Source: Bacteroidales bacterium (GTDB taxonomy: Bacteria > Bacteroidota > Bacteroidia > Bacteroidales > WCHB1-69). Taken from it: 38,720 bases of DNA. The position numbers and the translations under genes are program-made. The notes under the pieces were generated by a model. The model was not told the origin of the DNA and ran no database searches. It saw nothing but the letters and a program-made list of their open reading frames with translations. Location: contig JAGCVQ010000023.1 of the NCBI GenBank assembly GCA_017962275.1, positions 1-38,720 on the forward strand, read 5' to 3'. Of this stretch, positions 1 through 38,720 are shown one piece after another; within the stretch, counting starts at the first letter, position 1; every line of letters starts with the position of its first letter.

Positions 1-12
1 AATTATACGATT

Positions 13-255
13 ATGGCATTCACATTTTTCAACAACCGGGAACCCCGTCAGTTCAATTACAAACCCCGCTACTACGACCCGAAAAAGGAGGAATCCACCG
101 GCGACGCTCGCAAAGACTTCGCCCGCAACCTCCACGACGAGTGGCAAAGCAAGCGTAACCACACTGGCGAGAAAAAGAACAACTCCTCGATAACCATCCT
201 TTTCATGATTTTCTTCGTGATCGTGCTCGCCCTCGTACTCTGGAAATTCTTTTAA
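13..255 (+). CDS. Small membrane protein upstream of mutL
   Basis: An 80-residue protein of unknown function. The N-terminal half is hydrophilic and basic/aromatic, with a PRQFNYKPRYYDPKKE stretch; similar motifs are, as I recall, found in short Bacteroidota proteins sometimes mislabelled as riboflavin synthase subunits. The last 20 or so residues form one hydrophobic segment (about 60-78, ILFMIFFVIVLALVLW), so the protein is probably a tail-anchored inner-membrane protein with its N-terminus in the cytoplasm. The stop codon lies 34 bp before mutL on the same strand, which suggests co-transcription. The promoter would be left of the window. The function cannot be inferred from sequence. Confidence 0.75.
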   Translation: MAFTFFNNREPRQFNYKPRYYDPKKEESTGDARKDFARNLHDEWQSKRNHTGEKKNNSSITILFMIFFVIVLALVLWKFF

Positions 256-264
256 CCCCTAATC

Positions 265-289
265 TTCTAACCTACTAACCTATAACCTA
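265..289 (+). repeat. Short 7/8-bp tandem array before mutL
   Basis: Three degenerate units of the type ctaaccta fill most of the gap between the small membrane gene and the mutL start codon. This is one of the weaker members of the array class seen throughout the window. Confidence 0.5.
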
Positions 290-2155
290 ATGGAAGACAT
301 TATCCGACTGCTGCCCGATGCGGTGGCGAACCAGATCGCGGCGGGTGAAGTGGTACAACGTCCCGCCTCCGTGGTGAAGGAATTGCTGGAGAACGCCATC
401 GACGCGGGTGCGACCAACATCCAACTGGTGGTGAAGGATGCCGGCAAGACCCTCATCCAGGTGATAGACAACGGCAAGGGCATGTCGTTCAACGACGCAC
501 GGCTCTGCTTCGAGCGGCACGCCACCTCCAAACTGCGCAAGGCCGACGACCTGTTCCACATCTGCACCAAAGGTTTCCGCGGCGAGGCACTTGCCTCCAT
601 CGCGGCCATCGCACACGTGGAACTCAAAACCAAGCCCGCAGCGGATGAAATGGGCACCCTCGTCCTCATCGAAGGGGCGGAAATCAAGGAACATGCGCCC
701 ATCACGGCCAGCGACGGAACCTCCATCGCCGTGAAAAACCTCTTCTTCAACGTGCCCGCCCGCCGCAACTTCCTCAAGTCCGACAAGGTGGAACTCACCC
801 ACATCGAGGAGGAACTCTACCGCGTCGCCCTCATCCACCACGACATCGCCTTCCAATACTATAACAACGGCCGGATGGTGCTGATGCTGCCCGCCTCCAA
901 CATGCGGCAGCGCATCGTCAACATTTTCGGGCAGCACCTCAACGACAAGCTCTTCCCTGTGGAACTCGACCACGAGCTGATGCGGATCACCGGCTTCATC
1001 GCCAAGCCCGAGAACGCCAAAAAGAAGAGCGAGCAGTATATGTTTATCAACCAGCGGTATGTGCGCCACAGCTTGCTTAACTTCGCGGTCGAGAAGGCCT
1101 ACGCCGACCTCATCCCGCAAGGCTCGCACCCCTCCTACTTCATCGCCATCGAAATCGACCCCTCCACCATCGATGTCAACGTCAGCCCCACCAAAGTGGA
1201 GGTCAAACTGCAAGATGACCGGCTCATCTTCGGATTTCTGAACTCCACAGTGAAGAAATCCCTCGGCACCATGTCGCTCACCCCGATGATCGACTTCGAC
1301 GACTCGTTCCCCGACATTGTCACGCAAAAACCGGAGGGTGTGGAGGTCAAACCGCCCGTCTATTCGTCAAATCCGAGTTACAACCCCTTCGACAAAGTGC
1401 CGGAAAAGAAGCACAGTTCCCCCTTCCAACAGTTCGGCGGCGGTGGTTTCCGTCGCGAGACACCCACTTCCAACGATTGGGAGAACTTCCTGAAGGAGCT
1501 GAACGTGGAGAAGGTGGAATACCCGAAAGAGGAACAGCAGACGGTGGATTTCCAGCCCGAAACCGAACACAATGAGCTCGAACTGCCCGAAATCATCCCG
1601 TTTTTCGTCTTCCAGAACCGCTATCTCTTCTTTGAGCTGAACGGTCAGGTGATGACGGCCGACCTCCCCAACGTGCAGGAGCGCATCCTGTACGACACCT
1701 ACGTCAACGCACTGAAAAACACCCCGATACATCCGCAGCAGAGTCTGTTCCCGCAAACCATCACCCTCACCGCCGCCCAAACCGACTTGGCCGTCTCGCT
1801 CAAGGAGGATTTCCTGCGGTTAGGATACGAGCTGGAGCAGATGGACAGCACCCACCTCGCCGTCAACGCCACCCCCAACGACGAAGAGGAAGAGGGTGAC
1901 GTGCAAGCCCTTATCGAAAATGTGCTGACCACCTACCAGACCAACCAAGTAATCCACAAGGGCGACAAGATCTCCGGAATAGCGCAGAGCATGGCCCGAC
2001 AGAAACGCAGCAAACAGCGCGTTCCCGCCACGCAAGAGGAAGTCAAAGCCCTGATCCGCAAGCTGTTCGAGAGCGACATGCCCACCCTCTCGCCGTCCGG
2101 GAAGAGCACGCTTCACATTTTCGGCGCGGAAGAACTGCGGCATTATTTCGAATAA
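290..2155 (+). CDS. mutL: DNA mismatch repair protein MutL
   Basis: MutL couples mismatch recognition by MutS to downstream strand processing. The 621-residue length is normal. The N-terminal GHKL ATPase is clear: ENAIDAG (about 34-40), DNGKG (60-64), the TSKL region near 79 and GFRGEAL (95-101). A proline- and polar-rich linker runs from about 350 to 430, followed by a C-terminal dimerisation domain. The DQHAxxER-type endonuclease motif of many MutL proteins is not intact: the equivalent segment near 455-467 reads ADLPNVQERILYD, and near the C-terminus SPSGKST stands where CPHGRP would be. This copy may therefore lack its own nicking activity, as in E. coli, and that may be usual in this phylum. 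The gene probably shares a transcript with the small membrane gene upstream. Confidence 0.96.
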   Translation: MEDIIRLLPDAVANQIAAGEVVQRPASVVKELLENAIDAGATNIQLVVKDAGKTLIQVIDNGKGMSFNDARLCFERHATSKLRKADDLFHICTKGFRGEALASIAAIAHVELKTKPAADEMGTLVLIEGAEIKEHAPITASDGTSIAVKNLFFNVPARRNFLKSDKVELTHIEEELYRVALIHHDIAFQYYNNGRMVLMLPASNMRQRIVNIFGQHLNDKLFPVELDHELMRITGFIAKPENAKKKSEQYMFINQRYVRHSLLNFAVEKAYADLIPQGSHPSYFIAIEIDPSTIDVNVSPTKVEVKLQDDRLIFGFLNSTVKKSLGTMSLTPMIDFDDSFPDIVTQKPEGVEVKPPVYSSNPSYNPFDKVPEKKHSSPFQQFGGGGFRRETPTSNDWENFLKELNVEKVEYPKEEQQTVDFQPETEHNELELPEIIPFFVFQNRYLFFELNGQVMTADLPNVQERILYDTYVNALKNTPIHPQQSLFPQTITLTAAQTDLAVSLKEDFLRLGYELEQMDSTHLAVNATPNDEEEEGDVQALIENVLTTYQTNQVIHKGDKISGIAQSMARQKRSKQRVPATQEEVKALIRKLFESDMPTLSPSGKSTLHIFGAEELRHYFE

Positions 2156-2159
2156 TATT

Positions 2160-2180
2160 AGGCAAAAGGCAAGAGGCAAT
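2160..2180 (+). repeat. Heptad array after mutL
   Basis: Three consecutive 7-bp units (aggcaaa, aggcaag, aggcaat) start two bases after the mutL stop codon. This is a short member of the window-wide array class. Confidence 0.55.
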
Positions 2181-2230
2181 AGAATAGATACGAACAGAAA
2201 ATATATATTATAAAAGGTATTCCTTAAGCA

Positions 2231-2297
2231 GTCCCGAAGGGACAAGACGCACGAAGTGCTAATAACCCCACACAAGGCGCAAGCCGCAGTGTGGGGT
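2231..2297 (+). other. Triple-hairpin element between mutL and ABC gene
   Basis: Three hairpins follow each other: gtccc/gggac (2231-2235/2239-2243) with a GAA loop; gcac/gtgc (2249-2252/2256-2259), also with a GAA loop; and a 9-bp stem accccacac/gtgtggggt (2265-2273/2289-2297) whose 15-nt loop holds a further 3-bp stem closed by a GCAA tetraloop. The element ends 16 bp before the ABC gene start. No T-run follows, so a plain intrinsic terminator is unlikely. It could be a REP-like mobile repeat or a structured leader. No second copy is present in the window. Confidence 0.6.
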
Positions 2298-2313
2298 CTC
2301 AAACAACAAAACA

Positions 2314-3081
2314 ATGGATTCCATCAGCATAAACAATCTGACATTCGGATACGACAAAAAAGTCATCTTCCACAACCTGTCGCTAACTTTCCGACAGGGC
2401 GACTTCTGCTCGATCCTGGGGCCGAACGGGTCGGGAAAGACCACGTTGCTGAAGTGCATTGTCGGGTTACTGCAGCCCAGTGACGGGGTGGTTAAACTGC
2501 ACGGGAAAAGCCTTTCAGACTACAAGAAAACCGAGTTGGCCCGCGAGATTGCTTACGTGCCGCAGTATCAGGACATCGTGTTCGACATCTCCGTTTTCGA
2601 CTACGTGATGTTGGGGCGCAATCCCTACCAGACCCCATGGGAGATGCAACGTCCTGAGGACAAAGAGGTTGTGGAGGCGATGCTGCAAAAGTGCAACGTC
2701 TGGCACTACAGAGACACGTTGTTGCAGTCGCTAAGCGGCGGCGAACGGCAGCGGGTGATGATCGCCCGCGCCATGGCCCAGCAGACCGGCATCATGCTGT
2801 TGGACGAGCCGCTGTCGAACATCGACGTCACCCACAAATTCGAGATCATGGACATCCTGCAGGAGCTGAATGAGAGTTCAAACACCACCGTCCTCATCAT
2901 CCTGCACGACCTGCCGATTGCCAAAGCCTACTCCAAGCAGGTGTTGCTGCTCAAGAGCGGGAACGTGCTCCAATTCGGCGACGGAAATGCGGTCCTGACC
3001 GAGGAAAACATCCGAAACTGCTTCGATTTATCCGGCGTTTACGACATTTCCGAGGCGGGCTTTATCACCAAAAAACGTTGA
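2314..3081 (+). CDS. ABC transporter ATP-binding protein (FecE/BtuD-like)
   Basis: A stand-alone nucleotide-binding subunit of 255 residues, the usual size for iron-siderophore or cobalamin importers. Walker A is GPNGSGKTT (36-44), the Q-loop lies in VPQYQD (near 86), the signature LSGGERQRV is near 139-147, Walker B IMLLDEP is near 160, and the H-loop is in ILHDL. It would drive ATP-dependent uptake through a FecCD-type permease, but no permease or binding-protein gene is next to it here, so the substrate is unknown. The start is the first ATG after the hairpin element. No TAnnTTTG box is visible upstream, so it may be read through from mutL. Confidence 0.88.
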   Translation: MDSISINNLTFGYDKKVIFHNLSLTFRQGDFCSILGPNGSGKTTLLKCIVGLLQPSDGVVKLHGKSLSDYKKTELAREIAYVPQYQDIVFDISVFDYVMLGRNPYQTPWEMQRPEDKEVVEAMLQKCNVWHYRDTLLQSLSGGERQRVMIARAMAQQTGIMLLDEPLSNIDVTHKFEIMDILQELNESSNTTVLIILHDLPIAKAYSKQVLLLKSGNVLQFGDGNAVLTEENIRNCFDLSGVYDISEAGFITKKR

Positions 3082-3085
3082 TTTC

Positions 3086-3120
3086 GGCCATCGGCTATTG
3101 GCTGTTAGCTATTAGCAATC
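3086..3120 (+). repeat. Heptad array after ABC ATPase gene
   Basis: Five units in exact 7-bp register (ggccatc, ggctatt, ggctgtt, agctatt, agcaatc) begin five bases after the stop codon (TGA 3079-3081). Confidence 0.65.
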
Positions 3121-3152
3121 AACTGATTATCTGAATAATACGAAACACAGTA

Positions 3153-3187
3153 AGCCAAAAGCTAAAAGCTAAAAGTCAAAAGCCCAA
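3153..3187 (+). repeat. Heptad array before tRNA-Ser promoter
   Basis: Five 7-bp units (agccaaa, agctaaa twice, agtcaaa, agcccaa) lie just upstream of the tRNA-Ser promoter. The agtcaaa unit recurs in the array at 19943-20019. Confidence 0.65.
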
Positions 3188-3203
3188 AAAAACACACATC
3201 TGT

Positions 3204-3226
3204 TTCCAAAAAAAGTGTACTTTTGC
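3204..3226 (+). promoter_or_regulatory. Promoter of tRNA-Ser
   Basis: The -7 box TACTTTTG is at 3218-3225, directly behind an A-tract and a GTG step, 11 bp before the tRNA. The 23-bp block differs at one base from 19900-19922, upstream of the cytidylate kinase-like gene. The tRNA-Leu promoter has the same A-tract/TGTA layout. Confidence 0.75.
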
Positions 3227-3236
3227 CGCCCGATTC

Positions 3237-3321
3237 GGAGAGATGGCAGAGCGGTCGATTGCGGCGGTCTTGAAAACCGTTGAGGGTAACACCTCCGGGG
3301 GTTCGAATCCCTCTCTCTCCG
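3237..3321 (+). tRNA. tRNA-Ser (anticodon UGA)
   Basis: The acceptor arms ggagaga (3237-3243) and tctctcc (3314-3320) pair fully, followed by discriminator G. The anticodon loop reads cttgaaa, giving UGA. A long class II variable arm is present and the T-loop is ttcgaat. The CCA end is not encoded. It decodes UCN serine codons. Confidence 0.95.
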
Positions 3322-3331
3322 CAAAAAACCT

Positions 3332-3359
3332 GTAGAGACGTTGCGTGCAACGTCTCTAC
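3332..3359. repeat. Perfect 13-bp palindrome after tRNA-Ser
   Basis: gtagagacgttgc (3332-3344) and its exact complement (3347-3359) are separated by 2 bp. Palindromes beginning GTAGAGACG are, to my knowledge, dispersed intergenic repeats in several phyla. There is no strong T-run, so any terminator role for the tRNA is secondary. A short relative, gacgc/gcgtc, lies at 7302-7315. Confidence 0.7.
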
Positions 3360-3418
3360 GTTCGTTTAAACCGGGAAAGAAACAGGACAAAGTTATATTC
3401 TTTGGATTTTGCCACTAG

Positions 3419-3763
3419 AATCTTCCAATCTGTTGGCAAAACATTTGTTCACACGAGGAAAGAGACGTTTACAACGCCTTTGGTGAAATCGACAGTGTAG
3501 ATTATGAATTTGCCGAAAACTATTTCCTTGAAAATGGTCCCGATTGGAATGACTATGGCGATGAGCGTGTGGTAGAGTATTATGAAGCCTATTTCAAATG
3601 CAGTGCCAACTTGCAAAACGAGTTGTTAGCAAGGTTCAAAGACTGTGTGGAAGGAGGGGATAGGGAAAAATCAAACTCACAATTTTCTCTCTCTAAAAAT
3701 TTTGTGCCTATTTCAAACATTCACACCGAATTTTTTGCAAAATTCCAGAAATTCACAATATGA
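3419..3763 (+). pseudogene. Gene remnant, function unknown
   Basis: An open frame of 114 codons follows an in-frame TAG (3416-3418), with no convincing ATG. The only usable start is GTG at 3569, which would give 64 residues. The middle portion is acidic and aromatic (about 3460-3640) and looks protein-like, whereas the last 25 codons look random. I read it as a fragment that has lost its 5' end. It lies between tRNA-Ser and the toxin-antitoxin pair. I do not recognise the family. Confidence 0.3.
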
Positions 3764-3816
3764 ACCGTGCATTTTTCGCACCCAAAAACACACCCGAAAA
3801 TGGCTCAGCGAACAAA

Positions 3817-4827
3817 TTACCTCCGCTCCCTGAACCTCCGCTCCAATTCCCTTATGCTCTCTATTAGTTCTGTGAAGGTCGGTTTCTCACCATAAATCAT
3901 TGAATCGCACATATACTGATAGTCCTTTTTCCAATCTTCAATGTGCTTCTCTGGCGGAACTAAACAGATACGATCTCGGATGTCACCGGAATAGTCCACG
4001 CCAAGCATCGAGGTGAACCGCTCTCTGTGGTGCCGGATATGTTCCCATAGAACATCGTCTCGGACTGCGGCAATGGCAAAATCCCTGTCCATCATACGGT
4101 TCAGATCGTACAAATGTCTCGAACGGCGTTTGGCGGGAAGCGTATCGTGTTCAACAGAAAAGAGTTCGTGAAGCAGGAACAACTTTTCCAAGAATGTCTT
4201 TTGCGGTGCAGCTGTAGTGACATTCACTGAAACCACATCTGTGTTGATCTGCGGAAATGCTTCCTGAATGATCGTTTTCACTGGAATTTCCACGCTTGGC
4301 TCCATAAGTGATCGCGCACCCACTTCCAGTGTTATCGTGGGCTTGATGTAGTCAAGAAACACAGGCAACACCGATTGGTATTGAATGTAAATATGCCGAG
4401 GCTCGGGATAGGTGCTGTCGCCTTCGCCATCCGGTTCAACCGTGATAGACAGCTGGTCCTTCAACCCATATCGTTCTATTTGGCTTGCAAGGGTATTGAC
4501 GAGAGCCTCACGAACAAACAATGACGAGGCCTTGCGCAACTTTTTCAACTGCTTTTTGGTCGGCTCGTCAGTCAGGCCGAAATATTCATAATTCACCGAC
4601 AAGTCAATGTCTTCTGAAAAACGCTCTATCAGATTACCGTTTTTACTCAGCGAAGTGCCACCCTTAAAAATGATGTGCTCATTCAATTCGGAGTCAAAGA
4701 TCAGTTGCAGCATAACCGTCACCCAGTAGTCCTTTTCAACGGCCTGTTCAGGTAACCCCAACTTGTTTTTGCATTGTGTCAGCACAATTTGTTTCTGTGC
4801 GTCAGTGAGTTGTAAGTAATTATTCAT
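3817..4827 (-). CDS. abiEii: Type IV toxin AbiEii (nucleotidyltransferase)
   Basis: The toxin of an AbiE-type toxin-antitoxin / abortive infection pair, 336 residues. The nucleotidyltransferase core is visible near the N-terminus: FKGGTSLSK (about 54-62), then ERFSEDIDLSVNY (about 68-80) with the paired acidic residues expected to bind metal. AbiEii family members transfer nucleotides and act bacteriostatically; related toxins modify tRNA ends. Which substrate this one uses is not visible. The gene overlaps the end of the antitoxin gene by 8 bp, so the two are probably translationally coupled. The stop codon is followed at once by the remnant region, with no clear terminator. Confidence 0.9.
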   Translation of the reverse strand: MNNYLQLTDAQKQIVLTQCKNKLGLPEQAVEKDYWVTVMLQLIFDSELNEHIIFKGGTSLSKNGNLIERFSEDIDLSVNYEYFGLTDEPTKKQLKKLRKASSLFVREALVNTLASQIERYGLKDQLSITVEPDGEGDSTYPEPRHIYIQYQSVLPVFLDYIKPTITLEVGARSLMEPSVEIPVKTIIQEAFPQINTDVVSVNVTTAAPQKTFLEKLFLLHELFSVEHDTLPAKRRSRHLYDLNRMMDRDFAIAAVRDDVLWEHIRHHRERFTSMLGVDYSGDIRDRICLVPPEKHIEDWKKDYQYMCDSMIYGEKPTFTELIESIRELERRFRERR

Positions 4828-5428
4828 AAAGTTCCGTTATTAAGTTCCGAATCCAAAGAGGCATCAGTTTCATATCGTGTGTTGAAAACGGTTCGGGATG
4901 TTGTTCCAGCACCGTTTTCAGTTGTTTCTTATGTTCGTCGGTCACATTGTTTAACCCCAAATCTCTCAAGGCTGTGGTGATCAACATAGCCAGCTTGTCG
5001 TTGAATGCCAGTTTCTTGGGTGAAACGTGGCGAAACAGGATACCCCGCCCGTTTTTGACATTCACCTTACGGTTGCTGCCATCGGTAAGATACACCACGT
5101 TCATGGGCACCTGTGTGGATAACCCCAACATATTCTGCGCCAACGCGCCTGCAGGGAAAATCCTAACCTTGTCTCGCTTGGCGATCACTTGTGCAATATC
5201 TTCGTAGGCGGGAAACAGCTGCCCTAATCCCAGTTCTTTGTCGATTTTGGGATAGCAATAGATACCGTGGCATACACGCAACAGCACTCCTTTCCGTGCC
5301 ATTCGACTCAACGCTTTCTGCACGGCATCTGGATCCCCATAGTGGGCGTACTCTTCCGTTGAAAATACAACGCCTCTGCCGCGTTTCATTACAGAGTTAA
5401 GTATTTTATCATCAATTGATTCCAACAT
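4820..5428 (-). CDS. abiEi: Type IV antitoxin AbiEi-like (winged helix)
   Basis: The cognate antitoxin, 202 residues, of the DUF6088/AbiEi kind. The N-terminal third looks like a winged-helix DNA-binding domain (EEYAHYGDPDAVQKALSRM, then KGVLLRVCHGIYCYPK, about 26-60). The rest is the antitoxin domain seen in AbiEi relatives. In characterised systems the antitoxin counters the toxin without binding it and represses its own operon through inverted repeats; both fit the layout here. The gene is first in the operon and transcribed from the candidate promoter/operator at 5445-5490. Confidence 0.85.
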   Translation of the reverse strand: MLESIDDKILNSVMKRGRGVVFSTEEYAHYGDPDAVQKALSRMARKGVLLRVCHGIYCYPKIDKELGLGQLFPAYEDIAQVIAKRDKVRIFPAGALAQNMLGLSTQVPMNVVYLTDGSNRKVNVKNGRGILFRHVSPKKLAFNDKLAMLITTALRDLGLNNVTDEHKKQLKTVLEQHPEPFSTHDMKLMPLWIRNLITELYE

Positions 5429-5444
5429 ATTTTTTATTGTATTT

Positions 5445-5490
5445 TGTCGGTTTTATCTCAAATAATTCCGACAGCAAAAATACAAAAATA
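5445..5490 (-). promoter_or_regulatory. abiE promoter with inverted-repeat operator
   Basis: On the minus strand two TATTTTTG boxes stand side by side (5475-5482 and 5483-5490). An inverted repeat tgtcgg/ccgaca (5445-5450 and 5468-5473, 17 bp apart) lies just downstream of the nearer box, over the expected transcription start. This is where an autorepressor such as AbiEi would bind. The boxes and repeat are visible; the regulator assignment is inference. Confidence 0.55.
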
Positions 5491-5530
5491 TTTTGAAAAC
5501 GCACCAAGACGCCTATTGCCTAAAAATTCC

Positions 5531-5538
5531 TATCTTTG
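5531..5538 (+). promoter_or_regulatory. -7 box of rluE
   Basis: TATCTTTG, 25 bp before the rluE ATG. The leaderless-like spacing supports choosing the ATG at 5564 over an upstream start at 5444, which would lie inside the divergent abiE promoter. No well-spaced -33 element is evident. Confidence 0.6.
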
Positions 5539-5563
5539 CCCCCTCAATAGAATCCCGACAATA

Positions 5564-6097
5564 ATGGTCATCCTCTTCAACAAACCCTACGGCGTGCTCA
5601 GCCAGTTCACCCCCGAGGCGGGGCACCGGGCCCTTGACGAGTTCGGATTTCCACCTGGAGTCTATGCCGCGGGACGGCTGGACCACGACAGCGAGGGCGC
5701 CCTGCTGCTGACGGACGACGGACGGCTAATCAAGCGCCTTCTGGACCCGAAGAATGCCCACCCGCGCACCTATCTCGCGCAAGTGGATGGGGAGATCACC
5801 GACGAGGCCCTGCAGCAACTGAGGAAGGGCGTCGTGATCAAAGGCTACCGCACCCGTCCCTGCAAGGCGGAGCGAGCGCTGCCCCCGGAAAACCTCTGGG
5901 AGCGCGTGCCGCCCATCCGTTATCGCGCCAACATCCCCACCAGCTGGGTTCGCCTTACCCTCACCGAAGGCAAAAACCGCCAAGTGCGGCACATGACCGC
6001 GGCGGTAGGATTCCCGACCTTACGGCTCATCCGTGTTCAGATCGGCGACCTGAGTCTGGGCGCACTCCAACCCGGGGAGTGGAGAATCGTCAAATAA
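5564..6097 (+). CDS. rluE: 23S rRNA pseudouridine synthase RluE
   Basis: Isomerises one uridine of 23S rRNA to pseudouridine (U2457 in E. coli numbering). The 177-residue protein starts directly with FNKPYGVLSQF and has no S4 domain, as in E. coli RluE. The catalytic segment is AAGRLDHDSEG (about 34-44), with the conserved Asp after RL. PTSWVRLTLTEGKNRQVRHM and FPTLRLIR (about 124-160) are the later family motifs and match E. coli RluE closely. An in-frame extension back to 5444 is open but would run over the abiE promoter and the -7 box at 5531, so I reject it. Confidence 0.93.
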   Translation: MVILFNKPYGVLSQFTPEAGHRALDEFGFPPGVYAAGRLDHDSEGALLLTDDGRLIKRLLDPKNAHPRTYLAQVDGEITDEALQQLRKGVVIKGYRTRPCKAERALPPENLWERVPPIRYRANIPTSWVRLTLTEGKNRQVRHMTAAVGFPTLRLIRVQIGDLSLGALQPGEWRIVK

Positions 6098-6201
6098 GGC
6101 AACACGGTCATCCGTATCGCCTCATTTTTCATTTCATACAATTAACCCCCCATTTCGTACAATTCCCACGGGCCGCCGCTTTTGCGTTCTTCCATAATGA
6201 A

Positions 6202-6209
6202 TATTTTTG
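6202..6209 (+). promoter_or_regulatory. -7 box of WG-repeat gene
   Basis: TATTTTTG, with TTTG at 6181-6184 as a possible -33 element (17-bp spacer). It lies 44 bp before the ATG. Confidence 0.6.
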
Positions 6210-6253
6210 CCGCCGTTTTCATCGGACAAATCAATCATTAAAAACCATTCACT

Positions 6254-7300
6254 ATGGAAGAGAAAGAAAAAAACAAGGAAGAAATCAATGAAGCGGCTGC
6301 GGAACAATCGCTTCAACAGGAGACCCAAAATGAGAAGGAGTCGCCGGAAACCACTGAAGAACAGCCGAAAGAGAATCGTCTTGTCAAAAGAGTCGTCCTC
6401 TTTTTGATCGTCGCAGCGATTGTGGGCGTGTCCGTCCCCCTGATCATCAAGTCGTGCCATCACGAGGAAGAGTACGGCTACGAATACGGGGAAGAGCCGA
6501 GTGACGGTTATGTCTCCTACAACAACGGGATGAGCAACATCATCAATCCCTCAACCCAGGAAATCATTGTCAAGGACATCGACTGGTGCCACTATTGCGG
6601 CAACTGCGACGAGGATCCCATCGTCCTCTTTGCGAAAAACGGGAAACGGGGGTTCTGCAACATCGCGACGAACGAAGTCATTGTGAAGCCCACCACCTAC
6701 ACGAAAGCCTGGATTTTCTCGGAAGGGTTGGCCGGTGTCGAAAAGAATGGCTTCATCGGTTTCGTGGACACCAAAGGCAATGTCGCCATCGATTTCCGAT
6801 TCTCCTATCGCGGGAACCCGCTATCGTATTTCGTTTTCCATAACGGACACTGCGTCGTGGCCGATTCGTCCAACAAAATCGGGGTCATCGACAAAAAAGG
6901 CCGTTGGGTCGTCAAACCGCTCTACGACAATGTGGAATTGGCCAAAGACTATGCCATCGTCTATACGGACGGGGATTTCAAGAAACAGATTGATTTCAAC
7001 GGAAATGTCCTGCAGGAGGGCATCATCGACGACATCTACAACCTTTACTACGAGGTAAAGTACACCGACCTGCAGTCAGGGGAGCCGCAGGTGGGAAGCG
7101 CGAAAAACAACGACTATTACGAGTACCGCGTCGGCAGTTACTCCGGTCTGATCGACAGCCGGGGAGAAATCATCACCCCGCCCATCTACACCGAGATATC
7201 CTGCCTCACCCCCACCCTGTTCACGGCAAGACTGCAAGACTGGACATCCACCGTCATTATCGACGAGAAGGGGACTGTGCTCTCAAAGGTATCGAAGTAA
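6254..7300 (+). CDS. Membrane-anchored WG-repeat protein
   Basis: 348 residues. A charged Glu/Lys-rich N-terminal tail (1-42) precedes one membrane segment (about 47-66, VVLFLIVAAIVGVSVPLII). The rest, outside the membrane, carries WG-type beta repeats: a glycine-containing strand followed by D.KG and then V.KP or similar (KNGKRGFCNI near 125, NGFIGFVDTKG near 165, IGVIDKKGRWVVKP near 210, YSGLIDSRGEIITPP near 295). Such repeats are thought to fold as beta structures for binding. The ligand is unknown. A CHYCGNC stretch near 113-119 could bind metal or form disulfides. The gene has its own promoter and converges on ddh. Confidence 0.75.
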   Translation: MEEKEKNKEEINEAAAEQSLQQETQNEKESPETTEEQPKENRLVKRVVLFLIVAAIVGVSVPLIIKSCHHEEEYGYEYGEEPSDGYVSYNNGMSNIINPSTQEIIVKDIDWCHYCGNCDEDPIVLFAKNGKRGFCNIATNEVIVKPTTYTKAWIFSEGLAGVEKNGFIGFVDTKGNVAIDFRFSYRGNPLSYFVFHNGHCVVADSSNKIGVIDKKGRWVVKPLYDNVELAKDYAIVYTDGDFKKQIDFNGNVLQEGIIDDIYNLYYEVKYTDLQSGEPQVGSAKNNDYYEYRVGSYSGLIDSRGEIITPPIYTEISCLTPTLFTARLQDWTSTVIIDEKGTVLSKVSK

Positions 7301-7301
7301 G

Positions 7302-7315
7302 GACGCAATAGCGTC
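7302..7315. repeat. Short hairpin between convergent genes
   Basis: gacgc/gcgtc with an aata loop immediately follows the WG-repeat gene. It looks like the core of the GTAGAGACG palindrome family (compare 3332-3359). No T-run, so weak as a terminator. Confidence 0.35.
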
Positions 7316-7359
7316 TAAACCACTATCAACCGGCTCACGGCCAGCGGCTTACGTGTTCG

Positions 7360-8220
7360 TTACACCAGCTCCCTGATCAAGCGTTCCGTATCGCCGGGGA
7401 GAAGGTAAATCGGGGGGATCTCAATCATGGTGTATGCCCCGAAACGTTGCTCGTCACGCATACGCACAGCTGCGCGGGCGACGGCGACCAGCACCTGGCC
7501 GGTGAGCGCGGGGTTGTTGATTTCCATGTTGAACTCGAACCGCTGGTTGTGGGTCTCTCCACTCACACCCGAACGCACCAGATGCACGCCGTGGGCCACG
7601 TTATTTAACGCATCCACAGAGGGGACGGGAATCACGTGGGTCTCGTCGTGGGCAAAGTAGTCGTCCGCGAGCAGCAGTTTCTCCACGGTGGCGAAATCGG
7701 CGCCCTCTTCGAGTTCGATATAGACCATGCGGCGATGGATGCCGGTCCCCAACGGAATCGTCATGGAAAGTGCATTCTTGACACCCGGGATTGCCTTGGC
7801 CGCCACCGTGTGTCCCATGCTTCTGCCGGGACCGAAGTTCGTGTAAGTCAGTCCTTTCGGGGCGATGGCAGTCAGCAGGGCGCGGACCATGGAGTCGGAA
7901 CCGGGATCCCAGCCGGCGGCGATAACGCTCACGGCCTTGTGTTCCCGGGTCAGCGGGGTGAGCTGTTCGCGAAGGTCGTAAATCTGACCGTGGATGTCGA
8001 AACTATCGACGGTGGAGATACCGCGTTTGAGCAGTTTCTCCGCAAATGAGGGCACCTCGCGGGTGGGCGTACACAAAGCCGCCACATCCGCATCGATGTC
8101 GTCCAAATTGTCGTTATGATGGTAAATGCCAACTAATTGCATGTCTTCAGCAGCCAAAACCGCCTGTTCCACGGCCTTTCCGATGTTGCCGTATCCGATG
8201 ATTGCGATGCGCGTTTTCAT
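7360..8220 (-). CDS. ddh: meso-Diaminopimelate D-dehydrogenase
   Basis: NADPH-dependent enzyme (EC 1.4.1.16) that reductively aminates L-2-amino-6-oxopimelate to meso-DAP, the one-step route to lysine and peptidoglycan cross-link precursor. The 286 residues begin with a Rossmann motif IIGYGNIG (7-14). Family landmarks follow: VDSFDIH (near 92), GWDPGSDSM (near 122), GPGRSMGHTVAAK (near 150-162) and the C-terminal GAYTMIEIPPIYL. The order and spacing match Corynebacterium Ddh as I know it, though this copy is shorter. It is a single gene with its own promoter at 8242-8249. Confidence 0.93.
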   Translation of the reverse strand: MKTRIAIIGYGNIGKAVEQAVLAAEDMQLVGIYHHNDNLDDIDADVAALCTPTREVPSFAEKLLKRGISTVDSFDIHGQIYDLREQLTPLTREHKAVSVIAAGWDPGSDSMVRALLTAIAPKGLTYTNFGPGRSMGHTVAAKAIPGVKNALSMTIPLGTGIHRRMVYIELEEGADFATVEKLLLADDYFAHDETHVIPVPSVDALNNVAHGVHLVRSGVSGETHNQRFEFNMEINNPALTGQVLVAVARAAVRMRDEQRFGAYTMIEIPPIYLLPGDTERLIRELV

Positions 8221-8241
8221 ATTTTTGCGATTTTAAAGGCG

Positions 8242-8249
8242 CAAAAATA
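8242..8249 (-). promoter_or_regulatory. -7 box of ddh
   Basis: TATTTTTG on the minus strand, 21 bp before the ddh ATG. The stretch from 8250 to 8386 is AT-rich and shows nothing else recognisable. Confidence 0.65.
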
Positions 8250-8386
8250 CAAAAATTATTATTCGCCATATTAAGGAAGGTAAAACCGACAAAAGGCAAC
8301 CAGATGTGCTTTTTTAACATTTTTCAAGAGACAATCGTGCTCCCATTTTTTTTAGTTTTGCATGTTCATTTATTTATAACATAAAA

Positions 8387-8662
8387 TTACATTACATTAT
8401 AGACAGGCAGAGCCACACCTTCCTCTTTCAGCCAAATGAAGCTGTTTTCAAGATGTGAGAATTTTGCGTTCTCGTTCAGATTCTTTAGGATAAATCTCTT
8501 GTTTTTCGCATTGAGCTCGGAAGGAATCAGGTCGAAGATTTCTCCTATATAAAGTTTGTTCTTCTTGTCGTATTTGGCAATGTCACGCTTATAGAGCCGT
8601 AGAATGGCCTGTTGCTTAGCAAGGACTTCCTGAAGATTGTTTGAATCCAGATACTTTTGCAC
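8387..8662 (-). pseudogene. Fragment of AAA ATPase (DUF4143-type)
   Basis: About 91 codons (only GTG at 8662 as a start) matching, from memory, an internal stretch of Bacteroidota AAA_14/DUF4143 ATPases: a KYLDSNNLQEVLAKQQ helix, LYKRDIAKYD, then FDLIPSELNAKNKRF and LKEEGVALPVYNV. Walker motifs and the nuclease-like C-terminus are missing. The 5' side is cut exactly where the duplicated hydrolase tail begins (8664), and the 3' side ends in a premature TAA. It belongs to a different subfamily from the intact ATPase at 10009. Confidence 0.7.
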
Positions 8663-8663
8663 A

Positions 8664-8862
8664 GACGAACTGAAACGGATTCAATCGCCCACGCTTGTCA
8701 TCGCCGGTAGCAAGAACATGATCAAGGACTCGCACGCCCGTCTGATCGCCGCCCAAATTCCAAATTCGGAACTCCAAATCATCCCGGCAATCACTTCATC
8801 GCGAACAAAGAGCCGGAGTTCTTTAATGAAGTGGTGCTGAGATTCTTGGTGCAGTAACCATG
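8664..8862 (+). pseudogene. Duplicated 3' end of alpha/beta hydrolase
   Basis: This segment is nearly identical to 12806-13006, the last third of the intact hydrolase gene, in the same orientation. It starts at the DELKRIQSPTLVIAG coding region and runs just past the stop codon. A one-base deletion in a G-run near 8786 shifts the frame before the catalytic His region. There is no start or N-terminal domain, so it is a dead copy. The strong terminator at 8871 follows. Confidence 0.85.
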
Positions 8863-8870
8863 CGACAATT

Positions 8871-8904
8871 AAAAGTCGCGGCCTTCGGGTCGCGACTTTT
8901 TTTT
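8871..8904 (+). terminator. Strong intrinsic terminator with UUCG loop
   Basis: A 13-bp stem (8871-8883 with 8888-8900, one G-U pair) closed by TTCG and followed by eight Ts in total. The next promoter box begins two bases later. Confidence 0.88.
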
Positions 8905-8905
8905 G

Positions 8906-8913
8906 TATTTTTG
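8906..8913 (+). promoter_or_regulatory. -7 box of the Cys4 ORF / phzF operon
   Basis: TATTTTTG directly behind the terminator T-run, 15 bp before the ATG of the small ORF at 8929. Confidence 0.65.
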
Positions 8914-8928
8914 CCGCAAAAACATATT

Positions 8929-9030
8929 ATGAACCAGGAAGAATGCTTGATTTGCGGAGCGCCGCTGGAGTGCATCGGAAAGAGATGCCCGTTTTCGCCT
9001 GTGAAGGACAAAATCGATGAAATACGATGA
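8929..9030 (+). CDS. 33-residue Cys-rich ORF coupled to phzF
   Basis: A very small ORF beginning MNQEECLICGAP, with cysteines at 6, 9, 15 and 20 (CxxC then CxxxxC), a spacing that could hold zinc. It is the first ATG after the promoter box and its TGA overlaps the start of the PhzF-family gene as ATGA, the classic arrangement for translational coupling. It may be a real micro-protein, a leader peptide, or the remains of a longer protein with a zinc-ribbon start. The family is not recognised with certainty. Confidence 0.5.
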   Translation: MNQEECLICGAPLECIGKRCPFSPVKDKIDEIR

Positions 9031-9866
9031 AATACCATATCGTTGACGCCTTTTCAGACCAGCCCTTCGGAGGAAATCCTGCCGGAGTGGTGCTGCTGGA
9101 TACGGAGAAATTCCCCGACAGGGAATGGATGCAGCACATTGCCGCTGCATTGCGCTTTTCGGAGACCGCTTTTGTTCGACGTGACCGTGAAAATGAATAC
9201 ACGATTCGCTATTTCACCCCAAAAGCGGAGGTGGAGTTGTGCGGACACGCTACCATCGCCTCGTTCTATCTGCTGCACCAGAAAGGAATGGCCTCAGGGC
9301 AATGTCTTTGTCATACTTTGGTGGACGACCTGCACATTGAAGCCGGCGAGAAGGTGATGATGCAGATGGCGAAGCCGCGTATTGTGGCTACTGTTGCCGA
9401 CACTGAAGAGATTTACCGAGCATTGGGCGTGAAGGATTATCGTCCGACGATGCCCGTTCAGGTGGTTTCCACCGGTCTGCCCGACATCATGATTCCGCTG
9501 CCGGATGTGGTCACGTTGCAATCGCTCCAACCCAACATGGAAGCCATTTCTGAAATCACCCAAAAACACGACGCCGTGAGTTTCCACGTTTTCGCTTTCG
9601 GCAACGACGGCTATACCGCCCATGTGCGCGACTTTGCCCCCTTGTATGACATCCCCGAAGAGTCGGCCACCGGCACCGCCAATGCCTCGCTGACCTACTA
9701 CCTCCAGCAGTGCGGCCACCTCGGAAAGGAAGCCGATTGCGCCTTCCTTCAAGGCGAGGCGATGGGACGGCCTTCCACAATTGCCACTCGCATTCAGGCG
9801 GATGGGAGCATTTTTGTCGGCGGCACAGCGGCTGTGGAGGCTGAAGGAGTGTTGATGATAGACTGA
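9027..9866 (+). CDS. PhzF family isomerase/epimerase
   Basis: 279 residues, the usual length for the family, whose founding member isomerises trans-2,3-dihydro-3-hydroxyanthranilate. Typical motifs: VDAFSDQPFGGNPAGVV (6-22), the catalytic glutamate in FSETAFV (Glu46), VELCGHATIAS (near 75) with the LCGHAT loop, and EESATGTANASL (near 210), the counterpart of the second-half DPATGSA motif. There are no phenazine genes nearby, so the substrate is unknown; most Bacteroidota members are uncharacterised. Translation is probably coupled to the 33-codon ORF by the ATGA overlap. Confidence 0.9.
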   Translation: MKYHIVDAFSDQPFGGNPAGVVLLDTEKFPDREWMQHIAAALRFSETAFVRRDRENEYTIRYFTPKAEVELCGHATIASFYLLHQKGMASGQCLCHTLVDDLHIEAGEKVMMQMAKPRIVATVADTEEIYRALGVKDYRPTMPVQVVSTGLPDIMIPLPDVVTLQSLQPNMEAISEITQKHDAVSFHVFAFGNDGYTAHVRDFAPLYDIPEESATGTANASLTYYLQQCGHLGKEADCAFLQGEAMGRPSTIATRIQADGSIFVGGTAAVEAEGVLMID

Positions 9867-9915
9867 CAACCGCACCCGTCACTCACCATACTGCGCTCCG
9901 CTTTTTCATCGAATC

Positions 9916-9988
9916 GTTCATCATAATGAACAAAATTTAAATATCTTTCATTTTGTTCATCATAGTCAACAAAATTTTAGTATTTTTG
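9916..9988 (+). promoter_or_regulatory. Paired palindromic operators and promoter of AAA gene
   Basis: Two related near-palindromes: gttcatcataatgaac (9916-9931) and ttttgtt...aacaaaa around catcatagtc (9951-9974). They share gttcatcata in direct orientation, and the first site's tgaacaaaat also pairs with attttgttca of the second. The second ends six bases before the -7 box TATTTTTG (9981-9988), so a bound protein would block RNA polymerase. The regulator is not identified; autoregulation is possible. Confidence 0.6.
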
Positions 9989-10008
9989 CGCAGAAATTAT
10001 ATTGCGTT

Positions 10009-11220
10009 ATGGAACTGATTTCAAGACCCAATTACTACTCAAAAGTTGAAAAGATACTCGGAAATGGTGTACTGATTGTGCTGACAGGCCAACGACGTGT
10101 CGGCAAGAGTTATGTCATGAAGGAACTTGTCAAAAGGAAGCAACTTGAAGACGCATGTGTCATCTATGTTGACAAGGAAAAAACCGCCTTCGATTTTATC
10201 CAAAACTACAAGGATTTGGTGGCTTATATTGAGGAGCACAAGGTGACTGGAAAGCATACTTATATCCTTATCGACGAGGTTCAGGAAATAGATGAGTTTG
10301 AACGAGGACTCAGGGATTACTATGATAGGCCGGATATTGACATCGTCCTTACCGGCAGCAATTCAGACACGCTTTCCAGCGACTTGGCGACGCTACTTTC
10401 CGGCAGATATATTGATATTTTCGTGCAAGGTCTCAGCTATGATGAGTTCTTGATTTTCCATAATCTGGAAGATAATGATGATGCCCTCCGAAAATATATC
10501 AATTACGGAGGACTGCCCGGTCTGCGGCCTATGGGACTGGATGACCCCGAGGTCGTTCGGCAGTATCTCCAGGGCGTATATAACACCATTTTGGTGAAGG
10601 ATATCGTTCGCCGTAAGAAAGTACGGAATGTGCCTTTTTTGGAGAATTTGATCAAATATATTGGAGACAATATTGGTAAGCCGTTGTCAGCAACCAATAT
10701 ACAGAACTATATGAGTTCCAACAAAAATGAGGTTTCCAAGAACCTCATTTTAAAGTATCTGAAGGCGACCACAGAAGCATATCTTATCCATGATGTAACC
10801 CGATATAACCTACACGGAAAGAAACTGTTGGAGAGTAACGACAAGTATTATTTCGGCGATGTGGGGCTGCGAAACTTCATTGTAGGAGGCAGACGGGCCA
10901 ATGACATCGAGAAAATAGTCGAAAATCTGGTCTATCAGCATCTCATCCGGTTGGGGTATAAGGTCAATGTCGGGCAGATGTATGCCTCAGAGATCGACTT
11001 CGTGGGAACGAAGGGGGATGACACCATATACGTGCAAGCCTCCTACCTCATCACCGAAGAATCCACCTTCGAAAGAGAATTTGGAAATCTTCAGAAAATT
11101 AACGACAACTACCCCAAATACGTGATTTCGATGACTCCTTTCATGGATTCCAGCAAATATGATGGTATTATTCACATCCCTCTTGCCGAATTTTTGAAGA
11201 AAGGATTCCGCAATGAATAA
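10009..11220 (+). CDS. AAA_14 / DUF4143 family ATPase
   Basis: 403 residues, full length for this Bacteroidota-rich family. N-terminal P-loop GQRRVGKSY (about 27-35), Walker B YILIDEVQEI (about 84-93), sensor segment VLTGSNSDTLSSD (about 116-128), then a winged-helix-like middle and the DUF4143 C-terminal domain (about 200-370), with an E-I-D-F-V-G core near 325 resembling PD-(D/E)xK nuclease folds. The cellular role of the family is not established; copies are often numerous and mobile. It has its own promoter with paired palindromes and no partner gene in the same operon. Confidence 0.88.
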   Translation: MELISRPNYYSKVEKILGNGVLIVLTGQRRVGKSYVMKELVKRKQLEDACVIYVDKEKTAFDFIQNYKDLVAYIEEHKVTGKHTYILIDEVQEIDEFERGLRDYYDRPDIDIVLTGSNSDTLSSDLATLLSGRYIDIFVQGLSYDEFLIFHNLEDNDDALRKYINYGGLPGLRPMGLDDPEVVRQYLQGVYNTILVKDIVRRKKVRNVPFLENLIKYIGDNIGKPLSATNIQNYMSSNKNEVSKNLILKYLKATTEAYLIHDVTRYNLHGKKLLESNDKYYFGDVGLRNFIVGGRRANDIEKIVENLVYQHLIRLGYKVNVGQMYASEIDFVGTKGDDTIYVQASYLITEESTFEREFGNLQKINDNYPKYVISMTPFMDSSKYDGIIHIPLAEFLKKGFRNE

Positions 11221-11286
11221 CAATTAGAACAAATCAAACCGTATAATGCGGTGGTTTCTGGAGGATTATGACATACAGTGTACCCC

Positions 11287-11874
11287 TCAGTGCGCAAAAA
11301 CCACCCCGAGGTAGAACCGTGCGCCTGAGGGCATTTCTCGAGTGGGCAGCGGGACAAGCCAGTCCGTTTTGAACGTGAGGTGGATAGCCGGAGTAAGGGC
11401 AAATTCCACTCCGATGTTGGGATCTATGCAGAAAAATGTCTCGTTGTGCACTACGACATCCATTTCGGGAACCCAATCTTCCGACGAGCCGTCGAACATC
11501 AGCAGCGAGGAGGTCCTCCCGCCGCCGAGGGTAAGTCCAACGTAGGGTTGCCAACGTCCGAACTTCCAATAGGTGTCCACCAACAGACCGCCCCAGCCAG
11601 TGCGGAAATAACTGCCGTTTTTCATCTGACGCAGGGTGGAGACATACCCTTCGCCGCCCAAGCGGAGATGGTTGCCGAGATGGAAGCGAATCACACCGCC
11701 CAATCCGAAAGTCATCCCTTTGGCATTGTAGTCCATATCGCTGATGTGTCCCTGCAGGTATCCCGTGTGCACCATCATGCCGCCGTCAAAAAGCTGTCGT
11801 TCCTGTGATTGGGCACGCGCAGAGAGCATAACGGCCATCGTGAAGAAGGCCAAAAATAGACGTAAGTGGTTCAT
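11287..11874 (-). CDS. Outer-membrane beta-barrel protein
   Basis: A 195-residue exported protein. The start at 11874 gives a clean signal peptide (MNHLRLFLAFFTMAVMLSARAQ); the frame is open 7 codons further but those would spoil it. The mature part alternates polar and hydrophobic residues with many Gly and aromatic positions (FGLGGVIRFHLGNHLRLGGEGYVS, then GWGGLLVDTYWKFGRWQPYVGLTLGGG as separate strands), as in small eight-stranded barrels. It ends in FYLGVVFAH. Promoter box at 11921-11928. Function unknown; possibly a porin-like or adhesive barrel. Confidence 0.75.
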   Translation of the reverse strand: MNHLRLFLAFFTMAVMLSARAQSQERQLFDGGMMVHTGYLQGHISDMDYNAKGMTFGLGGVIRFHLGNHLRLGGEGYVSTLRQMKNGSYFRTGWGGLLVDTYWKFGRWQPYVGLTLGGGRTSSLLMFDGSSEDWVPEMDVVVHNETFFCIDPNIGVEFALTPAIHLTFKTDWLVPLPTREMPSGARFYLGVVFAH

Positions 11875-11920
11875 ATAATTGCAATTCCGTTGCACTTCAA
11901 CAGTTAATTTTTTATTGCGG

Positions 11921-11928
11921 CAAAAATA
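11921..11928 (-). promoter_or_regulatory. -7 box of the beta-barrel gene
   Basis: TATTTTTG on the minus strand, 46 bp before the ATG at 11874 and only four bases after the stop of the upstream remnant. Confidence 0.6.
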
Positions 11929-11932
11929 GCAA

Positions 11933-12169
11933 TTACCACTTATACACCGCCAAACGATTGTTCAGGTGCGGCAGGAAGAAGGCAAACAGTTTGGCACGGA
12001 TGGAGTATTTCTTCATTTCCTCGTTGTAGCCTCTTTCCGAAAGCAATGTCATGCGCGGTTCCAATTCGAGGTATTCTTTGCCCGACTTGGTTCCCCAGTG
12101 GAATTCAGCGTTGGTGTGCTTCACGGCATCGTGGTGCTTGGTGTTTCTGCCCAAAATGGGATGTCGCAT
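11933..12169 (-). pseudogene. C-terminal remnant, possibly LCM/TcmP-type methyltransferase
   Basis: 78 codons starting at an ATG preceded two codons earlier by an in-frame TGA. The pattern (HDAVKHTNAEFHWGTKSG, then a long helix and a short C-terminal end with LNNRLAVYKW) resembles the C-terminal part of leucine carboxyl methyltransferase / TcmP-like O-methyltransferases. The SAM-binding N-terminal two-thirds is absent and no promoter box is seen. I therefore read it as a 5'-truncated gene. It could alternatively be a short orphan gene. Confidence 0.4.
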
Positions 12170-12276
12170 GGGTCATCCTTAATAGTAGGGATTTTAATGG
12201 CTGGTATCACTAAATTTTAATTAAACTTTTTTGTGGTTTTTGCGGAATTCGCAACCGGCTTGTAAGAGATAAGTTG

Positions 12277-12284
12277 TATTTTTG
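12277..12284 (+). promoter_or_regulatory. -7 box of alpha/beta hydrolase
   Basis: TATTTTTG, 35 bp before the ATG at 12320. Confidence 0.6.
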
Positions 12285-12319
12285 CGGTGTTAAAACAGTT
12301 CACTATGTAAATAGAAAAA

Positions 12320-13000
12320 ATGGACATCCCACACTACTATATTGAACAAGGAGATGGTTTCCCTCTGATTCTTCTTCACGGAAACGGTGAAGACAGCAGT
12401 TACTTTGTGCATCAGATGGAACCCTTCGCTCAGCATTTCCACGTGATCGCTATCGACACCCGCGGACACGGACAGACACCACGAGGCGACGCACCTTTCA
12501 CCATAAGACAGTTTGCGGAGGACCTTCTGGGTTTTATGGATCAACATGATATTGAGAAGGCTAACATACTGGGCTTTTCCGATGGCGGGAACATTGCGAT
12601 GGTGTTTGCCCTTATGCATCCCGAGCGGGTGTGCAAGTTAGTACTCAACGGAGCCAACTTGAATGCTTCTGGCGTAAAGAGAAAAGTTCAGATTCCCATC
12701 GAAATTGGCTATCTGATTGCAAAACAATTCGCCAAAAAGAGTTCTGAGGCCAAGAAAAATGCCGAAGTGCTTGGACTGATGGTCAACGAACCGAATGTGG
12801 AATCTGACGAACTGAAACGGATTCAATCGCCCACGCTTGTCATTGCCGGCAGCAAAGACATGATCAAGGACTCGCACACCCGTTTGATTGCAGCCCAAAT
12901 TCCGAAATCGGAACTCCAAATCATCCCGGGCAATCACTTCATCGCGAACAAGGAGCCGGAGATGTTTAATGAGGTGGTGCTGCGATTCTTGGTGCGGTAA
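12320..13000 (+). CDS. Alpha/beta-fold hydrolase
   Basis: 226 residues, slightly short for the fold because the cap is small. Oxyanion-side motif LLHGNGEDSSYF (18-29), strand and turn IDTRGHGQT (45-53), nucleophile elbow GFSDGG with Ser87, acid Asp near 180 in AGSKD, and His near 205 in PGNHF, so the triad is complete. It resembles 3-oxoadipate enol-lactonase-like and other small esterases; the substrate cannot be told. Its 3' third is duplicated at 8664-8862. It has its own promoter and is followed by a hairpin terminator. Confidence 0.88.
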   Translation: MDIPHYYIEQGDGFPLILLHGNGEDSSYFVHQMEPFAQHFHVIAIDTRGHGQTPRGDAPFTIRQFAEDLLGFMDQHDIEKANILGFSDGGNIAMVFALMHPERVCKLVLNGANLNASGVKRKVQIPIEIGYLIAKQFAKKSSEAKKNAEVLGLMVNEPNVESDELKRIQSPTLVIAGSKDMIKDSHTRLIAAQIPKSELQIIPGNHFIANKEPEMFNEVVLRFLVR

Positions 13001-13010
13001 CCATGGTTAC

Positions 13011-13035
13011 GCAACTCGGGCTCAGCTCGGGTTGC
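13011..13035 (+). terminator. Hairpin after alpha/beta hydrolase
   Basis: An 11-bp stem with two G-U pairs and a 3-nt loop starts 11 bases after the stop codon. The following stretch is AT-rich rather than a pure T-run, so it is a moderate terminator. Confidence 0.55.
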
Positions 13036-13045
13036 GGAATTATTA

Positions 13046-13053
13046 TATTTTTG
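13046..13053 (+). promoter_or_regulatory. Orphan promoter facing the tRNA operon
   Basis: TATTTTTG followed 21 bp later by ATG at 13074. The frame from that ATG continues into the antisense of tRNA-Gly (stop near 13217) and is not a plausible gene. This may be the promoter and first codons of a lost gene. Confidence 0.4.
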
Positions 13054-13098
13054 CCTTTTTAAAACAGCATAATATGAAGAAAGCAGTCGTTTTAACGC

Positions 13099-13134
13099 AA
13101 AAATCAGCAAACTACGTCCGTAATTTGCTGATTT
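13099..13134 (-). terminator. Terminator of the tRNA-Leu/tRNA-Gly operon
   Basis: An 11-bp outer stem (13101-13111 with 13124-13134) continues on the minus strand through a G-U pair and a further 3 bp to a 4-nt loop, then runs into a T-rich tail. It lies 22 bp downstream of tRNA-Gly. Confidence 0.75.
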
Positions 13135-13155
13135 CTATTGTCTTGCAAGACTTTG

Positions 13156-13228
13156 AGCGGAAAACGAGACTCGAACTCGCGACCCCAACCTTGGCAAGGT
13201 TGTGCTCTACCAACTGAGCTACTTCCGC
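13156..13228 (-). tRNA. tRNA-Gly (anticodon GCC)
   Basis: On the minus strand the acceptor gcggaag pairs with tttccgc (last pair G-U); the D-arm is agctcagttggtagagc and the anticodon loop ttgccaa gives GCC. T-loop ttcgagt, discriminator U73 as is common for tRNA-Gly. CCA is not encoded. It follows tRNA-Leu by 6 bp. Confidence 0.95.
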
Positions 13229-13234
13229 TTGTCG

Positions 13235-13318
13235 TACCACGGGTGGGACTTGAACCCACACGCCCGCAATGGGCAAGGGATTTTAAGTCCCTCGTGTCTA
13301 CCATTCCACCACCATGGC
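13235..13318 (-). tRNA. tRNA-Leu (anticodon UAA)
   Basis: Class II tRNA on the minus strand. The acceptor gccatgg pairs with ccgtggt using G-U pairs, the anticodon loop cttaaaa gives UAA, there is a long variable arm, and the T-loop is ttcaagt. CCA not encoded. First gene of a two-tRNA operon. Confidence 0.94.
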
Positions 13319-13359
13319 AGCACATTTTCCAATGAACGTGTCATCACAAAATGACGGCG

Positions 13360-13377
13360 CAAAAATACACTTTTTTC
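13360..13377 (-). promoter_or_regulatory. Promoter of tRNA-Leu/tRNA-Gly operon
   Basis: Minus-strand TATTTTTG (13360-13367) behind a GTG step and an A-tract, the same layout as the tRNA-Ser promoter at 3204-3226. It lies 41 bp before tRNA-Leu. Confidence 0.7.
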
Positions 13378-13411
13378 GTTATCCCCGTCACGTTTTCTTG
13401 AAAAAAAATAT

Positions 13412-14131
13412 TTACCTATTAATCAGATATATACACGGGATTTTACCCAATTGATTCGATTCCTTCTCGAAATATTTACGCCATTTTGACACCGATTGCG
13501 TCTTCAACAGCGCATTTTCACCCGTCAGATTCGCGGCGATGCAGACCCGCGTGGCCGGTTGCAAAACGTTGCAGATCGAAGCCGTCATCCGGTTGTTGCG
13601 GTAGGGCGTCTCGATAAACATCTGCGTCTGACCGGTCTTCACCGCCACAGACTCTATCGCCACGAGTTTTTTCTCGCGGTCGTACTGCTCCGACGGCAGG
13701 TACCCGTGAAACGTAAAGTTCTGTCCGTTCATGCCGCTGCCCATCAGCGCGAGAATCAGCGAACTGGGTCCGATAAGCGGCACCACCTCGATGCCCAACT
13801 GGTGGGCCTTCTCCACCGCCTTGTGTCCGGGATCGGCCACGCAAGGCACGCCCGCTTCCGACATCACCCCCACGTTCTTCCCCTCCAGACAAGGCTGCAG
13901 GAAATCGTTGATCTCCACACCCTGCGTATGCTCGTTCAGCTCGAAGAAGGTGAGTTCGTCGATGCGTTTCTTGATGCCCGCGTAACGCAGGAAACGCCGC
14001 GCCGTCCGCAACGCCTCCACGATGTAGTAGTCCGTCTCATTGATGGCGTCCGCGTTCACCGACGGGAAAAAGGTTTCAAACGCGCCCTCCGCGATGGGGG
14101 TCGGGATCAGGTATAATTTGCCGTATTTCAT
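13412..14131 (-). CDS. SAM-dependent methyltransferase, RsmI/tetrapyrrole methylase family
   Basis: 239 residues. GKLYLIPTPIAEG (4-16) opens the fold, GVMSEAGVPCVADPGHKAV (about 88-106) is the RsmI-type SAM-binding loop, and VPLIGPSSLILALMGSGMNGQNFTFHGYLP (about 117-146, in two motifs) is family-typical. RsmI 2'-O-methylates C1402 of 16S rRNA. This protein is shorter than E. coli RsmI and resembles the second RsmI-like paralogue that, as I recall, many Bacteroidota carry, so the target is not assigned. It lies 31 bp after tolC on the same strand and is probably transcribed with the efflux operon. Confidence 0.8.
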   Translation of the reverse strand: MKYGKLYLIPTPIAEGAFETFFPSVNADAINETDYYIVEALRTARRFLRYAGIKKRIDELTFFELNEHTQGVEINDFLQPCLEGKNVGVMSEAGVPCVADPGHKAVEKAHQLGIEVVPLIGPSSLILALMGSGMNGQNFTFHGYLPSEQYDREKKLVAIESVAVKTGQTQMFIETPYRNNRMTASICNVLQPATRVCIAANLTGENALLKTQSVSKWRKYFEKESNQLGKIPCIYLINR

Positions 14132-14132
14132 T

Positions 14133-14164
14133 GGGTTAGGGGGTTAGAGGGTTATAGGGTTATT
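14133..14164 (+). repeat. Octad array between tolC-like gene and methyltransferase
   Basis: Four exact 8-bp units (gggttagg, gggttaga, gggttata, gggttatt) fill the whole 31-bp gap between two genes and overlap the TolC stop codon (14163-14165) by two bases. Confidence 0.8.
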
Positions 14165-15506
14165 ACTTGCCCGTTAGATCGTGATACTTTCGGCGGGCGG
14201 TAATGTAGGTGATTTGCCTGTCAGTGATGGCGTTGCGGGCCTGCAGTAAGTGTGCGTTGGCCTCTAAAACATCGGTTATGGTGTTCATGCCGGCCTTATA
14301 GTTCAATTCGGCAAGACGGTAGTTTTCCTCCGCCATGTCGAGTGCGGCGGAATCCGACCGCAGCAACGACTTCGCCTCTACCATCAAATTGTAAGCCTGC
14401 ATTTCCTGAAGTTGCATCTTTTCGCCCAACTCCTTTTGCTGAAGTTCAGCCTCTCGGATTTTCCATTCGTGTTCCTTCATTTTGTGGGATGTCTCCCACC
14501 ACTGGGTGAGCGGCACCGAGACCCGCGCAAAGAGCAATGTGTTGAACTTGGCCTTGTCCATGATGTTCCCGTAAGTGGCCATCACGCCGACACCGGCCTG
14601 CGGCAAAGCTTCGCCCACCGACATCTTCTTGTACAGTCGTTCCGCCTCTACTTGCAGTTCAAGAAGACGCTTCTCGGGACGGGAGAAAGCACCTTCCTCC
14701 AACCAGGCAGATTCCCCGGCTTGGTCGAGTTTCCTCTCCAGCAAGAGACCGTCCTCAGGATAGGAAATCCCTATTTGATGACACAGCAGATGCGAAGCGA
14801 GGAGGATGCCGTTCTCTAATTGCATCTCTTTGGATTTTAATTCATTGCGTTTCAAGGCAACAAGCAGTTTATCGCTGCGGGTAATGAGGCCTGCTGCCAA
14901 TGCTTTATCCACGACACGGTCGAGGGAGTCGATCAACGCCAAGGCCGCCGCCACTGTAGCCACCTTCTCTTGCAGTCCCACCACCAGAAAGTAAGAGGCT
15001 TCCACCTCCTCCAAGACATCTCGTTCCGTCACCTCAGCCTTCAGTTCCGCCGCTTCAACGCCCACCTTGGCCAGTCGGTTGCCATTCACGATGCGACCAC
15101 CTGCAAACAGCGGCATCATCGCCATCGCATTGACTCCATGCCCCTTCTTCAATGCGGTCACTTCGGTCGGCACATCCCCTCCGACCTCCGGATCATTCAA
15201 GGCCTGTATCACCGAAGCCACAAACTCGCCGAAATCCCCCTTGTCATAGAGATCGTCCACATTGTACTCGATGAGCGGGCGCATGGCATAATAAGCGTTG
15301 TAACCCAGCGAAACCTGCGGGAAGAACTTGGTGAAGACCTGCGCCTTCACCTCACGAGCCCTCTCGATTTCATACAGGCTGTATTGGTATTGTGCATTGT
15401 TGGTCCGCGCCAAAGCGAGACATGAATCCAAGGTCAACATTCCGCCCTGCGCCGAAGCCGCAAACACCAAAGCCGTCAACAAAACACTTATTACAGATCT
15501 TTTCAT
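14163..15506 (-). CDS. TolC family outer-membrane efflux protein
   Basis: Outer-membrane channel of a tripartite pump, 447 residues. Signal peptide MKRSVISVLLTALVFAASAQ, then LDSCLALARTNNAQYQYSLYEIERAREV, typical of TolC-family entries. Two long alpha-helical repeats make up most of the protein, and the C-terminal helical motif AELNYKAGMNTITDVLEANAHLL (about 400-422, in two parts) matches the second repeat. It is third in the operon, 27 bp after the RND gene. It probably trimerises and docks on the adaptor encoded at 18735. Confidence 0.9.
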   Translation of the reverse strand: MKRSVISVLLTALVFAASAQGGMLTLDSCLALARTNNAQYQYSLYEIERAREVKAQVFTKFFPQVSLGYNAYYAMRPLIEYNVDDLYDKGDFGEFVASVIQALNDPEVGGDVPTEVTALKKGHGVNAMAMMPLFAGGRIVNGNRLAKVGVEAAELKAEVTERDVLEEVEASYFLVVGLQEKVATVAAALALIDSLDRVVDKALAAGLITRSDKLLVALKRNELKSKEMQLENGILLASHLLCHQIGISYPEDGLLLERKLDQAGESAWLEEGAFSRPEKRLLELQVEAERLYKKMSVGEALPQAGVGVMATYGNIMDKAKFNTLLFARVSVPLTQWWETSHKMKEHEWKIREAELQQKELGEKMQLQEMQAYNLMVEAKSLLRSDSAALDMAEENYRLAELNYKAGMNTITDVLEANAHLLQARNAITDRQITYITARRKYHDLTGK

Positions 15507-15533
15507 CTCTTTATCCTTTATCTAATTATCGCC

Positions 15534-18500
15534 TCATTTCCCCTGCACGTTCCTGCTCACATTCCTTGCATCCCTGTTATCCAACCGTTTGAGGAAACGT
15601 TTGTTGATTACATTGCGTCTCCGTTTGTCTCGTTCCCCCGCATCGAAAGCGAGGCAGTAGGCCACCGGCAGCACCGTCACCACCAACGGGAAGGTGAGAA
15701 TGGTGCCGAAGCAGATCACCACGCCCATCGGTTCCCAAAGGAGCGTTTTGGCGATGATCATCGGGACAACGCCGAGCGCGGTCGTGGCGGAAGTGAGGAA
15801 GATAGGACGCATACGCCGCAGTCCTGTCTCGTAGGCGGCTTCCTGCACCGAGATGTTGCCTTTCGCCAGCAGTTCCCCTGCGTGGTCGTACATGATAATC
15901 GCATTCCGCACGATGATGCCGATTAAGGAGATGATACCCAACATGGCGGTCACCGACAGATCCTGTCCGAATAGCCACAACCCGAAGGAGGCACCGAAGA
16001 TACACAGCACCGACACCGAAATCGAAAGAAACGAAATGCCGATTTTCCCATAATGGATGATGAGCACGATGAACATGACCACGACAGCCGCGATGATGGC
16101 GTTGATCAGCGACGGCATGGTCTCCTTCGTGACGGCCATGGAACCGCCCTCCTCGATATTGACATTCTCCGGAAGATCGAGGGTTTCAATATATTTGTTA
16201 ATTTTCTTGAACTGGTTGAGTTGGCCGGCACTGGGCATCACATCCGCCATCACCGTGATGCAGCGTCTGCCGTTGCGGTGGGTGAGGTTGTTGTGACCGA
16301 AGGCGGGGCGCAGTGTGGCCACTTGCCGCAACGGCACCCAAACGCCAGGATGGGCAGTAGGCACCAACAAATCGCCAAGTTGCTCATAATCAATATTGTG
16401 AACTCCTTCGGTATAGATTTTCGTCGGCAGGTTATAATCGTTTTCCCAAAGTGATACCATATCACTTCCCGACAGGGCACCAGCCAGATAGACCGATAGT
16501 TGCGCTTGGGTCACCCCTAACCGGTTGGCCTCCTCCACATTCAAATCCACCTGCACAATTTCCTCGGTTTCGTCATAGTCTGAACGCACGAAACAGAGAT
16601 CCGGGTCCTGTTTCATGAAAGCGACGAGAGAATCTCCCAACGACTCAATCTGACCATAACTGTCGCCGAAGATGTAATACTCCACCGGAGCATTTACCAC
16701 CTGATAGTCCATCTGTTTGAAACGAATCTGTGCCTGCGGGAAATGGTTCTCATAGCGGCGCGGATACTCGTTCATCATCGCCTTGGTGTCTTTTTCCGAA
16801 TTGGTAAGCACGATAAACTGGGCGTATGCATCGGTGGGCACGGCCATCGGCGCGTAAGTCATGTGGAAACGCGGAGATGCCATGCCGAGGAAAGCGGTCA
16901 CGGAACGCACCCGCGGGTCGGCCTGCAAAATCCTCGTCAGCGAATCAGCGACGGCTGCCGTCTCCGTCAAAGAGCTGCCGGTTGCGAGATGGATCTCCAC
17001 AGCGAAACTGTCGCGCTCGGCTTTGGGAAGCATCTGCACTCTGACTTGCGTGAAGATGAAAACACCCAGCAACACGAACAGCAAGGCAGTCGCAATGGTG
17101 GCTGTTTTGTGGCGAAAACAGAGGTCGAGCAAACGTTTGTAGCCCCGTTGCAGCGCATCAAAGAATGCACTTTGGATTTTTTCTAAACGGGACCGATGCT
17201 CCGAGAGGGAGCGTTTAATGACCTTGGCCGACAAGAAAGGAATCACCAAGATGGCGTACAGGAAGCTGCACGACAAGGCGATGAAGATGGTCCAAGGGAA
17301 GAGTTTCACGAAATCCCCCATATTCGTACCATTCAACAGTTTCAACATGGGGAAAAACATGAACGACACGGAGCAGGTGGCGATGAGCATGGAGGTCATG
17401 AGGCTCCGGGTGGAGACCGCCGCCGAGTACCAACGCGAGTAGCCCGCATTCAACAAATCCGAATAGCCGTCAATCACCACTACGGAATCGTCCACAATCA
17501 TGCCGAGCACCACAATCAAGGCTGCCAGTGTCACCGTATTCAATTCAATACCAATCAAATACATTATCGCCCAAGTAGCCGCTATACATACCGGAACCGA
17601 GGTAGAAGAGACCAATGCTGTGCGAAGCGGGAAGAGGAAGAGCATCACCAAAACCACGATGAGAACTGCCTCCACGAGATCTTTCAGGAAAGAGAGCACG
17701 GACTTGTTGACGACCACTGGCAGGTCGGTAATGCGATGCACCCGGATATCTGGCGGGGCTGTCATCAAAAACGCGTCAATGACCTTGTTGACTTCTTTGC
17801 CGAAAGAGACGATGTTGTTGCCGGGGCGCATCTCCATGGAGAACATAAGGCAATGGTTGCCCGCAACTGAAGTGTCAGAATAGAGAATGTACTTCGAATC
17901 CTCCTGATAACGGCGTTCCAACCGCGCAACGTCGCGCAACCGAACCACCTGCCCCGTCGCAGGTTCGGAAAAGACGATAAGCTCCGAAAGCTCGTAGATG
18001 TCACTGTAGGGCACATTGACGTGGATAATCGCAGTTCCGTCATCATTGTCGGCAGTACCTGTGATGGTACGCAAGCTGTGAGCGGCCAGTTCGGCGGTGA
18101 TCATGGAGGGCGACACGGCATACTGCGTCATGCGCATGGGGTCCATATAGATGGCGATTTCCTCTTTCTGTTCGCCCACGATTTTGATATTGCCCATGGT
18201 GGTGATGGTACGGAGACGGTCGGCCAGCCGGTCGGCAAATTCGCGCAGTTCCCGCGACGACCGCTGGTCGCTCTCGATAGCCAAGAGCAGCGAGGAGGCG
18301 TTCCCGAAATCATCGAGCACAGCCGTGGCCAGCACCCCCTGCGGAAGGTCGGTCTGTCGGAACAGCACCAACCCCTGCCGTATTCGCGACCACGTCATCT
18401 TCGCGTCCTTGACATCCGGCACCAAAGTGACGAAAACAACCAACATGCCGTCTTTAGAGTAGGAATAGGTCTTTTTCTTGTTGACATCCCCGAAAGTGAA

Positions 18501-18725
18501 CAGATACTGCTCCACTGGTTTTGCCACCCGCTCCTCAATCTCCTCGGCAGTTGCGCCAGGATAGACCACCGCAACCACTCCTTGCCGGATGACCACATCC
18601 GGGAACTCGTTTTTGTTGAGCTGCGGCAACGCAATAAAACCGAAAATCACAATGACGGACATAAAGAAGAACACCAGATTGTTGTTCCTCATGGCCGCTT
18701 CCACTATGTTTCTCTTCTTCGCCAT
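15534..18725 (-). CDS. RND efflux transporter permease (AcrB-like)
   Basis: Inner-membrane proton-driven pump of 1,063 residues, the standard RND length, with the expected duplicated layout: membrane segment, two large periplasmic loops and twelve membrane spans. The proton-relay aspartates of TM4 are present in GMIVDDSVVVID (near 410). In TM10 the position of the AcrB lysine 940 is an arginine (IIVRNAIIMYD, near 940), a variant found in other RND subfamilies. Substrate range cannot be predicted. It starts 9 bp after the adaptor stop codon with a purine-rich gaggga before the ATG. Confidence 0.95.
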   Translation of the reverse strand: MAKKRNIVEAAMRNNNLVFFFMSVIVIFGFIALPQLNKNEFPDVVIRQGVVAVVYPGATAEEIEERVAKPVEQYLFTFGDVNKKKTYSYSKDGMLVVFVTLVPDVKDAKMTWSRIRQGLVLFRQTDLPQGVLATAVLDDFGNASSLLLAIESDQRSSRELREFADRLADRLRTITTMGNIKIVGEQKEEIAIYMDPMRMTQYAVSPSMITAELAAHSLRTITGTADNDDGTAIIHVNVPYSDIYELSELIVFSEPATGQVVRLRDVARLERRYQEDSKYILYSDTSVAGNHCLMFSMEMRPGNNIVSFGKEVNKVIDAFLMTAPPDIRVHRITDLPVVVNKSVLSFLKDLVEAVLIVVLVMLFLFPLRTALVSSTSVPVCIAATWAIMYLIGIELNTVTLAALIVVLGMIVDDSVVVIDGYSDLLNAGYSRWYSAAVSTRSLMTSMLIATCSVSFMFFPMLKLLNGTNMGDFVKLFPWTIFIALSCSFLYAILVIPFLSAKVIKRSLSEHRSRLEKIQSAFFDALQRGYKRLLDLCFRHKTATIATALLFVLLGVFIFTQVRVQMLPKAERDSFAVEIHLATGSSLTETAAVADSLTRILQADPRVRSVTAFLGMASPRFHMTYAPMAVPTDAYAQFIVLTNSEKDTKAMMNEYPRRYENHFPQAQIRFKQMDYQVVNAPVEYYIFGDSYGQIESLGDSLVAFMKQDPDLCFVRSDYDETEEIVQVDLNVEEANRLGVTQAQLSVYLAGALSGSDMVSLWENDYNLPTKIYTEGVHNIDYEQLGDLLVPTAHPGVWVPLRQVATLRPAFGHNNLTHRNGRRCITVMADVMPSAGQLNQFKKINKYIETLDLPENVNIEEGGSMAVTKETMPSLINAIIAAVVVMFIVLIIHYGKIGISFLSISVSVLCIFGASFGLWLFGQDLSVTAMLGIISLIGIIVRNAIIMYDHAGELLAKGNISVQEAAYETGLRRMRPIFLTSATTALGVVPMIIAKTLLWEPMGVVICFGTILTFPLVVTVLPVAYCLAFDAGERDKRRRNVINKRFLKRLDNRDARNVSRNVQGK

Positions 18726-18734
18726 ATCCCTCGG

Positions 18735-19778
18735 TTATTGTCTAACGCTGCAAGAGACCTGCGCCCCGTTGTAGAGCTTCTGATAGCCTTCGGTGACGAT
18801 TGTGTCGCCGCATTCCAGTCCGCTCGTCACCAACACGCCGTTCTTGACGAACTCGCTCACTTCGATGTTCTGCCGATAGGATTTCCCATTGCGCAGCACC
18901 CAAACCACCATGCCATCAGACATGGTTTGCACGCACGAGGAGGGAACGACAATGCCTTGTTCCTTGGGTGTCTGGAGCGCAAGGCGTATCTTCACCACCA
19001 TGCCGGGCAGCACATCATTCGTACCCGACGACAGTTTCGCCTTGATGTTGTATGAATGGCCTAACGGATTGGAAAGAAAGGACTTGTCATATACTATAAT
19101 AGAACGTTCTGAATTGTCGAGGGCGGGGATGATGCCGGAAGCTACGGTTCCGATACCAATCTGTCCGATCTCCTTCTCGGGCACGGAAAACTCGACTATC
19201 AAACTGTTCATGTCCACAATATGGCAGACAACATCCATCGGGTTCAATTGCTCGCCGATGATATGATCGCCCATACTGACAACACCATCCTGTGAAGCGT
19301 ATAGTGTACAATCTTTCAAATGTTTCCGTGCGGAGATCTCAGACTGCCGAGCCTTTTCAAGGTCGGTTTCCATCTGCACCCAGCGCACATCGCTGATACC
19401 CTCACCTTCATGAAGCTGCTTCAGTCTCCGATAGCCATCTTCCGCCTGCCGGAGCGTGGCCAAAGCCGCATCGTGGACGCTCTTGGCCGTGGTCTCATCC
19501 ACTTTTGCGATGAGGTCGCCTTTTCGCACCCGTTGCCCGTTGTGCACATAAACGGCTGTCAGCGTGCCACCCAAAGGGAAAGAGAGCGCAACCTGCTTTT
19601 CGCTGCGTACCGCACCTACATAGTTACGATATTCCAGCGCATTGGAATCGCCCACAATCCGGACTTTCACGGAAATCGCCGGGTCGAAATGCTGCGTCTT
19701 GGAGTCCTTTTTGCCACATCCGGCCAACACCAAGACTAACGTGAACAATAACAGAGAAGGGGGAAAAAACTTGCTCAT
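18735..19778 (-). CDS. RND efflux periplasmic adaptor (membrane fusion lipoprotein)
   Basis: 347 residues. A lipoprotein signal peptide ends in LAGC (Cys at about 21). The barrel-sandwich hybrid half is split around a coiled-coil hairpin: GGTLTAVYVHNGQRVRKGDLIAKVD (about 70-94, in two motifs) and YASQDGVVSMGDHIIGEQL (near 157-175), with heptad-rich helices between. A beta-barrel and membrane-proximal domain follow, ending GLECGDTIVTEGYQKLYNGAQV. First gene of the operon; the promoter box is at 19801-19808. No regulator gene is adjacent. Confidence 0.92.
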   Translation of the reverse strand: MSKFFPPSLLLFTLVLVLAGCGKKDSKTQHFDPAISVKVRIVGDSNALEYRNYVGAVRSEKQVALSFPLGGTLTAVYVHNGQRVRKGDLIAKVDETTAKSVHDAALATLRQAEDGYRRLKQLHEGEGISDVRWVQMETDLEKARQSEISARKHLKDCTLYASQDGVVSMGDHIIGEQLNPMDVVCHIVDMNSLIVEFSVPEKEIGQIGIGTVASGIIPALDNSERSIIVYDKSFLSNPLGHSYNIKAKLSSGTNDVLPGMVVKIRLALQTPKEQGIVVPSSCVQTMSDGMVVWVLRNGKSYRQNIEVSEFVKNGVLVTSGLECGDTIVTEGYQKLYNGAQVSCSVRQ

Positions 19779-19800
19779 CGAATAACCAATTTCACGGCTG

Positions 19801-19808
19801 CAAAAATA
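19801..19808 (-). promoter_or_regulatory. -7 box of the efflux operon
   Basis: TATTTTTG on the minus strand, 22 bp before the adaptor ATG. Confidence 0.65.
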
Positions 19809-19899
19809 CTTATTTTTTCTACCGAATCAACCACTATTATTTACCCACAGGGCTACTTCGCCAAACACCTGAGTCCGATCGACGGTTCCCCATTGTCCA

Positions 19900-19922
19900 T
19901 TCCAAAAAAAATGTACTTTTGC
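19900..19922 (+). promoter_or_regulatory. Promoter of cytidylate kinase-like gene
   Basis: TACTTTTG at 19914-19921, with TTG at 19893-19895 as a -33 element (18-bp spacer). The block is one base different from the tRNA-Ser promoter at 3204-3226. Confidence 0.7.
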
Positions 19923-19942
19923 ACCACCTTTCTTAGGTTCCA

Positions 19943-20019
19943 AGTCAAAAGTCAAAAGTCAAAAGTCTCACGTCATACGTCTCAAATCATACGTCTCACG
20001 TCCAAAATCCAAAATCATG
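19943..20019 (+). repeat. Eleven-unit heptad array running into a start codon
   Basis: Eleven 7-bp units in unbroken register: agtcaaa three times, then agtctca, cgtcata, cgtctca, aatcata, cgtctca, cgtccaa, aatccaa and aatcatg. The last three bases of the final unit are the ATG of the cytidylate kinase-like gene. The array fills most of the space between promoter and start codon and would form the transcript leader. Confidence 0.88.
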
Positions 20020-20643
20020 TCCAACTTCGTCATCACCATCAACCGCGAGGCGGGATCCGGCGGCAAAGAGATCGCCGAAAAGCTGGGCGAACTGCTCGGT
20101 GTGAAAGTCTATGGCAAGGAAATCCTCGCCTCCATCCGTGAAAAATACGACCTCTCCGAAGAGGACCTCGAGAAGATCAAAGCGACAAAACCGGGCTGGT
20201 GGGCCGACTTCTGCCGGTTCTACAAGCAGTTCGGCACCACGGTCGCCATCGCTTACGAGTCGTTCGAGGTCGATTCGAAACAGTTGTACCAGGAGGAGGA
20301 GAAAATCCTCAAGGAAATCGCCGCCCAGGAGTCCTGCATCATCGTGGGGCGCACCGGATTCCTCATCTTCAAGGACAATCCCGACGCCATGCGCCTGCTC
20401 ATCATCGCCGACCCTGAATGCCGTGTCAAACGGCTGATGGAGAAGCAGAATGTTGACGAAGCCGGTGCCCGCGAGATCATGGAACGCACCGACAAAGCCC
20501 GCGAGAACTACACGAAATCCTTCGCCGGCACCTCCCGCTACGACGCCCGCAACTACGACATCGTCCTCAACGTGTCGGGTTTCACCACCGACCAGGTGGC
20601 GCAATTCCTCGCCGAAAACGTCCGGAGGAAGTATGACGTATGA
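20017..20643 (+). CDS. Cytidylate kinase-like family protein
   Basis: 208 residues of the Cytidylate_kin2-type P-loop kinase family. ITINREAGSGGKEIAEKLGELLG (6-28, in two motifs) holds the nucleotide loop (EAGSGGKEIA), unlike the GPSGSGKGT of true Cmk. CIIVGRTGFLIF (near 107-118) and LLIIADPECRVKRLMEK (near 128-144) are family landmarks, with an arginine-rich lid to about 180. Members may phosphorylate nucleosides or nucleotides, but the substrate here is not established; the housekeeping cmk is probably elsewhere. The last residues YDV and the TGA stop are encoded by a heptad array, and the start codon closes another one. Confidence 0.88.
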   Translation: MSNFVITINREAGSGGKEIAEKLGELLGVKVYGKEILASIREKYDLSEEDLEKIKATKPGWWADFCRFYKQFGTTVAIAYESFEVDSKQLYQEEEKILKEIAAQESCIIVGRTGFLIFKDNPDAMRLLIIADPECRVKRLMEKQNVDEAGAREIMERTDKARENYTKSFAGTSRYDARNYDIVLNVSGFTTDQVAQFLAENVRRKYDV

Positions 20644-20680
20644 CGTGTGACATCTCACGTCCCACGTCTCACGTCTCACG
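20632..20680 (+). repeat. Heptad array overlapping gene end
   Basis: Seven exact 7-bp units (tatgacg twice, tgtgaca, tctcacg, tcccacg, tctcacg twice). The first two encode the last three residues and supply the TGA stop (20641-20643). The tctcacg unit is a rotation of cgtctca in the upstream array, in the same orientation. Confidence 0.85.
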
Positions 20681-20686
20681 TCAAAC

Positions 20687-20723
20687 AAAACGTCCGGACA
20701 GCTCCCTGCCCGGACGTTTTTTT
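20687..20723. terminator. Bidirectional terminator between convergent genes
   Basis: An 11-bp perfect stem aaaacgtccgg/ccggacgtttt (20687-20697 and 20710-20720) with As on one flank and seven Ts on the other. It serves the kinase-like gene on the plus strand and gcvT on the minus strand. Confidence 0.85.
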
Positions 20724-20748
20724 ATTCAACTACGAAAAACGCAGTCCA

Positions 20749-21843
20749 CTACTCAGCCTTGTAGAACGGCATCTTCACCGTAACGGCCTTCAGCAGGCGG
20801 TTGCGGACTTTGATGAAGATCTCCGTGCCGGATTTCGCGAACTCTTTCTTGATGAGCGCGGTGCCGATGCCATTGTTCACGGACGGACCGAAGGTACCGG
20901 AACGCACTTCGCCGATGACGTTGCCCTCAGCGTCGCACACCTCGTAGCCGTTTCTCGGAATACCGCGGTCAATCAGCTCGAAACCGGCAATTCTGCGGGT
21001 CACGCCGTTGGCCTTCAGGTCTTCCATGAACTTGCGGTCGATGAAGTCCTTGCCATCCACGAATTTGGTGATCCAGCCCAGACCGGCCTCGATCGGGGAG
21101 ATCGTGTCGTCAATTTCGTGACCGTACAGGCAGAATCCCATCTCCAGACGCAGCGTGTCGCGGGCACCCAGACCGATGGGTTTGATGTCGAATTCAGCAC
21201 CAGCCTCGAAGACGGCGTCCCAAATCTTCATGGCGTCCTCGTTCTTGAAGTAGATCTCGCATCCGCCGCTGCCGGTGTAACCCGTGGTGGAGAAGAGGAT
21301 GTTGTCGATACCGGCGAAGGTGATGATCTGGTTGGTGTAGTACTCCATATCCACAACGTTCGCGCTGGTCAGCTTCTGCATGGCCTTGAGTGCCAGAGGA
21401 CCCTGGACGGCCAATTGGGAGATGCTGTCGGAGATGTTCTCGATGTCGGCGCCGAAAGCCTTGTTCTGCTCAACCACCCAAGCCCAGTCTTTGTCGATGT
21501 TGGCGGCGTTCACCACCAGCAGGTAATCCTCGTCGTGGAGGTTATAGACCAGCAGGTCATCCACGATACCGCCCTTGCCGTTCGGGAAGCAGCTGTACTG
21601 CACCTTGCCCGGGAACAGCGCGGCCACATCGTTCGTGGTGATGTGCTGCAGCAACGCCAGAGCCTTGGGGCCTTTCACGGTGAACTCACCCATGTGGGAC
21701 ACGTCGAACACGCCCACCTTGTTGCGCACCTGCAGGTGCTCGTTGGTGATGGTGTCGTACTGAATCGGCATGTAAAAGCCGGCAAATTCTTCCATTTTGG
21801 CGCCCAACGCCTCATGTTTCGCTCTGTAAACGGTTTCTTTCAT
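20749..21843 (-). CDS. gcvT: Aminomethyltransferase, glycine cleavage T protein
   Basis: Transfers the methylene group from aminomethyl-lipoyl GcvH to tetrahydrofolate, releasing ammonia. The 364-residue length is standard. [10 protein letters not shown] (20-29) and [12 protein letters not shown] (43-54) open the folate-binding fold, [10 protein letters not shown] (near 92-101) carries the catalytic aspartate, and [22 protein letters not shown] (near 223-245) is a late signature. No other glycine cleavage genes are in the window, so the system is dispersed. Own promoter at 21887-21894. Confidence 0.96.
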
Positions 21844-21886
21844 ATTGATTGGTTTTCTTTATTGTTTGTGACTAAATTTCAACCCG

Positions 21887-21894
21887 CAAAGATA
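21887..21894 (-). promoter_or_regulatory. -7 box of gcvT
   Basis: TATCTTTG on the minus strand, 43 bp before the gcvT ATG. Confidence 0.65.
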
Positions 21895-21904
21895 CAAAAT
21901 AATT

Positions 21905-21932
21905 GATAATTGAGAATGGATAATGGATAATT
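21905..21932 (+). repeat. Heptad array gataatg upstream of gcvT
   Basis: Four 7-bp units (gataatt, gagaatg, gataatg, gataatt) directly upstream of the gcvT -7 box. The same unit recurs at 24553-24587. Confidence 0.75.
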
Positions 21933-21959
21933 ATTAGACGCGCCTACGAACCCCACTAA

Positions 21960-22008
21960 AACTGCTAACTGCTAACTACTAACTGCTAACTACTAACTGC
22001 TAACTGCT
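21960..22008 (+). repeat. Heptad array aactgct/aactact overlapping trmB end
   Basis: Seven perfect 7-bp units alternating aactgct and aactact. The trmB stop codon (21993-21995) and its last five codons lie inside the array. Confidence 0.9.
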
Positions 22009-22664
22009 AACTTCACGTAATGAATCGTCTTGCCCTCCGCGAGCCACATCTTCTCGTAGAACGTCTGTACCTCGGTGAGCAGCGGATCGGCGCCGCCTGC
22101 GTAAACGTCAGGGACATTTTCCAAGAGTTCCCAACGCTGCTCCTGCGCCGTTTCCAGCAGGTACTCGTATAGGAAGTCGCTGTCGGACTTCAGGTGCAGA
22201 ATGCCGCCGTCAGCGGGCCAAATCTGCCGGTAGTAGTCGTTGACAAAGTGCGGGCCCACCAGCCGTTTGCGCTCCTTCTTGATCTGCGGGTCCGGGAAGG
22301 TCACCCAGATCTCATCGACTTCGCCGGGCGCGAAATACAAACCGATGTGGTCGATCGTGATTCTCAGGAAGGCCACGTTGTCGAGACCCTGCTCGAGCGC
22401 GTCCTTGCAGCCTCGCCACAAACGCGCCCCCTTCCGGTCAACGCCGATGTAGTTGCGATCGGGAAAACGGTTGGCCATCGCCACCGTGTATTCCCCCCTT
22501 CCGCAGCCCAATTCCAGCACGATGGGCCGGTCGTTGTGGAAATAATCCTCCCGCCAGCGCCCCCGCAAGGGAAACTCCTTCCCTATCCGGTCGTATTCCG
22601 TGTGCTGGAAGAGATTCTTAAATGTCGCGTTCTCCGCGAAACGTTCTAATTTGTGCTTGGACAT
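21993..22664 (-). CDS. trmB: tRNA (guanine-N7-)-methyltransferase TrmB
   Basis: Methylates N7 of G46 in tRNA variable loops using SAM. 223 residues. The SAM-binding motif ELGCGRGEYT is near 51-60, YIGVDRKG near 72-79, and the diagnostic WVTFPDPQIKKERKRLV near 120-136, with Gln where many bacteria have Trp after FPDP. An N-terminal basic extension precedes the fold. The C-terminus LAVSS and the TAG stop are encoded by the heptad array, so the natural end of the protein has been overwritten or shaped by the repeat. It follows the MsbA-like gene after 119 bp that consist almost wholly of two arrays. Confidence 0.95.
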   Translation of the reverse strand: MSKHKLERFAENATFKNLFQHTEYDRIGKEFPLRGRWREDYFHNDRPIVLELGCGRGEYTVAMANRFPDRNYIGVDRKGARLWRGCKDALEQGLDNVAFLRITIDHIGLYFAPGEVDEIWVTFPDPQIKKERKRLVGPHFVNDYYRQIWPADGGILHLKSDSDFLYEYLLETAQEQRWELLENVPDVYAGGADPLLTEVQTFYEKMWLAEGKTIHYVKLAVSS

Positions 22665-22670
22665 GATGAT

Positions 22671-22724
22671 GGTTTAAGGTTTATGGTTACACGGTTACAG
22701 GGTTACACGGTTATAGGGTTAGGG
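22671..22724 (+). repeat. Octad array ggttacac upstream of trmB
   Basis: Two 7-bp units (ggtttaa, ggtttat) then five 8-bp units (ggttacac, ggttacag, ggttacac, ggttatag, ggttaggg) start seven bases from the trmB start codon. It is the same unit family as at 36381-36436. Confidence 0.85.
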
Positions 22725-22736
22725 GGAATAACTACA

Positions 22737-22799
22737 AAATACTAACTACTAACTACTAACTACTAACTGCTAACTGCTAACTACTAACTGCTAACTACT
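22737..22799 (+). repeat. Heptad array overlapping MsbA-like gene end
   Basis: Nine 7-bp units (aaatact, then aactact/aactgct) in exact register. The stop codon of the ABC exporter gene (22784-22786) and its last codons lie inside. Same unit family as 21960-22008. Confidence 0.9.
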
Positions 22800-24547
22800 A
22801 ACTTGTAGTACGTTCCCTTCTGTATCATCAGCTCCTCGTGCGTTCCCTTCTCCACAACGGAGCCGGCGTCGAGGACGTAGATGCAGTCGGCGCGGCGAAT
22901 GGTGGAGAGACGGTGGGCGATGACCACGACCGTGTGCTCTTTCGACAACGCCTCGATGGACTGTTGCACCAGATGCTCGGACTCGGTGTCCATCGCCGAG
23001 GTGGCCTCGTCCAAAACGAAGATGGGGGCTTTGCGCAAGACAGCCCGGGCAATGCTCACCCGCTGCCGCTGTCCGCCCGACAACGCCACCCCCCGGTCGC
23101 CAACCACATGGTCGAAACCGTCGGGGAGGGACATCACGAAGTCGTAGATGTTGGCGGCCTTGGCAGCCTCCACCACCTCCTCCATCGTGGCGTCGCAACC
23201 CAACGTGATGTTCCGGAAAATCGTGTCGTGGAAGAGCATCACGTCTTGGGAAACGAGCGCGAACAGCCCCCGGTAATCCGACACGCGGTAACGCTCAACG
23301 GGAACGCCGTCGAGCTGGATCTCACCGCCCGTGACATCATAGAACCGCATCAGCAGGTCGGCAAGGGTGGTCTTGCCCGCGCCGGACGACCCCACAAAGG
23401 CAATCGTTTGCCCCTTGGGAACCGACAAATCGATATGATGCAGGACATCCGTGTCCGCGTAGGCAAACGAGACATCCCGGAAGGCAACCTCATCCCAGAA
23501 GCCGGGCACGGGAAGGGCATCGGGACGGTCTTCAACCTGATCCTCGATGGCGAGGAAGTCCCGAATTCGATCCAGCGCCGCCTCCCCGCGCTTGTAATCG
23601 GCAAAGGCAGAGGAGATATTCGACACCGGCGTGATGATCTGCGTGAAGAGCGCAATGTAGGTGATGAACAGCTCCGCCGAAAGCGAAGAACGTTCCGACA
23701 GAACTAAAGAGCCGCCGATCACCAGCACCACCATGACCGACACGACCCCGAGAAACTCGCTCAAAGGATTCGCCAAGTAGCTCTGTCGATAGACCTTCTT
23801 CTGGTTCTCATGGAACTGGTTGTTCAGCTGCTGGAATTTGCGGTAGGCTCGCTCCTGGGCGTTGAAACCGTAGATTACCCGAAGTCCCGAAAGGGTCTCC
23901 TCCACATGGGCAAGCAACACCCCCAACCGTTGGCGATAGGTCTTGGAGGAGCGTTTGAGCAGGTGCGAGAGTAAGCCGATAATCAGGAAGGAGAGGGGCA
24001 TCAACAAGACCGCCCACAACGAGAGCTGGTAATCGATAAAGAAGAGAAACGACAAATAGCAGAGCAACGCGATAGGATCGGTGAGGAACTTCTGGATGGA
24101 GGTCAACACCGTGTACTCCACCTCCTGTGTGTCATTCACGGCCCGGGTGACCGCGTCTCCCCTACTCTCCTTGGTGAAGTAACCCAACGGCAGCGAAATC
24201 ATCTTGTCGTAAAGACGGTTGCGCAACTGGTAGAGGAAGTCGCTGCGCACATGGGCCATCACCCACTGGGAAGCGTAAGCAGAGAGATTCCGAAGGAAAT
24301 AGAGCAACGCCGCGAAAAGAATCAGAACCAGAATCGAATGGCGTGCGCTGTCAAGGGGGAAAACCGCAGACAATAAGGAGACGACATACGCGGAGACCGG
24401 GCTCAATCCATCCAACGACCCACGGAACAACAGCTTCACGAACGGTTCAATCATCAGAAACGTGAACACCGTCAATCCGACATAGAGGAGGTTCAGGAGG
24501 AAGACTCCCGCTAAACGAACCGCGTATCGCTTCAGGAAAGAAAACAT
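22784..24547 (-). CDS. ABC exporter, fused permease-ATPase (MsbA-like)
   Basis: 587 residues: an N-terminal six-span membrane domain (about 1-315) and a C-terminal ATPase. Walker A GSSGAGKTT near 386-394, Q-loop LVSQD, signature LSGGQRQRV near 488-496, Walker B IFVLDEAT near 506-513, H-loop VVIAHRLST. The layout is that of homodimeric lipid/drug exporters; MsbA-type lipid A flipping is plausible but not shown. The C-terminus KLVVSS is encoded by the heptad array and closely matches TrmB's KLAVSS although the proteins are unrelated. No TAnnTTTG box is seen upstream. Confidence 0.9.
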   Translation of the reverse strand: MFSFLKRYAVRLAGVFLLNLLYVGLTVFTFLMIEPFVKLLFRGSLDGLSPVSAYVVSLLSAVFPLDSARHSILVLILFAALLYFLRNLSAYASQWVMAHVRSDFLYQLRNRLYDKMISLPLGYFTKESRGDAVTRAVNDTQEVEYTVLTSIQKFLTDPIALLCYLSFLFFIDYQLSLWAVLLMPLSFLIIGLLSHLLKRSSKTYRQRLGVLLAHVEETLSGLRVIYGFNAQERAYRKFQQLNNQFHENQKKVYRQSYLANPLSEFLGVVSVMVVLVIGGSLVLSERSSLSAELFITYIALFTQIITPVSNISSAFADYKRGEAALDRIRDFLAIEDQVEDRPDALPVPGFWDEVAFRDVSFAYADTDVLHHIDLSVPKGQTIAFVGSSGAGKTTLADLLMRFYDVTGGEIQLDGVPVERYRVSDYRGLFALVSQDVMLFHDTIFRNITLGCDATMEEVVEAAKAANIYDFVMSLPDGFDHVVGDRGVALSGGQRQRVSIARAVLRKAPIFVLDEATSAMDTESEHLVQQSIEALSKEHTVVVIAHRLSTIRRADCIYVLDAGSVVEKGTHEELMIQKGTYYKLVVSS

Positions 24548-24552
24548 ATTTA

Positions 24553-24587
24553 GTTAATTGATAATGGATAATGGATAATGGATAATT
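24553..24587 (+). repeat. Heptad array upstream of MsbA-like gene
   Basis: Five 7-bp units (gttaatt, gataatg three times, gataatt), five bases from the ABC exporter start codon. Confidence 0.75.
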
Positions 24588-24775
24588 GGTGAAACAATTT
24601 TGATTTATGTGACCTATTGGCTCTCAAATTGTATTGTTATCCGACTAACGGAAATTGAGATTGGAAAATTAGTAGGAAAGGAAAAACTTAAGCAAAGAAG
24701 GAATAAAAAAAACGAGAATCAAATAATGACACAAATCGAGAGCGAGTAATCTATAAAAAGTGAAAAAGATTCGCA
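24588..24775. other. AT-rich spacer without recognisable features
   Basis: A-rich on the plus strand. No ORF, hairpin or -7 box that I can defend. The promoter of the MsbA-like gene should lie here or further right within the giant gene's 3' end, but I cannot point to it. Confidence 0.4.
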
Positions 24776-24810
24776 ATTATCCATTATACATTATAAATTA
24801 TGAATTAAAA
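24776..24810 (+). repeat. Heptad array after the giant gene's terminator
   Basis: Five 7-bp units beginning attat or atta (attatcc, attatac, attataa, attatga, attaaaa). The array merges into the A-run of the terminator. Confidence 0.6.
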
Positions 24811-24845
24811 AAAAGGAGTTGCACGCGATGTGCGCACAACTCCTT
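24807..24845 (-). terminator. Terminator of the giant adhesin gene
   Basis: On the minus strand a 9-bp stem aaggagttg/caactcctt (24845-24837 with 24821-24813), whose loop can pair further, is followed by a T-run of eight (24814-24807). It lies 20 bp after the stop codon. Confidence 0.8.
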
Positions 24846-24865
24846 TGCTTTATGGAAACTATCGA

Positions 24866-27800
24866 CTACCGCGCAAGGGTGGTGACAATAACTTTCTTCG
24901 TGATGATGTCAGTAGCAGTACGGACAGTCATGATGTAAGAGCCAACAGAGAGGCTGTTCACATTGAACTCGAAGTAGTAGTTATCGTTGTCGATATAGAT
25001 TTCACCAGCGTAAACTTGCTTACCGGTGAGAGTCGTCAGCGTAACCGTAGCGTTACCATCCAAGTTGTGGACGCGAGCCTTGAGGGTTGTGGTGACAGCC
25101 GGAGCCGGGTTCGGCCAGACTTCCATGTCAGGAGCAGGAACATCGTCAAGTGAGAGTGCAGGAGCAAGCTCAGGAGCGACATTTTCGCTAGGAGTGTTGG
25201 AAGGCACGAACGGATTCTCAACAGTAATGGTGATAGAGTCGCAAGCAAGCAGAGTGATGTTGCCCAAGAACGGGTTAGAACCACCAACGAACAAATCGTT
25301 AGTACCAAGGTCGTGGTTGTAGTACGGATTCGTCCAGTAGTTGTTGTTATCCGTAGCACGCAGTCTATAGACAACCTTGTACTCACCAGCGATGGTGAAC
25401 GGAGCGAAGAGTTTCTTCACCGTATCAATGTCATCGAGGAAGTAGAGATACAAATCTCTATAGACGTTAGTGTTACCAGAGAACATAGAAGCGTTCGGGA
25501 AGTGGTTGGTAGTAGCAGAGTTAGCTGCATTGGTACTCGGGATAGAGGCATTGTAACGGAACACCTTCTTGTAATCCGGCAAGTTGTTTTGAGGTGTCCA
25601 GGAACCCGGGCTCCAGTGGATAGAGTCACTGTGCGTCCAGTAGTTCACGGAACCACCCGTCACGCTGGCCAATTCTTGAGTGAAGATGTAATCACCAATA
25701 TGATCGTTGGCAATCAGAGTATCATTGTGGTAGATGGTGAAGTCAACCCAGACAAGGATATCCTCGTTCGGACAGTGCTTGTCAATTTCCCAGTAGTACT
25801 TGGTGAAGGCATTGCCTTCAGCAGCATCGATATGGTGGGTCTTGTTACCGTCCTTGTCGTAGAAGACGAACTGCGGCAGGTCGGTGACCTTAACAGTAAC
25901 CACATCCAATTTGTAAGGATCGATGGATTCGTTCACCATAGAGACGGAGGAACAATTGTTCACAGTCTCCACAACAGTGAATTCATACGTCAGTTGTTTA
26001 GTAACCGTAATGGTGTTGCCGCCAACGGTAATGGTAGCTTCAGCAGGATTGTCTGTTACACCGAAGGTAACATTGAGATCCGTACCAGTACCGATTTGAG
26101 TGGTACCATAATACCATGCGTACTCAGAACCTTCAGCAGGAGTAACAACGTTCAGGTGAGCCTCACCGTCCAGACAGACCATCGTATCACCGACTGCGTG
26201 CGGTTCCGGAATAGCATTGACAGTGATGGTGAGTTCTTCCACAGCATCACCGCAGCAAGTCTGATCGCCATGAATCGTGACCTTCAGTTCATACTCACCA
26301 GGAGTCGTGAATTGGTGCGGGAAGTTAAACTGAGCACCATCAAGGGTATAGACCGTATCGTACTTGTCTTCGTTACCATTGTACACAACAGCCAGGTTCA
26401 GATCGGACTCTTCAACCGTGGTACCAGCACAGATGGCGATTTCGTTGACAAGATTCGTGATCACAGGAGCATCGTTGATAATCAACTGTTTGAACCAAGA
26501 ACCCACAGTTTCGCCGCATTCGGTAACCCAGACGTAACGTACCCAGATGCCTTCGACTTGGTCAGCATACTCTGCGTCAACAACATATTCGTCAGGATCA
26601 ACAGTGTGAATAGTAGCGTCATAAACCTGCCAGTAAGATTCATCAGGATCAAGGAGAGACATAGGATGCTCAGCATTCGTGGTGTTCCAATCAGGTTGAG
26701 TAGCAATGAATGCACTCAGGTGATTTCCACTACAAGCAGGTTTAAAGGTAGGTTCAACAGGTTCTTCGGTCAAGAAGGTCACAGTGACAGGAGCAGATGC
26801 AGCACCACAGTTCTCAACATCAACAGGCGTGACATTGACTGCAATGGCAGAACCTGAGGTGACACCATAATCAGCAAGTTCATCATTATCCGTGAGGACA
26901 ACGGCTTGATCGCCAGTACCGACAGTGTAGTAAACGCCAACCTCATTGATGCTGTAGTTACCGAGGGTAATAGAAGGAGTGAACTGATTTGTAACATCAG
27001 CCAACGTAGCATCCGGACAAACCGTAACGTTACCACCACCGATAGTCAGCGGGAAGAGGATACGGAAGTTACCAACGTATTGCATGTCTGCACCGCAGCC
27101 ATTCGCGACATAGTAGTAAACATCTGTATTCGGCGTGTTCTTGATAGCCTCAACAACAGCGCCTGCAGTAGCGTATTGTTTGAAATCCTGTGTAAGGGTG
27201 AAGTCATCGAAGTAGAGTTTCCACATACCATTATCCTGATGACGGAATGCCACATAGACAGTCTGACCAGCATATGAATTCAAGTTGATCACATTCTCAC
27301 TCCAAGTAGTAGAAGGAATGATATTTGTAGCAATCGGGGTCGCATTCTCGTCGAACACATTTGAATTCAAGACATAGACATCATACTTGTCTTGGTAAGA
27401 TGGAGAAGAATAATTCCTATGGAAATAAGACAACTTCATACCGGTCTCTACATTGATGGCAGGAGTAATTAACCAGTCGTCTACTGAAATTTCTTGGTAA
27501 GTTGCGTCAACATAAGAAACAGAAATTGAAGCATTTGAACCGGAATGAGGATTTTCATTGGTAATAGTCCAACCGGCACCCTGACCATTCGTATAAGTAG
27601 TCCAATCGGCAGGGATCACACCGCTTTCAAAGCCTTCAGTCCAGACCTCAATAGTGGTATCAGCCGAGGTAGCAGCAGGAACGAGCCAGCCCTCTTCGCT
27701 TGCAAACTGAGTTTCGATAGCAGCAGCAAGTTCAGCAGCAGCATTGTCATAGCAGAGGTCAGATTCTATGTCACCAATCTCAAGCACAGGCAGCGGGTTC

Positions 27801-30800
27801 ACCGTGATGGTGGCAGTGTCAGTGACGATTTCGTGACAGATGTTATTGTCAACCACGAAGTAGAGGCCATAACCATTGTACTCAGGAATCATAGGTTCAC
27901 CGTTGTACACAATCTCCTGGTATTCCACATCGTGAGTGGTCGAACCTCCAATAGCAACCGGCTGGAGCAGGTAGGTCGTCACATTGTCATAATGCTTACC
28001 GAGGATAGCGTCGATATCGAGGGCGAGACCTTCACAGATGGTGACATCATTAATGTGAATGGTAGTGGCGTCAATATGCAGCGTATCGAACGTCGTGATG
28101 GAACCGCAACCGTTAGAAAGGGTGAGAGCCAACAACTTACCATCGTACTCAGCATTCGGAACGAAACTAAACTGGTCGCCATTAACCACACCAAGGTATT
28201 CAATGACGCTGTTGCCTTCATCTGTGTCAAGGACATACAACTTGAGGGAGCAACCGGTCTGAACAGGATCATTGCTGTTGCAGATATTGCAGTTGTGACC
28301 CGGAACATCCACCGGCTGAGCTTCACCATCTGCACAGTAAGGTTCAAGCACGAGGTCTTCGGTGAAGACCGGAGCAGCGTTCACAACGAAGGAATAGTTT
28401 TCACCAGTCGAGCAGGAGACATGATCACCATACTCAGCAGAGTAAGAACCAGAGAAGGCAATGACTTGCATGTTGATTGTAGAACATTGACTGTAGGTAA
28501 GAGCAGCAGTCTTAGGAGCATACTGACCGTTGATATAAACAACTGTATCAATAGCATTGGTAATAGTCAAGAGATTAAGTACGGATTGAACAGTAGTTCC
28601 AGCACAGAAGGCACTCGGGAGTGTACCCGTGATGGTCGGTTCACCAAGCAACGTGATCTTGTGGATCGTGATGCTATCGCAACCGTTAGAACCAGCCTTC
28701 GGAGTAACTTCCTGATATTCGAAGTGGACATTGTAGTCCGCATCCGGAGTACCATCTTCATAAACGAAAGTCTCGTTGTCGATGCTGAACTCGGTGCAGG
28801 CGGTATCGTAAACCGTGACGGTCGGCAGCGGCTTGCTGATCAAGTTGATCACGCCGGTAGCAGGACAACCGTGGTCATCGACAACATTCACACAGTAAGA
28901 ATACATCTGGTTCGGAGTGGTAGAATTAGCAGCAACGATGAAATCGTACTCGGGGTTACCCTGAGGCAGCGGAGTGACATGAGCGTTGGTCCACCAAGCT
29001 TCCACCCAGCTGTTCTGCTCAATACCAATCTTAACATCCTCGTTCACGCAGTTGTAAACAGTTCTCGGGCTAGCGAGGAACGGCATATCATTAACCAAGT
29101 AGTTGATCGTGTGGATCGGGTCAATGACAACAGTGATGGATTCAACCGTCTTACAACCCGTAGCCAGGCTGGTAACGGTAACCGTGTAAGTACAATTGTG
29201 AACTTCGTCGGTAGCCACTTCAACGCACGGACCGTTGAAGTCAAGTGAATGACAATCAACATGCCACTTGTAGCTGTACTCAGTAGCAGGACAATCAGGA
29301 TTGGTCGTCGTAGCAACAGCACAGATTTGTGCAGGATTCGTATTCAGACAGAAGTGGTACGGGATGTTGTTCTCACCAATGACGTTGAACGTAACCTCAG
29401 GAGCACAGACATTGTCAGTCGGGACAGCGAAGACACTGTCTTGTGAACAACCAGAAACGTTATCCAAAGCAATCACAGTGTAAGCACCAGTTTCGAGGGA
29501 GTTCCAGGAATTGGTGGTACCGTAGGTGGCATTAGCCTCCTTGTGCCAGACGACACCAAGGCTGTCAACGCTGTAGAACTTGTACACCCACTGTGCATTG
29601 GCAAACATCTCAGAAGAAGCGACGGCTGCAAGGGTACCATCCCAAGGAGTGGTCGTTTCGCCCTCGATCTGACAAGCGTGGTTCGGGGTAATCGTCGGCG
29701 TAATCACAATGTCGCTCTCGGTCTTCTCAACCGTCACAGCACCCTCGAACGGATACACACACTTCGTGGTGGTGTCTTGCACCAACAGGGTGTAAGTACC
29801 ATCCGGGATACCCGTAAAGGTGGTCGTGAAGGTAGAATTGAGCGTACCAGCGGTAATCGTACCGAGTTGGTATTCCGTAGCAAAGTCGTTATCATCGCCA
29901 ACCAATCTGAAGGAAAGGACAGCGTCAAGATTGTAGTCTTCGGTATTGAGCTTGTAAGCCGTAGCCGTAGCGGTGACAGTACCGTCATACGGAGCCTTAC
30001 AGTTCTTGTTCGGAGTAGCCTGAGCCTCAGCAACGATATTGTCGCGGCCCATCGGGACGGTAATGGTGTCAGCAACATCACAACCCGTCAGTCTGTCATA
30101 GACCTGGACATAGTAGAGAGAGTCAGCCAAGTAGTACATCGTGTAGCTAATCGGGACCCAGTAGTTAACCTGGAGTTGAGTGCCAGGATAATAACCGTTA
30201 ACGCTTTCGAAACCTTCAGCAGGCGTAGTGCTGGCGAAGTAGAAAGAGTAATCGAAGATAGGATCTCTGTAATAGACATGATTGAACTCAGTGGTGACAG
30301 AATCCATCACGATAGTACCGTTACCGGGTTTCTCGAAGGTGGGTTCGCACATAGTGTTCGGCGTAGCATGCATCACAAGTGCAGGCATCTCATGTTGATC
30401 GATCTCAACTTCACCTTCCACAGTGCAGAAGAACTTGGAAGTGACGGTGAAGTTATAGATACCGCTGTTCAAACCAGAGAACGTAGCCGGGCTGGCAGCG
30501 AACTGCGTCGTGATATCAACCTCATTCTCATCGCAAACGAGATTAACCTCGAAGGGTTTAATCTTGTTGTTGAAAGCGTTGTTAGCATTTGTAATCGTCG
30601 TACCTTCGACGTCAGCACTCACAGCGATAGAGATAGAACCGTTGTAAGCGAGGACCTCAGGATTACAAGAGGTGTTCTCCTGGGAGGTGGCATTAGCCGT
30701 CGGATAGTAGAAGTCATTTTCAACGACAACGTTGGTATCATGCCAACAATTGTTGTTCTCATTGAGAGCATACACATTGTAGTTACCAGCAGCAAGAGCG

Positions 30801-33800
30801 CTGAGGTTGGTAACGATAACATCCTCATCGGTGTTGGTCACCGTGTAGGTGTAGGTGGTGGCCGGAGTCATGGTGATAGCACCATTCACGAGACCATCCT
30901 CATTCTCACAGTAGTTGTTCGGGGTGGTCGTCGCAGTGAACACCGGGTTGTTACGGCCGTTAACCACAGTAGCAGGCTCAGTGTGGGTACAACCAGTCTG
31001 ATTGTGGACACCAGCTACTTGATAAGTACCCTCAGCGAGAGTGTTCAGAGTAGTGGCAGCGCCTTCGTAAATCACTTCACCATTATCGTCAGTAACCGTG
31101 TACGTCCAACCTGTGGTGGTGAAAGCAACCTTACCGTTGAACTCTTCGTCACCGCAAAGGGTGTTGGCAGAAGCAGAAACGGTGAATTCCATCGTGGTTT
31201 CAGACTCATCAATGTGGAACCAAGTTTCAGCCTGACAACGGTTCACGGTGCTGGTCTTCACGATTCTGTAATCACCAACCGTCAAACCAGTGTACGGAGA
31301 GGGAACCAAAACACCATTAGCATTGTACACTTCATAAGTGTAACCAGGCTCAGCAACGATGGTGATGTAACCATTGTCGTTGGTGCAGTAGGTAGGATTA
31401 TGCGGAGTAACCTCGTTGTTGAACGTGATAGTCGGCTTAGCCTCGCGGATAGTCACATCAAAGGTGCTCACACAACCATTAGGCGTCGTAACGGTAAGGA
31501 GATAGTTACCTTCTTGCAGATAGTCGAAGATGAGGGTGTTCTCCTGAACTTGGGTATCCCAACCGGGAACCTCGGAGACGCGCTCCATATAGAAGTTGTC
31601 TTGGGTCAACTCATAGTGAGTGCCGATAGGAGCGTGGAACACGACCAGCTGGCCATTCCAAGGAGCAACGCAGTTGGTGTTCGGATAAGTAACGGTGTCG
31701 ATATCAACAATCGTCTTATAGACGGTCACATTCACGCTTGCGGTAGCTTCGCAATGGACAGCGTCAACAGCCTTCACCGTGTAGGTGTAGGTGGAGCTGA
31801 CAGCGCCAGCGGCAACAGTCTCGGTATTGGTAACAACCTGGCCATTAGCGGTCCAAGTGCTGTTAGCTTTCGTCCAAGTGTAGGTAATCGTTCCAATACC
31901 ATTTTCGGGAGTAGCCGTGAAAGTGAAATCAGCGGGTTCGCAATCTTCAGCCGGTACGACAGCAGCGCTCACATGGAGCTTGTTTTCAGGAACGCGGGCA
32001 AAGAACTTGTTCACGATAGGATACTCAGCCGCTTGACAAGGAGTCGTCACATAAATCGTGACAGGAGTATCTTCGGTCATCTCAGTGCCAGCTTCAGGAT
32101 CCTGACGGAAACTCTGATAGAACTCACTGAAGGAATAGCAGTTGTCAACGATGTTGGCGTTGTTCAGATAGTGGATGAAGTCGGGGACATACATCTTACA
32201 ATTTTCTTCAACCGGAACCGTTTCGTTGATAACATCGCCTAAATATTTCGGACCAGCAGTGTCAGCAGCCCAAACCGTGATGGTAGCGTCACCAACACAA
32301 CCGTAGATGGTGTCAACGACATGAACGTTGGCCGTATAGTGCCAATCGCAATAATCGGGGACGATAACGATGAATGAGGTATCCTCGATGGAGGCATTCA
32401 CATTCACGCTCTCACCCGTCCAAGTGTAACGGAGGTTCGGGATGTGGGTCTCGGTAGCAGCATCAACAGCCACGATAGTCAGATCGCCATAGTTCGGGCA
32501 ATAAGGCTCGATAGCGCCATTGCGAACGTCCTTGATAATCTTCACATGCGGGTTGTCCTTCACGAAGAGAGGAGCATACTCGGAAGTAGCGGTACAACCG
32601 TAAGCATCGGTAACAGTAACCTGGAAGTGATAGGTCTTGTCGCCGACAGCCGGGGTAACGGTCGTAACAGCAGCGTTGGTATCGGAGAATTCAACTTCAT
32701 TCTCGAGGTTGTTCCAAACAATCGTCAGCGGGGTAGCCAGTGCGAAGTCTTCGTCGAAGGTCACCTTCTCAGGATCGAAGGTCAGCGTAGCCGTTTCGCC
32801 AAGACAGATGTTGGCGGGATCAACCGTGATGGACGGAGTCTCGATTTCGAGAGTGTCGGGACGGTTGAAGTAGAGGATCATAGCCGTGTCGGCATTGCCG
32901 CAAGCGTCTTCGATCACAACCTTGACGGTCAGCTGGTTGCCCACTTGAGGTCCGAAGATGTCAATGGTTCCGGGAGCAAGCACTTGGTTGAACAACTCAG
33001 AGTTCTCCCAGTAGAAAGTAGCGTGATCCATCAACCAGAGGGAGTCCATCGTGGTGCAGTTGTCGGAAACGACGGGGAGGATTGCGTGCACGAAAGCGGG
33101 CTTCTCAGGAGCGTTGAAAGTACAATTCATACCGCGCTCGGGGATCATGCGGATATAGGGTGACTGGTTGGTCACGGGATCCAAGAAGATGGGCTTCTGG
33201 GTATCGCGGGAGATAATAGAGTCGGTGAACGTAGCCGTTCTGCCGCACTTGTCGGTGAAGGTATAGACACGAATGATGGTGTCCTCGCAAGGACCGGCAA
33301 GGTGAGTGTCAGCGTGGGTGAAAGTAACGTACGGGAGACCGCACTTGTCGCCAATCACAACGGCGTCGTCCGTCACATCGATATTAGCCTGATCGAAGTC
33401 GGCCAAAGTCTCGAAGAGCACATCGTTGTTCTCATTCACATTGCAGCCTTCCACGCGGGTAACGCGGGCGGCGGGAGTCACGACCGGAGCGAGGGTATCG
33501 TTGCCGGTGTAGTCGAATTGGACGGGTTGAGAAACACAGCCGTTGGCGTCAACCACATACACAGAGGTGCTGTAGGCGTGGCCGCACTCGTTCTCGGGAT
33601 TCAGCTGGTTGTAAACAGTCTGAGCGTTAGCATTGATAGCGGGAATCACCGTAAACTTGACATCGCTACGGTATTGGTATTTGTTGACCGTACCCGTATA
33701 GGTGGTGGGATCGGTGGGAAGGACACCGTCGGTAGCGATGATCATAGACATATAGTCCTCAGTCTGGGAACAAGAGAAATACTTGTTGTCCTGAGACTGA

Positions 33801-36052
33801 TTGGAGTTGTCTTTCACAACGAGAACCAGATTCTTCTGACCATTATAATTATAAGGAGTGGTGAAGTTGAGTTCTCTCCAGCCAGTTTCAGAAGCGTTCA
33901 AGCCGCCGGAATAGACGAGCTGCAGATTCGAGGTAACGAAATCCGCTTTGCTCTCGAAGGCGTTTTTATCGGTAGTGCCAAGATAGATTTCCACATTGGC
34001 AGTCTTCTTGGTCGTGGTATTAGCCACATTGAAGGCCATTTTGGTAATGGTACCAGCATCCACTTCGTCGGAAGTGAAGATCTGCTGGCTGTAGTTTCTG
34101 GTCTTAGACACATTGACAGGCATTCTGCCATTGCTCTTCGGGGTGCCAGTGATCGTGACAACCTTCGTATCCGTAGCCACATGCTCACCGTCAACATTGA
34201 TGGAGGTGAAGCCGGTCCAGTTGAAAGTGTAGGGTTGGTCAGTTTGAGTGGTGGAAACGGTAGCCGTCATCACAACCTCGTCGCTCACGCAATAGACATC
34301 CTTCGTCTCAGACTTGGTCAAGACGGGCGTCTGGTGCAGGTTGATGGTGATGTAGGAGAACATCGGAGACGGACATCCGTCATTCTCGTAAGAGACTGCG
34401 AAGAAATAGAGGACCGTATCCTTGTTCGTGGACGGCATATAGTCGGCCAAGTTGATGGTCAGCTCGTTGCTGCCGATATAGGTTTCCGGATCGAGGTAAG
34501 TGGAGAAGTAGTTCTGCAACGGCAGGGTGCCAGCCACAAGCCAACCGAATTGCATTGATTTGTTGGGCAGGAAAGCCGTGTACCATTTCACCGTGTTGGC
34601 ACACTCCTCGTCCAGCTCAGCAGAGAGGGTGAGGGTCGCGCCATTGAGAGCCTCGAGACAGAAGTCGGTCAGCTCGGGGGTGTTGATCTCCGGAGGAGTC
34701 ATCTCCTTGAAGGTGACCTTGAAGGTAAGGGAGGCGCCGACACAATCGAGCGTATCATTATAAGTGTTGATCTGACGGATGGTGAAATAGTTGTCACCGG
34801 GAACATTGAGGTTCGTCAGAGCCGGGGGTGCATCGTTCCAAGTAGGAGCAGAGTACAACGTAAGCGGGTAATACCATTGGAAGTGAGGAGTGCACTGGGT
34901 GTCATCCAGACCGTCCTCATCCATCGTCACGAGATCGAGAAGATCATCGACGGTGAATTCGGCGCACTTGCAAAGGACGGCGTCCTCAGCTTGCACGACC
35001 GGGGTGTGACGGACGAAGAAGTGAACTCTGTAGAGGCTGTCCGTTTGGGTGATGGCACAATCAGAATTGGGGTTGAGTGTGCGGTTGAACGCAACGAGAG
35101 TGTCAGGAGTGGTAACAGAGAAAGTGTACGGGGGCTGGCCAAAGGTCCAGGTCTCGTTTTGACAAACTTCCTTGGAGTATTCACCGAAGACGGGATAAGC
35201 GATAGTGTCAGAAGAAAGGATCTCGCCGCAGCAAGATTGGTGACCGCCGATGAAGTCGGTGGTTTCGTTTTCGTTCCAAGTGAGGTTGTTCCAAGCGGTA
35301 CCGCCGACGCGCTCACGCAGGTTCATGATCAGTCTGTACTTACCCGCAGCTTTCCATTTGAGTTGGACCAGGGTGCGGGTCTGGGAGAAGAAGTCATAAT
35401 AGAAATAGTCAAGTGCTTCTGTGTAGATGGGGGTCATGCCCATAGCAGGGATGAGCTGACCGAGTTGGTTCACAACGCTGTAGGGAGTACCCTGACCGAC
35501 GGGCACGGCGCCGGGATAGTTGGTCGGGGTGTTGCAGGTGATGCCGTGGAACATGTCCGGGGCAACTGCTTGCTCGCAACAGCCGAAGCCATTGGGCACT
35601 CTGCCACCAAGCCACGTGATGCGGTTGCAAGCGCCCGTGGTGTCGTTGATCTCGGCATAGAGTGTGTAAATGTCAAAATCCACATAGTAGGAGAGATTGT
35701 CATTTACAGTCACCCAATTCCCGTTCTCGTCCTGACGTTGCAGGATCCAGTCGAGGGAGACCTTAGTCTTGGGAGCCAAGTTGCACGCGTCGCAAAGGAA
35801 CAGCTCGTACAGCTCGGTCCTACCAACATTGGCGTTGCCGTAATAATCATACGGGTTGTCAGGGTTGATGAAAACCCCGTGGCCCAGAGTATGATCCAAC
35901 GGCAGCAAGCCATCAGGCGACATTTGCGCAACACCCTCTATGGTGTCGGGCTGCAAGTTCTTGATGATGAACCCGCAATTTTGCGCCTGCGCACTGAAGC
36001 TCAGAAGCCCCAGCAGAATGCTCAGAAAGCAAATTGATAATAGTTTTTTCAT
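24866..36052 (-). CDS. Giant T9SS-secreted multidomain adhesin-like protein
   Basis: 3,728 residues in one uninterrupted frame. Signal peptide MKKLLSICFLSILLGLLSFSAQAQ. The last 86 residues or so (from about 3643, MEVWPNPAP, then LTGKQVYAGE, GSYIMTV and KKVIVTTLAR) form a type A T9SS sorting domain, so the protein should cross the outer membrane through the gliding/Por secretion system and be attached to the surface. Between lie many Ig/PKD-like beta domains: HYR-like domain near 850-970, a run of eight Cys-containing SprB-like repeats at about 1454-2235, and two adhesin-type domains at about 640-805 and 2804-2955. The second resembles gingipain/HagA cleaved-adhesin domains (FESG, then DDWLITPAI and YFDDF). 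Composition is Thr/Asn/Asp/Val-rich and Lys/Arg-poor. The closest described parallels are SprB-type adhesins. It has its own promoter and terminator. Confidence 0.92.
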   Translation of the reverse strand: MKKLLSICFLSILLGLLSFSAQAQNCGFIIKNLQPDTIEGVAQMSPDGLLPLDHTLGHGVFINPDNPYDYYGNANVGRTELYELFLCDACNLAPKTKVSLDWILQRQDENGNWVTVNDNLSYYVDFDIYTLYAEINDTTGACNRITWLGGRVPNGFGCCEQAVAPDMFHGITCNTPTNYPGAVPVGQGTPYSVVNQLGQLIPAMGMTPIYTEALDYFYYDFFSQTRTLVQLKWKAAGKYRLIMNLRERVGGTAWNNLTWNENETTDFIGGHQSCCGEILSSDTIAYPVFGEYSKEVCQNETWTFGQPPYTFSVTTPDTLVAFNRTLNPNSDCAITQTDSLYRVHFFVRHTPVVQAEDAVLCKCAEFTVDDLLDLVTMDEDGLDDTQCTPHFQWYYPLTLYSAPTWNDAPPALTNLNVPGDNYFTIRQINTYNDTLDCVGASLTFKVTFKEMTPPEINTPELTDFCLEALNGATLTLSAELDEECANTVKWYTAFLPNKSMQFGWLVAGTLPLQNYFSTYLDPETYIGSNELTINLADYMPSTNKDTVLYFFAVSYENDGCPSPMFSYITINLHQTPVLTKSETKDVYCVSDEVVMTATVSTTQTDQPYTFNWTGFTSINVDGEHVATDTKVVTITGTPKSNGRMPVNVSKTRNYSQQIFTSDEVDAGTITKMAFNVANTTTKKTANVEIYLGTTDKNAFESKADFVTSNLQLVYSGGLNASETGWRELNFTTPYNYNGQKNLVLVVKDNSNQSQDNKYFSCSQTEDYMSMIIATDGVLPTDPTTYTGTVNKYQYRSDVKFTVIPAINANAQTVYNQLNPENECGHAYSTSVYVVDANGCVSQPVQFDYTGNDTLAPVVTPAARVTRVEGCNVNENNDVLFETLADFDQANIDVTDDAVVIGDKCGLPYVTFTHADTHLAGPCEDTIIRVYTFTDKCGRTATFTDSIISRDTQKPIFLDPVTNQSPYIRMIPERGMNCTFNAPEKPAFVHAILPVVSDNCTTMDSLWLMDHATFYWENSELFNQVLAPGTIDIFGPQVGNQLTVKVVIEDACGNADTAMILYFNRPDTLEIETPSITVDPANICLGETATLTFDPEKVTFDEDFALATPLTIVWNNLENEVEFSDTNAAVTTVTPAVGDKTYHFQVTVTDAYGCTATSEYAPLFVKDNPHVKIIKDVRNGAIEPYCPNYGDLTIVAVDAATETHIPNLRYTWTGESVNVNASIEDTSFIVIVPDYCDWHYTANVHVVDTIYGCVGDATITVWAADTAGPKYLGDVINETVPVEENCKMYVPDFIHYLNNANIVDNCYSFSEFYQSFRQDPEAGTEMTEDTPVTIYVTTPCQAAEYPIVNKFFARVPENKLHVSAAVVPAEDCEPADFTFTATPENGIGTITYTWTKANSTWTANGQVVTNTETVAAGAVSSTYTYTVKAVDAVHCEATASVNVTVYKTIVDIDTVTYPNTNCVAPWNGQLVVFHAPIGTHYELTQDNFYMERVSEVPGWDTQVQENTLIFDYLQEGNYLLTVTTPNGCVSTFDVTIREAKPTITFNNEVTPHNPTYCTNDNGYITIVAEPGYTYEVYNANGVLVPSPYTGLTVGDYRIVKTSTVNRCQAETWFHIDESETTMEFTVSASANTLCGDEEFNGKVAFTTTGWTYTVTDDNGEVIYEGAATTLNTLAEGTYQVAGVHNQTGCTHTEPATVVNGRNNPVFTATTTPNNYCENEDGLVNGAITMTPATTYTYTVTNTDEDVIVTNLSALAAGNYNVYALNENNNCWHDTNVVVENDFYYPTANATSQENTSCNPEVLAYNGSISIAVSADVEGTTITNANNAFNNKIKPFEVNLVCDENEVDITTQFAASPATFSGLNSGIYNFTVTSKFFCTVEGEVEIDQHEMPALVMHATPNTMCEPTFEKPGNGTIVMDSVTTEFNHVYYRDPIFDYSFYFASTTPAEGFESVNGYYPGTQLQVNYWVPISYTMYYLADSLYYVQVYDRLTGCDVADTITVPMGRDNIVAEAQATPNKNCKAPYDGTVTATATAYKLNTEDYNLDAVLSFRLVGDDNDFATEYQLGTITAGTLNSTFTTTFTGIPDGTYTLLVQDTTTKCVYPFEGAVTVEKTESDIVITPTITPNHACQIEGETTTPWDGTLAAVASSEMFANAQWVYKFYSVDSLGVVWHKEANATYGTTNSWNSLETGAYTVIALDNVSGCSQDSVFAVPTDNVCAPEVTFNVIGENNIPYHFCLNTNPAQICAVATTTNPDCPATEYSYKWHVDCHSLDFNGPCVEVATDEVHNCTYTVTVTSLATGCKTVESITVVIDPIHTINYLVNDMPFLASPRTVYNCVNEDVKIGIEQNSWVEAWWTNAHVTPLPQGNPEYDFIVAANSTTPNQMYSYCVNVVDDHGCPATGVINLISKPLPTVTVYDTACTEFSIDNETFVYEDGTPDADYNVHFEYQEVTPKAGSNGCDSITIHKITLLGEPTITGTLPSAFCAGTTVQSVLNLLTITNAIDTVVYINGQYAPKTAALTYSQCSTINMQVIAFSGSYSAEYGDHVSCSTGENYSFVVNAAPVFTEDLVLEPYCADGEAQPVDVPGHNCNICNSNDPVQTGCSLKLYVLDTDEGNSVIEYLGVVNGDQFSFVPNAEYDGKLLALTLSNGCGSITTFDTLHIDATTIHINDVTICEGLALDIDAILGKHYDNVTTYLLQPVAIGGSTTHDVEYQEIVYNGEPMIPEYNGYGLYFVVDNNICHEIVTDTATITVNPLPVLEIGDIESDLCYDNAAAELAAAIETQFASEEGWLVPAATSADTTIEVWTEGFESGVIPADWTTYTNGQGAGWTITNENPHSGSNASISVSYVDATYQEISVDDWLITPAINVETGMKLSYFHRNYSSPSYQDKYDVYVLNSNVFDENATPIATNIIPSTTWSENVINLNSYAGQTVYVAFRHQDNGMWKLYFDDFTLTQDFKQYATAGAVVEAIKNTPNTDVYYYVANGCGADMQYVGNFRILFPLTIGGGNVTVCPDATLADVTNQFTPSITLGNYSINEVGVYYTVGTGDQAVVLTDNDELADYGVTSGSAIAVNVTPVDVENCGAASAPVTVTFLTEEPVEPTFKPACSGNHLSAFIATQPDWNTTNAEHPMSLLDPDESYWQVYDATIHTVDPDEYVVDAEYADQVEGIWVRYVWVTECGETVGSWFKQLIINDAPVITNLVNEIAICAGTTVEESDLNLAVVYNGNEDKYDTVYTLDGAQFNFPHQFTTPGEYELKVTIHGDQTCCGDAVEELTITVNAIPEPHAVGDTMVCLDGEAHLNVVTPAEGSEYAWYYGTTQIGTGTDLNVTFGVTDNPAEATITVGGNTITVTKQLTYEFTVVETVNNCSSVSMVNESIDPYKLDVVTVKVTDLPQFVFYDKDGNKTHHIDAAEGNAFTKYYWEIDKHCPNEDILVWVDFTIYHNDTLIANDHIGDYIFTQELASVTGGSVNYWTHSDSIHWSPGSWTPQNNLPDYKKVFRYNASIPSTNAANSATTNHFPNASMFSGNTNVYRDLYLYFLDDIDTVKKLFAPFTIAGEYKVVYRLRATDNNNYWTNPYYNHDLGTNDLFVGGSNPFLGNITLLACDSITITVENPFVPSNTPSENVAPELAPALSLDDVPAPDMEVWPNPAPAVTTTLKARVHNLDGNATVTLTTLTGKQVYAGEIYIDNDNYYFEFNVNSLSVGSYIMTVRTATDIITKKVIVTTLAR
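29340..31695 (-). repeat. Eight SprB-like protein repeats inside the giant gene
   Basis: Coding repeats beginning with a pattern of the form [TS]xN..C. Starts near residues 1454 (YPNTNC), 1551 (TPHNPTYC), 1627 (SANTLC), 1709 (TPNNYC), 1788 (SQENTSC), 1896 (TPNTMC), 2012 (TPNKNC) and 2121 (TPNHAC). Each has G-x-[IV] about 10 residues later, a Y-x-[VF] strand, and an ending around GC or C before an xxVxxx strand. Spacing is 76-116 residues. Residue positions are estimated from nucleotide positions. Confidence 0.75.
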
Positions 36053-36124
36053 ACTGTTTTTGTTTAATTTGTAATTTATATTATTTATTTTTCTCTATTC
36101 GATTCGTTTTTTGCCTTTAATTCA

Positions 36125-36173
36125 ACACTATACATTACTTTACACTATACATAATTTTTAACCTGCAAAAATA
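36125..36173 (-). promoter_or_regulatory. Promoter and leader of the giant gene
   Basis: TATTTTTG at 36166-36173 on the minus strand, behind a nine-base A-tract and TG, the layout shared with the tRNA promoters. The leader is about 105 nt. Within it acactatacat occurs twice (36125-36135 and 36142-36152, 17 bp apart). Confidence 0.65.
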
Positions 36174-36380
36174 CATTTTTTTTTCATTGTTTGTCTTTTC
36201 GCGGCTTTTTTTTTCGTTTTTTTTGAAATATTCTCTAACTCGCTTATATACAGAATCTTATATACTCACATTTAGTTATTAAAACTTTTCAACACGGTAT
36301 CAACAGCTTCAAAATGCAGACAATTCCGCCATTCTTCCCACTTTTCCCGTCTATCTTCTTATACGAAAGGGGGGAGGATT
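36174..36380. other. Spacer without recognisable features
   Basis: T-rich near the giant gene promoter (the promoter A-tract on the other strand), then ordinary AT-rich sequence. No ORF or hairpin stands out. Confidence 0.4.
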
Positions 36381-36436
36381 GGTTACATGGTTACACGGTT
36401 ACACGGTTACACGGTTACACGGTTAGGGGGTTAGAA
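36381..36436 (+). repeat. Seven-unit octad array ggttacac
   Basis: Seven 8-bp units in perfect register: ggttacat, ggttacac four times, ggttaggg, ggttagaa. It is the longest near-perfect array in the window. Confidence 0.9.
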
Positions 36437-36475
36437 CTGGGACAGAATGGGTAGAACAGTAGTAGCGTACGGTTA

Positions 36476-36538
36476 GGCAAGGGGTTGGCAAGTATATGGC
36501 AAGCCAAAAGACTTGCTTTGACTTGCCAACCCCTTGCC
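36476..36538. repeat. 18-bp perfect inverted repeat
   Basis: ggcaaggggttggcaagt at 36476-36493 and its exact complement at 36521-36538, 27 bp apart. The loop contains further short complements (ggcaag, acttgc). It overlaps the period-11 array to the right. Confidence 0.8.
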
Positions 36539-36573
36539 AACCCCTTGCCTAACCCTTGCCTAACCCTTGCCTG
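36523..36573 (+). repeat. Period-11 tandem array
   Basis: ttgccaacccc twice, ttgcctaaccc twice, then ttgcctg: four and a half 11-bp units in register. Confidence 0.85.
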
Positions 36574-36657
36574 TGTAGGGCTGCCGCATTATACCTGTAG
36601 GGCTGCCGCAATGCGACAGCCCTACAGGTATAATGCGACAGCCCTACAGGTATAATG
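36574..36657. repeat. 37-bp inverted repeat built of 22-bp tandem units
   Basis: Left arm 36574-36610 and right arm 36612-36648 are complementary except for two C/A mismatches, with a single base between. Each arm is about 1.7 copies of a 22-bp unit (tgtagggctgccgcattata plus cc on the left). The right side extends into a third partial copy to 36657. A transcript would fold into a very long hairpin. Confidence 0.88.
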
Positions 36658-36685
36658 AATATATGGTATATATTATATATAAGAA

Positions 36686-36709
36686 AGGCCCGGGAATCCT
36701 CCCAGGCCT
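36686..36709 (-). terminator. Terminator of the OmpA/PorE-like gene
   Basis: A 10-bp stem with one G-U pair (36709-36700 with 36695-36686), a 4-nt loop and a pyrimidine-rich ttctt tail on the minus strand, 37 bp after the stop codon. Confidence 0.8.
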
Positions 36710-36748
36710 AACCATGTAACCATGTAACCGCGTAACCCTTTAACCCTA
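36709..36748 (-). repeat. Octad array overlapping OmpA/PorE-like stop codon
   Basis: Five 8-bp units, read on the plus strand as taaccatg twice, taaccgcg, taaccctt, taacccta. The gene's TAG stop (36746-36748) lies in the last unit and the terminator stem begins at the other end. Confidence 0.85.
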
Positions 36749-38683
36749 CTTGATAATCTTGAACTCCGTTCTCCGGTTGGCGGCGCGGCCTTCGTCGGTG
36801 GTGTTGTCGGCCACGGGCACGCGCTTGCCGTAACCCTTGTACTGCAGCCGCGTGGCAGGGATGCCCTTGGCCACGAGGTAGTCGTAAACCGCTTTCGCAC
36901 GGTTCTCGGAAAGACGGTCGTTGTATTCGTCCGTGCCTTGGTCGTCGGTGTGACCGCCAATCTCAATGCGGATGTCGTTGGTCCGCAGGTAATCAGCTAA
37001 CTTGTCCAGCTCCACATACGACTCGGGCTTCAGCTCGGTGCGGTCGAAATCGAAGAAGACATTCTTCAAGGTGACCACAGTACCCACGTCGGTGGGCTGC
37101 AGAAGGATGTCCTTCAGATACGGGGAGAGCTCCGAGTAGGTCTTCTCCACCTGGAAGTTCTCGGAATAGAAGGGGTAGTCGGGATGGGAAACGTTGAGCA
37201 GGACGTTGCCGCCGGTATGGATGCAGGCCAGATAGCCGCCGGTCTGCGGATCGGAAGTGGTGGCGGTCAGCAGCTGCCGCGTATTCAGGTCGATCATCTC
37301 GATGCGGGCTGCCAGCGGATCCCCGGTGAAGGCATCGCGCACATGTCCCTTGATGTAGGTGACGGGATTGGGACGCAAGCCGTCGTCCAGCACAAAGCTG
37401 TAAAGGTCGAGACCACCGTATCCCCCACCCTTGTCGGAGGAGATGTAGGCCATGGTGCCGGTGGCGTTGATGAAGATGTTGATCTCGTCGGCGGGCGAGT
37501 TGAGCGGATAGCCCATGTTCTGGGGTTCGCTCCAGCTGCCATCCGACTGGAGGGTCGTGTAGTAAAGGTCGTAGCCGCCCATGCCTACCCGACCGTTGGA
37601 GGCGAAGTAGAGGGTGCGGCCGTCGCTGTGGATGAAGGGGGCGGCATCGTCACCCGGGGTGTTGACAGCGGGACCGAGGTTCTCGGGGATGGAGAACTCC
37701 CCTTCGGCCGTCATGGTGGTCTTCCAGATGTCCATTCCGCCAAAACCGCCGGGACGGGAGGAGGCGAAATAGATCGTCATGCCGTCGGCGGCCATCGTGG
37801 GTTGGCTTTCCCACGCCTGCGTGTTCACCGGGGCACCGAAGTTGCGGGGGCGAGACCAACGTTCCCCCATGCGCTTGGCCCAGTAGAGATCGCAGCTGCC
37901 CATCCCGAAGTCGGCATCGCACATGGTGTAGAGCAGGTACTTGCCGTCGGGGGAGAGACACTGCGCCCCTTCGTTGTAACCGGTCTTCACCGGAGCACCC
38001 AGGGGAGTGCGGGGGAGCCAGTTACCACCGGCCCCCATCCGGCTCGCATAGAGGTCCTCCTCGTTGAGACAGAAAGCGCACACCGTCTGCTGGTCGCGGG
38101 GACGCTTCACGGTGAACACAATCTCGGCATCGTCGGCGGTGATGGCCGCGAGGTACTCATCCCATTCGGAGTTGACCCCCGATCCGAGGTTCACCAACTC
38201 GAAACTGTGCGGATGCTTCATCGCCTCGATGGCGAAACGGCAGTTGGCAATCGTCTTCTGCGCATCGGGGTGCACGTCGGAATATTGAAGTCCCTTCTGG
38301 AGGAAAGTCTGCAACGTGCGGAGCGCATATTCGTAGTCACCGCACTTCGCGCCCTCGTTACCGGCAATGTAGTAGAGCATCGGGTCGGGGTCGCCGATGA
38401 GATCGATGGCGCGCTGGTAACAGAGCTTGGCCGAGTCGGACTGGAGACGGAAATTGTAGATGTCGCCCTTCATGATGTAGATATCGGGGAAACCGGGATC
38501 CTTGGTCTGCGCCTGGTCGAGGTAGTCCAGCGCCTTGTTGAAATCCTGCGACTGCATGGCCTGGCTGGCCTTCGCGCATAACGCCGCCGCCTTGGAGGGC
38601 TTCTGGGCATGCGCGGAGGGGAGGATGGCCGTCAGGAGCGACACCATCATTATTATATATACTATCTTTATATTATGTACCAT
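36746..38683 (-). CDS. OmpA family protein with TPR, propeller and CRD (PorE-like)
   Basis: 645 residues. Signal peptide at 1-26 (ending AHAQ), TPR-like helices at about 28-160, a PD40/WD40-like beta-propeller at about 165-430 with repeated DG.TIYFAS-type blades (SPDGKYLLYTM, AADGMTIYFASSRPGGFGGMDIW, HSDGRTLYFASNGRVGMGGYDLY, each separate), a carboxypeptidase-regulatory-like domain at about 440-525, and a C-terminal OmpA domain at about 535-645 whose GHTDDQG and LSENRAKAV carry the peptidoglycan-binding Asp and Arg. This order matches the T9SS component PorE (P. gingivalis PG1058), which links the machinery to peptidoglycan. Unlike that lipoprotein it has no lipobox cysteine. A start at Met12/13 is possible but would shorten the signal peptide. 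Confidence 0.87.
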   Translation of the reverse strand: MVHNIKIVYIIMMVSLLTAILPSAHAQKPSKAAALCAKASQAMQSQDFNKALDYLDQAQTKDPGFPDIYIMKGDIYNFRLQSDSAKLCYQRAIDLIGDPDPMLYYIAGNEGAKCGDYEYALRTLQTFLQKGLQYSDVHPDAQKTIANCRFAIEAMKHPHSFELVNLGSGVNSEWDEYLAAITADDAEIVFTVKRPRDQQTVCAFCLNEEDLYASRMGAGGNWLPRTPLGAPVKTGYNEGAQCLSPDGKYLLYTMCDADFGMGSCDLYWAKRMGERWSRPRNFGAPVNTQAWESQPTMAADGMTIYFASSRPGGFGGMDIWKTTMTAEGEFSIPENLGPAVNTPGDDAAPFIHSDGRTLYFASNGRVGMGGYDLYYTTLQSDGSWSEPQNMGYPLNSPADEINIFINATGTMAYISSDKGGGYGGLDLYSFVLDDGLRPNPVTYIKGHVRDAFTGDPLAARIEMIDLNTRQLLTATTSDPQTGGYLACIHTGGNVLLNVSHPDYPFYSENFQVEKTYSELSPYLKDILLQPTDVGTVVTLKNVFFDFDRTELKPESYVELDKLADYLRTNDIRIEIGGHTDDQGTDEYNDRLSENRAKAVYDYLVAKGIPATRLQYKGYGKRVPVADNTTDEGRAANRRTEFKIIK

Positions 38684-38691
38684 CTGGATAC

Positions 38692-38720
38692 AGTTTAGAG
38701 TTTAGAGTTTAGAGTTTAGG
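38692..38720 (+). repeat. Heptad array agtttag at window edge
   Basis: Four perfect agtttag units and one more base, continuing past the window, just upstream of the OmpA/PorE-like start codon. Confidence 0.85.

Follow-up and report, generated by a model that had tools for sequence, protein, structure and literature searches.

The heptanucleotide STRRs of cyanobacteria were reportedly described by Mazel in 1990. For decades such heptamers have had no settled explanation, and slippage, G-quadruplexes and unknown regulators have each been invoked. Both Porphyromonas gingivalis and Paludibacter propionicigenes belong to the Bacteroidales. For STRRs and TAACTGA repeats, excerpts of MacGregor 2015 (PMC4679880) describe intergenic 7-bp direct repeats that form families, overlap stop codons and have a patchy phylogeny, all of which is true of the arrays analyzed here. 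Bacteroidetes are on the MacGregor list, with two TAACTGA sets in Paludibacter propionicigenes, so that a preliminary description of the present locus, which knew of no such repeats in Bacteroidales, was not quite right. The term S23 is absent from the text of that paper (PMC4679880). The S23 protein family, which has a solved structure and no known function, is encoded in intervening sequences (IVSs) of rRNA genes, for instance in Coxiella and Leptospira (PMC4990558).

The window (the whole stretch of DNA analyzed) comprises 38,720 nucleotides of contig JAGCVQ010000023.1 from a Bacteroidales bacterium of the WCHB1-69 lineage; the host was called a gut bacterium. Genes were called with our own script rather than with a standard annotator. 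A first, greedy gene model was later replaced by a codon-usage finder. Gene names (mutL, gcvT, ABC, cytidylate-kinase-like, OmpA) are based on Pfam, and the PF02390 methyltransferase gene is one that we take to be trmB.

Arrays are given without strand. A C-rich 8-bp array (CTAACCTA, 259..289) lies immediately 5' of the mutL start, and a G-rich 7-bp array (AGGCAAA, 2160..2180) right behind the mutL stop; the unit family of the latter is common to arms of the S23 elements at loci L137, L139 and L142. Between the stop of an ABC-ATPase gene and tRNA-Ser lies a hairpin without S23, an inverted pair of 7-bp arrays (GGCTATT.. / ..AAGCTAA, 3084..3188, fold z -3.1). An 8-bp array (GGGTTAGA, 14133..14163) lies in a 31-bp gap between co-directional genes. 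The C-rich 7-bp array 5' of the start of the cytidylate-kinase-like gene (19942..20016) drifts from AAGTCAA to ACGTCTC, and a palindromic 7-bp array (GTATGAC, GTGTGAC / TCTCACG, 20631..20682, fold z -3.8) begins in the stop region of the cytidylate-kinase-like gene. Further 7-bp arrays lie 5' of the gcvT start (GATAATT/GGATAAT, 21899..21932) and across the stop of the trmB-like gene (AACTGCT/AACTACT, 21960..22012), a junction at which L054, L059 and L084 have an S23 element with different units. An 8-bp array (GGTTACAC, 22685..22721) lies 5' of the trmB-like gene start. The stop of an ABC transporter gene is overlapped by a 7-bp array (TAACTAC/TAACTGC, 22729..22803), and at this junction L084 has an S23 element. 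A long hairpin without S23 (24551..24812, fold z -7.9) has 7-bp arrays as arms (24555-24586 and 24776-24807), from which complementarity runs on inward. The giant nested hairpin at 36376..36748 (fold z -18.8) has 8-bp arrays as outer arms (36380-36425 and 36709-36745), with inverted 11-bp and 22-bp arrays inside. A 7-bp array (AGTTTAG, 38692..38719) 5' of an OmpA-domain gene marks the window end. The preliminary description had listed 16 intervals of 7- or 8-bp period; it overlooked the 11-bp class (36522-36572), the inverted pairing (3084-3116 with 3152-3182, 24555-24586 with 24776-24807, and 36380-36425 with 36709-36737) and the fact that 20632-20680 is two inverted arrays in itself.

The period of all 16 intervals is real. 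In 15 of them it exceeds mononucleotide shuffles at p = 0.0005, the lowest value that the test can give, and in 265-289 at p = 0.005; Tandem Repeats Finder lists the 16 in whole or in part. The exact register attributed to the arrays does not hold everywhere, with a unit match of 69% in 19943-20019 and 65% in 265-289. The patches said to be array-free (3360-5500 and 8250-13400) agree with our scan, which found no array of score at least 11 between 3183 and 14132; a weaker run of score 9 (7226-7242) lies within a gene. Exact lag-match runs of at least 12, counted in 27 kb of intergenic DNA delimited by the greedy model, numbered 32 at lag 7, 8 at lag 8 and 6 at lag 11. Multiples of these lags also give such runs, whereas other lags gave 0-2 and shuffles about 0. 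Similarly, 331 kb contained 103 arrays versus 0 in one Markov resample.

Across 678 kb of the genome we found 224 arrays (~0.33 per kb), 178 of them with a period of 7 bp, 31 with 8 bp and 15 with 11 bp. As in STRRs and LSSRs, units of ~7 bp stand head to tail and are mainly intergenic (only 5 of 224 arrays are inside genes). Sixty arrays overlap a CDS stop versus three that overlap a start; therefore, arrays do end genes. Placement at most gene boundaries was too strong a claim because arrays occur at 141 of 447 sampled junctions; among gaps of 120-250 bp the share is 69 of 122, and among those shorter than 20 bp it is 2 of 86. An assembly artefact is an unlikely source because numerous MAGs from separate assemblies, as well as finished plasmids, show the same architecture. 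The number of AACTGCT matches differs strongly from one species to another in the genus, from 0 to 510. Set beside the S23 counts of these species, it shows no evident relation.

In relatives, genes of the S23 (23S-rRNA-intervening-sequence protein) family (PF05635) are flanked by two reverse-complementary arrays. S23 genes were found in 157 of 198 sampled genomes of the class. The genome under study has five, and no S23 match is on the contig of the window arrays. Flanks of 350 bp (200 bp for plasmid loci) were called inverted-complementary at a score of at least 14. Such flanks surround 3 of the 4 S23 genes scored in the own genome (one was too short), 26 of 29 best-per-genome genes in the genus, and 39 of 42 genus paralogs, a non-random set of 40 regions drawn from the listed top matches of seven genomes; related genomes are non-independent samples. 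For other families of this class 30 loci were taken, of which 3 were truncated; 13 of the remaining 27 have such flanks. For ordinary own-genome genes the figure is 6 of 199 (a control still on the greedy model, as is the non-array skew), or 4 of 200 with better gene calls. Where arrays stand on both sides, they are inverted at 30 of 30 genus paralog loci (one also direct), 13 of 14 genus best loci (two direct) and 3 of 3 own-genome loci; the other class families offer only two such loci, one inverted and one direct. PF13366 (GxxExxY), a dispersed small gene, had been suggested as a second cargo by L238 only. The rule fails for this family, which served as a control: of 30 loci, 3 were truncated and 1 was skipped, and among the 26 scored, 4 are inverted, 4 direct and none has arrays on both sides.

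The genus shares this architecture with distant phyla. For plasmid S23 genes of other phyla (19 of 31 records plus one further locus), 11 of 20 are inverted and the other 9 stay below threshold; 2 of the 20 are direct. One of the 11, Azospirillum L275, is a true IVS because it lies inside a 23S rRNA gene, and its arm units are 7 bp. An rRNA scan of six plasmid S23 loci gave a match in L275 only, and none of the 74 genus S23 loci (L131-L204) has an rRNA match. The S23 arms have periods of 7, 8 and 11 bp, which are also those of the solitary arrays. Stem-forming complementary ends, as in IVSs, are seen in the 39 genus paralogs above and in the fold of a full S23 element (L204:915-1575, z -7.05, 20 shuffles). 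The order of unit variants was mirrored between arms at none of 31 loci at p < 0.05.

S23 arms and solitary arrays have polarity and unit families in common. Of 62 genus loci, 56 have a G-rich 5' arm of S23, 5 have a C-rich one and 1 is even; at all 12 plasmid loci counted the 5' arm is G-rich. For solitary arrays, in a tight set without the window, the left end of gaps has 51 G-rich to 2 C-rich arrays and the right end 10 to 42 (p = 2.9e-17), and the trend was repeated in three sets of relatives. Earlier counts on the greedy model were noisier (44:17 near stops versus 8:22 near starts, p = 4.8e-5). The nine arrays on 190 kb of a Nostoc plasmid leaned in the opposite direction (2 G-rich versus 4 C-rich on the left, 2 versus 0 on the right, p = 0.43). 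Among own-genome arrays, 174 of 219 matched an S23 arm of another genome in the same orientation, versus 78 for reversed sequence, 34 for the opposite strand and 32 for the complement. The recurrence of unit families noted previously is borne out, since 103 arrays fall into 54 classes and two 7-bp arrays share a class with probability 0.032, versus 1/1172 if uniform. An inverted partner lies within 800 bp of 19 of the 103 arrays and a direct partner of 5 (controls 2 and 4).

We lean towards the reading that the arrays are probably arms, intact or orphaned, of dispersed IVS-like S23 hairpin elements. A complete element would consist of a G-rich array of 7-, 8- or 11-bp units, an S23 gene encoding a four-helix-bundle protein (PF05635) and a reverse-complement C-rich array, inserted in a gene junction and often at a stop codon. 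Most solitary arrays would then be derivatives without S23 or with a single arm. Arms may grow and shrink by slippage of 7-8 nt and be homogenized internally, while selection for the stem, or else template-switch repair, perhaps preserves their complementarity. The S23 protein may putatively aid the spread or the tolerance of the element.

Two junctions occur with and without S23 while keeping the same arms. The S23-less array at 20631-20682 of the window has the same units and junction as the S23 element of L052/L204, and at the second junction L114 and L115 are S23-less and L116 has S23, again with the same units. As for MITE/REP elements, S23 and arms are present at orthologous sites in some relatives and absent in others. 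Among the S23-less comparisons tabulated by junction, the unit is missing in 58, and only seven rows retain it (the window twice, L114, L115, L051, and L053 twice, L053 being doubtful). L051 was set aside as an S23-less state and taken as rearranged because it has an S23 element with this unit adjoining gcvT. Giving up L051 and finding the rRNA IVS of Azospirillum weigh in opposite directions, which leaves our leaning unchanged.

Palindromes without S23 at junctions would also be seen if the hairpins were host regulatory structures (terminators, mRNA stabilizers or RNase III sites) and the S23 gene a parasite settling in their loops. By eye, both 20631-20745 and 36672-36745 have an array placed between a stop codon and a hairpin that resembles a terminator and has a T run. 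Against this, the own genome lacks the arms of the AGGCAAA elements (L137, L139, L142 and L143) at its 57-bp junction, so that this palindrome was not there first in its lineage, or was lost whole. Moreover, close S23 proteins at loci without common flank k-mers share arm units. Such sharing is found in 11 of 23 pairs at 65-80% identity and in 3 of 3 above 80%, versus 4-5% below 50% identity; the 14 sharing pairs, however, come down to about three groups, and in 5 pairs there is some flank protein similarity. We consider host hairpins unlikely.

Ordinary simple-sequence repeats, formed by 7-8-nt polymerase slippage wherever selection is weak, with S23 loci one place among many, are somewhat less likely still. 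Mrazek 2007, as cited in excerpts of PMC4679880, reported heptamers as the commonest class among long repeats in bacteria, and a polymerase contact of 7 nt has been put forward. Array length differs between relatives and arm unit order is unmirrored, as slippage would have it. Slippage fails, however, to predict inverted complementarity at S23 genes (39/42 versus 6/199), polarity or the recurrence of families, and as a full account we reject it on these grounds. The growth by slippage and subsequent mutation proposed in the preliminary description is plausible for array length but insufficient alone, because it leaves families, inverted pairing, fixed polarity and S23 flanking unexplained; as a growth step inside the arms it is possible. 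That polarity and placement are G-quadruplex or strand-asymmetry effects with no S23 link is very improbable. Excerpts of Rehm 2015 (PMC4692102) do report the same polarity for GGGNATC repeats of Xanthomonas and Nostoc, and inverted pairs numbering 70 in one Xanthomonas genome and 75 in another, but polarity here extends beyond G-tract units (GATAATG, AGGCAAA and AGTTTAG obey the rule), and an S23 protein occurs in X. campestris too, its structure being cited in PMC4990558.

Several observations count against S23 hairpin elements as the source of the arrays. Most own-genome arrays have no S23 nearby, given five S23 genes and the array density above, and arrays of one gap can differ in family (21899 versus 21960). 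We also count the 19 of 103 arrays with inverted partners, the 9 of 20 plasmid loci under threshold, the 13 of 27 loci in other class families, the 58 unit-less junction comparisons, the unmirrored unit order, the Nostoc plasmid polarity, and the polarity, which on its own had been described before for G-rich heptamers in Xanthomonas and Nostoc and is discussed in those excerpts in terms of G-quadruplexes (PMC4692102).

The repeat-S23 link offers a testable role for both, as parts of one hairpin element. The S23 arrangement is also found around cyanobacterial S23 genes and could account for the old heptamer-repeat puzzle. The likeness to cyanobacterial repeats suggested earlier is correct because S23 loci in both groups share this architecture. 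Tentatively, and with more doubt than belief, we propose that bacterial intergenic heptanucleotide repeats (of cyanobacteria, then Xanthomonas, Beggiatoaceae and Bacteroidetes) may largely be arms or remnants of selfish hairpins that form a single class across phyla; their sole gene would be the S23/IVP four-helix-bundle gene, and its protein would act on the hairpin to spread it. The rRNA IVSs would be members that landed in rRNA genes and, if this is true, a special case of a wider class.

Among known systems, STRRs and TAACTGA repeats differ from the arrays of this genome in that 8- and 11-bp periods also occur here. GGGNATC heptamers share polarity at gene ends, stop overlap and many inverted pairs, but are read in excerpts of Rehm 2015 (PMC4692102) as G-quadruplexes, whereas here units mostly lack G-tracts and there is S23 cargo. 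MITE/REP elements such as BrickBuilt of Porphyromonas gingivalis are likewise small, dispersed and intergenic, with inverted ends, and BrickBuilt holds a tandem array, but according to excerpts of PMC4596501 it is one named element with a 23-bp unit, whereas here the unit changes by locus. The genus elements are unlike rRNA IVSs in lying outside rRNA genes (74 of 74 loci) and in numbering several per genome. In common with the IVSs of Coxiella and Leptospira, which have been called parasitic (PMC4990558), they have a sporadic distribution and an S23-family ORF in the loop of a stem of complementary ends, an ORF present at the S23 loci and lacking in the window arrays; and the Azospirillum rRNA IVS has 7-bp arm units as they do.

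Each of the 16 intergenic arrays named in the preliminary description of the window has a period of 7 or 8 that exceeds shuffles, and TRF lists all of them, whole or in part. A lag-match scan of 331 kb, made up of the window and 20 systematic stretches, found 103 arrays where a Markov resample gave none; intergenic exact lag-match runs fell at 7, 8 and 11 bp or multiples of these, with hardly any at other lags. Adding 20 further stretches (678 kb in total) gave 224 arrays, of period 7 (n = 178), 8 (n = 31) or 11 (n = 15). Five of the 224 lie within genes, 60 overlap stop codons versus 3 that overlap start codons, and 141 of the 447 gene junctions carry an array; for gaps of 120–250 bp the proportion is 69 of 122. 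The AACTGCT family has 316 matches in the window's own genome (overlapping ones counted separately) versus 4 for the reversed pattern, and matches, unevenly spread, turn up in 56 of the 104 host-family genomes. The arrays are real and more extensive than first estimated, and their kind is already known. In more distant Bacteroidales (L103–L130), period-8 arrays outnumber period-7 arrays (20 vs 15); lineages may thus favour different unit lengths.

We compared the TrmB–GcvT junction across named rumen Bacteroidales (80 loci). At three of these (L054, L059 and L084), the junction holds a gene flanked by oppositely oriented AGACTTA arrays and assigned to PF05635, the 23S-rRNA-intervening-sequence protein family (S23). 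The own genome has five PF05635 matches; all 40 genus genomes searched have the family, at 2 to 18 matches each, as do 157 of the 198 class genomes sampled. With 350-bp flanks and a score cut-off of 14, S23 flanks were inverted-complementary at 3 of 4 loci in the own genome, 26 of 29 best-per-genome loci and 39 of 42 paralogs in the genus, and 13 of 27 loci in the class; the corresponding direct-repeat counts were 0/4, 3/29, 1/42 and 2/27. Ordinary genes gave 6 inverted and 14 direct cases among 199, or 4 and 10 among 200 with better gene calls. Ordinary genes with arrays on both sides (n = 26) yielded three inverted and three direct cases, so the presence of arrays alone does not yield inversion. 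PF13366, another small gene family scattered through these genomes, was inverted at 4 of 26 loci, and none of the 26 had arrays on both sides. The arm units of S23 genes vary by locus, with periods of 7, 8 and 11 bp all represented, and the 5' arm is G-rich at 56 of 62 genus loci. Rfam gave no rRNA match for any of the 74 S23 loci retrieved from the genus.

At one locus (L134), the heptamer arm codes for the C-terminal end (..PQLLTANC) of the S23 protein. Separately, GxxExxY/PDDEXK_3 genes (L238:14040-14650; L284, L290, L300) are sometimes flanked by repeats of another sort (GCGAAAA/TTTTCGC; GATTCGCGTGATCCGTGGAG), either direct or inverted, that differ from the heptamer arms.

When own-genome arrays were oriented G-rich, 174 of 219 matched, in the same orientation, an S23 arm from a different genome; the control counts were 78 (reversed), 34 (opposite strand) and 32 (complement). 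On this evidence solitary arrays appear to be the same kind of thing as S23 arms. At the window's GcvT–kinase junction, GTATGAC/GTGTGAC units and inverted TCTCACG units occur with no gene between them; the same junction in a relative (L052, ONHS01000075.1; L204 is the same stretch) has the window's units starting from the same stop codon, then an S23 gene and a long inverse arm. Another genus offers a further example: in L116, ATTTCAAG arms (inverted score 13) enclose an S23 gene, and L114 and L115 have both arm ends in a 76-bp gap with no S23 match. L051 carries an AGACTTA array at the trmB stop without an adjoining S23 gene; its AGACTTA S23 element lies on the far side of gcvT, indicating that the region has been rearranged. 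Where L137, L139, L142 and L143 hold an AGGCAAA element, the own-genome gap is 57 bp long and lacks AGGCAAA arrays, and junctions such as this are clean empty sites. An automatic table of 16 S23 junctions contained 58 S23-less comparisons without the unit and 8 S23-bearing comparisons with it. A further 18 rows were called S23-less with the unit; judged by gaps and lengths, 11 of them hold an S23 gene that the gene finder had overlooked and 7 hold none (the window twice, L051, L114, L115 and, doubtfully, L053 twice).

Among locus pairs without common flank k-mers, binned by S23 protein identity, arm units were common to 4–5% of pairs below 50% identity, 19 of 194 at 50–65%, 11 of 23 at 65–80% and 3 of 3 above 80%. 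In a check of flank proteins for the 14 sharing pairs, 9 had no similarity, 4 had a single short match and one (L184–L204) had clear flank homologs. Because these 14 pairs amount to about three groups, the evidence is only suggestive that arms may travel along with S23.

On plasmids of other phyla, S23 genes had inverted-complementary flanks (200 bp) in 11 of 20 cases and direct flanks in 2. Arms include GGGAACA/TGTTCCC (Nostoc edaphicum), AGGGTGT/ACACCCT (Calothrix) and GGTCGGA/TCCGACC (Nostoc HK-01); those in Gemmatirosa and Azospirillum are G-rich with 7/8-bp units. The 5' arm is G-rich in all 12 plasmid loci counted, one of which has an inverted score of 12. Nine of the 20 loci are sub-threshold; by eye, in four (L268, L271, L272 and L273) the left flank has a short TCAGAAG/TCAGGAG array and the right flank a few complementary letters. 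On cyanobacterial plasmids L262, L264 and L265, the S23 gene lies within a CRISPR-cas cluster, flanked by cas6 and cas4 or by cas10 and a cmr3-family gene. Azospirillum lipoferum plasmid AZO_p2 carries a 23S rRNA gene (Rfam LSU match 292-3339) with the S23 gene (L275:1501-1839) inside it. This insertion is a textbook rRNA intervening sequence (IVS) whose stem is made from like 7-bp units.

The arrays had been attributed to slippage-driven growth, which predicts neither recurring families, nor inverted pairing, nor polarity. The probability of finding the same unit class in two 7-bp arrays is 0.032, against 1/1172 under uniform classes. Inverted partners within 800 bp were found for 19 of 103 arrays and direct partners for 5 (controls, 2 and 4). 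Fold z-scores of window pairs were −3.1 (3084-3188), −3.8 (20631-20682), −7.9 (24551-24812) and −18.8 (36376-36748); 21955-22015 folds weakly (−1.84) and 22680-22806 no better than shuffles (0.16). On the plus strand, arrays beside the left gene are G-rich and those beside the right gene C-rich, independent of gene directions. Counting arrays within 40 nt of one gap boundary only, the G-rich:C-rich ratio in the own genome minus the window was 51:2 for left and 10:42 for right boundaries (p = 2.9e-17); three sets of relatives gave 30:4 and 9:18, 12:6 and 2:13, and 6:0 and 1:7. Non-array flanks (first gene model) have no G/C skew of this kind, and nine arrays on 190 kb of Nostoc plasmid do not obey the rule (p = 0.43). 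The order of unit variants was mirrored between arms at none of 31 loci, so the arms seem to have been homogenised separately, in a slippage-like manner, while staying complementary as families. S23 genes are not simple insertions into existing arrays, because a gene interrupting a solitary array would leave direct halves.

The architecture, its polarity, its presence or absence and its S23-plus and S23-less states are shown by these data. The likely history would be that an S23-bearing hairpin element arrives at a gene end, its arms lengthen and drift in 7–8-nt steps, and S23, often with one arm, disappears; the polar array would be what is left behind.

Other features of the window include one 3728-codon open frame (24866-36052), bordered by hairpins on both sides and with a weak, below-cut-off match to the Por secretion tail. 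An AbiEii-type nucleotidyltransferase toxin domain (PF08843; 3817-4827) lies within an array-free stretch. The palindrome GTAGAGACG...CGTCTCTAC at 3330-3360 recurs at gene junctions of L054 and L035; its likeness to GTAG-tagged REP repeats is by name (PMC3733652).

IVS elements of rRNA genes have complementary borders and, in several genera, S23 ORFs, and have been termed parasitic; the same excerpted account gives the function of S23 as not known and describes the Xanthomonas campestris protein as a pentamer built of four-helix bundles (PMC4990558). A 2024 survey of CPR rRNA insertions, in the portion available, terms 23S_rRNA_IVP functionally uncharacterised (PMC11270868). In the literature searched, which was largely open-access, no paper connected S23 with tandem repeats. 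As far as our searches go, what is new is the anatomy, in which polar heptamer arrays are read as the arms of S23 hairpin elements. TAACTGA repeats have been described, Bacteroidetes included, and a mobile binding protein considered (MacGregor 2015, PMC4679880, in part). The G-rich heptamers of Xanthomonas and Nostoc, for which G-quadruplexes were considered and no function was found, have the polarity seen here, and those of Xanthomonas also form inverted pairs as seen here (Rehm 2015, PMC4692102).
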